Part shown: piece after piece, positions 1 to 64,000 of the stretch
Layout: each line of letters starts with the position of its first letter
How positions within the stretch are numbered: position 1 is the first letter of the stretch
Assembly (NCBI GenBank): GCA_964017065.1
Contig: OZ024787.1
Coordinates: 1,506,658-1,570,657 of the forward strand
Length of the DNA: 64,000 bases
From: Haliclona indistincta
Lineage: Eukaryota > Porifera > Demospongiae > Haplosclerida > Chalinidae
Direction of reading: 5' to 3'
Notes under the pieces: model-generated
Databases searched by the model: none
What the model saw: the letters and a program-made list of their open reading frames with translations, nothing else
What the model was told of the DNA's origin: nothing
Made by a program: the position numbers and the translations under genes

Positions 1-1
1 T

Positions 2-580
2 GATATGGGCAATGATCGCCTGCAAGTGCTGACGACAGAGGGCACCTTTTTAAAATCTGTCGGTTGCATTGGGCGTGGACGACTACAGTTTTCTAGTCCA
101 ATTGGTGTGGCTATTAATCAATCTGGGAAAATCTTTATCACTGAGAATAGTAACCATCGTGTCCAGGTCCTCAATGCTGACCTCACCTACTCACACTGCT
201 TTGGTAGCAATGGAGCTCAACCTGGAGAGTTCAATCGTCCATATGGCATAGCTATTGATAATGATGGTATGGTCTATGTAGCCGACACTAGAAACAACAG
301 AGTTCAGAAGTTCACTCCCGAGGGTAAGCTTTTGGCCGTCATTGACAGTAAGGGAAAAGATCAAATGAATGGTCCCCAGGGTGTTTATATCGATGGTGCT
401 GGCATGCTTTATGTGGCTGAGCGTGACAGTAATACAGTGAGTATATTTACTAGTGAAGGAAGGTTTCTTGGATATATCGGTGACAGTGATGGCTCTAGCT
501 TCAATGTACCTCGATTTGTTATAACTGACCAGAGGAGCAATGTGTTCATCAGTGATTTGAAGAAAGTAGTCACCTACTAG
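2..580 (+). CDS. TRIM-NHL protein, C-terminal part (cut by window start)
   Basis: The frame is open from base 2 and continues left beyond the window; the stop is at 578-580. About 193 residues are visible. They consist only of NHL beta-propeller repeats, with recurring P-x-G-V/I-A-I, I-F-I-T/V-Y-V-A-D/E and N-x-R-V-Q-x-F/L landmarks. It aligns along its whole length with residues from about 544 to the end of the complete TRIM-NHL gene at 15326-17536, with scattered substitutions. NHL domains of TRIM2/3/71-type proteins bind RNA or protein partners and act in the cytoplasm; which applies here is unknown. The gene is tail-to-tail with receptor unit 1, as the second TRIM gene is with unit 5, so the pair was duplicated as one segment. 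The RING, B-box and filamin portions would lie left of the window. Confidence 0.9.
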   Translation, partial: DMGNDRLQVLTTEGTFLKSVGCIGRGRLQFSSPIGVAINQSGKIFITENSNHRVQVLNADLTYSHCFGSNGAQPGEFNRPYGIAIDNDGMVYVADTRNNRVQKFTPEGKLLAVIDSKGKDQMNGPQGVYIDGAGMLYVAERDSNTVSIFTSEGRFLGYIGDSDGSSFNVPRFVITDQRSNVFISDLKKVVTY

Positions 581-2546
581 TAACAATGACTTTATTGTAT
601 TACATACAATCATGTAAATTTAGGCTTACTAGTACGCTGCTGATACGATTTTACCATGTCAAAATGATTGTGTATTTTGTATATCTGATTTAATCCCTTA
701 AAAGTTAATGATCACTACAATAAAATCGTCAACATTGCACCACTTTCATATTGTTGTTTGACTGCAGACTTGATGGATTCTTTACTTCATGTACATGTAC
801 CTTAAAATAAAACCAAAACAGACATTTCTTAAGTTTGTTGTTTGAAACTTTTAAATTTACTTGTCATGGGAATGTTGTGAATAGCTATATCACCTTGTTG
901 TGTTGATCAGGACTCCTGTGTTGATCTAGTATCCCTTTGAGCTCAGCACTAGAAGCACGTGACTGGATGTTAACCATGCCCATCTAAGCCTGCGTCCGGG
1001 CTTGTTGGTAGGGTGTAGTTGTTGTAGACGGGGTTTCTTCATGTCTGATCAGTGGAAGAAATGGTGGTGTTTTACACACTCGCCTTTCCCGGATTGTGTG
1101 GCTGATTTTAGTTGTCTGGTTGCGTTTGCATTACTGACAAGCGTTACTGTTGCTACATGTACCTACCGCTTTAGAAGGCACACAATGTTTCCATTGGCCG
1201 ATAGAGACTAGCCGGCTCCAGAAGCATGTGAGGAGGCCAGTGACAAGACTATAGTCATTTAGGTATAATCTATAGCCTGTCCTAGTGGTCCTGACAGTCG
1301 CTTGGCTTTTTCAAAGCTCCTTTTTGGTGTCTAATACATTGATCTTACTTCCCGCCATCTCGCAGCTGGCTTGGATAGACACACGCAAGCACTACATACG
1401 GAGATCATTGCGCACATCACTAGCACACTATTATTGTACTTCTGTCTCTAAAAATATAAGATGATCACAAGTCAGTTCCTTTGACCTTCAAAGCAACGAA
1501 ACCAGAAGCTTGTTAAGATAAAAGCTCTGACTCTACGCCGTCAAATTCTATTGGTGGTTTTACGGCACTTGAATGCCGCCTGAATCTCATTAGCATCTCA
1601 TTTCCTGACAAAATAACCATTATAACTTACTATTAGTTAATAATTGACCACTATGAATTAAATAGCTGTTATATGAGAGTATTCTTTACGATATTTATTT
1701 ACTCACCTGATGGTGAAAATGTCATTGTATTGCAATCCCATATCCAACTTTTTTCCATGGAAGCATCATGCAATCTGCTTACCTTTTTTGTGGTCTCCTC
1801 TGATAGCAAGAGTTTTTAGCTTCTTTCTTTGCAAAACTGGTAGCTTTAGACGCTGCTGTTGGTTTTATCAATCCCATGTGTGGGCACACCCAGTGGGCGT
1901 CAATCATAACACAGACAGCACTTGACTGGTTTCTGTGCTGAGTTAGGTACCAGCTCACCCACAACAAGTCATGTATGTAGTAGCACTTGCTTGGATTTTA
2001 TAGTAAGTCCTACCAGCTAAGCACAACTGAGTCTATTATAAACACATGAAGGTTTTGTCTCAAGGGAGCATCTAACTCTGTATTATCGCCTATCTATCTT
2101 CCCAAGTGACTGATAGTGCTAAAATAGGTGCCTGCCTTTATTATTGGGTTTGGTTTTTCTAAGGGCTATCCAGCAGTACCAATGGGTATGTGCAATACAT
2201 GACATGATGTGACCTAGTAGTACAGTGGAACCTGTTTATCCCCGGACACCAGAAAAAAGCAGACACTTGCTTACAGTGACTTTTCTCGTCCTAAAATTCG
2301 AATTTCTCTACTCTTGAATTTTGTATAACTTGCATGCTCCCTTGGTGTAGCCTCACTGTGCTCCTATAGTGTACAGTGAATAATTGCAGTTTGAAAATCC
2401 ATCACGTGCCCTGTAGTGCAGCTGTAAAAAATCATTGTCACCGAGAATGCTAGGATTTCAACGTATGATGTGACCAAGTGACTTTGACAATAGGTATAGC
2501 TACATTATGTAAAATTGTTTTTATATTTAGGTCAAAACACTGTGTT
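581..2546. other. Intergenic region between TRIM copy 1 and receptor unit 1
   Basis: No convincing exon is seen. AATAAA-like signals at about 718 and 807 may polyadenylate the TRIM transcript. About 590-1650 is homologous to 17546-18490 and 1635-1700 continues as 19590 onward, so this is the block A copy of the TRIM-receptor spacer, without the TTAA element that sits in block B. At about 2222-2280 a CAGTGGAACCTG-type sequence resembles the terminus of a Tc1/pogo-like repeat (compare 48200). Confidence 0.6.
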
Positions 2547-3954
2547 TTAGTCTTTGGAGACTGTTGTTTTCACAGTAGTCTTGATACCATCCTGACGTAC
2601 CACAGCACTGTAGACCAGCCCATCATTACTGGTGTCTGGTGTCTTAGTAATCACACTGTAACCAGCATTATTGATGTCTCCTGTGGTGGGTGGGGCAGTA
2701 GGTCCATGGTGGGTGTGGTTATACAGTCTTTCATCACCAGCGGTAGCATAGGTTGCTGTATTACTGATAGCACTGTAACCAGCAAGCTGTTCCTCCTCAG
2801 TAATCTCAGTGTATGCACCAGGCAGTGTGCTGTATATGTGTGGTTGTGGTGTAGTAGCCTGACTGTATAGTCTATCATTGTTAAATGTCAGCGATAGTTG
2901 ACTGTTAGTCATGTTGTTCAACTGATGTGTCACTCTGTGATTATGAAAACATAGCAAAGATATAGTAAACATTGTCATAAAATTTTGGATAAACAGTTAT
3001 TCAAGTACATAAACTCACATTGTTGTTTGTTGTTGATGGTGTTTAGCTCTGTAGTACAGTATGATGATAGTAGCTATAACACACACTACTAGTAGACACA
3101 CTACTAGTACTACTACTGGTGCTACTATTGCTGGGACTAGTGCTGCATCGCTAACTCCCATGTTAACTGATTGAGTGGTGTTCATTGTCGGGAAAAGGAT
3201 GGTGCTACTAGTTATGCTAGCTGTCACAACTTGTGATAGTTTAGTAGCTGTGGAAAGTAAGAGTATACAAAGTAATAATAATCAGAACAGCTAGTATAGG
3301 ATAAAATTTAGTGACAAAAAACTAAATTTTATGCTTTGAGCTTTTTCTTTATTTGCACAATTTTTGCACTACTACATCTATGTGTGTTGAAATTTGTGCA
3401 TGTGCAATTATGAATAACTTACAACCTCACTTGCTATTGTACACTGTGAGCACTATGAAGACAATACTGACCTGATGGTGATGGTGATGGTGTAGTTATG
3501 TTACAGTCCCATACAACCTGTAGATAACCTTGTGTATTGAGTTGTGTACACCGACAGCAATGGATAGGTAGAGATATATTAGTCACGTTGTTCATAAACC
3601 AGCAGTCTCGTGGTTTTGTGTTTATCACAGCTTTACAATAGTTCACACAGTTCAATGTAGTTGACACACATTGAATTTCATCAGCGCTTTCATAGTAACA
3701 TGTACCATCATATTCATCTGGACAACGCCCTGTGGAAGTGTATGATACACTGTGTTTGTTGTGTTTGCTAATACATGTCGTACTGTGAACATTGCCGGTA
3801 TCAATGAGGAAATGATGTGACAGTGATGAACTATAGATTTCATAGTGTTTGTGTTTTAGTTGCTGCCTACTAGCTCACCTGGTTGGTCTTGTGTTGATCC
3901 AGTATTGATCCCAACACATACTATCAGTAGAACCACCAACTCACTAGACACCAT
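2547..3954 (-). CDS. Receptor unit 1: signal peptide, Cys-rich ectodomain, TM, ITIM-like tail (intact)
   Basis: Four exons on the minus strand: exon 1 3879-3954, exon 2 3472-3729, exon 3 3019-3247, exon 4 2547-2934. All junctions are GT-AG, with phases 1, 1 and 2. Exon 1 starts at ATG (3954) and encodes a signal peptide with hydrophobic core LVVLLIVCVG. Exon 2 carries about ten cysteines (CVSTTLNC, PIHCCRC, WDCN) and several N-x-S/T sites. Exon 3 is a short Thr/Ser-rich stalk, then a TM helix rich in V, L and C, ending YYRAKHHQQQTTM. Exon 4 is a cytoplasmic tail with HIYSTL, AYTEI, AGYSAI, AGYSVI and LVYSAV sites and ends KTTVSKD. The predicted product is a type I membrane protein able to recruit SH2 proteins or clathrin adaptors if the tyrosines are used; ligand unknown. 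It aligns with unit 5 in block B. Confidence 0.82.
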
Positions 3955-4957
3955 TACTAACACACCTGATATACTGAAATCCCGAAAGTGTACTGGAATG
4001 TTTTGATACAAGGTATTGTGTTGTTTGAATCTCAGTCAGACATGTTATGATGCACTCACAGGAACAAACATGCTTTAGAATTTTCTCATGCCTAGTGAGG
4101 CGATGCCTTGTACATAATGCATAACTGTGTGTTACCTTAATGGTGGCCTCTTTTAAATATCCTCAGGCTTCTGTTAGTTAGTGAGCCTCTGAGCGTCATT
4201 ACTGACTGTTAATACTACTAATCTAAACATTAAGTGTTGCCACACCAAAATGGGTAGTAATAACACTATTTATGACTTTGGAAGTAGTAATTTTATAACA
4301 GAGTGCAGTTTGTCTGCCTATGAATAGCTACCACAGTGTTAGTCATTGCGGAGTGACGATCCTTTGAAAAGCCCTATCAATTGTAAGCTTTAGTTGACGT
4401 TTGAAACATACGAAGCTAAAACTGCTCAAGCAAGCTCATACATTTTGCATTATCTGTGCAGGTAACATCATCTTCACTGATCAATGCTCGCATATGATAT
4501 TGCAGCTACATGTTGATTGCAATTATTAGATACATGTATGTGCTTGCCTTGACTGGTCTTGCCTGACTGATAGCTTCTTTTTTCTCCTGGTAGAATATAC
4601 TCCTGGTAGCTGACCTTATTGCAAGTACCGAACAATTATAGTCACCAATGCTTGCCCTGCCGTGTAATAATCACAATTATCGACAGCACGATGACACTAG
4701 ATTAGATTCTATATGTATACTGCCCTCTAGCAGAGTTGACAATAGACTACTTGTACTGCTTTCGAATGCCCATACACATGTAGGTGCCCCAAGAGCTAAA
4801 CAGGTATTCATTGCATAACTAAAGTACTCATTGAATCTGTAGCTGTTGACAATCATGGAGTCACAGAAACTACAAACCATTCTACTGTATACAAATTCCA
4901 TATCAAATGAATTTTGGTCACAAGTACATAATTATTTAGTCTTCGAAGAGTGTTGTT
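3955..4957. other. Spacer between units 1 and 2
   Basis: The first bases upstream of the unit 1 ATG are the conserved block CAGTATATCAGGTGTGTTAG read on the minus strand. The rest has no exon. From about 3975 to 4957 it aligns with 23035-24021 between units 5 and 6, with small indels. In block B a 1.24-kb transposon sits at the matching position of about 3974, so this copy is the uninterrupted site. Confidence 0.65.
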
Positions 4958-6168
4958 TTAAATATAGCAGTCTTCATACCATCCGTGACCAAATCTATCT
5001 GATACTGACTGCTGTACTGTTGTTTTCACAGTAGTCTTGATACCATCCTGACGTACCATTCCACCATCAAGTATTATAATGTAACCGGCATTATCAGTGT
5101 CACTGTCTCCAACAGTGGGCGGGGCAGTATGCCCATGGTGGGTGTGGTTGTACAGCCCATCATCACATGCTCTATTAGTACTAGCTGCAGCATGGGTTGC
5201 TGTATCACTGTAACCAGCAAGCTGTTCCTCCTCTGTGTGTTTAGTGGGTGGCTCAGTCGGTGTGCTATATATGGGCGATGGTGATATTGTAGCATTATCA
5301 CATGTCAATGTGTTAGTAGTGTTGTTCATCTGGTGCACTACTCTGTGAAGTGAAAGCACAGATTGTGTTCTTGTATGTCATACAAAAACTTTCTGTATAA
5401 ACAATGACACTACTATCATACACACTCACTTTGTTGTTTGTTGCTGATGGTGTTTAGCTCTGTAGTACAGTATGATGATAGTAGCTATAACACACACTAC
5501 TAGTAGACACACTACTACTACTACTACTGGGGTCATGATACATGTAGTAGCATCAACTGTCATGGTAGTGACTGTCGGAGTGACTATTGTAGAAGTGATA
5601 ACAGCACTATCAGTTGACATACTAGTAGCCACAGTCTGTGATAGTACAGTAGCTGATGATGGTATAGTAGCTGTGGTTAGTAAAATTGATATTTCTACTG
5701 CATGTATGATAGTATTCCCTATGATATTTGTGTACTCACCTGATGGTGAAGATTTCATTGTATTACAGTTCCATATTAGTTGTCTCATGAATTGACCCGT
5801 GTCACTGCTATTGCACAGACAGCAGTTAACAAATTGTTGTGATGTTCTAGCTCTGCAGCTTCGTAACCGGCTGTTTATTGTAGCTAGACAACTGCCGGCA
5901 GCGCAGAACAATGTAGTGGACACACAGTCAGAGTCACTACCATCAAAAATCGCATCATGATCACAGTTCATGTTGTTTTCATTGGGACAAGTTTCTGTGT
6001 AAAGGTTAAAAAATTAGTATTTACAGAGTAGTCTGCCTAAGAGATGTAATGACATCTGACGGTTTTAAGATGCGATCAGTGACAGCTATTATGTAGCTCA
6101 CCTAGTGTTGATCCAGTATTGATCCCAACACATACTATCAGTAGAACCACCAACTCACTGGACACCAT
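4958..6168 (-). CDS. Receptor unit 2: variant tail without the LVYSAV site
   Basis: Exons: 1 at 6102-6168, 2 at 5740-5994, 3 at 5430-5670, 4 at 4958-5342, with canonical splice sites. Exon 1 ends S-T-L instead of the usual S-A-Q. The ectodomain has CVSTTLFC and NCCLCN. The stalk is short and TM/juxtamembrane is standard. In the tail the usual LVYSAVVRQDG is replaced by a sequence ending ILDGGMVRQDG, so the strongest ITIM-like site is lost, while IYSTP, AGYSD, LYNHT and AGYIII tyrosines remain. The C-terminus is extended to end GWYEDCYI rather than stopping at KTTVxKD. Unit 6 has the same extended end, so this is an old subtype. Exons 2 and 3 share a frame with no stop in the short intron between them, so intron retention would still give a membrane protein. 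Confidence 0.78.
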
Positions 6169-6985
6169 TACTAACACACCTGATATACTGCTGTTATGAT
6201 TTGATACTGCATTGTGTACAAGTAAAGCAGATTTCTATATGGCAGCTTTTTATGCAAAAGCTGGTATCTTTTGGAAGCTATTGCTAGTTTTACCAATCTA
6301 AGTGTTAGCACAGCAAGTTGGTAATATAGACAGCACTTACTGGTTTCTATGCAAACACTACAGATTCTACATGTACCAATGAGCAAATTGCAAGGGAGCG
6401 TGTATTGCCTGTATAGCATCTAAATTCACTAATGGCTGGCAATGCTAAAGATTGGTGTATTCATAACAATTCATGATTGGGGTTTTTAGACAGCAGACAG
6501 CTTCTATAGTGTTAGATAGCGCTATGTCGCTTACATACAACCTGGAAAGTGTAAACAGATGTAAACAGACTCCATCGGACTAAGCCCAAGTGCCTTGATG
6601 CTAGTGAAAAGCGAGTAACTTAGTAGTAATCACGGTAGAACAAACAATTCCTTTCTTGTCTGGCTGTCACAGAATGTTTTCTCTGTGTTTAGTGAGTTGC
6701 ACAAATCAGTTTGCTGAGAGCAGACTCTTTTTCTGTTCGTGTTCTCTTTCTGGTCATGTATTGCCGCACTGTTTGGTGCAGGCAATACACCACCCTGTCT
6801 GACACAATGCGACTTAGTGTTACTAGTCTATTGTCATTGTAATTATTATGAATACCATGTGATCCATTGTGTGCACTGTAGTATAGCTGTAAATAAGATT
6901 CTAATGCGACTTTGACAATTGCTTTAGGTACACATAATTATCATTGAGCACTACTACATTATGAATTTTGGTTATTAACACTGTT
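6169..6985. other. Spacer between units 2 and 3
   Basis: No exon is supported. It aligns with 25275-26128 and 37363-38294, the spacers before units 7 and 10, showing that unit and 3' flank duplicate together. It begins with the conserved upstream block of exon 1. Confidence 0.55.
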
Positions 6986-9735
6986 TTAGTTTTTGAAGAC
7001 TGTTGTTTTCACAGTAGTCTTGATACCATCCTGACGTACCACAGTACTGTAGACCAGCCCATCATTACTAGCATCTTGTGCCTCAGTAATCACACTGTTG
7101 CCAACACCATTGATGTCTTCATTGGCTGTTTTAGTGGTATCATTGTAACCAGCAAGCTGTTCATTCTCAGTAATCTCACCATGTGGTGTCTCTTCATCAG
7201 TGCTGTATGATGGGATCTGGTTGTACAACTCGCTATTGTCACATCTTGCACTGTCTGTGTTACCATATATGTTGTCCAACTGATGTATTGTTCTGTGAAA
7301 ATTTTAGCAAAATGTGGAAATTACTGGTGTTGTGCTATTGTGTTCACTCACATTGTTGTTTGTTGTTGATGTTGTTTAGCTCTGTAGTACAGTATGATGA
7401 TAGTAGCTATAACACACACTACTAGTAGACACACTACTAGTACTACTACTGGTGCTACTACTGGGACTATTAATGCATTGATAGTAGCACTACCAGTGAT
7501 GGTAGTAGCTATTGGAGTGACGACCATAGATTTAGTAGAACTGATAGTGTCCGTGTAGTCAGCTAGAGTACTATCAGTTGCCATAGTAACGGTTAAGGAC
7601 TGCACTTTAGTCAATATGCTAGTAGTCGCAATCTGCGATAGTGTAGTAGCTGTGGATAGTGTAGTAGCTGTGGATAGTGTAGTAGCTGTGGATAGTGTAG
7701 TAGCTGTGGATAGTGTAGTAGCTGTGGATAGTGTAGTAGCTGTGGATAGTGTAGTAGCTGTGGATAGTGTAATAGCTGTGGATAGTGTAGTAGCTGTGGA
7801 TAGTGTAGTAGCTGTGGATAGTGTAGTAGCTGTGGATAGTGCAGTAGCTGTGGATAGCAATATTTGGAAGTTGAATTAAGTACTATGATAATTATTTCAT
7901 TATTGTGTACTCACTGGATGGCGAGGAGTTGATTATATTGCAGTTCCATATTAATTGCCTCTTGATTTTACCAGTGTTACTAGTATTGCACAGACAGCAT
8001 CTGATATTTTGTGGGAATCCAGCTCCTGGGAAGTCGCAGCCTCGTGACCGTCCGTTTATTGTAGCTTGACACGTTCTGCAGTTCAATGTACTCGTCACAC
8101 AGTCAGAGTTGCTATCACGACTCTTAATATAATCACAGAGTCCATCTTTCTCATTCTGACAAGATTCTGTGTGAAACAATAATGCGAATATTATTGGAGT
8201 AGTCTGTTTAGATACAGCAAGTTCATATCTGCAAGCACACGACCCTCAGTCGCCCTACGTGTGCTTGCGACCGCGAGACTTGTATTGTATTGCTCTCATT
8301 GGGTGACATCCGGGTAAACTACGAAGCGCTTGAGAGCTGCTTACGACAGGCTCGCACATAGGAGCGTAGACTTGCTCGTGAGCAGTACTTTATACTGTTC
8401 ACGTGATGTTACATATAATATTAAAGTAAATTAAAAAGATTTCTATCGAAATCAAAAGGATGTAGTGATGAAGAAATCTACCACTGGTTCACAATGTAAA
8501 CCAACAAGGAACAAGCATGGAATGGTAACACGATTGACTTGCTAACAGACCATAGATCCCTACATCAGTGGCTGCTGTGGTCTGACTATAGCTAGTTCAG
8601 CTAGTTACTGTATGTTGACTGACACCTGACGTGCGTTGAATTGAATTCAACTTGTGACAAAATATTGATCATGTGTACAGCCACTGATGTAGGGATCTAT
8701 GGTCTGTTAGCAAGTCAATCGTGTTACCATTCCATGCTTGTTCCTTGTTGGTTTACATTGTGAACCAGTGGTAGATTTCTTCATCACTACATCCTTTTGA
8801 TTTCGATAGAAATCTTTTTAATTTACTTGTTTGTGTCCTTTTTTCTTTTTCAGTGAAGTGCAGTTCAATATCATGCATGTACCGAGCCGTCTTTGTTTCC
8901 ACCATTAGTTTAGTTTTCCTGTTGTTGATGGCTTTTCTATATTATTATTAATTTAAACTTGTAGCTAAAATCGTTATGCTGTACATATCAGCTCGCCTAC
9001 GCATGCATACAGTGCATACGAGCCCCGCCCACACTTGTTTGCAGACCTATACAAGCGCAGAATGGCGATCTTCACGAGCTTACCGTTCTTCGCAGACAAA
9101 TGCCGGGTATGTGTTCTCGGGCCGTGATCCGTACGGCGCGGCGATACTCTCGATCATCTAGCTAGTGCTTGGTCACGTGCGCTAGCCACTGCTTGGTCAC
9201 GTGCGTATGCATATTGCGCAATCACAATAATGGCGTCTAACACTTAGCTGACAATGGATCACGATCGAGAAATCGCGGAATTTATATCGCCGTTACGCTA
9301 AAAACAAAGTTCAAAAGGCACCTGCCAGGAGAATTTCACGACTGCTCGTGGGTGTTTTGGTCTCGGCACTGCTCGCGTAAAGGCGCTAGGCGCGCTGAAG
9401 AAAGAAGAAAGAAGAAGACGAAGATGACGAAACTCGATTTTCACCGTTTCCAGGTTCGTCACTTTAGTAACAATTTCGATCAATCTCCTTGCTACTGTAA
9501 GATGGGGCAACGCCAGAGAGCAGATCTAAGTGTTTTGGACGTATAAAATTCATCACCAGGCGAAATAAGAGCGTTTGAACGCTAATACATTGTATGTAGC
9601 CGCCATCTTGTTTTCTCGTTCATCCCTACATAGGGAGTCACTACCGTGCCTCCCTAATACTATCTCACCTTGTGCTGATCCAGTATTGATCCCAACACAT
9701 ACTATCAGTAGAACGACCAACTCACTGGACACCAT
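6986..9735 (-). CDS. Receptor unit 3: long repeat stalk, transposon in intron 1
   Basis: Exons: 1 at 9669-9735, 2 at 7915-8166, 3 at about 7352-7847, 4 at 6986-7292. The ectodomain is the SCQNEKDG subtype (CVTSTLNC, RCCLCN, IWNCN), shared with units 7 and 10. Exon 3 begins in an 18-bp minisatellite encoding about twelve copies of T-L-S-T-A-T, a mucin-like stalk likely to be O-glycosylated; it is followed by the TM helix and RAKQHQQQTTM. The exact 3' splice site is ambiguous because every repeat unit contains CCACAG. The tail has ELYNQI, AGYND and LVYSTV. Intron 1 is about 1.5 kb because a foldback/hairpin transposon (8418-9657) is inserted just upstream of the exon 1 donor; the equivalent introns of units 7 and 10 are short. 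All exons remain open. Confidence 0.78.
7640..7857 (-). repeat. 18-bp minisatellite encoding the stalk of unit 3 (about 12 copies)
   Basis: Twelve near-perfect head-to-tail copies of GTAGTAGCTGTGGATAGT on the plus strand, encoding T-L-S-T-A-T on the minus strand. Each copy contains the sense-strand splice-acceptor-like string CCACAG directly before CTACTAC. Other units carry 1 to about 17 copies. Confidence 0.97.
8418..9657 (+). mobile_element. Foldback/3'-hairpin transposon, copy 1 (1240 bp)
   Basis: The 5' part (about 8425-8830) is a near-perfect foldback with arms of about 170 bp around a short loop; it contains ATCCCTACATCAGTGGCTG and its complement. A body of about 830 bp follows, with a GAAGAAAGAAG tract and a TAGCCGCCATCTTG motif. 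The 3' end is a hairpin with stem AGGGAGTCAC / GTGCCTCCCT and loop TACC, ending CTAA. Units 7 and 10 show the same intron uninterrupted (ACATATACACTATCTCACC at about 27424), so both ends are placed by comparison. No target duplication is evident. No transposase is encoded. Confidence 0.88.
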
Positions 9736-10093
9736 TACTAACAGACCTGATACACTAACAGTAGTCTATTGCTTAGTGAGTCAAAGAGTAAATAGTGCAT
9801 GCTTGTTTAGTTTTGATGTCAGTCAGGCATTATCAGGTCCATGTTATTGTACATGTTGCTAACATGTCAAGGCACGCACTGGAAGAGGAAATATTGAGTT
9901 AATAAGGAAACAGATAATTATGTTCAAGTGAGGATTTTTTTGCTCAGTATAGCAATAACTTGTTGTGAGCCCAACAGATACGGTCTCTATGTCAAGCTAC
10001 TGGTCATGATTGTAATGAATTGCATTGCTTTCCTTTACGTGCTTTACGTGGTTTTTCTTTTCCTTACCTTGCTCTTCGTCACTGCATTAATTA
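9736..10093. other. 5' flank of unit 3
   Basis: Contains the conserved upstream block of exon 1, then unique sequence homologous to 27530-27880 and 39845-40200, the flanks of units 7 and 10. No coding sequence is supported. Confidence 0.5.
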
Positions 10094-10383
10094 AAAGTAA
10101 AAAACTTTTAATAAAAAAAACTAAAAAGTGTAGGGATGACGCTTGCAAAAGTAAAGGAACAAGATGGGATGATGCTTGCAAAGTAAAGGAACAAGAGGGA
10201 TGTTGCTTGCAAAAGTATAGGAACAAGATGGGATGGCGCTTGCAAAAGTAAAGGAACAAGATGGGATGATGCTTGCAAAAGTGAAGTATGTAAAAGTCCC
10301 AAGTATCCCTACATCAGCGGCTTGCTGCGATGGTGTGCAACTGGCAAATGCAGACTATACCTTTTACAGCCATCAATGACTTA

Positions 10384-10695
10384 ATCGGACTGTGTCTTCC
10401 AAACCACAGATACCTCTAGTTATTTACAACTGTCAACTACTTCATCGGACTGCGTCCTCCAAACACAGATACCTCTAGTTATTTACAACTGTCAACTACT
10501 TCATCGGACTGCGTCCTCCAAACACAGATACCTCTAGTTCTTTACAACCGTCAACTACTTCATCGGACTGCGTCCTCCAAACACAGATACCTCTAGTTTT
10601 TTACTAACGTCAATTACTTCATCGGACTGCGTCCTCCTAACACAGACACCTCTAATTATTTACAACCGTCAATTACTTCATCGGACTGCGTCCTC
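10384..10695. repeat. 59-60 bp tandem repeat in the foldback loop (about 5-6 copies)
   Basis: The string ATCGGACTGYGTCYTCC recurs at about 10384, 10444, 10503, 10562, 10621 and 10680, each followed by a conserved ACACAGAYACCTCTA stretch. It sits exactly between the two foldback arms. Confidence 0.95.
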
Positions 10696-11743
10696 CATCA
10701 AGCCGCTGATGTAGGGATACTTGGGACTTTTACATACTTCACTTTTGCAAGCATCATCCCATCTTGTTCCTTTACTTTTGCAAGCGCCATCCCATCTTGT
10801 TCCTATACTTTTGCAAGCATCATCCCTCTTGTTCCTTTAATTTTGCAAGCATCATCCCATCTTGTTCCTTTACTTTTGCAAGCGTCATCCCTACACTTTT
10901 TAGTTTTTTTATTAAAAGTTTTTTACTTTACTTGTTCCTGTTACTTTTTTGATCACTATCAGTTTGAACTTATTAGCTGTATTCTAGCTATGCTAGTTTT
11001 TATTTCATTTTTACAACTCTGTGAGCAGCAGATACTAGTCTAGTAGATCAGAAGGTTAATAGCCTCTAGAGGGGTGTCAATGAACACGGAATGTTATTAT
11101 CGGCAATCACAAGAATAATGAAAAGGTTTAAATTAGTTAGAGAGGTTGAGAGTATGAGTAGACAACATGATATTTTTTAGCCCTGTAATGGATGAAGAAG
11201 AGACTAACACTAACAACTCAGCTCAGCTATGAGGATCATGGCTGGAACTTGAGCCATCTGTACGCCGGTACTACCATGCAGGCTTGCATGTTGACGTCGA
11301 TATCACGATTACAGAGGCTTCTAGCTTTTTACAATTACCAATGTCCAGTTGTCAACAGCACAGGGGTCCTATGGGTACAGCTTACGCCGTGTAGTGTAAG
11401 AAACTTTAGTAGCTTGGTGATCACCGTCGTCCGGTTCGCGCCTGCCGTGGGTCATGATGTCAGCATAGACAGATCAGTGTTACCCAGGGCATAGTATACT
11501 GCTTGTTCATACCTCTAGGCTCTAGCTTGCGCGCTGAAGCCCCCAGAGCAGAGAGAAAGCTAGAACCGAGCTCAGTTTCAAAACTGATGTGGGCGGAGTC
11601 AATGATCAGAAGCGACAAGAGGGTTAATTAATGGAGTTGCTGTAACAGTCCAAAACGGTCCAAAAACCATGTTTTTCAAGGATTACTCGCTTCTGGTAGT
11701 GTTTGATGCCTATCTAAAAAGTAAGTGCACTACCCCAGATATA

Positions 11744-12986
11744 CAAGTAATAAAAACATTTTAACCAAAATGGAAGAGATTTAGGGTTGGTACATTTATC
11801 GAAAAAGTATGGAAACAAGATTTGAAATGAAAAGGATTGTAACAATAGCAGTGTAATGCTACCGTACCTCCCTATTCAATTAACCACAACTATCGAAAGC
11901 AGTTAATTTAGGGAGGTATCATTACACTGCTATTGTTACAATCCTTTTCATTTCAAATCTTGTTTCCATACTTTTTCGATAAATGTACCAACCCTAAATC
12001 TCTTCCATTTTGGTTAAAATGTTTTTATTACTTGTTTCTTTTCTTTTTTTATTAATGACTTAGTTGGCACTTATGCTAATACAGTGTATACATAGTTTTA
12101 AAAGTAATAATAGTTCCGGCAGCAGACTCATATCAGCGGCACTGAGCTCGATCGACTCTGCACTAGCTGCATGCAACATGTACCATGCAACATTAGCTAA
12201 GCTTAAGATAGCATTCTTACAAGCCTGAACAGACTAATCCAGTGTAACAGTGAAGATTTGCTCGTTGTCTGCTGTGAACACTGCTAGTGGCAGCAGCACT
12301 CGCGTTCCAACCAATTTGTACTAAGGTGCGCTTGTATTAGAATAATTACATACACGGGCGTGCGCGAGTAGGCGTAACCTAGTAACGGAGTTCAAACAGA
12401 ATGATGGAATGGAGTCTGTTATGGACCAAAAATCGCTGTTTTTCTGGAAATACTCGCTTCTCCCAGTGTTTTAGGCCTAAATAGATATCAGGTGCACTGA
12501 TGGTCATAGGTAGCGTTGCTTCTGTGTAGGTTTAGTTGCGTTTGGTTCCCTCACTACTGTGCTAGACTCTCTGAAGAATAGGAAGAAAGAAGATGAACAA
12601 ACGGGTGACCACGTGAACTCTGGTTTACCACCTTAGACCTGGTTTCTTTTGCTTCTAAAGGTCTCTTTGTAATCGCACAAATCGTGCAAGGAGCTTCAGG
12701 ACGTTAGATACGCTTGAAACGCCCGTACGGCGAAGATATGGTAGTGCCGTACTTAGTGCCTCCAGGCGAGACGCCATCTTGTCATGCCCGTAGCAACTGG
12801 CCTTATAGTCTTTATTAGTAGACTCATTGTAAGCGCTTACCTCTTAGGATAGCCCCTAGGTAGTTAAAATACTCCTGATGTCGCCAACAGCCAAGATATA
12901 CGTGAATTATTGCGTTTAGCCTAAGTGTAGCCGCCATCTTGTTTTCCGCTCAACCCTAAATATGCCACGTCTACCGCGTGGCATAA
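11744..12986 (+). mobile_element. Nested foldback/3'-hairpin transposon (1243 bp)
   Basis: The 5' foldback is at 11744-12040, with arms of about 130 bp around a short loop near 11890. The body contains TAGCCGCCATCTTG near 12930. The 3' hairpin has stem TATGCCACG / CGTGGCATA and ends in A at an A/T junction. Its host is the larger element: sequence just left (GTGCACT at about 11726) and just right (CTGTGTAGG at about 12997) is continuous when compared with this element's own body near 12490-12530. Inner and outer elements are therefore related and the insertion is within the family. Confidence 0.82.
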
Positions 12987-13462
12987 TACACGTGCGACTG
13001 TGTAGGTTTGGTAGTGATTCGTTAACTCAGGACAGCGCTAGGCTTACTGAAAGAAGAAGAAAGAAGAAAGAAGAAAGAAGAAGACGAACAATTCGCGTGG
13101 GCGGCGATTTCAGTTTACCACTTTAGAAACGCCTGCCCGCTTCGCCAAAGGTATTTCCATGCTCAGAACAAGCGCCTGATCAATCCTAGATGTCTGGAAT
13201 CTCGAGAAACGCTAAAACAGCGAAGATCTGCAACGGCCTACCTGAGAGTCGCCATCTTGATTTTCGTCGACAAGCAAGCAGTCCCGGCGACTTTCACAGA
13301 CTTCCTACAAGCGCTCACGCTTCAGATTCCTTTAGAGATAGTCAAAATGCAGTAGAAATGTATAACAGTAGAGATATGTGCGAAAACTCATTTTCACACA
13401 TGAGTAGCCGCCATCTTAGTTCGAGGTCATCCCTACATATCATTGCCGATCGGCAATGATAA

Positions 13463-13701
13463 TTACCCTTGTTGAGATACGTTGTGGTGAATAGGTGGCT
13501 AAGCATTCTTAAGAACCAGCTCACCCACAACTGTAGCAATTGCTTGCTAAGTTTTGACTACAAATAATATTGGCAGTGGATGAATACTAGTGTGATCCAG
13601 TTGCTATTAAAATCATAATAATGGTGGATGATATATCTGACTTGACAATAGTTTTAGCTACACATGTACTACAATAAATGAATTTAGGTTCTCAAAGTGT
13701 T
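13463..13701. other. Spacer downstream of unit 4
   Basis: Homologous to 40200-40419 downstream of unit 11 and to parts of 27870-28749. No gene seen. Confidence 0.5.
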
Positions 13702-14512
13702 TTAGTCATTGCAAACTGTTGTTTTCACAGTAGTCTTGATACCATCCTGACGTACCACAGCACTATAGACCAGCCCATCATTACTGGTGTCTGGTGTCTT
13801 AGTAATCACACTGTAACCAGCATTATTGATGCCTTCCATGGTGGGTGGGGCTGTAGGTCCATGGTGGGTGTGGTCATACAGTCCGTCATCACATGCTTCC
13901 GTAGTGCTAGCAGTAGCTGTGTTACTGATAGCACTATAACCAGCAAGCTGTTCCTCCTCAGTAATCTCAGTGTGTTCACCAGGTGGCTCAGTCAGTGTGC
14001 TGTATACTGGTGGTTGTGGTGTAGTAGCCTGACTGTATAGTCTATCATTGTTAATTGTCAATGATAGTTGACTGTTCAACTGGTGAGTTGCTCTGTGATT
14101 ATGAAAACATTGTCATAAGTGCACCGTGGATCAACTTTGTTATATCATAATAAATTATGTTAGTAGTTGACACTAGCTTTGGAACTTTTTGTTTATCCAA
14201 ACGTTTCGACCACTTTTCAGCGGTCTTCTTCAGTGAAATACAAAACAGGACTACCTTGTATTCCACTGAAGAAGATCGCTAAGAAGTAGTCAAAATATTA
14301 ATTTTAAATAAACAAAGCTAGTGTGAACTAGTAACGTATTACGATGTCTTTACCTATGTAGCTACCAAGGCCTCTGTAAATCTATCAAGAATATTTCTGT
14401 TGTTTGTTGTTGATGGTGTTTAGCTCTGTAGTACAGTATGATGATAGTAGCTATAACACACACTACTAGTAGACACACTACTAGTACTACCACTGGTGCT
14501 ACTATTGCTGGG
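13702..14512 (-). pseudogene. Receptor unit 4: truncated pseudogene (tail exon and part of TM exon)
   Basis: The tail exon (13702-14092) is intact, with VYSTL, EITEEEQLAGYSAI and LVYSAV. The TM exon starts near 14397, but compared with unit 11 (41632-41665) a deletion of about 20 bp has removed the splice donor after RAKHHQQQTT. The TM exon is cut at about 14512 by a TIR element. No ectodomain or signal-peptide exon follows before the TRIM gene at 15326. A normal receptor cannot be produced. Its closest relative is unit 11, including a shared hairpin element in intron 3. Confidence 0.85.
14166..14328. mobile_element. Short hairpin MITE in intron 3 of unit 4
   Basis: About 160 bp forming an imperfect hairpin from GACACTAGCTTTG to CAAAGCTAGTGTG. 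An orthologous copy sits at 41403-41557 in intron 3 of unit 11, so the insertion predates the duplication of these units. Confidence 0.75.
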
Positions 14513-15234
14513 ACCATAGATACTACAGTACGGGATAGGAAGCCGCACTTAATTGACGTCACATGACATTTACATTTTCCGTGTTCCGTGTATTGTGCTC
14601 TCCATGTTTTAAATAAACAGAGAATCTCTGATAGCACAGCCAAGAATCTACCAAGAACTTTGCCTTTTTACACGGTCAAAGAACGGATAGTTGTCTGGAT
14701 ATCCAGCCCAGTACACATCGTAGGGTATGTACCATTGATCCAGCCAGTATGGAGAATTTGTGTATACAAAATCCTGACCCCAATGGAGACGAGTTCGTGT
14801 CTGTTCGTGTCTATAGCAGATAAAGTATACTTCTTGGCAACTTAATAACTGGTTCAGTACACGCAGACGACTGATGGCTTTGTATTGGCACCAAAATCAA
14901 GTCATAGAACCTTTGCCTCTTCGAGAATTTGTGTACATACAGATCTGTAATCCGCCATTACACTCGCAAATCTTCTGTTTGCCGTGAGGTGCCAGTACTG
15001 GTATCCATCCTAGGCCGGTAGTATGAAACACAGTACAATAAATGCACTAGAATAGCCCAGAGACAGCTAAAGAAAGCTGTACAGGCAAAAAACTACACCG
15101 AGCTCATCTGCTGCTAATTAGTAATCACTGCTACATGCAGTAATGCGCATCGATTACCTCGACATGACGTCACGTAATAAATTTTGATTTGGAGGAAATT
15201 TTAGCTTCCTATCCCGTACTGTAATATCTATGGT
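14513..15234. mobile_element. TIR element truncating unit 4 (about 720 bp)
   Basis: Bounded by a roughly 30-bp inverted repeat: the left end includes ACAGTACGGGATAGGAAGC and the right end includes GCTTCCTATCCCGTACTGT. The inner sequence has no clear transposase. It begins inside the TM exon of unit 4. The superfamily is not determined, since I cannot define the target duplication. Confidence 0.7.
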
Positions 15235-15325
15235 CACAGTGAAGCAATGTTTACACTATAATTTAATGGTATTCATAGCTGATTACCACATTAACCAGTG
15301 GTGTGATCAGTAAAACTCGCCCTCT

Positions 15326-17536
15326 TTGTCCAACAAACTTCTTGTGTTTAGTGTAACTTGTACTAGACACAGCTATACTCTATCAATGGCCACAGCACCC
15401 ACAGCTAGTGAGGCTCTCAAGAATCTCAAGCAGCAGCTGACCTGTCCAGTCTGTCTGGATCGCTACACTCAGCCCAGGACACTGCCCTGTCTCCACTCTT
15501 TCTGTCACAACTGCCTTGCCCACTTCCCAGTGCAAGACCAGGGAGGCAAGCACTTTATCACTTGCCCCGTGTGCCGCCAGACCACACAGCAACCCGACAA
15601 GGGAGTGAGTGGATTCCAGTCTGCCTTCCTCATCAACAACCTCCTGGAGCTCCATCAAGTGCTAGAGAAGGTGTCTGGGTCCCAGCAGAATAACTGCGAG
15701 AACTGCCACAAAGAACAGGCCAATAGATACTGTAAGCAATGCTCTAAATTCCTCTGCCAGACCTGTATCGATAGACATAATGGATGGGCCGACTTCAGCA
15801 GCCACCAGATACTGGGAGTGGAGGATGTGGCCAGCACTGCCTCCAAGCTAGTTCCCCTCAAGGAGCAGCCCACCATGGAGTGTAGCAACCATGGCAAGCC
15901 ACTAGAGGTGTACTGTGACACATGTGATAAGCTCATCTGCCATCTTTGTACCATCAACCACCATCGAGACCACAAGTGTGACGCCATCACTGATGCATTT
16001 TCAAGACACCAGCGACATATTGTAGAAGGCCTTAAAAAAGTCAAGAAGAAGCAAGCTGCCATTGACACTATTGCACATGTCCTGAAAACTCACGAAGAAG
16101 GTTTCTTGGAGCAGGTAGGAGCTGTGAGAAGGGAGATTAAGGCCACAGTCCAGCAGCTGATGCAGCTCCTGCAGGAGTCAGAGAGACAACTGATGAGAGA
16201 ACTTGACCAAGTCACTGATGCCTACATTGAGAAGATATCTGCTCGTAAGAAGGAAGCGGACTGTACCATTGCACAGCTGAAGAGCTGTAAAGAGTTTGTA
16301 GAGGAGGAGCTGAGGATCGGGAGTCAGCAGGAGATCCTTGTGATGAAGGGACAAATAGTGGAGTGCATGGCAGCTGTCTGCTCACTAGACAACCTCCAAC
16401 CACTGGATGAGACCAAAGTGAGGTTTGTAAAGAGCGCTAGTGTTCTAGAGGCATGTCGCAGTCTGGGTAGTGTGGTTAGGTATGGGCAGTTTAAGGCAAC
16501 TGGTGACAAAACAAGCTTTGATCTTTGCAGTGCAGCTCCTCTCTCCTCTGAGCAGGTCTCCTGCCAGCTCTCTCCAGTAGCTGACCCCACACTAGTTGTC
16601 AAGTGTGTCGTATACCAAGTGACTCCCGGCAGTTTTGAGGTTCGCTATCCTCCTCCCACTGCTGGTCTCCACCAGCTGAGGGTGCAGGTGGGAGGGACCG
16701 ACCTTGACACACCTCTCAATGTAGAGGTCATGGCCAGGAGGGCAGGACAGATATTCAGATTTTCAGATCTGCGAGGACTAGCTATCACAAGGGAAGGTCA
16801 CCTCGTTGTTGCAGAAAATGACAAAAACTGCATCACCATCATCAACCCTACTAATGGAAGGAAGATCATGAGTTTTGGACAGAATGCTACCGGACAAGTA
16901 CAGTTTGATAAGCCTCGTGGCTTGGCAATAACCCAAAGTGGATTTATTATTGTTGCTGATTCGGATAAGGATCGCCTGCAAGTGCTGACGACAGAGGGCA
17001 CCTTTTCAAAAGCTGTCGGTTCAACTGGATGTGGACGACTACAGTTTTCTTGTCCAATTGGTGTAGCTATTAATCAACCTGGGAAAATCTTTATCACTGA
17101 GAACACTAACCATCGTGTCCAGGTCCTCAATGCTGACCTCACCTACTCACACTGCTTTGGTAGCAAAGGAGCTCAACCTGGAAAGCTCAATGGTCCATAT
17201 GGCATAGCTATTGATAATGGTGGTATGGTCTATGTAGCCGACTGGTACAACAACAGAGTTCAGAAGTTCACTCCCGAGGGTAAGCTGTTGGCCGTCATCA
17301 ACAGTAAGGGAGAAGATCAAATGAATAGTCCACAGGGTGTTTACATCGATGGTAATGACATGCTTTATGTGGCTGAGCTTGGCAGTAATACAGTGAGTAT
17401 GTTTACTAGTGAGGGAATGTTTCTTGGACATGTCGGTGACAGTGATGGCTCTAGTTTCAACTTACCTCGATTTGTTATAACTGACCAGAGAAGCAAAGTG
17501 TTCATCAGTGATTCGAAGGGAGTAGTCACCTACTAG
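15326..17536 (+). CDS. TRIM-NHL E3 ubiquitin ligase-like protein (TRIM2/3/71 architecture)
   Basis: One uninterrupted ORF of up to 736 residues. RING finger C40-C83 (CPVCLDRYTQ, CLHSFCHNC, CPVCR). B-box 1 about 124-160 (CENCHKEQ). B-box 2 about 186-216 (CSNHGKPLEVYC). Coiled coil about 224-345. Filamin-type Ig region about 395-470. NHL propeller about 476-736. Proteins with this order are RING E3 ligases whose NHL propeller binds RNA or protein partners in the cytoplasm. The first ATG gives a 20-residue leader; the Met at residue 21 (15386, MATAPTASEALKN) looks like the more natural start. The gene is intronless, tail-to-tail with receptor unit 5, and is the intact counterpart of the partial gene at 2-580. 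All zinc-ligand positions in the RING appear present. Confidence 0.95.
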   Translation: MSNKLLVFSVTCTRHSYTLSMATAPTASEALKNLKQQLTCPVCLDRYTQPRTLPCLHSFCHNCLAHFPVQDQGGKHFITCPVCRQTTQQPDKGVSGFQSAFLINNLLELHQVLEKVSGSQQNNCENCHKEQANRYCKQCSKFLCQTCIDRHNGWADFSSHQILGVEDVASTASKLVPLKEQPTMECSNHGKPLEVYCDTCDKLICHLCTINHHRDHKCDAITDAFSRHQRHIVEGLKKVKKKQAAIDTIAHVLKTHEEGFLEQVGAVRREIKATVQQLMQLLQESERQLMRELDQVTDAYIEKISARKKEADCTIAQLKSCKEFVEEELRIGSQQEILVMKGQIVECMAAVCSLDNLQPLDETKVRFVKSASVLEACRSLGSVVRYGQFKATGDKTSFDLCSAAPLSSEQVSCQLSPVADPTLVVKCVVYQVTPGSFEVRYPPPTAGLHQLRVQVGGTDLDTPLNVEVMARRAGQIFRFSDLRGLAITREGHLVVAENDKNCITIINPTNGRKIMSFGQNATGQVQFDKPRGLAITQSGFIIVADSDKDRLQVLTTEGTFSKAVGSTGCGRLQFSCPIGVAINQPGKIFITENTNHRVQVLNADLTYSHCFGSKGAQPGKLNGPYGIAIDNGGMVYVADWYNNRVQKFTPEGKLLAVINSKGEDQMNSPQGVYIDGNDMLYVAELGSNTVSMFTSEGMFLGHVGDSDGSSFNLPRFVITDQRSKVFISDSKGVVTY

Positions 17537-18488
17537 TAACAATGACTTTGTTGTAATGCATACATTTTGTGTTTACTGGTACGCTGCTGATTTTACCAAA
17601 TAAACCCATGTCAACTTGATTCTGTATTTTGTATATCTGATTAACATTGCACCACTTTCATATTGTTGTTTGACTGTAGACTTGATGGATTCTTTACTTC
17701 ATGTACGGACTACCTCAGGTTTTTTGCTTTTTATTAACAAACAGAAATAGACTTTGGTGTTTGGCACTTGTAAATTTGCATATCATGGGAATTTTGTGAT
17801 TAGCTATCTCACCTGGTTGTGTTGATCTAGTATTCCTTTGAGCTTGAATCAACTGCATTAAAATCACGTGACTTTAACTCTAGATGTTAACCACGCCCAT
17901 CTAAGCACACATCTGGGCTCGTTGGTAGGGTGTGGTCGTTGTAGACATGGTTTCTTTATGTCTGATTGGTGAAAGAAATGGTGGTGTTTTTCACTCACCT
18001 TTTTCTACTGATTTTAGCTGTCTGGTTGCATTTGCGTTACTGACAAGCGTTCCACTGTTGTTACCTACAGCTTTAGAAGGCACAAAATGTTTTCCATTGG
18101 CTGATAGACACTAGTTGGCTTCAGAAGCATGAGAGGGTGTCAGTGACAAGACTATAGTCCTTTAGGCATAATCTATAGCCTGTGTTCCTGACGGTCGCTT
18201 GACCCGCTCCTTTTTGGCGTCCAATACGTTGATTTTACTTCTCGCCATCTTGCGGCTAGCTTGGCTAGACACACACAAGCACTACAGACAGAGATCATCG
18301 CACACATCACTGGCATACTATTATTGCACTTATGTTTCTAAAAAATGAGTTGATCACAAGTCAGTTCCTTTGATCTTCAAAGCACAGACACCTGAAGCTT
18401 ATGAAGATAAAAGCTCTGACTCTACCTTGATTGCTGCCTGAATTCATTAGCATCTCATTTCCTGTCAAAATAACCATTTTGTTATTGA
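17537..18488. other. 3' flank of TRIM copy 2
   Basis: AAATAAACCC at about 17598 may be the polyadenylation signal. The sequence is homologous to 590-1635 in block A. No gene is supported. Confidence 0.55.
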
Positions 18489-18492
18489 TTAA

Positions 18493-19585
18493 GGTGGTAC
18501 GGAAGCGAAATTTGACCTCTTCAATTTGTTTCATTTTAAAGTATGTTGTAGAGTTGGTGCATACAAATAGGATCCTCAAAGGAAATTGAAGTAAACTCCT
18601 TGGTTGCTAAGATATTGTTGTACAAATGTTACCCAACTGGTTGCTATGCGTTGGCGATGGAATGCAATAACAATTAACTACGTGTACGCGACCCATAATC
18701 CGTATACGTAAGTACAATGTCTCTGTGGTGTTAGTGCAAGTGGCAGCTATAATGGCTTGTAGAAGTAGAAGCCGCAGGGCTAGAAGAAGCTGTACAAAGA
18801 CTAAAAAGCTTTTACAGCCAACAGGTGACGCTACAACACGTTGCAGCCAAGATCGTTCGCAGTACGTTTTATCGCACGTGTATGTTAATATTATTCATAA
18901 TTTGTGGACGCGTTGCTAGGGCGGGGCACTGCGGTCACGGCTAGGTTTGCTGCGGTTCTGACGGCGTCTAGTGGGGCTTGTGGAGGTCAGAATGACTCAG
19001 AAGGTTACTGTAGAGTGTCGAGTCACGAAACAAACGATGTATTTTCACAAAGTCTGACTAAGGCCGTGTATAATGTAGCCACTGCGTGTAGCGTGCACAA
19101 AGAGTATGGTAACTTTTCTACCGAACAGCACTGTCAGGTAAGAATTGATTCCCCGCTAGTATACTAGCGTGCTAACTTTTTGGCCAGAAGCCGCAGTTCC
19201 ACGCTCTTCGTAGGCTCCTACTGGCGTCTTTGTAGGAAAGTGAGCCAAGTTTGCTTCTTTGCTGCCTTATGGGATACTAAAGGGCGATCCAATTGCGGCC
19301 TCTGCTGAAAAGTTAGCCCTTGGCGTTCTCCATAGAATTCTATTCAATATACTGGCATACAGTGCTTCTGGCAATAGCTTTGAGAAGAATTAACAAATAC
19401 AGCGGGTGTATCTGAAGCGCCATAATATGAACACTAATTCCCAGGACCTCTTCTTGTTTTGTGATTGCATGCTACACACCTCAAACAACCATTATAATAA
19501 CTCCAACTTGCACAGTATTTTATGTTTCAGAAATTATACATAAAAAAAAATTCTTCCAAATTCACACCTTCGCTTCCATACCACC
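18493..19585. mobile_element. TTAA-flanked TIR element (1093 bp, piggyBac-type)
   Basis: Flanked by TTAA at 18489-18492 and 19586-19589. Termini GGTGGTACGGAAGCGAA and TTCGCTTCCATACCACC form the inverted repeat. The homologous block A sequence near 1635 has a single TTAA followed by TAATTGACCAC, so it is an empty site. TTAA duplication is the hallmark of piggyBac transposons. No transposase is present, so it is non-autonomous. Confidence 0.88.
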
Positions 19586-19875
19586 TTAATAATTGACCAC
19601 TTACCATGAATTTAAGTAGTGGTTGTTTTTTTTTACAACTATTCAGTGCTCAAAGGGTTATTGAATTTGATTCGAACACATACTATCTGTAGAATCACCA
19701 CCTTACTGGATACCATTACTATGTACTGAAAGTGATGCCAGACCAGTACCTGTATCCAACGAGTATGAAATTCATGCTAGCCTCTATAGTACTCATGCTT
19801 GACTAAGTGAATTTGACAATATTTTTAGCTAAATTATGTAAAACTGTTTTTTTGAATCCAGGGAAAAAACTTGTT

Positions 19876-21778
19876 TTAGTCTTTGTAGACTGTTGTTTTC
19901 ACAGTAGTCTTGATACCATCCTGACGTACCACAGCACTGTAGACCAGCCCATCATTACTGGTATCTGGTGTCTTAGTAATCACACTGTAACCAGCATTAT
20001 TGATGTCTCCCGTGGTGGGTGGGGCTGAGGGTCCATGGTGGGTGTGGTCATACAATCTATCATCACATGCTCCTGTAGTGCTAGCTGTAACATAGGTTGC
20101 TGTGTTACTGATAGCACTGTAACCAGCAAGCTGTTCCTCCTCAGTGTATTCACCAGGTGGCTCAGTCAGTGTGCTGTATATGTGTGGTTGTGGTGTAGTA
20201 GCCTGACTGTATAGTCTATCATTGTTAAGGGTGGAAATCCCAAACATCAGGATTACGAATATTTTGGTTTCTACTGTTAGTTGAAGGTTTGGTCAGTCAC
20301 ACTGATCACCCAAGAAAGTCGCCATTCGTCTTGTGGGCGTAGCAAGCCCCACCCAATGATGAAAAGTTGCGTTTCTTTCCTGAGCATGCCACACCCACAC
20401 AAAATGTCAGACATAAACTTTGGTAGACAAGGAAGAAACGTATGTATCGGATTTTGCAAAAAGGTCTCTGTCTGTAAGTTACAGAGGGGCGAATATTTAA
20501 TGAGAACAAACGATTTCGGCAAAAATCCCCTACCAGCAAGAGCGATGGAAGAAGATACATCTCCATTTGCCAGAGCGCCAAAGAAATGCCACCTGACGCC
20601 CTCTCGCCCTCCCCACAACCCACCCACCCCTATGTGGGTCTCTCGTGATTGCCGAGTACGAAATAATTTTGTTCCAAATACGGCAAGTGCTATTGGAGTG
20701 TGGGTACACCCATTTTCCTTGTAAAACGGGCAAGTAATAGCCAGGACACTGTAGATTATATTGTGCAAAGGGCAGCAAGAAAGAATAGTTCGGGTTTTCC
20801 TGGCTTAGTCAGCGATAGTTGACTGTTAGTCATGTTGTTCAACTCATGTGTCATTCTGTGATTATGAAAACATAGCAAAAATATGGTAAACATCGTCATA
20901 AACTTGTGGATAAACAGTTATTGAAGTACATAAACTCACTGTGTTGTTTGTTGTTGATGGTGTTTAGCTCTGTAGTACAGTATGATGATAGTAGCTATAA
21001 CACACACTACTAGTAGACACACTACTAGTACTGGCGCTACTACTGCCGAAACGATTACTGCACTACTGATGGTACTAGTAGTATCAGTACTAGCCATACT
21101 TTGTGATATTTTAGTAGCTGGAGATAAGAAAGTAATAAATTTTAAAATGTCGTCAATAGAGAAACATGTGAAGTATGAGCCTCCTGAATTGCGCCTTTTA
21201 ATTTTTTAACTAGAGTTAGAACTACAACTATTGCTCAACAGTTTTATCTACACAATATTACTGACCTGATGGTAGTAGTGATGGTGAGGGTGTAGTTATG
21301 CTGCAGTTCCATTGATCAGTTTGTTGACTACGGCTGTACCACCAACAGCAGTGGATAGGTACATGTAGGAATACATTTGCTCCATTGTTCATGAAATAAC
21401 AATTTCGTGTTTCATTGTTTATTTCAGCTGTACAGGAGTGGTTAGTGCAGTTCAATGTAGTGGACACACATCCATTTTCTTTGGTATGAAAATCACTATT
21501 AACCGTGTAATTACACGTCCTATATGGGCCTGTAATAATTCAAATAGAATAATAATTTTTGGTTGAAGACACAAAACGGATGATTTATTATTTTGTACTG
21601 TAGCAAACACGAATTAGGTCATTTACAGCATTTCACTCATGTCATGTACATTATGTACTGACGAAAGTTAAATAGAGTTTGGAATTTAGTGCAGTGCATG
21701 TTAGTGCTCACCTTGTGCTGATCCAGTATTGATCCCAACACATACTATCAGTAGAACCACCAACTCACTGGACACCAT
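19876..21778 (-). pseudogene. Receptor unit 5: tail exon interrupted by a 0.58-kb insertion
   Basis: Exons: 1 at 21712-21778, 2 at 21266-21529, 3 at 20940-21117, 4 at 20809-20855 plus 19876-20228. Exons 1-3 are open. The ectodomain has CVSTTLNC, but the usual PIHCCxC reads PIHCCWW, losing one conserved cysteine. Comparison with unit 1 shows that about 580 bp (20229-20808) interrupts exon 4; reading in from the splice junction gives SLTKPGK and a stop about 17 codons into the insert. The product would be a membrane protein with a very short tail lacking every tyrosine site. In addition, a 1.24-kb transposon lies about 17 bp upstream of the ATG, inside the conserved upstream block, and may separate the gene from its promoter. 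Confidence 0.8.
20229..20808. mobile_element. Unclassified insertion in the tail exon of unit 5 (about 580 bp)
   Basis: Delimited by comparison with uninterrupted exon 4 of unit 1 (2870-2900). It lacks obvious terminal inverted repeats or a clear target duplication. A 147-codon plus-strand frame (20281-20724) overlaps open minus frames and has no recognisable domain, so I do not call it a gene. Confidence 0.6.
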
Positions 21779-21795
21779 TACTAACACACCTGATA

Positions 21796-23034
21796 CAAGA
21801 AATTAAAAAGATTTCTATCGAAATCAAAAGGATGTAGTGATGAAGAAATCTACCACTGGTTCACAATGTAAACCAACAAGGAACAAGCATAGAATGGTAA
21901 CACGATTGACTTGCTAACAGACCATAGATCCCTACATCAGTGGCTGCTGTGGCCAGACTATGGCTAGTTAAGCTATTTACTGTTGACTGACACTTTGAAT
22001 AGAATTCAGCTTGTGACAAAATATATATTGATCTTATGTACAGCCACTGATGTAGGGATCAATGGTCTGTTAGCAAGTCAATCGTGTTACCATTCTATGC
22101 TTGTTCCTTGTTGGTTTACATTGTGAACCAGTGGTAGATTTCTTCATCACTACATCCTTTTGATTTCGATAGAAATCTTTTTAATTTCTTGTTTGTGTCC
22201 TTTTTTCTTTTTAGTGAAGTGCAGTTCAATATCATGCATGTACGGAGAAGTCTTTGTTTCCACCATTAGTTTAGTATTCCTGTTGTTGATGGCTTTTCTT
22301 AAATTTGTAGCTAAAATTGTTATTAAACTGTACGTATCAGGTCTGCATGGTCGCCTACGCATGCATGCATTGCATGAGCCCCGCCCACACTTGTTTGTAG
22401 ACCTATACGGCGTTTATAATTATCTGGCAAGTGCAGAATGGCGATCCTACACGAGCTTACCGTTCTTCGAAGACTCCAGACAAATGCCGGGTGTGTGTTC
22501 TCCGTGATAGTGATCCACACGGCGCAGCGATACTTTAGCTGCTTGGTCACGTGCGCTACCCATTGCTTGGTCACGTGCGTATTGCGCAATCACAATAATG
22601 GCGTCTAACACTAAGCTGACAATGGATCACGATCGAGAAATCGCGGAACTTAGATCACCGTTACGCTAAAAACAAAGCTCAAAAGGCACATGCCAGGAGA
22701 ATTTCACGACTGTTTGTGGATGTTTTGGTCTCGGCACTGCTCGCGTAAAGGCGCTAGGCGAGTTGAAGAAAGAAAGAAAGAAGAAAGAAGAAAACGAAGA
22801 TGACGAAACTCGATTTTCACCGTTTCCAGGTTCGTCACTTTAGTAACAATTTCGAGCAATCTCCTTGCTACTGTAAGATGGGGCAACGCCAGAGAGCAGA
22901 TCTAAGTGTCTAAAGACGTATAAAATTCAACACCAGGCGAAATATCAGCGTTTGAATGCTAATACATTGTATGTAGCCGCCATCTTGTTTTCTCGTTCAT
23001 CCCTACATAGGGAGTCACTACCGTGCCTCCCTAA
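21796..23034 (+). mobile_element. Foldback/3'-hairpin transposon, copy 2 (1239 bp)
   Basis: 5' foldback about 21800-22190, body with GAAGAAAGAAAG and TAGCCGCCATCTTG, 3' hairpin stem AGGGAGTCAC / GTGCCTCCCT. The left host sequence CACCTGATA and right host TACTGAAATC join exactly as CACCTGATATACTGAAATC at about 3971-3989, proving insertion between A and T with no duplicated bases. It sits in the conserved upstream block of unit 5. Confidence 0.9.
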
Positions 23035-24021
23035 TACTGAAATCTCAAAAGTGTACTGGAATGTTTAGATACAATTTATTGTGTTGTTTGAATCTCAGTC
23101 TGACATGTTATAATACACTCACAGGTACAAGCATGCTTTAGAAATTTCTCATGCCTATTGAGGCGATGCCTTGTACATAATGCATAACTATGTGTTACCT
23201 TAATGGTGCCCTCTTTTAAATATCCTCTGGCTTCTTTTAGTTAGCGAGCCTCAGATCAAATCCTGATGGCGTCATAACTGACTGTTAATGCTACGAATCT
23301 AAACATTAAGTGTTGCCACACCAAAAATGGGTAGTAATCACGATATTTATGACTTTGGAAGTAGCTAAATTTTCTATTCATGTAGACAGAGTACAGTTCT
23401 TCTGCCTATGGATAGCTGCTAACTATTGCAGAGTGATGAGCCTGTAAAAAGCCCGATCAATTGTAAACTTTAGTTGACGTTTGAAACATACAAAGCTAAA
23501 ACTGCTGGAGCAACCTCAGACCTTGTGCGTTATCTGTGCAGGTATTAATTTAAACATTGTTTTCACTGATCAATGCTCGTATACGATATTTCAGCTGCTT
23601 GGTGATTGTAATTATTAGATACATGTATGTGCTTGCCTTGACTGGTCTTGTCTGACTGATAGCTTCTTTTTTCTCCTGGTAGAATATATTCCTGGTAGCT
23701 GACCTTATTGCAAGTACCGAACAATTATAGTCACCAATGCTTGCCATGCCGTGTAATAATCACAATTATTGACAGCACGATGATGCTAGATTAAGTTCTA
23801 CATGTATACTGCACTCTACCAGAGTTGACATAACTTGACAATAGTATTGCATTTTGAATACCCATAAGGGGCCTCAAGAACTAAACAGGTATTCGGTGCA
23901 TAACTAAAGTACTCATTGAATCTGTAGCTGTTGACAATCATGGAGTCACTGAAACTACAAACAATTTAAGTTTTTCATATTTTGGTCACAAGTACTTATT
24001 TAGTCTTCGAAGAGTGTTGTT
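23035..24021. other. Spacer between units 5 and 6
   Basis: Aligns with 3975-4957. No exon is supported. Confidence 0.6.
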
Positions 24022-25274
24022 TTAAATATAGCAGTCTTCGTACAGTCCTTGACCAACCCTGTCTGATACTGACTGCTGCTGCTGCTCATCAATCTGTGCT
24101 GTTGTTTTCACAGTAGTCTTGATACCATCCTGACGTACCATTCCACCATAAACTATTATACTGTAACCAGCATTATCAGTGTCTCCAACAGTGGGCGGGG
24201 CAGTAGGCCCATTGTGGGTGTGGTTGTCCAGCCCATCATCGCATGCTATATTAGTATCAGCTGCAGCATAGGTTGCTGTATCATTGATAGCACTGTAACC
24301 AGCAAGCTGTTCCTCCTCGGTGTGTTTACCGGATGGCTCAGTCGGAGTGCTATATATGGGTGATGGTGATATTGTAGCATTATCACATGTAGTAGTGTTC
24401 ATCTGGTGCACTACTCTGTGAAGGGAAAGCACAGCTTATATGTCACACGAAAACATTTTGTATAAACAATGACATTACTATCATACACACTCACTTTGTT
24501 GTTTGTTGTTGGCTCTGTAGTACAGTATGATGATAGTAGCTATAACACACACTACTAGTAGACACACTACTAGTATTACTGCTAGTACTACTACTGCTAC
24601 TACTAGTACTACTACTACTACTGGGATCATGATAGTAGTAGCATCAACTGTCATGGTAGTAACTGTCGGAGTGACTATCGTAGGAGTGATAACAGCACTA
24701 TCAATTGATATGCTAGTAGCCACAGTCTGTGATAGTACAGTAGCTGTTGATGGTATAGTAGCTGTGGATAGTGAAATTGAATTATTATAATACGTCTACT
24801 TTATGTATAAGAGTATTCTCTCTACGATATTTATGTGCTCACCTGATGATGTGGAATTCATTGTATTACAATCCCATATTAGTTTTCCCATGGATTGACC
24901 TGTGTCACTGCTATTGCACAGACAGCAGTTGGCATCTTGTGATCTTATAGCTCTGCAGCTTCGTTGGATTCCGTTTATTGTAGCTAGACAACTGACACTG
25001 CTAGTACAGGACAATGTAGTGGACACACAGTCAGAGTCACTTCCATCAAAACGCACATCATGATCACAGTTCATGTTGTTTTGATTTTGACAAGTTTCTG
25101 TGTAAAGGTTAAGAAATAGTATTTACAGATTAGTCTGCCAACGAGAGGTTGCTGTAATGACATCTGACGGTTTTTAAGATGCAATCAGTAATAGCTATGT
25201 AGCTCACCTTGTGCTGATCCAGTATTGATTCCAACACATACTATCAGTAGAACCACCAACTCACTGGACACCAT
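24022..25274 (-). pseudogene. Receptor unit 6: 10-bp deletion predicts a tail-less receptor
   Basis: Exons: 1 at 25208-25274, 2 at 24843-25097, 3 at 24495-24761, 4 at 24022-24415. The ectodomain is close to unit 2 (CVSTTLSC, NCCLCN). Exon 3 has lost 10 bp just inside its 3' end: RAKHHQQQTT becomes RANNKQQ. This changes the exon phase, so normal splicing to exon 4 reads K and then an immediate TAG. The predicted protein therefore stops a few residues after the membrane, although the downstream tail exon itself is still open and resembles unit 2 (extended end LYEDCYI). It is either a decaying gene or a decoy-type receptor that anchors but cannot signal. RNA evidence would decide. Confidence 0.78.
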
Positions 25275-26128
25275 TACTAACACAGCTGATATACTGCTGT
25301 GTTATGATTTGATACTGCTTTGTGTACAAGTACAGCAGAGTTCTATATGGCAGCAAAATCTGGTATCTTTTGGAAGCTATTGCTAGTTTTACCAATCTAA
25401 GTGTTAGCACACCAAGTTGGTAATATGGACAGCACTTACTGGTTTCTATGCAAACACTATAGATTCTACATTTACCAATGAGCAAATTGCAATGGAGCGT
25501 GTATTGCCTGTATAGCATCTAAATTTTATTCACTAATGGCTGGCAATGCTAAAAATAGGTGTTTTCATAACAATTCATCATTGGGTTTTTAAGCAGAGAG
25601 CTTCTATAGTGTTAGATAGCGCTATGTCGCTTACATACAACCTGGAAAGTGTGAACAGATGTTTAGACTCTATTGGAGTATGCCCAAGTGCCTGGATGCT
25701 AGCGAAAGCGAGTAACTTACTAGTTATCACGATAGAACAAACAATTCCTTTCTTGTCTGGCTGTCACAGAATGTTTTCTCTATGTTTATTGAGTTGCACA
25801 AATCAGTTTGCTGAGAGTAGACTCTTGTGTTCTCTTCCTGGTCATGTATTTCCCGCACTGTTTGGTGCAGGCAATACACGACCCTGTCTGACACAATGTG
25901 ACCTAGTGTTACACGAACATCCCAATCTTTCTTTACTAAAAGTAGAAGGTTGGTAATATCCACCCACAATCTGCTACTAGTCTATTGTCATTGCAATATG
26001 AATACCCATGTGATTCATTGTGTGCGCTATAGGATAGCTGTAAAATAAGATTCTAATGCGACTTTGACAATTGTTTGGGTACACATATCATTGCTACTGC
26101 ATTATGAATTTTGGTTATTAACAATGTT
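25275..26128. other. Spacer between units 6 and 7
   Basis: Aligns with 6169-6985 and 37363-38294. No exon is supported. Confidence 0.55.
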
Positions 26129-27510
26129 TTAGTTTTTGAAGACTGTTGTTTTCACAGTAGTCTTGATACCATCGTTGACTACCACAGCACTGTAGACCAG
26201 CCCCTCATTACTGGTGTCTGATACTGACTGCTGCTGCTGCTCATCAATCTGTGCTGTTGTTTTCACAGTAGTCTTGATACCATCCTGACGTATCACAGTA
26301 CTGTAGACCAGCCCCTCATTACTAGCATCTTGTGCCTCAGTAATCACACTGTTGCCAACACCATTGATGTCTTCATTGGCTGTTTTAGTGGTATCATTGT
26401 AACCAGCAAGCTGTTCATTCTCAGTAATCCCACCATGTGGTGTCACTTCATCAGTGCTGTATGATGGGGTGTGGTTGTACAACTTGCTATTGTCACATCT
26501 TGCACTGTCTGTGTTACCATATATGTTGTCCAACTGATGCATTGTTCTGTGAAAATTTTAGCAAAATGTGAAAAGTACTGGTGCCGTCTTATTGTGTTCA
26601 CTCACTTTGTTGTTTGTTGTTGATGGTGTTTAGCTCTGTAGTACAGTATGATGATAGTAGCTATAACACACACTACTAGTAGACACACTACTAGTACTAC
26701 TACTGGTGCTACTATTGCTGGGACTATTACTGCATTGATAGTAGCACTACCAGTAATGGTAGTAACTGTTGGAGTGACGACCATAGATTTAGTAGAACTG
26801 ATAGTGTCAGTGTAGTCAGCTAGAGTACTATCAGTTGCCATAGCAACGGTTAAGGACTGCACTTTAGTCAATATGCTAGTAGTCACAATCTGCAATAGTG
26901 TAGTAGCAATTATTGGTAGTTGAATTAAGTACTATGATAATTATTTCATTATTGTGTACTCACTGGATGGTGAGGAGTTGATTATATTGCAGTTCCATAT
27001 TAATTGCCTCTTGATTTGACCAGTGTTACTAGTATTGCACAGACAGCATCTGATATTTTGTGGAAAACTAGCTCTTATGAAGTTGCAGCCTCGAAACCGT
27101 CCGTTTATTTTAACTTGACATGTTCTGCAGTACAATGTACTGGTCACACAGTCAGAGCTGCTATCAAAGCGCTTGATATAATCACCACAGATTCCATCTT
27201 TCTCATTCTGACAAGATTCTGTGTGCAACAACAATTTGAATACTAATGGGTTAGTCTGTTTAGATACAGCAAGTTCATAACTGCATGCACACGACCAGCA
27301 GTCGCTCTACAGAATGTGCGACATGCGGTAAACTTCGAGGCACTTGAGAGCTGCTTACGACAAGCTCGCGCATAGGAGTGTAAACTTTCTCGTGAGTGGT
27401 TCTGTATACTATTTCATGTGATGTTACATATACACTATCTCACCTTGTGCTGATCCAGTATTGATTCCAACACATACTATCAGTAGAACCACCAACTCAC
27501 TGGACACCAT
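26129..27510 (-). pseudogene. Receptor unit 7: stalk repeat and splice acceptor of exon 3 lost
   Basis: Exons: 1 at 27444-27510, 2 at 26964-27218, 3 about 26606-26890, 4 at 26129-26546. It is the block B counterpart of unit 3 (SCQNEKDG ectodomain, CVTSTLYC). The 18-bp stalk minisatellite has collapsed, and the deletion removed the CTATCCACAG acceptor: the sense strand reads CTACTACACTATTGCAG, and using that last AG gives a frame that stops after five codons (GAT TGT GAC TAC TAG). A standard four-exon receptor is not predicted unless an unusual acceptor is used. The tail is otherwise rich, with two LVYS modules (VYSTV, VYSAV) separated by QIDEQQQQSVSD. Intron 1 preserves the empty site for transposon copy 1. 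Confidence 0.72.
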
Positions 27511-27920
27511 TACTAACAGACCTGATACACTAACAGTGGTCTATTGCTTAGTGAGTCAAAGAGTAAATAGTGCATGCTTGTTTAGTTTTGATGTCAGTCA
27601 GCCATTATCAGGTCCATGTTATTGTACATGTTGCTAACATGTCAAGGCACGCACTGAAAGAGGAGTTAATAAGGAAACAGATAATTATGACCAAGTGATG
27701 ATGTTTTGCTCAGTATAGCAATAACTTGTTGTGTGCCTAACAGAGACAGTCTCTATTATGTCAAGATACTGGTCATGATTGTAATGAATTGCATTGCTTT
27801 CCTTTACGTGCTTTACATGGTTTTCCTTTCCTTTTCCTTACCTTGCTCTTCGTCACTGCATTAATTATTACCCTTGTTGAGATACGCTGTGGTGCTAAGC
27901 ATTCCCACAACTGTAGCAAT
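27511..27920. other. 5' flank of unit 7
   Basis: Homologous to 9736-10093 and then to 13463 onward, making it the uninterrupted counterpart of the 3.4-kb insertion at 10094-13462. No gene seen. Confidence 0.55.
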
Positions 27921-28586
27921 AGGCCTTTCCATTATAAGGCATAAGGAATGTTGATTAAAAATTAATGAAATTCATAGAGAAATGATGAGCAGTGACGGCG
28001 GTTGACGTCATTTGCTGGAGTACGCTCAGAGCCATGGACGCCAGAAACAAACTAGTACTGCACTGCGCTAAGACTGTATACATCACCCACTAGTCTAAAA
28101 ATAGCCATATCTATTTATGAAGAAGCACATGGTAATATTGTGAGTTGGTAGTAGGCAACGAGTGTTGAGTTTGGTCATAGAAGACTCCCAGGAGCGGTCT
28201 TGAAAGTCCTGTAGAGAGCCATGCAGTTCATTGTTAAAGCTATAGTTGTTATGCTAAGGTAAAACAGTTGAAAAAGAAGTTGTCTTGCTAGAACTACAGT
28301 TCTAGACTCCTCAGGAGCCTCGTGAGAGTCGTTTTTGGACAAATGGCAGCAAACAAACTCGACTGTATGGCATTACTACCTTGCGGTTTCAGCAGCAAAT
28401 CATCGTCCTAGCTTCGCCTTCGGTGAAAGTCTAGGAAAACAATGAAAGGGAACTAAAATGCGCTTCTAACGAGAGAAACAACGCTGTAGTAGTGATCGCC
28501 AAGGTACTCCAGCAAATGACGTCATAACACGCAGAATTACGTTGCGCTACATTCCTTGCATATTTTCCCTTACGGTGGAAAGGCCT
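27921..28586. mobile_element. Foldback-like MITE (666 bp)
   Basis: Termini AGGCCTTTCCA and TGGAAAGGCCT form an inverted repeat, with a further internal pair TGACGTCATTTGCTGGAGTA and complement. The uninterrupted sequence GTAGCAATTGCTTG is at about 13533. The flanks CAAT/ATTG are palindromic, so the exact target duplication (AT or none) cannot be fixed. Confidence 0.75.
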
Positions 28587-28749
28587 ATTGCTCGATAAGT
28601 TTTGACTACAAATAACATTGGCAGTAGATGAATACTCGTGTGATCCAGTAGCTATTAAAATCATAATCATGGCGGATGATAATGATATGTGACTTTGAAA
28701 ATAGTTTTAGCTACAATGTACATGTACTAATTTAGGTTATTAATGTGTT

Positions 28750-30820
28750 TTATTCATTGCGAACTGTTGTTTTCACAGTAGTCTTGATACCATCCTGACG
28801 TACCACAGCACTGTAGACCAGCCCCTCATTACTGGTATCTGATACTGACTGCTGCTGCTCATCAATCTGTGCTGTTGTTTTCACAGTAGTCTTGATACCA
28901 TCCCGACGTACCACAGCACTGTAGACCAGCCCATCATTACTAGCATCTTGTGTAATCACACTATAACCAGCAGGGATCTCCTCTTTGGTTGTTGTAGTAG
29001 TATCACCAATAACACTATAGCTAGCAAGCTGTTCCTCATTAGTAATAACACTGTAACCAGCGGTATGGGTCCGTTGTACAGTAGGTGGGGCAACAGGTCC
29101 ATGGTGGATGTGGTTATATAGTCCATCGCCACATGCTACTGTAGTGCTAGCAGTAGCATAGGTTGCTGTGTTACTGATAGCACTGTAGCCAGCAAGCTGT
29201 TCCTCATCAGTAATCTCAGTATATTCACCATGTGGCTCAGTCAGTGTGCTGTATATGTGTGGCTGTGGTGTAGTAGCCTGACTACCATTGTCACATGTTA
29301 ATGGTAGTTCACTGTATGTGTTAGTTGTGTTGTGCATTGCTCTGTGATAATGAAGCAGCACATACAGTAAATTTATACACAAAGAAATTCAAATGTCTAA
29401 ACTCACTTTGTTGTTTGTTGTTGATGGTGTTTAGCTCTGTAGTACAGTATGATGATAGTAGCTATAACACACACTACTAGTAGACACACTACTAGTACTA
29501 CTAGTACTACTATTGCTGGGACTAGTACTGCACTATTACTAACACCAGCTGTCACGGTAGTTGTTTGTGTGGTGTTCATTGAGGATGGAATGATGGTGCT
29601 AGTAGCAGTTGTCATGATGGTCACATATTGTGATAGTGTAGTAGCTGTGGATATGGAGTAGGATAAGAGTCATGGAACATTTCTGCAAATAATTATGCGA
29701 AGAATAATAATGTTATTGAAAAGCGATCAGTGCTACGTTGTCATTTTCCTTTATAGTTTTACCGCTGAAATTGAAGTTAGTTCAAGCTTTTTTCTAACCA
29801 TGACTCTCACAAGACTCCTACTAGCTAAAACTCGCCCAAAAGTACTACACAATTTACTCTTTCACTTCGCTATGAGCTGTGTGGCTCTCCAAAGACTTAT
29901 AAAGTTTAAAAAACTTCTCTGGTAGTCTTCATCGCCTGAAGTTCAATACTCATACATGTACACTATTAAGAGAATCAAGCAGTGTCAACTGCTTGTTCAC
30001 AAAGTTAAAGTGACATTACTTGTCATCATTTTATTAGTGATTTTTTTCACACTGATAAAGCCTTTTACTGGTGTTTGATTTTCACAGAATAATTGTAATA
30101 CTTACTCACCTGATATTGATGGTGTAGTTATGTTACAGTCCCATAGCACATGTAGTTGACTATAATATGCACTGCGGTTACACATACAGCAGTGGATAGG
30201 TAGAGATACATTAGCTCTGATGTTCTTAAATTGGCAGTGGTATCGTGTTACATTGTTTATCACAGCTGTACAATGGTACTGAATATCACAGTTCAATGTA
30301 GCGGACACACATTGAGTGATGTCGGTATCAGAAGCACTGATATAGTCACATGTCCTGTCATATCTATTTGGACATGATCCTGTGGAAGTGTATGATATCA
30401 CTGTGTTTGTTGTGCAATGATATTGTTTCAGCTCAACAAACACACAGTGTTATTGTAATGCACAGTAAATAGCATTATACAATAATGCTACTGTAATAAT
30501 GCTACTGTATAATGCTACTGTATAATGCTACAATAATAATGCTACTGTAGTAGTTAGCATTATTATTATGACACAAGAAACACATAGTATACAATGTACA
30601 TGTACCACTGGTGCTATCAGGGTGCATGTTCAAAGAATAGTCATTTGTAGCAATTTTTCCTCATTTACAGTATTGTAGTGCGTAATGAGGAAATGTTATG
30701 ACAGTGACAATACATTATAGTGTTTGTGTTTTAGTTACTGCCTACTGGCTCACCTAGTGCTGATCCAGTATTGATTCCAACACATACTATCAGTAGAACC
30801 ACCAACTCACTGGACACCAT
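28750..30820 (-). CDS. Receptor unit 8: intact, long multi-tyrosine tail
   Basis: Exons: 1 at 30754-30820, 2 at 30110-30379, 3 at 29407-29644, 4 at 28750-29341, all with canonical junctions. The ectodomain reads SCPNRYDRTC, CVSATLNC, PIHCCMC, WDCN. The stalk is short with several Met/Thr residues; TM and RAKHHQQQTTK are standard. The tail is among the longest, about 197 residues: HIYSTL, EYTEI, several AGYSAI/AGYSVI sites, ASYSVI, and two LVYSAV modules linked by AQIDEQQQSVSDTS. An internal duplication of the C-terminal module of about 37 residues explains the extra length. Exon 1 ends S-A-L. Confidence 0.82.
30475..30560. repeat. AATGCTACTGTAT microsatellite-like repeat in intron 1 of unit 8
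   Basis: Degenerate tandem copies of AATGCTACTGTA(T). Intronic, with no further structure seen. Confidence 0.8.
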
Positions 30821-30957
30821 TACTAACACACCTGATATACTGACAATGAATAGTTACTCTTTACTATAGTCAACTATTCTACACATGTTGAGATGTTTAT
30901 TTTTCAGTAGTTTCAGTGAGCTGGCATGTTATCATGCACTGCTGTACATTGAAATAA

Positions 30958-32197
30958 CTAAAGAAAATAAAAAAGATTTCTATCGAAATCAAAAGGATGT
31001 AGGGTTATGAAATCTACCACTGGTCCACAATGTAATCTAACAAGGAACAAGCATGGAATGGTAACACGATTGACTTGCTAACAGACCATAGATCCCTACA
31101 TCAGTGGCTGCTGTGGTTGGGTATAGCTAATTCAGCTAGTTGCTGTTGACTGACACCAGACATGCATTAAATTGAATTGGATTCAGCTTGTGACAAAATA
31201 ATTATTGATCTTATGTACAACCACTGATGTAGGGATCTATGGTCTGTTAGCAAGTCAATCGTGTTACCATTCCATGCTTGTTCCTTGTTAGATTACATTG
31301 TGGACCAGTGGTAGATTTCACAACCCTACATCCTTTTGATTTCGATAGAAATCTTTTTTATTTTCTTGTTTGTGTCCTTTTTCATTTTCCAGTTCAATAT
31401 CATCCATGTACTGAGTCGTCTTTGTCATGGTTTCCACCATTGGTTTAGTTTTCCTGTTGTTGGTGGCTTTTCTTTATTATTAACAATTTTGAACTTGTAG
31501 CTAAAAATATTTGTTATGTGGTACAGCTCGCCTACGCATTCATGCATACGAGCCCCGCCCACACTTATTTGTAGACTTGTACGCTGGTTATAATTATCTG
31601 GCAAGCGCAGAATGGCGATCCTACACGAGCTTTCCCGTATTCGAAGACTCCAGACTATGTGTTCTCCATGATCCATACGGCATGGCGATACACAAGCTAG
31701 TGCTTGGTCACGTGCGCTAGCCACTGCTTGGTCACGTGCGCGCGTGTTGCGCAATCACAATAATGGCGTCTAACACTTAGCTGACAATGGATCACGATCG
31801 AGAACTCGCGGAATTTAGATCGCCGTTTCGCTAAAAACAATGTTCAAAAGGCACCTGCCAGGAGAATTTCACGAATGTTCGTGGGTGTTTTGGTCTCGGC
31901 ACTGCTCGCGTAAAGGCGCTAGGCGAGTTGAAGAAAGAAGAAAGAAGAAGAAGAAGACGAAGATGACGAAAGTCGATTTTCACCGTTTCCAGGTTCGTCA
32001 CTTTAGCAACAATTTCGAGCAATCTCCTTGCTGCTGCAAGATGGGGCAACGCCAGAGAGCAGATCTAAGTGTCTTTGGACGTATAAAATTCATCACCAGG
32101 CGAAATATCAGCGTTTGAACGCTAATACATTGTATGTAGCCGCCATCTTGTTTTCTCGTTCAACCCTACATAGGGAGACACTACCGTGTCTCCCTAA
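30958..32197 (+). mobile_element. Foldback/3'-hairpin transposon, copy 3 (1240 bp)
   Basis: Foldback at about 30965-31362, TAGCCGCCATCTTG near 32137, 3' stem AGGGAGACAC / GTGTCTCCCT (perfect; the single mismatch of copies 1 and 2 is matched here). Host sequence ATTGAAATAA on the left and TAG...AGTATTCATAGC on the right resembles the uninterrupted TTGAAATAAATAGTATTCATAGC near 45930, upstream of unit 12, again fitting A/T insertion without duplication. Confidence 0.85.
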
Positions 32198-33492
32198 TAG
32201 AAAAGTATTCATAGCAAGATTTCCCATGCCTATCATCATAAGTAAGGTATATTGATTTGAAAGTAGAGTACAGTATGCATTCTAACATAATATTATTGTT
32301 TAGAATTTGTATAGCTACTGTATCTTGATGGTGTTCTTTTTCTAGAATTTCTAGGTTTCTTAGAAAGTTCTGTTCTAGTTACTAGGCCTCATAGCAGATC
32401 CTAGTACCTACTGTTAGTACTACTAATGTAAACGCTAAGTATCGACATGCCCAGCAATCATAGTGTTTCGATAGCACTGTACTATGAATACCCATGAGAT
32501 CAATGGCTGTCAAGAGCTTAAGTTGAGTGCTCTATTATCTTCGAGACATGTCCCGAGTGCAATTACCATAAAGCATAAGACACTTTTAGTAACTAATACA
32601 CAATGTTAGCATGCACTATATATTATGATTACTTCTCCATGGTTTTTTCGATGCATGTTCTTATGATGGTACAGTAGTGCATGAAACATGCCACCTCACT
32701 GAAAGATAAACAAGTAATGGTGTCCACCAACTCACTGGACACCATTACTAACACACCTGATATACTGACAGTGAATGGAATAGTCTACACTATGATGTTG
32801 AGTTGTTTATCTTTCAGTGAGGTGGCATGTTTCATGCACTACTGTACCATCATAAGAACATGCATCGAAAAAACCATGGAGAAGTAATCATAATATATAG
32901 TGCATGCTAACATTGTGTATTAGTTACTAAAAGTGTCTTATGCTTTATGGTAATTGCACTCGGGACATGTCTCGAAGATAATAGAGCACTCAACTTAAGC
33001 TCTTGCTCTATTCGCCTCTCAACAAGCCTCTCATCCCATAGAGCACGAGATGTAGTGCTAACTGGTTTAAAGTGTGACCTAGCCAAAACTAACCCAGAGT
33101 CATTCGCTACGTGAACAAGTTTTCTCTAGTTGCTCCCCGTGGCCTCGCTTCACTGCTCTATCAGGCGACGTGTGGTATTTAGAACACCAGCAGTGCCTTT
33201 GACTTGTATGGTATCATACTTTAAGGTGATTTCTTACCTCGATTTCCAGAGTTTATGACTTCTTAGCAAGTTTGGTTGGCTTCACAGCGAGCCCAATACC
33301 GCCAGAACCCACTGTTAGTACTACTAATATCAACATTCGGTTTCAGCATGCCCACCTAGGTAGCAATCATAACATGTGGATAGCACTACACTGGTTTCCC
33401 TACCCATGAGGTCCATGGTATTTTGCAATCATCAATAATGTTTATTTGACATGTTTAGCTATTATGTTTCTGCAAGTATAACAAGTAGTCTA
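32198..33492. repeat. Palindrome of about 200-bp arms around a signal-peptide exon relic
   Basis: Arms at about 32511-32713 and 32813-33005 are inverted copies with few differences. The 100-bp spacer holds a relic of receptor exon 1: CACTGGACACCATTAC and the conserved upstream block. The sense frame is cut after MVSSELV, where a second GACACCATTAC follows in inverted orientation. No ectodomain exon is attached. 33006-33492 shows nothing beyond homology to other receptor flanks (compare 42890-43330). Confidence 0.8.
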
Positions 33493-34469
33493 GGCCCTGA
33501 CTAAGATTTGTATGCATTTAATTTAGGAGAGGATAACTCAACTGTTTTAGGGTAATTTGACCCCAAGGAATAAGATGTGTTATGTGACAAATTGTCTATC
33601 CGCTGCGAAATACCCAAAAATGACCACGCCCTTTTTATCGGCAGTGTCAATAACAATAATTGCTCTATCTTCTTAACCAAATTAGTAACCTACTTTCTAA
33701 CAACTGTTCTAGGGTAATAAATTATTACCATAAGGAATGTATTGGGATGTGTGCCAAAACCAATATTCACTGCAAAAAATGGCTACACCTTTTCAGAAAT
33801 GCATGAACATCTCTAAAGAGTTTAAGAGTTAAAGAGGTTAATATTTTAAGATTCTGATGGTTTGAAAACAGTACAAGTACAGGGTATTACCAACAAAAAG
33901 ACAATTTATTAACTTGAGGAGTCACTTAAATATAAACTTGGGTAGTATTTAGTATTACAAAAATGATGTCTACAAAAATTAAGTCATTCAGTGATAGGCT
34001 TTTTGCAGGAGCTCCTTCATACTTGCAGTACATTTGGAACACTTGATTCCAGCTACCCTGCAGGGACATATCCGTTCTTGTGGGCACATTTACCACATAT
34101 ACAAGGATCAGGAAGGTCTTCAGGTTTGATACCAGGAACTATTAAATTTCTTTGTGAAACCATACGACTCAGTGTTCATTTCTAAACCATCTTCAAGTGG
34201 GGCTTGTATCCATAGCTGTTGTTGATAATAAATTATGCCCTTTGAATATGCTTTCTTGCATTGGCTGACGTGCAGGGAATTTTATCAAAGTCCATTTTGA
34301 GGGAATTGCTATTAAAAGCAGCAAGACGCAAGTCATCAAATGTTTCCAAGTCTTTCGTTGGCTTGAGACACCTTACTAGATAATTTCTGCCGTCTGCATC
34401 TTCCGTCTCTCTGTCAACTTTGAGTTGTTAAAGACTTACAGTTCTGTATCAGTGCACGGTTAAATTGTT

Positions 34470-34965
34470 GTGGATAGCTTTCATTGCTGCATGGTTCGTA
34501 GAAATCTTGCTGGTTGTATCACATCCAGTCAGAGCACGGAGTGCAGGGAGACACCTTTTAAGCTTTTCCCCAGTGCTGTAGTAAGGTTTCTCAAGCCAAC
34601 AAAAGACTTGGAAACATTTGATGATTTGCGTATTGCTGCTTTGGAATTGCTATTAAGTAATTCCCTCAAAATGGACTTTGAGAAAATTCCCTGCACGTCA
34701 GCCAATGCAAGAAAGCATATTCAAAGGGCATATTATCAACAACAGCTATGGATACAAGCCCCACTTGAAGATGGTTTAGAAATGAACACTGAGTCGTATG
34801 GTTTCACAAAGAGATTTAATAGTTCCTGGTATTGTTACCTCCAAGCCTGAAGACCTTCCTGATCCTTGTACATGTGGTAAATGTGCCCACAAGAATGGAT
34901 ATGTCTCTGCAGGGTAGCTGGAATCAAGTGTTGCAAATACTGCAAGTGTAAAGGAGCTCCTGCAA
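34470..34965 (+). pseudogene. Decayed fragment of a Cys-rich-ended, transposon-associated protein
   Basis: A 126-codon frame includes RKHIQRAYYQQQLWIQAP and ESYGFTKRF. After a stop, a shifted frame continues with DPCTCGKCAHKNG and another with CCKYCKCKGAPA. The order (helical segment with YYQQQLW, then paired Cys clusters) matches my recollection of a repeat-associated invertebrate family; no function is known. A matching inverted copy lies at about 33990-34378. Confidence 0.5.
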
Positions 34966-35058
34966 AAACCCTATCACTGAATGACTTAATTTTTGTAGAC
35001 ATCATTTTTTTGATACTAAATACTGCCTAAGTTTATATTAAGTGACTCCTCAAGTTAA

Positions 35059-35627
35059 GGTGGTGGGCGCCAATTTAATAAGATTCATAACTTTGCAAGT
35101 AGCTTTATTTTCTGTACAATGGTATTTTGTACGGGCGTGCTCCAGTATGCATTTTGTTTTGTCTATCGATAAACATCGATTATAGCAAGTTTCAGTCACG
35201 AAGTATTAGCTAACGTGGAGCAGTGAGCTCGCCCAGTAAAGACCGGTCTGTGGCTGTTATCTCCAGTTTGGCTTGCTTGCTCCAGAAAGAACTTCGTTTA
35301 CAGCTTACAAATTCCAGCACGCACAGACGTATAGAGCGATTTTTCGATACTTCCTTGCTAATGCTGCAAAACATCAAGCCTAGACAAGAAAAAAATTGTT
35401 AAAAAAAATCTAGGTCGTATTACGGAAATTCGCTCTATAAGTCTGTGGGCAAGATGCTGCTGCGCTTGAAGCGCGTCGATCTATTGCTCGACAGTCGAGA
35501 TAACAGCCACAGACGCTTCATGTATTATCTTTGCCATACTGTTATGTAAATCGCCGTAGTTATAAAGTGGTTATTAGAAAGATGCACGTTGCGTGGGTGT
35601 TGAATATTAACTACGTGCACCGCCACC
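35059..35627. mobile_element. TTAA-flanked element inside the right foldback arm (569 bp)
   Basis: Flanked by TTAA at 35055-35058 and 35628-35631. Ends GGTGGTGGGCG and GTGCACCGCCACC are imperfect inverted repeats. The left arm of the foldback preserves the empty site (a single TTAA between AAT and CTTGAGG near 33913), so insertion followed palindrome formation. The same GGTGG termini and TTAA target link it to the element at 18493-19585. Confidence 0.87.
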
Positions 35628-36057
35628 TTAATAAATTGTGTCTTTTTGTTGGTAATACCCTGTACTTGTACTGTTTTCAAACTGTCATAATCCTAAAATA
35701 TTAAACTCTTCAAAATAGAGATGTTCATGCATTTCTGAAAAGGTGTAGCCTTTTTTCTTGCAGTGAATATTGGTTTTGGCACACATACCAATACATTCCT
35801 TATGGTCATATTACCTTAGAACAGTTGCTAGAAAGTAGGTTACTAAAAATGGTTAAGCAATTATTGTTATTGACACTGCCGATAAAAAGGGCGTGATCAT
35901 TTTAAGGTATTTCGCAGCTTATAGACAATTTGGCACATATCACATGTTATTCATTGGGGTCAAATTACCCTAAAACAGTTGAGTTATCCTCTCCTAAATT
36001 AAATGCATACAAATCTTAGTCAGGGCCTCTACTAAAGCACAACTGCTTTTATCTCTG

Positions 36058-37362
36058 TCAGTCTTTGAAGACTGTTGTTTTCACAGTAGTCTTGATACCA
36101 TCCTGACGTACCACAGCACTGTAGACCAGCCCATCATTACTAGCATCTTGTGCCTCAGTAATCACACTGTAACCAGCAGCATGGGTTCCTCCCACAGTGG
36201 GCGGGGCAACAGGTCCATGGTGGGTGTGGTGATACAGTCCATCATCGCATGCTCCTGCTGTAGCATAGGTTGCTGTGTTACTGATAGCGCTGTAATCCTC
36301 AGTAATCTCAGTATATTCACCAGATGGCTCAGTCAGTGTGCTGTATATGTGTGGTTGTGGTGTAGTAGCCTGACTGTATAGTCTATCATTGTTAATTGTC
36401 GTTGATAGTTCACTGTATGTGTTAGTCGTGTCATTCAACTGGTGAGTTGCTCTGTGATAATGATGAATCAAAACAGTACATCAGGTGATATTGTCCAAAC
36501 TCACTTTGTTGTTTGTTGTTGATGGTGTTTAGCTCTGTAGTACAGTATGATGATAGTAGCTATAACACACACTACTAGTACTACTGGTGCTACTATTGCT
36601 GGGACTATTACTGCATCAATAGCACCAGCAATGATGCTAACTGTATGTGTGGCGATCAGTGTAGTGGTGGTACTAGTAGTATCAGTACTAGTCATACTTT
36701 GTGATGGAGATAAGAAAGTAAGATAAATTAAAAATAAGACAAAGAGAACTTTGTGAAGCACGAGGCTCCTGAATTGCACCTATTTTTTAACTGGAACTAC
36801 AACTATTGCTCAACGATCAACTGTGATTCTCAACTTTATCTACACAATATTACTGACCTGATGGTTGTAGTGATGGTGAGGGTGTAATTATGCTGCAGTT
36901 CCATTGATGAATCAATTGTTGATTACTGCTGTAACACGGACAACAGTGGATATGTACATGTAGGGATGCATTTGCTCCAATGTTCATGAAAAGGCAGTAT
37001 TGTGTTTCATTGTTTTCACAGTAGTACATGTAGTCAGTGCAGTTCAATGTAGTCAACACACATTCATTGTTGGTGGTATCTGAATCACTGTATTTGTAAT
37101 TACACGTCCCATCTTTATGCGGCCCTGCAATAATTCAAATAGAGAGAATAATATCATTGTTAGAGAGACAAAAATGGTCATTTGTACTGTAGCAAGTGAT
37201 TACACAAATTAGGTCATTCACAGCATTTCACTCATTATGTACCGATGACAGTTAAATAGAGTTTAGAATTTAGTACAGTGTGTGTTAGTCCTCACCTTGT
37301 GCTGATCCAGTATTGATCCCAACACATACTATCAGTAGAACCACCAACTCACTGGACACCAT
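36058..37362 (-). pseudogene. Receptor unit 9: TM-exon acceptor deleted
   Basis: Exons: 1 at 37296-37362, 2 at 36858-37124, 3 about 36505-36710, 4 at 36058-36451. Ectodomain and flanks resemble unit 5 (PIHCCPC or HIHCCPC variants, QWNCSI). Compared with unit 5 (21105-21125), 13 bp including the CTCCAG acceptor are missing at the 5' edge of exon 3; nearby AG dinucleotides give out-of-frame joins. The TM exon also lacks several residues of the usual helix (one VCLLV block near 36575). The tail is open, with EYTEI, a variant EDYSAI, AGYSVI and LVYSAV. It is probably non-functional, though a cryptic acceptor cannot be excluded. Confidence 0.68.
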
Positions 37363-38294
37363 TACTAACACACCTGATATACTGCTGTTATGATTTGATA
37401 TTGCATTGTGTACAAGTACAGCAGATTTCTATATGGCAGCTTTTTATGCAAAAGCTGGTATCTGGAAGCCATTGCTTGTTTTACCAATCTAAGTGTTGCA
37501 CACCAAGTTGGTGGTTATCATAATACAGACAAGTTTCTATGCAAACATTACGGAGTTTGCACACCTATGTGTATCAGCAAGTCATGCCCAACTATAGTAG
37601 CATTGCTATACTGCTGAGGAGCAAAGCACTACGGATTCTACATGTACCAAGGAGCACATTGTTAATGGAGCATGTATCGCCTGTATAGCATCTAAATTCA
37701 CTAATGGCTGGCAATGCTAAAAACAGGTGTTTTCATAACAATTCATCATTGGGTTTTTAAGCATACAGCTTCTATAGTGTTAGATAGCGCTATGTTGCTA
37801 ACATACAAGCTGGAAAGTGTGAACAGATGTTTAGACTCTATTGGAGTATGCCCAAGTGCCCGGATGCTAGCGAAAAGTGTGTAACTTACTATTTATCATG
37901 CTAGAACAAACAATTCCTTTCTTGTCTGGCTGTCACAGAATGTTTTCTCTATGTTTAGTGAGTTGCACAAATCATTTTCTGAGAGCAGACTCTTTTTCTG
38001 TTCGAGTTCTCTTTCTGGTCATGTATTGTTTTGTGCAGGCAATACACGACCCTGTCTGACACAATGTGACCCAGTGTTACACTAAAATCCCAATCTTTCT
38101 TCATTAAGATTAGAAGTTCTCCACCCAAGCCTAAATCTGCTACTAGCCTATTGTCATTGCAATATGAATACCCATGTGATCCATTGTGTGCGCTGTAGTA
38201 TAGCTGTAAAATAAAATTCTAATGTAACTTTGACAATTGTTTTAGGTACACACATTGCTACTGCATTATGAATTAGGGTTATTAACACTGTGTT
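37363..38294. other. Spacer between units 9 and 10
   Basis: Homologous to 6169-6985 and 25275-26128. No exon is supported. Confidence 0.55.
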
Positions 38295-39831
38295 TCAGTC
38301 TTTGAATACTGTTGTTTTCACAGTAGTCTTGATACCATCCTTGAATACCACATCAGTGTAGACCACCCCATTATTACTGGTGTCTGGTACTGACTGCTGC
38401 TGCTGCTCATCAATCTGTGCTGTTGTTTTCACAGTAGTCTTGATACCATCCTTGAATACCACATCAGTGTAGACCACCCCATCATTACTGGTGTCTGGTA
38501 CTGACTGCTGCTGCTGCTCATCAATCTGTGCTGTTGTTTTCACAGTAGTCTTGATACCATCCTGACGTACCACAGCACTGTAGACCAGCCCATCATTACT
38601 AGCATCTTGTGCCTCAGTAATCACACTGTTGCCAGTACCATTGATGTCTTCATTGGCTGTTTTAGTGGTATCATTGTAACCAGCAAGCTGTTCATTCTCA
38701 GTAATCTCACCACGTTCATCAGTGCTGTATGATGGGGTGTGGTTGTACAACTCGCTATTGCCACATCCTGCACTGTCTGTGTTACCATATATGTTGTCCA
38801 ACTGATGCATTGTTCTGTGAAAATTTTAGCAAAATATAAAATTACTGGTGCCGTGCTATTGTGTTCACTCACTTTGTTGTTTGTTGTTGATGGTGTTTAG
38901 CTCTGTAGTACAGTATGATGATAGTAGCTATAACACACACTACTAGTAGACACACTACTAGTACTACTAGTACTACTACTACTGGGACTATTACTGCATT
39001 GATAGTAGCACTACCAGTAATGGTAGTAACTGTTGGAGTGACGATCATAGATTTAGTAGAACTGATAGTATCAGTATTGTCAGCTAAAGTACTATCAGTT
39101 GCCATAGTAACGGTTAAGGACTGCACTTTAGTCAATATGCTAGTAGTTGCAATCTGCGATAGTGTAGTAGCTGTGGATAGTGTAGTAGCTGTGGATAGTG
39201 CAGTAGCTGTGGATAGTGTAGTAGCTGTGGATAGTGTAGTAGCTGTGGATAGCAATATTTCGTAGTTGAATTAAGTACTATGATAATTATTTCATTATTG
39301 TGTACTCACTGGATGGTGAGGAGTTGATTATATTATTGCAGTTCCAAATTAATTGTCTCTTGATTTGACCAGTGTTACTAGTATTGCACAGACAGCATCT
39401 GATATTTTGTGAGAAACTACATGTAGCTCCTGTGAAGTTGCAGCCTCGTGACCGTCCGTTTATTTTAGCCTTACTTGTTCTGCAGTACAATGTACTGGTC
39501 ACACAGTCAGAGTTGCTATCACGACTCTTAATATAATCACAGATTCCATCTTTCTCATTCTGACAAGATTCTGTGTGGAAAAATAATGCGAATACTATTG
39601 GATTAGTCTGTTTAGATACAGCAAGTTCATAACTGCGTGCTCGCATGAGGGTTAACTACTAGGCGCTTGAGAGCTGCTTACGACAGGCTCGCATAGGAGT
39701 GTAAACTTGCTCGTGAGCGGTACTGTATACTGTTTCACGTAATTTTACATATACACTATCTCACCTTGTGCTGATCCAGTATTGATCCCAACACATACTA
39801 TCAGTAGAACCACCAACTCACTGGACACCAT
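38295..39831 (-). CDS. Receptor unit 10: five-copy stalk, triple C-terminal tyrosine module
   Basis: Exons: 1 at 39765-39831, 2 at 39310-39570, 3 about 38873-39242, 4 at 38295-38814. Same subtype as units 3 and 7 (SCQNEKDG, CVTSTLYC, RCCLCN, IWNCN), with a few extra residues (C-S-F in loop, NNIINSS). The stalk has about five 18-bp repeats. The tail ends in three tandem modules: one LVYSAVVRQDG and two VVYTDVVFKDG, separated by QIDEQQQQSVPDTSN. The change from SAV to TDV in two modules alters the residues C-terminal to the tyrosine, which would change SH2 preference if phosphorylated. All frames are open. Confidence 0.8.
39164..39253 (-). repeat. 18-bp stalk minisatellite, unit 10 (about 5 copies)
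   Basis: Same GTAGTAGCTGTGGATAGT unit as in unit 3; one copy reads GCAGTAGC. Confidence 0.95.
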
Positions 39832-40419
39832 TACTAACACACCTGATATACTAGCAGATTGTGACAGTGGTCTATTGCTTAGTGAACCAAATAGTGAAAT
39901 AGTGCATGCTTGCTTGTTTGGTTTTGATTTCAGTCAGGCATTTTCAGGTCCATGTTATTGTACATGTTGCTAACATCTCAAGGCACGGACTGAAAGAGGA
40001 AATATTGAGTTAATAAGGAAACAGATATGTATGCCCAAGTGAGGATGTTTTGCTCAGTATAGCAATAACTTGTTGTGTGCCCAACAGAGACAGTCTCTAT
40101 GTCAAGATACTGGTCATGATTGTAATGAATTGCATTGGTTTCCTTTACATGCTTTTCCTTTTCTTTTCCTTATCTTGCGCTTTGTCGCTGCATTAATTAT
40201 TACCCTTGTTGAGATACTCTGTGGTGAATAGGTGGCTATAAGCATTCTTAAGAACCAGCTCACCTACAACTGTAGCAATTGCTTGCTAAATTTTGAATAT
40301 TGGCAGTAGATGAATACTCGTGTGATCCAGTAGGTATTAAAATCATTATTGACGTGACTTTGACAAAAGTTTTAGCTACATATGTACTACAATAAATGAA
40401 TTTAGGTTCTCAAAGTGTT
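39832..40419. other. Spacer between units 10 and 11
   Basis: Homologous to 9736-10093 joined directly to 13463-13701; it gives the pre-insertion state of the 3.4-kb element (ATTAATTATTACCC near 40193). No gene. Confidence 0.6.
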
Positions 40420-42653
40420 TTAGTCATTGCAAACTGTTGTTTTCACAGTAGTCTTGATACCATCCTGACGTACCACAGCACTGTAGACCAGCCCATCATT
40501 ACTGGTGTCTGGTGTCTTAGTAATTATCGCACTATAATCAGCATTATTAATGCCTCCCATGGTGGGTGGGGCTGTAGGTCCGTGGTGGGTGTGGCTATAT
40601 AGTCTATCATCACATGCTCCTGCTGTAGCGTTACTGATAGCACTGTAACCAGCAAGCTGTTCGTCATCAGTAATCTCAGTATATTCACCAGCTGGTGGTT
40701 CAGTCAGTGTGCTGTATATGTGTGGTTGTGGTGTAGTAGCCTGACTGTATAACATATCATTGTTAACTGTCATTGATAGTTGACTATTCAACTGGTGAGT
40801 TGCTCTGTGATTATGAAAATATTGTCATAAGTGCATTGGATAAGGATCAAAACATAATTTGTTGTATCAGTATAGGTTAGAGTCCGAGGCCGAAAGATCT
40901 GCTCAGTGTAAAAACCCGAGAGGAAGCCATATAGGACCCGAGTGTGTAGCTCGAGGGTTCCATGGCGACGCGAGGGATTTTATACCACTTAGATCGGATT
41001 CTATACCGCGTAGATCCCGTTGGCCGAGGTCTCTAACCGGCTTAGAGTATTTTCAGGAATTCACGTGTGTATAAACCTCACATCACGTGTTCGTGTAGTA
41101 ACTACCGTATAGCCGGAACTTTTTGCGGGAGAAAATTTTCACGAATGCGCGAGGTAGAGCGTTTTGCGAATAATATTTTTGCGAATCAGCGCTATTGCCC
41201 TATCTTTGTCAAAAAAAAAACCCAGATATTCGCGGATAACATTTTCGCGAATAGCCTGTAATTTGCGAAATTCGCAAAAATTTTCTCCCGCGAAAATTTC
41301 CCGCTATACGGTACTTACTTAATGCACTTCACTAAGCAACTGTGGTCTATCTGTTCGTGGATGGTCAATAACATTGAGCTATACTCTAATGATACGTTAG
41401 TAGTTGACACTAGCTTTGTTCATCCAAATGTTTCAACCATTTTTCAATGATCTTCTGCAGCGGAATACAAAACCAGGACTACCTTGTATAGTTGTATTCC
41501 ACTGAAAATCGCTGAAAAGTGGTCGAAATGTTTCGATAAACAAAGCTAGTGTAAACTAGTAACGTATTACGATATTGTCTTTACCTATTTACAGTGTAGC
41601 TACCAAGGCCTCTAGTAATTAAATCTATCAAGAATATTTCATATTAATTCAAACTCACATTGTTGTTTGTTGTTGATGGTGTTTAGCTCTGTAGTACAGT
41701 ATGATGATAGTAGCTATAACACACACTGCTAGTAGACACACTACTAGTACTACTGGTACTACTATTGCTGGGACTAGTACTGGATCACTAGCACTAGCAG
41801 TCTTGTTAACTGTTTGAGTGGTGTTCATTGTCGGGAAAAGGATGGGTGATAGTTTGGTAGCTGTGGAAAGTAAAAGTATACCAAGAAATAATAACCATGC
41901 AGAGCAGTATAGGAGAAAATTTAATGACAAAATACTATCGCTAAATTTTATGGTATGAGATTTTCTTTATTTGCACAATTTTTTGCACTGCTACATCTGT
42001 GTGTGTTGAAATTTGTGGAATAACTTATGACCAATAATCTCAAAACACAATACTAACCTGATGGTGCTGGTGTAGTTATGTTACAGTCCCATAGATGACC
42101 TGGTGTACTGAATTTACACAGACAGCAATGGATAGGTAGTGATTCAATAGCTCCGATGTTCATAAACCAACAGTACCGTGGTGTAGTGTTTATCAATGCT
42201 GTACAATTGTACTGGTTTACACAGTTCAATGTAGTGGACACACATTGAGATCGAGCCATGTCATGAGCGCTGTCATAGATACATGTACCATTATATTCAT
42301 CTGGACAACGCCCTGTGGAAGTGTACGATACACTGTGTGTTTGTTGTGTTTTAAATTTTAGCTAAAGCATGTCGTACTGTAGCAAGTTACTATAAGATTT
42401 CTTTGAGTTTGAACATTGGCAGTATCAATGAGGAAATGATGTGACAGTGATGACATTATACTAGTGTCATCACTGTCACATCATTTCCTCATTGATACCG
42501 CCAATGTTGAAACTCAAGGAAATCTTATAATAACTTGCTACAGTGCTGGTGTGTTTTAGTTGCTGCCTTTACTAGCTCACCTGGTTGTTGTGCTGATCCA
42601 GTATTGATCCCAACACATACTATCAGTAGAACCACCAACTCACTGGACACCAT
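40420..42653 (-). CDS. Receptor unit 11: intact, with transposon-expanded intron 3
   Basis: Exons: 1 at 42581-42653, 2 at 42058-42312 (donor GTTAGT), 3 at 41659-41860, 4 at 40420-40804. The ectodomain is like unit 1 (CPDEYNGTC, CVSTTLNC, PIHCCLC, WDCN). Exon 1 ends S-A-Q-Q-P. The stalk is very short (T-K-L-S-P-I then MNTTQTV). The tail has HIYSTL, EYTEI, AGYSAI and LVYSAV, with ADYSAI replacing AGYSVI. Intron 3 is about 850 bp and contains a GC-rich stretch, a TA-flanked MITE and the hairpin element shared with unit 4. Intron 1 contains a 170-bp palindrome. Confidence 0.82.
41105..41311. mobile_element. TA-flanked MITE with CCGTATAGC/GCTATACGG termini (207 bp)
   Basis: Flanked by TA at 41103-41104 and 41312-41313. 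The terminal inverted repeats begin CCGTATAGC and contain a conserved GCGGGAGAAAATTTT pairing with AAAATTTTCTCCCGC. TA target duplication is typical of Tc1/mariner MITEs. No ORF. Confidence 0.85.
42377..42544. repeat. 170-bp palindrome in intron 1 of unit 11
   Basis: Arms of about 78 bp meet near 42460. The left arm is the ancestral orientation: the same single-copy sequence (TATCAATGAGGAAATGATGTG) occurs in intron 1 of unit 1 near 3797. The right arm is therefore a local inverted duplication. Confidence 0.92.
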
Positions 42654-43370
42654 TACTAACACACCTGATATACTGACTGTGAATAGCTACTCTATACTCT
42701 AGTTAACTATTTTATGTATGTAGAGTTGTTTATTTTTAAGTAGTTTCAGTGAGCTGGCATGTTATCATGCATTCGCTATCACAAGAATAACTGTATCATC
42801 ACAACTAAGGTATATTGATATGAAAGTAAAGTATTGCACTCGGGACATGTCTCGAAGACAAATAGACCGCTCAACTTTAGCTTCGCCTCTCAACAAGCCC
42901 CATCCCATAGAGCACAATATGTAGTGCTAACTGGTCAAAGTGTGACTTAGCCGAAACTAATCCAGAGTCGATCGCTATGCGAACAAGTTTCTCTAGTTGC
43001 TCCCCATGGTCCTGCTTCAGTGCTGCTCTATCAGACTACGAGTGGTATTTACAACACCACCAGTGCCTTTGACTTGTATACTATCATACTCTAAGGTGAT
43101 TTTTCTTACCTCGATTTCCAGAATTTTTGGCTTCTTAGCAAGTTCGGTTGGGCTCACAGCGAGCCCGATAACGCCAGAACCTACTGTTAATATCAACATT
43201 CAGTTTCAGCACGCCCACCTGGGTAGCAATCATAACATGTGGATAGCACTTCACTGGTTTCAATACTAAACAGTGCAAGCTGTGAATACCCATGAGGTGC
43301 AATCATCAATAATGTATGTTTAGCTATTATGGTACTGCAAGTATAACAAGCATAACTGCTTCTATCTCTG
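42654..43370. other. Spacer between units 11 and 12
   Basis: Homologous to parts of 32780-33440 and to other receptor flanks (GCCCACCTGGGTAGCAATCA motif). No exon is supported. Confidence 0.5.
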
Positions 43371-45776
43371 TCAGTCTTTGAATACTGTTGTTTTCACAGT
43401 AGTCTTGATACCATCCTGACGTACCACAGCACTGTAGACCAGCCCCTCATTACTGGTGTCTGATACTGACTGCTGCTGCTGCTCATCAATCTGTGCTGTT
43501 GTTTTCACAGTAGTCTTGATACCATCCTGACGTACCACAGCACTGTAGACCAGCCCATCATTACTAGCATCTTGTGTCTCAGTAATCGTACTGTAACCAG
43601 CAGCATGGGTTCCTCCCACAGTGGGCTGGGCAACAGGTCCATGGTGGGTGTGGTTATACAGTCTATCATCACATGCTCCTGCTGTAGCATAGGTTGCTGT
43701 GTTACTGATAGCACTATAACCAGCAAGCTGTTCTTCCTCAGTAATCTCAGTATATTCACCAGGTGGTGGCTCAGTCAGTGTGCTGTATATGTGTGGTTGT
43801 GGTGTAGTAGCCTGACTGTATAACATATCATTGTTAATTGTCGTTGATAGTTGACTGTATGTGTTAGCCGTGTCATTCAACTGGTGAGTTGCTCTGTGAT
43901 AATGATGAATCAAAACAGTACATCAGCTGATTTTTGTCCAAACTCACTCTGTTGTTTGTTGTTGATGGTGTTTAGCTCTGTAGTACAGTATGATGATAGT
44001 AGCTATAATACACACTACTAGTAGACACACTACTAGTACTGCTACTACTGTTACTACTGGGACTATTGCTGCATTGATAGTAGCACTACCAGTAATGGTA
44101 GTAACTGTTGGAGTGACGACCATAGAAGTGTCAGTATTAGCTATAGTACTGGTAGTTAGCACATCAATATCGGATGATGTACTAATAGTTATAGTCTCTG
44201 GTAGTACAGTAGCTGTGGATAGTGTAGTAGCTGTGGATAGTGTAGTAGCTGTGGATAGTGTAGTAGATGTGGATAGTGTAGTAGCTGTGGATAGTGTAGT
44301 AGCTGTTGATAGTGTAGTAGTTGTAGATTATGTAATAGGTATGGGTAGCGATAGGGAGTAAAAGTCACAAATACAAGAATCATGGAACAGGCCTTTCCAG
44401 CATTAGAGAAAGTATGTAGCATGTTGCACATATAATTTTGTGTAACGTAGCAAAATTACTGGATGACCTTGGCGTTGTAAGAACTCTTGAACTTTTGATT
44501 TTCTAAGAGTCTTTCTTTAAATGGAAATTTACTCAAGGTAGTAATGTTGTATAGTCGATTTTTGCACTCTTGCAAGCAGGGCTTCAAATTAACTTTTTTG
44601 CTTCTAGCCCGCAGGGCTAGTAAGGTCAAATTATAACTAGCCCAGCACATGTTCTACTAGCCCAAGAATAAAATTGTTAACAGTATTTATAATGACAAGT
44701 AGCAATTTCACAGAACAATTTCAAGTATCTCCACATACTCTTGCCAAACCAAAAATATCTATTGCCAAACCACTGATTTTACAACCTGTGCTGTGGGTTT
44801 GTATTGCACATATTTTACATAAACCATAAACCAATGTGTGACCATAACCCCGCCCACCTGCCTGGTGCACATTAATTCGTGTTCTTTGCAACGCTATTGT
44901 TCTTTGCAACATACGCTCGCGTTCATCCAGTAAACTATATTGTGGTGAAGTAAGTCTAGTTTAACTAGCCAGCCGGGCGATCACCTTGCGAATTTTACTA
45001 GCCCGAGCTATATTTTACTCGCCTCGGGCATGCGGGCGAGTGCTAATTTGGAGCCCTGCTTGCAAGACTTCTGCAAGGGATGTTTCTGCCCTACAGCTAA
45101 CACCTCAACATACATGTATGTGGCTTGGGGTTTCTGAGATTGTCCCAGGAATCTAGCTCTTTACTCATAGATGTGACTATCACGTTTCTTTATACTAGAA
45201 AAGCCTATTACTGGTGTTTTATTATTATGATATGTTACTTACCTAGTGATGGTGTGGTTATACTACATTCCCACCGTAGACCAATAAAGGGGAAACACAG
45301 ACAGCAATGGATTGGTAGAGATACCTCAGCTCCGGTGTTCGTAAACCAGCAGTATCGTGATTTATTGTTTATCACAGCTTCACAGTTGTTGTTGATCGTA
45401 CAGTTCAATGTAGTGGACACACATTGAGAGATGTTGGTATCAAGAGCATCGTCATAGACACATATCCTATCGTTTTCATTTTGACATGGTCCTGTGGTAG
45501 TATAAAACAGTTCCGCTATGTACATGTACATTGTGTGTTTGTCTCTTATTCTTAGAAATACTGCTAATAAGGAAAGAGTTGTCTGGTTATGACAGGATTT
45601 CCTTAAGAACAGTGACAGGATTGTAGTGTTTAATGAGGAAATGTTGTGACAGTGACAATGCTTATAGTGCCTTAATTTTAGTTACTTGTTACTGGCTCAC
45701 TTGGTTGGTCTTGTGCTGATCCAGTATTGATCCCAACACATACTATCAGTAGAATCACCAACTCACTGGACACCAT
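43371..45776 (-). CDS. Receptor unit 12: intact exons, hAT-like element in intron 2
   Basis: Exons: 1 at 45701-45776 (donor AA/GTGAGC), 2 at 45243-45491 (donor GTAAGT), 3 about 43948-44302, 4 at 43371-43893. The ectodomain reads CQNENDRIC, CVSTTLNC, PIHCCLC, WECSI; the closing CN is CS here. The stalk has about seven 18-bp repeat units, with degenerate copies at the outer end. The tail has HIYSTL, EYTEI, AGYSAI and AGYSTI, plus two LVYSAV modules joined by QIDEQQQQSVSD. Intron 2 is about 0.9 kb because of the element at 44577-45058. Confidence 0.78.
44209..44330 (-). repeat. 18-bp stalk minisatellite, unit 12 (about 7 copies)
   Basis: Copies of the GTAGTAGCTGTGGATAGT unit, with variants GTAGATGTGG and GTAGTTGTAG at the far end. 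Confidence 0.9.
44577..45058. mobile_element. hAT-like MITE (482 bp) with 8-bp target duplication
   Basis: The exact direct repeat CTTGCAAG lies at 44569-44576 and 45059-45066. Termini CAGGGCTTCAAATTA and TAATTTGGAGCCCTG are inverted. The 8-bp duplication and CAGGG-type ends are hAT hallmarks. No transposase. Confidence 0.92.
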
Positions 45777-46328
45777 TACTAACACACCTGATATACTGAC
45801 GGTGAATAGTTGCTCTATACTCTAGTCAACTATTCATGTGGAAAGCATATTCTTCATAATGTTTATTTTTTGGTAGTTTCAGTGTGCAGTGCATGTTATC
45901 ATGCACTGCTGTACCATCACAAGAATATTTATTGAAATAAATAGTATTCATAGCAAGAATTTCCCATGCTTGTCATCATGAGTATGAAGTAAGTAATGTG
46001 CTTGTGGCTTGATAGGTGTGGTTGCATACATTATTGTGTACAATTAGAGCTTACCTTGATAGTGTTCTTTTCAATAGATTCCTAGCAAGTTTAGTCCTAG
46101 TTGTTGAGCCTCAGATCAAACCAGATAGCGTCAGAACATACTGTTAGTACTACTATGTAAACGCATTCTGGCACGCCCACCTGGGTAGCAATCATAACAT
46201 GTGGAAAGCGCTTCAATGGTTTCTATACTACACTCATATATCCAATGGTGTAAGCATAATCATAATGATAACCATCGTGCTGACAGTTGCTTTCTATTAT
46301 CATCACAGTCGGAAAATTATTTCAATTT
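45777..46328. other. Spacer between units 12 and 13
   Basis: Contains the conserved upstream block and the empty site of transposon copy 3 (near 45930). The right part is homologous to 50210-50494. No gene. Confidence 0.55.
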
Positions 46329-47744
46329 CTAGCAATCATTCCTAGCTATCATATTGTCTTTGAAGACTGTTGTTTTCACAGTAGTCTTGATACCATCCTG
46401 ACGTACCACAGCACTGTAGACCAGCCCATCATTACTGGTGTCTGATACTGACTGCTGCTGCTGCTCATCAAGCTGTGCTGTTGTTTTCACAGTAGTCTTG
46501 ATACCATCCTGACGTACCACAGCACTGTAGACCAGCCCATCATTACTATCATCTTGTGTAATCACACTATAACCAGCAGGGATCTCCTCTTTGCTTGTTG
46601 TAATAGTATCACCGATAACACTGTAACCTGCAAGCTGTTCCTCATTAGTAATCACACTGTAGCCAGCAGTATAGCTCATCCCATTTTTAGTAGTACATGT
46701 ACTTGTATCTCCAATAGCACTATAACCATCAACCTGCTCCTTCTCAGTAATCTCACTGTACTCATTGGGTGCCTTCTCTCCCTCTGTGATGCATGTGTAG
46801 TGTGTAGCCTGGCTGTATATCTCATGTTGTGGTTCACAGTTTGTCATGTTATCCAGATGGTGTATTTCTCTATAGGTTTGACAAAGTTATTGTGTGGATC
46901 ATAACAGGATATTGTCTAAACTCACTTGGTTGTTGGTTGTTGAGGGTGTTTAGCTCTGTAGTACAGTATGATGATAGTAGCTATAACACACGCTACTAGT
47001 AGACACACTACTAGTACTACTGTTACTACTACTGGGACTATTACTGCATTGATAGTAGCACTGGTTGTCATGGTAATTGTTGGCTTGTTGGTAATAGAGG
47101 TAGTACTAACACTGGTATCTGTTGTCATGGTAATGGTTGTCATGGTGATCATGGTAGAGTCTGTAATGGTTGTCATAGTAACAGGTGGTTCAGGGAAGGC
47201 ACTAGTAGTCACAGTCTGTGATGGTACAGTAGCTGTTGGGAGTTGATAATAATTTTAGTGTACACATATTCATTGGTTTACTCCATGCTATTGTTTGTTG
47301 TTTTACTCACCTGATGGTAGTAGTGATAGTGATGGTGTGATTATAGTACAGCCCCATTGTAGGCCGTCTGCATTAGTGGTACAAACACAACAGTAGATAG
47401 CTTGTGATGAATCATTAGCTTCTGTAAATTCACATTCTCGTGGTATAGTGTTTATCACAGCTGTACAATCATTGCTGATACAGTTCAGTGTAGTTGACAC
47501 ACATTGGTTGATGTCCTTATCAAATTGATTGTCGAAAGCGCACTTTTCATCTTCACAAGTTTCTGTGAAAAGTTACAAGAATGTAAAGATAGATTAGTGC
47601 CCTCTATAATAGAGGCTCTATGCATCCTAAGTACTTCAGAGAGCTTTTTGTGTTAGTAGCTAACTCACCTGGTTGGTCTTGTGTTGATCCAGTATTGATC
47701 CCAACACATACTATCAGTAGAACCACCAACTCACTGGACACCAT
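46329..47744 (-). CDS. Receptor unit 13: divergent tail, intact
   Basis: Exons: 1 at 47669-47744, 2 at 47311-47572, 3 at 46926-47232, 4 at 46329-46869 (acceptor CTATAG). The ectodomain has CVSTTLNC, AIYCCVC (His replaced by Tyr) and QWGCTI, so the usual closing CN is CT. The stalk is Thr-rich with T-M-T-T-I repeats and no 18-bp array. Juxtamembrane is RAKHPQQPTTK. The tail begins MTNCEPQHEIYSQ and has NEYSEI, DGYSAI, three AGYSVI-type sites and two LVYSAV modules; it ends with KDNMIARNDC, about ten residues beyond the usual terminus. The whole frame is open. Confidence 0.8.
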
Positions 47745-48423
47745 TACTAACACACCTGATATACTGACAGCAGTTGTCTATAATACACCAATACCTAATG
47801 CAATAATGAATATGAAACGAAAATGCTACACATTATTCTTACAGTCAGGAAACCACTACAAAGAAAATACTGTAAACTGAGATGTTTCTCTGTACAGTAC
47901 ATGAAAATGCTGGCAATGCTCATAGATAAGAACCTTATAATTGGCTTGCCTTGGTGCTGGTTTTCTTATGAATAATCTGCTTCAACTTGATCTGTGCAGA
48001 ATAGCTAGTGACTGAGTGAAGCCTGAGCTGGTGCTATTAAGTAATGCCCCCCTCCCGCATTTGATTGGTTTCTGTACTTCCCCAGCAAACCACAGAGCTT
48101 ATACAGTGCCTTCATTGAGTAAACATTCCCCATCATGGCTGTAAATTGAGATGTTCTACGCTTGGTGTTGAATACTCAGCTGAAAAATCATCATCACTGC
48201 AGTAGAACCTCTCTAAGGCAGACACCATTGGGACCAGAAAAAATCGCCTATTGGTTTATTATACATTATGTGGGTTATATTTTAGTAAGTGTCCATTATA
48301 GAGAGATGAAAGGTGTCCTCTAAGAGGGGTCCCTGTAGTGAAAATTTTGTATGATGAGTTGAGGCAGGCACTCTACACTACTATAGTCAACTATTCTATT
48401 CATGTTGGTACTGTTACCAGAAC
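47745..48423. other. Upstream flank of unit 13, with a pogo/Tc1-like MITE at about 48200-48338
   Basis: At 48200-48338 the ends CAGTAGAACCTCTCTAA and GAGGGGTCCCTGTA, with inner GGCAGACACC and GGTGTCC, form an imperfect inverted repeat typical of short pogo/Tc1-related elements. The remainder shows no gene. Confidence 0.5.
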
Positions 48424-49620
48424 AAATGAACGAATTTCACGAACCCTCGGCGTTGAGCACCGTTGCAAACATTGTAGAGTTAGCTCTTTAGTTATGGTTT
48501 GCAGAAGGAGCTTTGCAGCTAAAGCCAACCTGTTTGCTATTGAAACTGCACTGCTAACCAGAAGACAGCAAAGTGCTGACCACAACCGAGACAAGGTGTG
48601 TCGAGTGGGCGTGACTGTGAACACTGAGTAGGTAGCCATTGCTCTTGGCTTTGATAGGCTTTTTCTTGAGATGTCTACGCACCCCCAGAGCTGTCCTGCT
48701 GTTTAGATGGAATCTACAAGTACTTAGACCACAGCTAAGCGTCACTGACCAACCAGATTGCGTAGCTGCGGGTCTCTATTTCTCGTAGTGGAATCCCGCC
48801 ACTACCGCGACTCTATAGTGGAATCCCACCACACGGCGCAGATTACGGTTCTGTGTGCGGAGTTCTACTGGATAATTTTTACAACGCTCGCGTGTCCTTG
48901 CTCGTCGTTCGCGTCGTTTCTGTTTGCTGTTGCTATGGTCTAAATCAGTTAGACAGTGCATCCAATCGGATCTACGCGATGTAGAAGCCCTCGCGCCGTT
49001 ACCATAGCGCCCTCGCTACGCTCGGACGCTATATAGCAACGGCTCTCGGGCTTCTAAATCGCGTAGATCCTCGGATGCGCTGTCTAACTATTATCTAGAT
49101 AGTCAACTATGGGCGCTTTTGTAGTCAAAAAGGTCCAAGATGGCCGTCAAGGTGAGCCAGCCATACATAACTCGAGAACGAAAGCACTTTAGCAAAATCC
49201 ACGAGTCACATTGCAAGCCATTGTCGTGCTAAGCCTGTTCATACCTTTACCGAGTTTCAGAAGTGAGCGATGGTCTCTGCAGCTCGATGGACAGAACGAA
49301 CGAACGAACGAACGAACGAATGAACGAATTTCACGAACCCTCGGCGTTTGAGCATCGTTGCAAACATTGTAGAGTTAGCTCCTTAGTTATGGTTTGCAGA
49401 AGGAGCTTTGCAGCTACAGCCAACCTGTTTGCTATTGAAACTGCACTGCTAACCAGAAGACAGCAAAGTGCTAACCGCAACCGAGACAAGGTGTGTCAAG
49501 TGGGCGTGACCGTGAACACTGAGTAGGTAGCCATAGCTCTTGGCTTTGATAGGCTTTTTCTTGAGATGTCTACGCACCCCCAGAGCTGTCCTGCTGTTTA
49601 GATGGAATCTACAAGTACCT
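48424..49620. repeat. Direct duplication of about 300 bp (48424-48723 and 49319-49620)
   Basis: The two copies are nearly identical and each holds a short plus-strand frame containing HRCKHCRVSSLVMVC and ALLTRRQQSA, ending VGVTVNTE. The identical frames reflect DNA identity, not proven coding. A (GAAC)n tract precedes copy 2 (49286-49325). Between them, 48946-49091 is a hairpin with arms containing GATCTACGCGAT. 48765-48960 resembles 58500-58680 (repeated GAATCCCACCAC). Confidence 0.75.
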
Positions 49621-50494
49621 AGGTAGTCAACTATTGGCGCGTTTGTTGTCAGAGAAGTCTAAGATGGCCGTCAGGTCATGCAAGCTAGGTGAGCCAGCCA
49701 TAACTCAAGAACGAAAGCACTTTAGCAAAATCCACGAGTCACATTGCAAGCCATTGTCGTGCTAAGCCTGTTCATACCTTTACCGAGTTTCGGAAGTGAG
49801 CGATGGTCTCTGCAGCTCGATGGACAGAACGAACGAGTGAGTGAGTGAGTGAACGACAAACCAAGTACCGTAACCCTCGCGCATGCGCCGAGGGTTAATG
49901 AGTGAATGAATGAACGACAAACCAAGTACCGTAACCCTCGCGCATATGCGCCGAGGGTTAATAATATCACCTTTGGGGCACTAGAAAGATCTATCCCACT
50001 GAGCGATTGACGGTATTGACCCTCAGAAAGAAGTATTCTTTCAGCTAAGCAGCACAGCCATAGCTACATGTGCCGATCACATGCTTACAAATTGCAATGT
50101 TCCGATGTCGGTTCTGTGCCATGCGCCAAACTAAATGGTGTTAATAGTGAACGATAAGTTGTCTATAGTACAGTAGGCAGGTCTGTACACACTTTAGCGG
50201 ACCATCATGAGTATGAAGTTAGTATAATGTGCTTTATAAGTTTAGTTATGCACATTATTGTGTAGAATTATAGCTTACCTTGATAGTGTTCTTTTCAATA
50301 GATTCCTAGCAAGTTTTGTCCTAGTTGTTGAGCCTCAGATCAAACCCTGATAGCGTCAGAACCTACTGTTAGTACTACTAATGTAAACATGCATTCTGGC
50401 ACCCCCAGCCCCTAATGATAACAATCTGTATTCATGTTGAAAGTTTACTTTCTATAATCAGCAGTATTAAACATTAATTTTCTAGTGATCATTC
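49621..50494. repeat. Repeat-rich gap with two tandem GAGTGAACGACAAACCAAG units
   Basis: At 49836-49965 a unit of about 63 bp occurs twice, each ending in a small palindrome ACCCTCGCGCAT...GCGCCGAGGGTT. The rest, from about 50210, is homologous to 46000-46320, the downstream flank of a receptor unit. No gene is supported. Confidence 0.6.
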
Positions 50495-51752
50495 CTAGCT
50501 ATCATTGTCTTCCAAGACTGTTGTTTTCACAGTAGTCTTGATACCATCCTGACGTACCACAGCACTGTAGACCAGCCCATCATTACTGGCATCTTGTGTA
50601 ATCACACTGTAACCAGCAGGGATCTCCTCTTTGCTTGTTGTAGTAGTATCACAGATGACACTGTAACCAGCAGTACTGATGTTTCCCATGGTGGGTGGGG
50701 CTGTTGGTCCATGGTGGGTGTGGTTATACAGCCTATCATCACATGCATAGGTTGCTGTGTTACTGATAGCACCATAACTGGCAAGCTGTTCCTTCTCAGT
50801 AATCTCAGTGTATTCACCAGCTGGCTCAGTCAGTGTGCTGTATATGTGTGGTTGTGGTGTAGTAGCCTGACTGTATAGTCTATCATTGTTGATTGTCAAT
50901 GATAGTTCACTGTTACTAGATTTGTTCATCTGGTGTACTACTCTATGAAAATGAAAGTACAGCTGACTGAAGTATTTTTGTACAAACATAATCTGTTACA
51001 TTCGGATGATGTCTACTTCACTCACTTTGTTGTTTGTTGTTGATGGTGTTTAGCTCTGTAGTACAGTATAGTAGCTATAACACACACTACTAGTAGACAC
51101 ACTACTGGTACTACTACTACTGCCGGGACTACTGCACTAATAGCACTATTTGCTGTAGTTGGTGTAGTAGTAGGTGATGGTGATACAAATGATGGTATGA
51201 TAGTAGTAGTAGTAGTAGTAGTAGTTTTTACTGCAAAAGTAGTAGTAGTAGTAGTGGATAGTGTAGTAGCTGTAGATAGAGATTAGAAGGAAAGAATTGG
51301 TTTACTTCATGCTATTGTATGTTGTTTTACTCACCTGATGGCAGTAGTGATAGTGATGGTGAAGTTGTTATATTACAGCCCCATCGTAGATTTGATATAT
51401 TTGTTGCACCCTGGTAACACATACAGCAGTGGATGGGTAGAGATACATTAGGTCCAATGTTCATGGATTGGCATATTTCTCGTGTTACTGTGTTTATTTC
51501 AGCTGTACAGTCATTGTTCGTGCAGTTGAATGTAGTGGACACACATTCAGTACGGTTGGTATCAAAAGCACTGTTAAAACCACACGTTATATTAGTTCTA
51601 GGTTGACAAGATTCTGTGGATAGTGTGCAACAATGATATGGCACTAGCAGAGTTTGTAGACAGCTAGAATATGACACTAGCTCACCTTGTGTTGATCCAG
51701 TATTGATCCCAACACATACTATCAGTAGAACCACCAACTCACTGGACACCAT
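50495..51752 (-). CDS. Receptor unit 14: poly-Thr stalk, intact
   Basis: Exons: 1 at 51686-51752, 2 at 51335-51613, 3 at 51026-51269, 4 at 50495-50942 (acceptor CATAG). Ectodomain: SCQPRTNITC, CVSTTFNC, PIHCCMC, RWGCNI. The stalk is encoded by ACT trinucleotide runs (T5 and T9) instead of the 18-bp repeat. The TM helix is two residues shorter than usual from an in-frame 6-bp deletion. The tail has HIYSTL, EYTEI, ASYGAI (tyrosine context altered), AGYSVI (twice) and LVYSAV, and ends KTTVLEDNDS. Exons 1 and 2 share a frame through the short intron, so an unspliced product would also keep the reading frame. Confidence 0.8.
51195..51256 (-). repeat. Trinucleotide (ACT)n stalk repeat, unit 14
   Basis: Two AGT/GTA runs on the plus strand separated by TTTTTACTGCAAA; they encode poly-threonine on the minus strand. 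A similar run is at 52050-52083 in unit 15. Confidence 0.9.
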
Positions 51753-51929
51753 TACTAACAGGTCAGACGAGAATTATAACAGGCAACTGGGCAATCTGAT
51801 TGGTCAAGCACTGGTAGCTATGCTATAATAAAGATTATGAAACTTGATTATCAACCGCAGTCAACACATTAATTTTCAATAGGAAACCATGACAAGGAAA
51901 TAATAATTATACCATAATTTTATTATATA

Positions 51930-52053
51930 TGTAATATAATACACACTACTAGTAGACACACTACTAGTACTACTACTACTACTAGTGGGACTATTGCACT
52001 AGTTGCTGTAGTTAGTGTAGTAGTAGGTGATGGTGATACAAATGATGGTATTA

Positions 52054-52086
<33 letters not shown>

Positions 52087-52578
52087 ATAGTGTAGTAGCT
52101 GTAGATAGAGATTAGAAGAAAACAATTGTTTACTCCATGCTATTGTATGTTGTTTAACTCACCTGATGGTAGTAGTGATAGTGATGGTGAAGTTGTTATA
52201 TTACAGCCCCATCGTAGATTTGATATATTTATTGCACCAAGGTAACACATACAGCAGTGGATAGGTAGAGATACATTAGGTCCGATGTTCTTAAATTGGC
52301 ACATTTCTCGTGTTACTGTGTTTATTTCAGCTGTACAGTCATTGTTCGTGCAGTTGAATGTAGTGGACACACATTGAGTGCGGTTGGTATCAAAAGCACT
52401 GTTAAAACCACACATTATATTAGTTCTAGCTTGACAAGATTCTGTGGATAGTGCAACAATGATATTGCACTAGCAGAGTTTGTAGACAGCTAGAATATGA
52501 CACTAGCTCACCTTGTGCTGATCCAGTATTGATCCCAACACATACTATCAGTAGAACCACCAACTCACTGGACACCAT
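51930..52578 (-). pseudogene. Receptor unit 15: partial duplicate (signal, ectodomain, stalk, half TM)
   Basis: Exon 1 at 52512-52578, exon 2 at 52163-52441, exon 3 remnant about 51935-52105. It is a close tandem copy of the 5' half of unit 14, differing by a few residues (CQFKNIGPN for CQSMNIGPN). The TM coding stops after the VCLLVVC block: the YYRAK segment and tail exon are missing, and sequence beyond about 51930 is AT-rich. It is a truncated duplicate; alternatively its exons 1-2 could splice onto the TM and tail exons of unit 14, giving an alternative ectodomain. Confidence 0.8.
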
Positions 52579-53190
52579 TACTAACAAGTCAGATAAGAAA
52601 TATAACAGGCAACTGGGCAATCTGATTGGTCAAGCACTGGTAGCTATGCTATAATACGGATTATGAAACTCAATTATCAACCACAGTCAACACATTATTT
52701 TAGTTATCAATCAGGAAACCATTACAAGGAAATAAAAATTATACCATAAAGGAAATATATAGTACAATGTAATAAGTATTTTGCTTGCCTTAATACTGGA
52801 AAATCTGTGCTATAATTATGCGCATCACTCTTCCTAGCAGTTTCTACATGGACCGGTATCGACTGAGTAGACCCTGAGCTCAGGCTGAGCTAGCGTATTA
52901 TACAAAAATTAAATCCCAATGGTTACTGTTTAGTAACCATAGCATGTGTATAGCACTTGATTGGTTTCTGTACTGCCTCCCAGCAAACAGGTCTTTGAGC
53001 ATAGCCCAGGTTGTGAGCTCACTGTCAACAACTTCAAGCTATTGTTTATAGCTTTGAAAAATCATTTTTACTAAAGGAAACTGTATACTATAAGTTGATA
53101 GTTACACAATCATGCAAAAGAAAATGTTAGATTGACTTATCTGTACTAAACTAGCTATACATACGCTACATCTGCTACAATAATAATGTC
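52579..53190. other. Spacer between units 15 and 16
   Basis: The first 180 bp repeats the flank of unit 14 (51753-51930). No exon is supported. Confidence 0.5.
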
Positions 53191-54666
53191 TTAGTCTTTG
53201 GAGACTGTTGTTTTCACAGTAGTCTTAATACCATCCTTGACTACCACAGCACTGTAGACCAGCCCATCATTACTGGTGTCTGGTACTGACTGCTGCTGCT
53301 GCTCATCAATCTGTGCTGTTGTTTTCACAGTAGTCTTGATACCATCCTGACGTACCACAGCACTGTAGACCAGCCCATCATTACTGGTGTCTGATACTGA
53401 CTGCTGCTGCTGCTCATCAATCTGTGCTGTTGTTTTCACAGTAGTCTTGATACCATCCTGACGTACCACAGCACTGTAGACCAGTCCATCAATACTGGTG
53501 TCTTGTGCCTCAGTAATCGCACTGTAACCAGCAGGGATCTCCTCTTTGGTTGTTTTACCGATAGAACCGACAGCACTGTAACGAGCAAGCTGTTCCTCCT
53601 CAGTAATCTCACTGTGTTCATCTGGTAGTGGGCCTTCAGTGCTGTATGGTAGGGTCTGGCTGTATAGCTCACTATTATCACAAGTCAGTGGCTGTTGACT
53701 CTCTGTAATATCAGTCATGTTATCCAACTGATGGTGTGTTCGTCTACATGTGATATCATAATACACATGTAGCAGGTAACTTAAACTAACTTTGTTGTTT
53801 GTTGTTGATGGTGTTTAGCTCTGTAGTACAGTATGTTGATAGTAGCTATAACGCACACTACTAGTAGACACACTACTAGTACTACTACTGGTGCTACTAC
53901 TACTCCCGCAGCAATAGTAGTACCTGTTGCCATGGTGATTGCTGGTATGGTGACCGGAATAATAGTACTGGTGTTAACTGTTATAGTGACATCAGTTGCC
54001 ATGGTAACAGTTGATGTGGCAGTTAGTTTTAACATGGCATTATCAGTGGATCTAAAACTATCAATTGTCACGGAAATGGTTGGCGTGGTGGTCAATTGTA
54101 CTCTGGTTGTCAATTGTACTCTGGTTGTATCGGTAGTAGTTTCTATGGTAACAGCAGATAATGTGTTGTCATGGTAAGCTCTTGTAGTACTAGTCACAGT
54201 ATGTGTTAGTACTATTGTGGTAGCTGTAAATAGTGAATTGTTTTAATTCTGGATTGGTTCACTGTTGCAACACTCACCTGATGGTAGTAGTGATAGTGAT
54301 GGTGTGATTATAGTACAGCCCCATGTGAGTGGACCATCACCTGGGGCACAAACACAGCAATCGATAGGTTGTGATAGTGATTCATTAACTCCGATGTTTA
54401 TGAATTGACAGTCTCTTATGAACATATTTATCTCAGCTTCACAGTCATTGCTCACACAGTTCAATGTTGTGGTTACACATTGAGTGGTGTCTTTGTCAAA
54501 ACTCATGTCGAGAGTGCAATTCCTGTTGTTATCATCTTGGCAAGGTTCTGCGCATGGAGGGTACAAATGATTCTGTTTTAGTAGCTGACTCACCTGGGTC
54601 TTGTGCTGATCCAGTATTGATCCCAACACATACTATCAGTAGAACCACCAACTCACTGGACACCAT
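53191..54666 (-). CDS. Receptor unit 16: three LVYSAV modules, 46-bp intron 1
   Basis: Exons: 1 at 54594-54666, 2 at 54278-54547, 3 at 53791-54223 (donor GTTAGT), 4 at 53191-53743. Intron 1 is only 46 bp. Ectodomain: PCQDDNNRNC, CVTTTLNC, PIDCCVC, TWGCTI; the PIHCC histidine is Asp and the final CN is CT. The stalk is about 85 residues of Thr/Val/Ile-rich sequence with a short VQLTTR direct repeat, not the 18-bp array. The tail has three LVYSAV modules separated by QIDEQQQQSVxD linkers, plus AGYSAI and ARYSAV. All frames are open. Confidence 0.8.
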
Positions 54667-55320
54667 TACTAACACACCTGATTATACTGACAGCAGTCCC
54701 AGTAACCTACATGTATGATACACTAACATTAAGTCGATACATGCATAATCAGCCTAATGTTATCTAAACAATTTTAATTTGATGTTGTTTGTGTTTCATT
54801 AAGGCATGTTATCATACTCTGCAACACCATCACATGAACACATATTGAAAAAACAGCTAAAGGATAGTGATGTCAATATGAAAAAGCAGAATCAAGTTTT
54901 ACTTTCATGCCCATTGTTTATATTTGCTTGCCTTGGTGGAGTGGTCTCTCTCAAGTAGCCTAAGCAGTGTGAACAGCAATGGTACTAGCTCTATACTGAC
55001 AGGTCAGCTAGATCAACGTCAGAACCTACTGTTAGTGCTACTAATATATACATAACATTTGCTGAGTAGCTATCATAACATGTGGCTAGCATGTGACTGG
55101 TTTCTATACTGTCTTCAGCAGAATACTACAAAGTTGATAGTAACTTGAATAATGATATCCATTAAAAATCTACATTGTAATAGAAATTATTACTGATTTC
55201 TCTAACAACAAGCAACGTAACAATTACAACACTAAGAGGGAATAACTGATGTTGATGATGGTCAACCTAACTACATATAGAGCTACACTACAGTACAGTG
55301 AGTCATGGGATACTGTATCT
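54667..55320. other. Spacer between units 16 and 17
   Basis: Aligns with 61553-62210 and in part with 57860-58040. No exon is supported. Confidence 0.55.
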
Positions 55321-56837
55321 TCAGTCTTTGAAAATGGTTGTTTTAACGGTAGTTTTCGTACCATCTTGGACTACCACAGCACTGTAGACCAGCCCTGCAT
55401 TACTGGTATCCTTTTTCCCATCGATCACTCTGTAATTAACATCAGGGATCTCTTCCTTGGTTGTTTTATTAGTATCATCGATAGCACTGGAGCCAGCAAG
55501 CTGTTTCTCATCAGTAATCACACTGTATTCACCAGGTAATGGTACAGTGCTGTATGGTAGGGTAATATCGTGTCTTGTGTGGTTATACAGCTCGCTGTTG
55601 TCACATGTCATTGTTGGTTCATTGTCTGTGATACCAGCCATGTTATCCAACTGTGTTGGTCTGCATAGGAACTGAATAAACATTGGTGTGCAGTCAATGT
55701 ATGAACTCACTTTGTTGTTTGTTGTTGATGGTGTTTAGCTCTGTAGTACAGTATGATGATAGTAGCTATAACACACACTACTAGTAGACACACTACTAGT
55801 ACTACTACTGGTGCTACTATTAACACAGTAATAGTAGTACCTGTTGCCATGGTGATTGTTGGCATGGTGACTGAGATAATAGTACTGGCGTCAACTGTTA
55901 CGGTATCATCAGTTGCCATAGTAACATTTGATGTGGCAGTTAGTTTTACCATAGCATTATCAATGGGGCTAAAACTATCAGTTGTCATGGAAATAGTAGA
56001 CATGGGTGTGGTGGTCAATTGCACTCTGGTTGTATCGGTAGTAGTTAATACGGTAACAGCAGATAATGTGTTGTCATGGTAAGCTCTTGTAGTACTAATC
56101 TCAGTCTGTGTTATGGTAAAGCTATCAGTTGTCATGGAAATAGTAGACATGGGAGTGGTGGTCAATTGCACTCTGGTTGTATCGGTAGTAGTAACAGCAG
56201 ATAATGTGTTGTCATGATAAGCTCTTGTAGTACTAATCTCAGTCTGTGTTATGGTAAAGCTATCAGTTGTCATGGAAATAGTAGACATGGGAGTGGTGGT
56301 CAATTGCACTCTGGTTGTATCGGTAGTAGTAACAGCAGATAATGTGTTGTCATGATAAGCTCTTGTAGTACTAGTCACAGTTTTTGTTAGTACCTTTGTT
56401 GTAGCTGTAAATAGTGAATCGTTGCTAATTCTGGATTGGTTCACTGTTGCTACACTTACCTGATGGTAGTAGTGATAGTGATGGTGTGATTATAGTACAG
56501 CCCCATATCAGTGAATCATTACCTGGTGCACAAAGACAGCAATCAATAGGTTGTGATACATTAACTCTGATGTCTATGAATTGACATTGTCTCATGATTG
56601 TATTTATCATAGCTTCACAGTCATTGTTCACACAGTTCAATCTTGTGGTCACACATTGAGTGGTGTTGGTATCATGACCATCGTTGTAAGTGCAATTGGT
56701 ATCATCTCGACAAGGTTCTGTGCATTGGAAGGTACAAATGATTGTGTGTTAGTAGCTGACTCACCTGGGTCTTCTGCTGATCCAGTATTGATCCCAACAC
56801 ATACTATCAGTAGAACCACCAACTCACTGGACACCAT
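55321..56837 (-). CDS. Receptor unit 17: 138-bp stalk repeats
   Basis: Exons: 1 at 56765-56837, 2 at 56460-56717, 3 at 55711-56404, 4 at 55321-55660. Intron 1 is 47 bp. Ectodomain: CVTTRLNC, PIDCCLC, IWGCTI. The stalk is the longest non-minisatellite version, about 170 residues. It is built from a 46-residue unit (138 bp, with TTRAYHDNTLSAV and STISMTTDSF landmarks) present three times, two of them almost identical. The tail is short: VNYRVI and LVYSAV remain, EYSVI is present, and the usual AGYSAI reads AGSSAI, losing its tyrosine. The end is KTTIFKD. Confidence 0.8.
55984..56400 (-). repeat. 138-bp direct repeat in the stalk exon of unit 17 (3 copies)
   Basis: GTCATGGAAATAGTAGACAT recurs at 55984, 56131 and 56269; the last two units are exactly 138 bp apart, the first spacing is 147 bp. 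In-frame, so each copy adds 46 residues. Confidence 0.92.
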
Positions 56838-57447
56838 TACTAACACACCTGATCTACTGACAATTCTCCTGTACACCAGTTTCTATGTCTAAATAAGTCC
56901 AAATTTTTGTATGGGGATTATAAACGCAACTATTAATCATTGTACAGTCATGTCCTTTGATTTCATGTTGTGTCAGTCAGTCTAGTTTTTTCTTCACCAC
57001 AATACCATCACATACATGTGGTGCAGACTGTTAGGACAGCAGTTGAGGTGATATTTGATATTTTATTCCTTTGTGTGCTAACTCACGTACATGTACAAGC
57101 AATACACATTTGTCACTACTACTATCATTGCTTAAACTTTACATTTTATGTTATGCAGTTGATGGAGATTGTTGGTACTCCATCAGCTGCACATTATGGT
57201 AGATTGCACTGGCATTCACATGCGAATTTGAAAAATTTATTAAAAGCCCTTGATTTGAGCTTGGAACAGTAATATGATTTCACAAATAGTATCAATCATA
57301 CGGTGGTGGTGTCTACAGTATTTAGCATAAAAGATCCACAAGATTCTGGTTGTGTTGTGTGTTATTGCAAAGCCAGAGGTCAAGTACTGGATGTTACATG
57401 TGCATAATTTCAGTAGCTCACCTTAATTTGTTAGCTGATGTCACAGT
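56838..57447. other. Upstream flank of unit 17
   Basis: Conserved upstream block of exon 1, then no recognisable gene. A plus-strand frame at 56970-57272 has no domain and is not called. Confidence 0.45.
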
Positions 57448-57737
57448 CAGTGTTCTCGCTAGGCCTTTTTTGAGGGGGTTTACCCCCTTGGATTGTAGCA
57501 AAACCCCCTTGGATAACTGCTAAAAATGTTAAACAAACGGTTAGTAAAGGAAAAAAAACATGCTAAAAGCTGGATTCGAACCCTCGTTCTTTACTTCTTC
57601 ACCCCAATCTTCTAACCATTTGACCAAACTGCCAACATAATAGTTGTTGCGATAGGTGTTAATAACATACCAGATAACATAGCAGTTAGGTATGTTAAAA
57701 TTCCCCCCTTGGATCTAAATTTCTAGCGAGAACACAG
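57448..57737. mobile_element. hAT-like MITE (290 bp) with 8-bp target duplication
   Basis: GTCACAGT occurs at 57440-57447 and 57738-57745. Ends CAGTGTTCTCGCTAG and CTAGCGAGAACACAG are inverted. Inside are two CCCCCTTGGAT motifs and a tRNA-like segment. Confidence 0.88.
57565..57634 (-). other. tRNA-like segment (A and B box) inside the MITE
   Basis: On the minus strand, TTTGGTCAAATGGTTAGA resembles a Pol III A box region and GGGTTCGAATCC is a perfect B box, with tRNA-like spacing. The acceptor stem (GGCAGTT against AGCTTTT) does not pair, so this is a tRNA-derived relic rather than a working tRNA gene. Confidence 0.5.
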
Positions 57738-58856
57738 GTCACAGTGTATACTCTGGTCTGGTGTGATACAGTGTTAGCTGTCCAATGCAGAGTGCACAGC
57801 TAACTACAGGAGTCAAGTGTTAGGAGCTAAACAGTGTCAGAGCTCGCAGTAGTTCATAAAAATAATAACCTAATGATTGCTTGCCTTGGTGGGGTGGTCT
57901 CTTTCAAGTAGTCTAAGCAGTGTGACCAGCAATGGTACTAGCTCTATACTGACAGGTCAGCTAGATCAGCGTCAGAACCTACTGTTAGTGCTACTAATAT
58001 AAACCAGGTTTTATACAGTGGGGGGTGCCCTGGGATTCCCCCTGGAATTTCACAAAATTATATTGAATGATACATGAATTACCACTTTGGAAGCACTTTT
58101 CTAAGCAGATATCATCAATAAACTAACCATTGACTCTTGAAAGAAAAGTTTGTAAGCGGGCTGGCCCAGCTTCAGTATTCACACAGCCACACGCGGCACG
58201 CTTACCCGGGTCAGACCCCATTCTGGCTCACCATTGGATAGTGGGCTAATCAAGCTCGACTTGGCACAGCTCGGCTCAACTTGTGTGTGTTCACAAATTT
58301 TGTAGGTGCACATCAACATGAACTGACCCGCGATCTTGTGCCTCAGAACCTACTGTTAGTACTACCAATACAGTATAAACATAATGCTGTCACGCCCAGC
58401 TGGGTAGCTATCATAACATGTGGATAGCACTTGACTACTGCTCCAGAAGAACACTGCAGAGCTTAAAGTTAACTAGATAATCATGCAGTGTAGCTGCGGG
58501 TCTCTATAGCTCATAATAGAATCCCACCACTGCCGCGACTTCATAATAGAATCCCACCACTGCCGCGACTTCATAATAGAATCCCACCTCACGGCACAGA
58601 TTACGGTTCTGTGTGCAGAGTTCTACTGAATAATTTTTACAGCGTCGTTTGGGTCGTTTCTGCAGGATATAATAGACTACCTGTAGCCGCACTGTCCAAC
58701 TGGGTAATATGATTGGTCAAACACTCATACATGTAGCAATGATCTAATGATGATATAAAAATTACAACACTAAGTGGGAAACAGGCGATGTTGATGATAA
58801 TCAAACTAACTAGAACTATACTGCAGTGAGTCATGGGATACTTATTTGGCTATATT
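57738..58856. other. Gap before unit 18
   Basis: Mixed repeats: 57860-58000 aligns with the spacer at 54930-55050. 58500-58590 has near-identical GAATCCCACCACTGCCGCGACT copies in tandem, related to 48770-48830. No gene is supported. Confidence 0.5.
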
Positions 58857-59634
58857 TCAGTCTTTGATGACTGTTGTTTTCACAGTGATCTTGATACCAT
58901 CCTTGACTACCACAGCACTGTAGACCAGCCCATCATTACTGGTGTCTGATACTGACTGCTGCTGCTCATCAATCTGTGCTGTTGTTTTCACAGTAGTCTT
59001 GATACCACCCTTGACTACCACAGCACTGTAGACCAGCCCATCATTACTGGTGTCTGATACTGACTGCTGCTGCTGCTCATCAATCTGTGCTGTTGTTTTC
59101 ACAGTAGTCATGATACCATCCTGACGTACCACAGCACTGTAGACCAGCCCATCATTACTGGCATCTTGTGCCTCAGGAATCGTACTGTAACCAGCAGGGA
59201 TCTCCTCTTTGATTGTTTTAACAATAGTACCGACAGCACTATAACCAGCAAGCTGTTCCTCCTCAGTAATCTCACTGTAACCATCAGGTAGTGGCCCATC
59301 AATGCTGTATGGTAGGGTCTGGCTGTATAGCTCACTATTATCACAAGTCAGTGGCTGTTGACTCTCTGTGATATCAGCCATGTTATCCAACTGATGGTGT
59401 GTTAGTCTACATGTGATAACATAATACACATGTAACAGGTAACTTAAACTCACTTTGTTGTTTGTTGTTGATGGTGTTTAGCTCTGTAGTACAGTATGAT
59501 GATAGTAGCTATAACACACACTACTAGTAGACACACTACTAGTACTACTACTGATGCTACTATTGCTGGGACTACTGCACTATTACTAGCACTAGTTGCC
59601 GTACTTGATGTGACGATCACAGTAGTAGTAGTTA

Positions 59635-60848
59635 TTAGGGAGACACGGTAGTGTCTCCCTATGTAGGGATGAGCGAGAAAACAAGATGGCGGCTACATAC
59701 AATGTATTAGCGTTCAAACGCTGATATTTCGCCTGGTGATAAATTTTATACGTCCAAAGACACTTAGATCTGCTCTCTGGCGTTGCCCCATCTTACAGTA
59801 GCAAGGAGATTTCTCGAAATTGTTACTAAAGTGACGAACCTGGAAACGGTGAAAATCGACTTTCGTCATCTTCGTTTTCTTATTCTTCTTTCTTCCACTC
59901 GCCTAGCGCCTTTACGCGAGCAGTGTCAAGACCAAAACACCCACGAACAGTCGTGAAATTCTCCTGGCATGTGCCTTTTGAACTTACTTTTTAGCGAAAC
60001 GACGATATACATTTGACGAGCTCACGATCACGAACAGTTGTCAGCTAAGTGTTTGACGCCATTATTGTGATTACGTAATACGCACGTGACCAAACACACA
60101 TGTAGAGTATCGCCATATGGAGAGCGCATATTGGCGTCTGCCGTCTGGAGTCTTCGAAGAACAACTCACAGAGTAAGGTCGTGTAGTATCACCGTTCTGC
60201 TGCTTGCCAGATAGTATCACAGCCATACAGAAAATTCTAAACCAGAGTGGGCGGGGCTCGTATGCTGTGCATCCAGGCTGCGCTGCAGCATGCATGAGCT
60301 AGTTTCACCATTTAGGAGCTACAAGTTAAAAAGCAATTATCAAGAAAAGCAAACCAAACCAATGATGGAAACAAAAAAGAGATACATTATCTTGCCGAAT
60401 TCGAACTGCACCAAAAATTTGAAACTCACTGTAAAAGAAAAAAGGACACAAACAAGAAAATAAAAAGATTTCTAACGAAATCAAAAGGATGTAGGGATAA
60501 AGAAATCTGCTACTGGTCCACAATGTAAACCAACAAGGAGCAAGCATGGAATGGTAACACGATTGACTTGCTAACAGACCATAGATCCCTACATCAGTGG
60601 CTGACTACAGCAGTTCTGCTAGTTGCTATTGACTGACACCTGACATGCATTGGTTAGCTTGTGACAAAATAATTATAGTATAGTCAAAATGTTATGTACA
60701 GCCACTGATGTAGGGATCTATGGTCTGTTAGCAAGTCAATCGTGTTACCATTCCATGCTTGCTCCTTGTTGGTTTACATTGTGGACCAGTAGCAGATTTC
60801 TTTATCCCTACATCCTTTTGATTTCGTTAGAAATCTTTTTATTTTCTT
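59635..60848 (-). mobile_element. Foldback/3'-hairpin transposon, copy 4, reverse orientation (1214 bp)
   Basis: Hairpin end at 59635-59660 (stem AGGGAGACAC / GTGTCTCCCT, same as copy 3), body 59660-60450, foldback at about 60455-60845 with foldback-loop motif ATCCCTACATCAGTGGCTG. Inserted between A and T within a codon of unit 18 with no duplicated bases, as judged by the restored reading frame. Confidence 0.9.
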
Positions 60849-60952
60849 TAACACCATCAGTTGCAATGAATGTCGTTATTGGCTGAACTGCAATAGTATT
60901 GGTAGTAGTAGGTAAGTCAAGGGAGGCACTAGTAGTCACAGTCTGTAGTGAG

Positions 60953-61076
60953 CTAGCTGTGGATAGTGTAGTAGCTGTGGATAGTGTAGTAGCTGTGGAT
61001 AGTGTAGTAGCTGTGGATAGTGTAGTAGCTGTTGATAGTGTAGTAGCTATGGATAGTGTAGTAGCTGTTGATATTG
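60953..61076 (-). repeat. 18-bp stalk minisatellite, unit 18 (about 7 copies)
   Basis: GTAGTAGCTGTGGATAGT units with GTTGAT and CTATGG variants. Confidence 0.93.
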
Positions 61077-61552
61077 ATAGAATTATTCATTGGTTTACTC
61101 CATGCTATATTGTTTGTTGTTTTACTCACCTGATGGTAGTAGTGATAGTGATGGTGTAGAGGTGATTGTTCTATTGCATTCCCATAGTAGAGTTTGTTCA
61201 TTCGTTATATCAGGGGCACACAGACAGCAATGTATAGGTTGAGATACAGTAGCTGTGATGTTCATGACTTGACAGCCTCGTGTTAAAGAGTTTATTTCAG
61301 CTGTACAATGGTTCGTGCAGTTCAATGTAGTGGACACACATTGAGTGAGGTTATTATCATAATTGCTGTTAAAATTGCATTTATTGGTTCCTTCTTGACA
61401 AGGTTCTGTGGATAGTATGCAATGATATACACTAGCAGAGATTGTAGAATAATAAATTTAGGTGCTACTAACTCACCTGGTTGGTCTTGCACTGATCCAG
61501 TATTGATCCCAACACATACTATCAGTAGAACCACCAACTCACTGGACACCAT

Positions 61553-62210
61553 TACTAACACACCTGATATACTGACAGCAGTCACACTAACCTACATGTA
61601 TGATACACTAACATTATAAAACACATTGAGTCGATACATGTATAATCGGCCTAATGTTATCTAAACAATTTTAATTTGATTTTGTTTGTGTTTCATTAGG
61701 CATGTTATCATACTCTGCAACACCATCACAAGAACACATATTGAAAAAACAGCTAAAGGATAGTGATTTCAATATGAAAAAGCAGAATCAAGTTTTACTT
61801 TCATGCCCATTGGTTATATTTGCTTGCCTTGGTAGGGTGGTCTCTCTCAAGTAGTCTAAGCAGTGTGAACAGCAATGGTACTAGCTCTATACTGACAGGT
61901 CAGCTAGATCAACGTCAGAACCTACTGTTAGTGCTACTAATATAAACATAATGCTGTCACGCCAGCTATAGCTGAGTAGCTATCATAACATGTGGATAGC
62001 ATGTGACTGATTTCTATACCAAACACTACAGAGTTGATAGTAACTTGGTATCCATTAAAGATCTACATTATAATAGAATTATTTCTGATTTCTAACAACA
62101 AGCAACGTAACAATTACAACACTAAGAGGGAATTGCTGATGTTGATGATGGTCAACCTAACTACATATAGAGCTACACTACAGTACAGTGAGTCATGGGA
62201 TACTGTATAT
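61553..62210. other. Spacer between units 18 and 19
   Basis: Aligns closely with 54667-55320. No exon is supported. Confidence 0.55.
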
Positions 62211-63459
62211 TCAGTCTTTGAAAACAGTTGTTTTAACGTAAGTCTTTTTACTGTCCTGGTATACCACGGCACTGTAGACCAGCCCTTTAATACTGGCATC
62301 ATTTTCTCCATTGATCACACTGTAATTAACATCAGGGATCTCTTCATAGGTTGTTCTATTAGTATCATCGATAACACTATAACCAGCAAGCTGTTCCTTA
62401 TCAGTAATCTCACTGTATTCACCAGGTGATGGTACAGTGTTGCAAGGTGGAGTATTGATGTGTGTTGTGCAGCTATATAGCTCGCTGTTGTCACATGTCA
62501 TTGTTGGTTCATTGTCTGTGATACCAGCCATGTCATCCAACTGTGTTGGTCTGTATAGGAACTGAATAAACAATTGGTGTGCAGTCAATGTATGAACTCA
62601 CTTTGTTGTTTGTTGTTGATGATGTTTAGCTCTGTAGTACAGTATGATGATAGTAGCTATAACACACACTACTAGTAGACACACTACTAGTACTACTGGT
62701 ACTACTATTGCTGGGACTAGTACATTGATAACACTAGTTGCCGTACTTGATGTAGTAGTAGGTGATGGTGATACAAATGATGTAGTAATAGTAATAGTAA
62801 TAGTAGTGGATAGTGTAGTAGCTGTAGATAGTGCAGTAGCTGTGGATAGTGTAGTAGCTGTGGATAGTGTAGTAGCTGTGGATAGTGTAGTAGCTGTCGA
62901 TAGTGTAGTAGCTGTCGATAGTGTAGTAGCTGTGGATAGTGTAGTAGCTGTGGATAGTGTAGTAGCTGTGGATAGTGTAGTAGCTGTGGATAGTGTAGTA
63001 GCTGTGGATAGTGTAGTAGCTGTGGATAGTGTAGTAGCTGTGGATAGTGTAGTAGCTGTGGATAGTGTAGTAGCTGTGGATAGTGTAGTAGCTGTGGATA
63101 GTGTAGTAGCTGTCGATAGTGCAGTGACTTTAGATATTGATCAGGAGGAAAGAAAAATTTGGTTTACTTTATGCTATTGTTTTACTCACCTGATGGTAGT
63201 AGTGATAGTGATGGTGTAGAGGTGATTGTTCTATTGCATTCCCATAGTAGACCTTGTATATCAGGGGCACACACACAGCAGTGTATAGGTCGAGATACAT
63301 TAGCTGTGATGTTCATGACTTGACAGCCTCGTGTTAAAGTGTTTATCACAGCTGTACAATGGTTGTTCGTACAGTTCAATGTAGTGGACACACATTGAGT
63401 GAAGTCGGTATCAAAATTACTGTTATAATTACACTTATTGGTTCTTTCTTGACAAGGTC
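62211..63459 (-). CDS. Receptor unit 19: longest minisatellite stalk, exon 1 not in window
   Basis: Exon 2 at 63190-63459, exon 3 about 62602-63109, exon 4 at 62211-62550. Ectodomain: CVSTTLNC, PIHCCVC, WECN, close to unit 18. The stalk carries about 17 copies of the 18-bp repeat, giving roughly 100 residues of T-L-S-T-A-T, the longest in the array. TM and RAKHHQQQTTK are standard (encoded with GATGATG in place of GATGGTG). The tail is like unit 17: EYSEI, AGYSVI, VNYSVI, LVYSAV, end KTTVFKD. No signal-peptide exon is found between 63460 and 64000. A palindrome starts just upstream, so exon 1 may have been lost or lie beyond the window. Confidence 0.72.
62808..63126 (-). repeat. 18-bp stalk minisatellite, unit 19 (about 17 copies)
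   Basis: Longest array of GTAGTAGCTGTGGATAGT units in the window; several copies carry GTCGAT. In-frame on the minus strand. Confidence 0.97.
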
Positions 63460-63487
63460 CTGTGGATGGTATGTATATGTTATACCA

Positions 63488-63603
63488 TGCCTACCTGTGG
63501 TGTATCATGAATACACTCAGCAATAACTATTAATCCCTCAGGCTACGCCCTCGGGATTAATAGTTATTGCTTCGTGTATTCATGATACACCACGGGTAGG
63601 CAT
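63488..63603. repeat. 116-bp palindrome upstream of unit 19 exon 2
   Basis: Arms run from ATGCCTACC to GGGTAGGCAT, with TGTATCATGAATACAC and ATTAATCCC / GGGATTAAT pairs; a loop of about 15 bases lies near 63543. Confidence 0.9.
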
Positions 63604-64000
63604 TTTATAACTGACTTGTACCATGGCAACCACAATGCCCACTGATGTCTGTAGGTTTCTATAGGATAAATAAGGGCGGCTTGCGCACTCTTTATAGTTT
63701 ACTGGTGAGGTTGACTCGCAACTCTCACCCCTTCCTATTTTTCTCTCTGGAAGGTAGATCATTTCTATGATCTTTTTTGCCCAGTGGGAGTCATGTGACT
63801 TCCTGTGGAATATCAAGATATACCACAGGAAATCACATGATAAACCGTGGAATATCTAGTTATTCCACAGGAAATCATGTGACTTTCCGTGGTATATCTG
63901 AAATCAGAGGAGGTTGGCCACGCGTCATACTTACACGCACGATCACATGACATTGAAATAGCAAAGAGCCCCGCCCACCGATGCTGCAGCATAGCTGCTG
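63604..64000. other. Right edge, short inverted CACAGGAAATCA repeats
   Basis: Between 63788 and 63900 the motif CACAGGAAATCA and its complement occur several times in both orientations. No signal-peptide exon or other gene is recognisable. Confidence 0.5.

Follow-up and report, generated by a model that had tools for sequence, protein, structure and literature searches.

Convergence of diversified receptors on ITIM/ITAM signalling is described from cnidarians to mammals in PMC12065747. In Botryllus, the same source describes the FcoR receptors of the fuhc locus as clustered type I proteins whose tails bear ITIM, hemITAM and core YxxI/L/V motifs, and proposes a balance of activating and inhibitory signals. 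In Hydractinia, the Alr genes form a clustered family of 41 members (excerpt of PMC11999971), whose candidate genes bear ITIM/ITAM-type motifs (excerpt of PMC12065747). Among the CEACAMs, whose ligand-binding domain evolves fast, gene conversion and recombination maintain ITIM and ITAM-like relatives (excerpt of PMC2832619). For sponges, a reference title in PMC12065747 brings aggregation factors into the discussion of allorecognition; the open-access literature (titles and abstract openings among the matches listed) contained no sponge receptor family of the kind described below.

Within the window (the whole stretch of DNA analysed, 64,000 nucleotides, whose coordinates are used here), exon models placed 19 four-exon units on the minus strand between 2547 and 63459, together with two relics of leader exons:

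U01 (u28), 2547..3954, minus strand: intact; tail 2547-2934, stalk and transmembrane (TM) 3019-3247, ectodomain 3472-3729, leader 3879-3954
U02 (u27), 4958..6168, minus strand: intact ORF; tail class 1, without ITIM match
U03 (u26), 6986..9735, minus strand: intact; leader-ectodomain distance about 1.5 kb; 18-bp stalk repeat, 12 copies, at 7637-7857
U04, 13702..14526, minus strand: fragment of TM and tail; leader and ectodomain exons not found
Leader-exon relic, 19667..19716, minus strand: decayed; 43/50 aligned bases equal to the commonest leader
U05 (u25), 19878..21778, minus strand: an insertion between 20232 and 20807 splits the tail exon
U06 (u24), 24022..25274, minus strand: frameshift in TM segment; probable pseudogene
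U07 (u23), 26129..27510, minus strand: intact
U08 (u22), 28750..30820, minus strand: intact; two ITIM and ITAM-like spacing in tail
Leader-exon relic, 32658..32745, minus strand: interrupted; first 22 bases intact
U09 (u21), 36058..37362, minus strand: intact; TM segment shorter
U10 (u20), 38295..39831, minus strand: intact; tail repeats a 111-bp (37-aa) ITIM module at 38309-38600
U11 (u19), 40420..42653, minus strand: intact
U12 (u18), 43371..45776, minus strand: intact
U13 (u17), 46329..47744, minus strand: intact; tail with three ITAM-like pairs (loose pattern)
U14 (u16), 50495..51752, minus strand: intact
U15 (u15), 51935..52578, minus strand: partial duplicate without a tail; intact leader and ectodomain, truncated TM
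U16 (u14), 53191..54666, minus strand: intact; tail class 4, three LVYSAV ITIM without ITAM-like spacing
U17 (u13), 55321..56837, minus strand: intact; tail class 5; akin to U16 in ectodomain, not in tail class
U18 (u12), 58857..61552, minus strand: four-exon model open; tail class 4; stalk model uncertain, its 18-bp repeat (60954-61073) being separate from the TM segment
U19 (u11), 62211..63459, minus strand: ectodomain, stalk (18-bp repeat, 18 copies, 62806-63125), TM and class 5 tail; leader outside at 64702-64770

An earlier note on this DNA had proposed a tandem array of 19 units on one strand, which our models confirm to its ends (the U01 stop codon lies at 2547 and the U19 ectodomain exon has its 5′ end at 63459). 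The four-exon architecture it gave to all 19 holds for most of them: 14 (U01-U03, U07-U14 and U16-U18) are intact and open through all four exons, U19 is completed by a leader just beyond the window (C5:1571359-1571427), and U04 (no leader or ectodomain), U05 (split tail), U06 (TM frameshift) and U15 (truncated TM, no tail) are damaged. Counted by exon, the window contains 17 full leaders and the two relics, 18 ectodomains, 19 TM segments (one truncated) and 18 tails (one split). Junction phases of 1, 1 and 2 were taken from U01 and then imposed on all unit models. A type I single-pass layout, with signal peptide, ectodomain and one hydrophobic TM segment, is present in 14 of the 19 units, signal peptide and TM being assigned by eye. 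The ectodomain repeats are not a product of chance, because a profile built from matches within this window found the 17 non-seed ectodomain exons with E values from 1.7e-58 to 2.3e-39. The array continues beyond both window edges, reaching 35 units with an ectodomain in 144 kb, and genome-wide there are at least 64 ectodomain exons on two contigs, with further clusters beyond the array.

The ectodomain is about 85 aa long. Its previous description as a ten-Cys domain is correct in that there are ten Cys positions, while some copies have fewer, and seven Cys columns are invariant across 18 copies. Among the 27 ectodomains scanned, Pfam gave no common family and no Ig match, and no sequence match to the ectodomain was found in the PDB; AF2 models were mainly beta, and fold comparison gave no confident match. 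The statement that the ectodomain belongs to no recognised family was thus borne out in the libraries searched (Pfam and PDB), and none of the searches made turned up the unambiguous hit to a known family of non-receptors that the note had named as evidence against its reading. Protein database searches returned 44, 13 and 70 matches, nearly all to ENA contigs and none of them named; several (P0002, P0003, P0006, P0040 and P0045) were identical to exons of the same genome.

The tails are rich in tyrosine motifs. The ITIM pattern, [ILVS]xYxx[ILV], was present in 25 of 29 modelled array tails, with 48 matches versus a mean of 9.2 and a maximum of 20 in 200 shuffles, and the earlier assignment of LVYSAV to this consensus was correct. 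ITAM-like pairs, for example YSEITDKEQLAGYSVI, occur in some tail classes, and their stricter form in 11 of the 29 tails (mean 0.19, maximum 3 in 500 shuffles). When relatedness was reduced by taking one tail per class, ITIM scored 10 and ITAM-like 3, neither of which was reached in 2000 shuffles. The split into activating and inhibitory tails is not clean, since an ITIM accompanies the stricter ITAM-like pair in 10 of 11 tails; class 1 tails are mostly without one (1 of 4 has it). A pattern search for LVYSAV with TCN serine codons placed none in the array, which uses AGT. None of 33 TM segments (unit 24 left out) contains a charged residue, which argues against an adaptor-coupled partner by the TM-charge route.

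Adjacent units with related ectodomains and different tail classes are mosaic genes. U18 and U19, of tail classes 4 and 5, are 92% identical in ectodomain DNA and 91% in intron 2, but only 62% in intron 3; for U16 and U17, also of classes 4 and 5, the values are 87%, 94% and only 61%, the baseline from shuffled intron 2 being 63%. The units u6 and u7, outside the window, likewise have related ectodomains and different tails, the u6 tail itself being disrupted. One feature of paired receptors, related ectodomains on different tails, was therefore found in U18/U19, U16/U17 and u6/u7.

Codon models support the view that the ectodomain has been under diversifying selection. Comparison of M1a with M2a, run with our own code and open to inflation by inter-unit recombination, gave 2dlnL of 74.5 and 74.3 (one value per run; 28% of sites with omega 2.3), and 31.6 (n=14) and 29.7 (n=17) when parts of the array were tested separately; four null simulations gave 1.3-4.5. 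The tail exon gave 7.7 (nominal p 0.022). As the mean ectodomain dN/dS is 0.73 (95% CI 0.53-0.95), positive selection would concern at most a subset of ectodomain sites, and pN exceeded pS in only 6 of 14 independent close ectodomain pairs. Exon-versus-intron divergence was dropped as a test of selection, because its 14 close pairs, of 70 qualifying, were selected for low intron divergence (ectodomain pN 0.119 and pS 0.145 versus 0.068 for introns, pN exceeding the intron value in 12 of 14) and the tail exon of the same pairs behaved similarly (0.093 and 0.125 versus 0.064).

We did not expect the near-invariance of leader and TM in DNA. It extends to synonymous sites (dS 0.05 and 0.03, versus 0.56 in the ectodomain), and for two exon parts to be almost fixed in this way while the exons lying between and beyond them diverge is unusual and calls for a mechanism. 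Gene conversion is favoured by the close pairs, whose introns are alike as well (intron 1 mostly 0.87-1.00), and by the apparently degraded C6 unit L048, which retains a full-length leader. Plain DNA gene conversion is, however, disfavoured by six more distant pairs with diverged introns (0.56-0.84) and conserved leaders (0.94-0.98) and TM segments (0.96-1.00), by near-identical leaders on another contig, and by the decay of the relic at 19667..19716. RNA structure as the cause found no support, with z-scores of 0.40 and -0.09. A bolder proposal, to which we give only tentative credence, is a sponge self/non-self complex independent of Ig receptors, in which near-invariant leader and TM modules, kept by nucleotide selection or RNA-templated copying, would frame diversifying exons, and the orphan ten-Cys ectodomains would be swappable between ITIM-only and ITAM-like tails. 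If true, the use of ITIM/ITAM thresholds acting through SHP2 in recognition would date to the base of the animals.

Potential signalling partners are encoded in the genome. Two adjacent intronless SH2-SH2-PTP (SHP2-type) genes both contain HCSAGIGRTG, and the one searched had PTPN11/SHP2 as its best PDB match (E 5e-181); an ITIM effector thus exists in the genome. SH2 and tyrosine-kinase matches share one open frame in eight places. A Syk-type kinase was not established in the genome, which we count against the explanation that we prefer. The genome also has large SRCR and NACHT (NLR) repertoires with local runs of matches; they fit a demosponge, consistent with the earlier suggestion that the DNA was probably from a sponge.

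Given the architecture, motifs, mosaicism, selection signal and effector genes present in the locus and genome, we think that the locus is probably a recognition family of paired-receptor-like type, expanded in tandem, that signals via Src-type kinases and SHP2-type phosphatases. In an expressed receptor, the near-identical leader would route the protein to the cell surface, where a stalk rich in Thr/Ser would carry a small ectodomain that is Cys-rich and mainly beta; the near-identical uncharged TM segment follows, and then a tail with ITIMs (mostly LVYSAV) and, in some classes, an ITAM-like pair. Binding of a ligand, self or microbial, would cluster the receptors and lead to phosphorylation of the tails by Src-type kinases; SHP2-type phosphatases would then bind the ITIM tails and dampen activation, and tandem-SH2 effectors could dock on ITAM-like tails. 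Inter-unit recombination would join related ectodomains to different tails, and the resulting paired-receptor-like sets may determine where the threshold between activating and inhibitory signals lies, while diversifying selection would alter part of the ectodomain surface. The recognition locus suspected in the earlier note is to that extent partly supported, by receptor-like architecture, ITIMs above chance, the orphan ectodomain, the selection signal and the SHP2-type phosphatases. A large cluster whose ectodomains vary between copies, with immune-type motifs inside the cell, makes good candidates for a recognition system.

This explanation has two narrower versions. Allorecognition of self versus non-self tissue, the role of Alr in Hydractinia and of fuhc in Botryllus, is conceivable, if somewhat unlikely: both known systems are clustered, diversified receptors with ITIM-type tails (PMC12065747) and related ectodomains here bear different tails, but the ectodomains lack a Pfam Ig match and microbial ligands would be expected to leave the same genomic pattern. 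Paired receptors that bind microbes and include decoy-like activating members, a proposal made for the CEACAMs of mammals, would share the signature of a fast-changing ligand-binding domain and recombination-linked ITIM/ITAM-like relatives (excerpt of PMC2832619); this version, too, is somewhat unlikely, no sequence relation of the ectodomain to a PDB chain having been found.

Outside the preferred explanation, mucin-like endocytic or adhesion receptors would use the stalk as a glycosylated spacer and YxxPhi sorting motifs in the tails for uptake via clathrin instead of signalling through SHP2. Sponges phagocytose particles, the Thr/Ser-rich stalk contains 18-bp repeats that vary, and YxxPhi motifs abound, with 135 in the 29 tails versus a shuffle mean of 40 and maximum of 57. 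ITIM is nevertheless more specific and strongly enriched too, sorting does not need the ITAM-like spacing seen in some classes, tails contain duplications of the 37-aa ITIM module, and the genome encodes SHP2-type partners; this alternative, which the earlier note had itself raised, is thereby weakened, though only weakened, and we consider it unlikely. Gamete-recognition or chemosensory surface proteins, whose rapid change would not be immune, are a poorer candidate still: rapid ectodomain change and local expansion would fit such roles in general, but ITIM/ITAM-like tails and tail swapping would, to our knowledge, be unusual for them. A mostly silent array retained by tandem duplication, with few working genes, is very improbable, for although damage affects 4 of 19 window units and there are two leader relics, all four exons are open in 14 of the 19, and substitution patterns are strongly exon-dependent.

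The probable recognition family can be set against the known systems. Sponge aggregation factors are extracellular and contain Calx-beta domains; the proteins here are, by contrast, membrane-spanning, and U01 and U16 gave no Pfam match to Calx-beta at E up to 5. The SRCR and NACHT families of the same genome are also large repertoires, but Pfam scans of the U01 and U16 proteins and the 27 ectodomains matched neither SRCR nor NACHT. The CEACAMs are similar in their fast-evolving ligand-binding domain and their ITIM and ITAM-like relatives, although no sequence relation was found; conversion there homogenises ligand-binding domains, whereas in this family it is the leader and TM that hardly vary. 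Hydractinia Alr is likewise a clustered family with ITIM/ITAM-type motifs, but of the Ig superfamily, whereas Pfam gave no Ig match in the 27 ectodomains scanned here. The Botryllus FcoR are also clustered invertebrate type I receptors with ITIM tails, but they have Ig and sushi domains in proteins of 520-610 aa where the array, known from the sequence of one genome, has a single orphan ten-Cys domain. ITIM/ITAM tails on unrelated diversified ectodomains are thus already known in mammals, Botryllus and Hydractinia; as a sponge example, this family would supply concrete candidate receptor genes for tissue recognition in sponges and, accompanied by SHP2-type effectors in its genome, would extend the ITIM/ITAM logic to an earlier branch.

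Exon models on the minus strand bore out the earlier note's count and coordinates: 19 units spanning 2547-63459. Each unit runs from a leader exon (MVSSELVVLLIVCVGINTGS) through an ectodomain exon of ~85 codons and an exon for the stalk and transmembrane segment (TM) to a tail exon; junction phases (1/1/2) were taken from U01, the first unit of the window, and then imposed on the remaining units. All four exons are open in 14 of the 19, and U19 is complete when the leader immediately beyond the window edge is counted; U04, U05, U06 and U15 are damaged. In genome coordinates the window spans C5:1506658-1570657. A search of 144 kb (C5:1486658-1630657, enclosing it), made on the minus strand only, yielded 35 ectodomain-bearing units (u1-u35; u28 is U01, u11 is U19), and the genome-wide search's matches there were likewise all on the minus strand. 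Four exons were modelled in 29 of the 35, including unit 24 (U06), which has a frameshifted TM. The final 28 kb held no units in the minus-strand search. Across the genome (144 Mb in 46 contigs), a single-ectodomain query had 72 candidates, all of them scored, and at least 64 ectodomain exons reached E ≤ 0.01; they are grouped at C5:1.472-1.602 Mb, at C5:5.336-5.359 Mb and in several places on contig C6 (9.6-14.15 Mb); the 62 tail-module matches are confined to C5:1.47-1.60 Mb and C6. Other elements of the window are as follows.

1-580, plus strand: NHL-repeat ORF, extending past the window start
15326-17536, plus strand: TRIM-type intronless ORF (RING, B-boxes, NHL repeats), inside the array on the opposite strand
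7637-7857, 39158-39252, 44208-44328, 60954-61073, 62806-63125: 18-bp stalk minisatellite
8220-8840 and 10133-10891: U03-U04 interval, with an inverted repeat (by eye) and short tandem arrays, perhaps mobile-element remains

The tails are strongly enriched in signalling motifs. ITIMs occur in 25 of the 29 modelled tails, with 48 matches against a shuffle mean of 9.2 and maximum of 20 (200 shuffles). Both ITAM-like patterns that we used, a YxxI/L pair and a stricter acidic form, come from general knowledge of the motif. The pair (YxxI/L-x6-12-YxxI/L) was found in 14 of 29 tails and the form with an acidic residue in 11, where 500 shuffles gave a mean of 0.19 and a maximum of 3. The tails fall into six classes; when one tail per class was taken, 2000 shuffles never reached the observed ITIM or ITAM-like count. 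In four window tails a 37-aa ITIM module is present in 2.1-2.7 copies. Divergent tails with Tyr motifs (EYSLP, repeated PAPY) in C6 members (genome stretch L044, 1772-2875; protein matches P0040 and P0042) suggest, from their sequence, further tail classes.

Classes of the 29 modelled tails
Class 1: 4 tails; ITIM 1, ITAM-like 0
Class 2: 9 tails; ITIM 9, ITAM-like 4
Class 3: 3 tails; ITIM only
Class 4: 5 tails; ITIM only
Class 5: 7 tails; ITIM 6, ITAM-like 6
Class 6: 1 tail; ITIM and ITAM-like

Candidate partners for such tails are encoded in the same genome, which has 90 SH2 matches (E ≤ 0.001). Contig C9 carries two adjacent intronless SH2-SH2-PTP genes of 577 and 564 aa. The HCSAGIGRTG signature is present in each, and the top PDB match of the 564-aa protein is SHP2/PTPN11 (E 5e-181). 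Consecutive matches on C2 to two SH2 pieces and a PTP piece suggest a third, split gene of this kind. SH2 and tyrosine-kinase matches lie together in a single open frame at eight places (C2 and C3), the arrangement of Src-type kinases; no Syk-type kinase could be established in the genome. Dense runs of protein-tyrosine-phosphatase matches (C10:6164845-6511786 and C3:15620635-15810513) are possibly phosphatase gene clusters.

The ectodomain has ten Cys positions, 7 of them invariant across 18 window copies, and in these an invariant Trp precedes the last Cys. We found no Pfam family common to its members, no match of its profile to PDB sequences up to E 10 and no NCBIfam match for the single copy searched. 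AlphaFold models of the U01 (pLDDT 78.7, pTM 0.64) and U16 (pLDDT 84.1, pTM 0.73) ectodomains are mainly beta; fold comparison of both gave no significant match, which is a missing assignment and not proof of a new fold.

NG86 divergence across array units, frameshifted unit 24 omitted
Leader, n=34: dS 0.053, dN 0.035
Ectodomain, n=34: dS 0.559, dN 0.406, ratio 0.73 (CI 0.53-0.95)
TM, n=33: dS 0.028, dN 0.038
Tail, n=28: dS 0.455, dN 0.269

In codon site models (custom code; 32 units, with units 1, 24 and 34 omitted), M2a outperformed M1a for the ectodomain (2dlnL 74; omega 2.3 at 28% of sites). The same comparison gave 31.6 (n=14) and 29.7 (n=17) in two parts of the array, 11.3 in a set of 8 and, for the tail exon (n=27), 7.7 with p 0.022. 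Values of 1.3-4.5 came from four data sets simulated under M1a. Counting against diversifying selection, pN exceeded pS in just 6 of 14 independent close pairs. The codon models thus support diversifying selection on part of the ectodomain, with the proviso that recombination can push the statistics of these tests upward.

Distances between units in the ectodomain are correlated with those in the tail (Mantel r 0.46, reached by 0 of 2000 permutations), so the linkage of the two parts is real yet incomplete. Some units are mosaics with related ectodomains. The neighbours U18/U19 are 92% identical in the ectodomain, 91% in intron 2 and 62% in intron 3; for U16/U17 the values are 87, 94 and 61%. 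Each pair has tail classes 4 and 5 and, judged from these alignments, an intron 3 that is unrelated between the partners. Beyond the window, u6 and u7 match at 66/66 bases of intron 1, 97% of the ectodomain and 64% of intron 3, with tails of class 5 (disrupted) and 4, respectively. Tail classes in the upstream half run 5,4,5,5,4,5,4,5,5,4,5,4 (no class is available for units 1, 3 and 15), an order that suggests duplication of two-gene blocks. The stalk minisatellite (LSTATT repeats) has ~5 to 18 copies, differing among units, and stalk length may therefore vary between alleles too.

Leader and TM DNA is near-invariant. In ungapped comparison, leader identity across 35 units is 94-100% between -12 and +60 and 67% at -24 to -13, its exon's last bases differing in length among units. 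Over the final 96 bases of the stalk/TM exon, identity among 33 units is 90-99%, and it falls to ~33% by 12 bases past the donor; such ungapped counts underestimate intron similarity. When gaps were allowed, intron 1 was mostly 87-100% identical among close paralogs; in six more distant pairs introns were 56-84% (shuffled baseline 63%) and leader and TM 94-100%. The first 60 leader bases hold 28 differences in 2100 from the commonest sequence, a single indel-bearing unit accounting for 11, and synonymous sites of leader and TM are about as fixed as other sites (NG86). Among the four matches listed for each, C6 leaders are 97-100% identical (40 of 90 candidates scored) and C6 TMs 87-94% (40 of 76). 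Units at C6:14.1 Mb have the same leader, which, read by eye, differs at two bases in L037 and lacks 6 bases in L044 and L046, despite ectodomains with an amino-acid identity to U01 of 43-44%. The C5:5.3 Mb group has its leader in common with the array and a diverged TM. RNA structure analysis did not explain the conservation; nucleotide-level constraint or RNA-templated copying may account for it, on mixed evidence. At C6:9575001-9594500 (L048, L049), full-length leader exons lie beside downstream exons that are degraded or could not be recognised; in L049 the leader is accompanied by a Thr-rich stalk and a diverged TM, and no ectodomain exon was recognised.

Elsewhere in the genome we counted at least 102 SRCR matches (E ≤ 1e-20; 150 of 1669 candidates scored) and at least 102 NACHT matches (102 of 631 scored). 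A table in PMC9505182 gives 135 NLRs for Amphimedon and many for sea urchin and Hydra as well, so this abundance fits a demosponge without proving one. Among the open-access papers listed in our searches, none concerned a sponge ITIM receptor cluster. The earlier reading as a candidate recognition locus is partly supported, more strongly in its signalling half than in its ligand half. Botryllus FcoR and Hydractinia Alr (PMC12065747, PMC11999971) and mammalian CEACAM (PMC2832619) are conceptual neighbours of the array. Membership in any of these families is not established, because the ectodomain has no family or fold assignment; by analogy, the tails suggest that the array works like FcoR, Alr and CEACAM.
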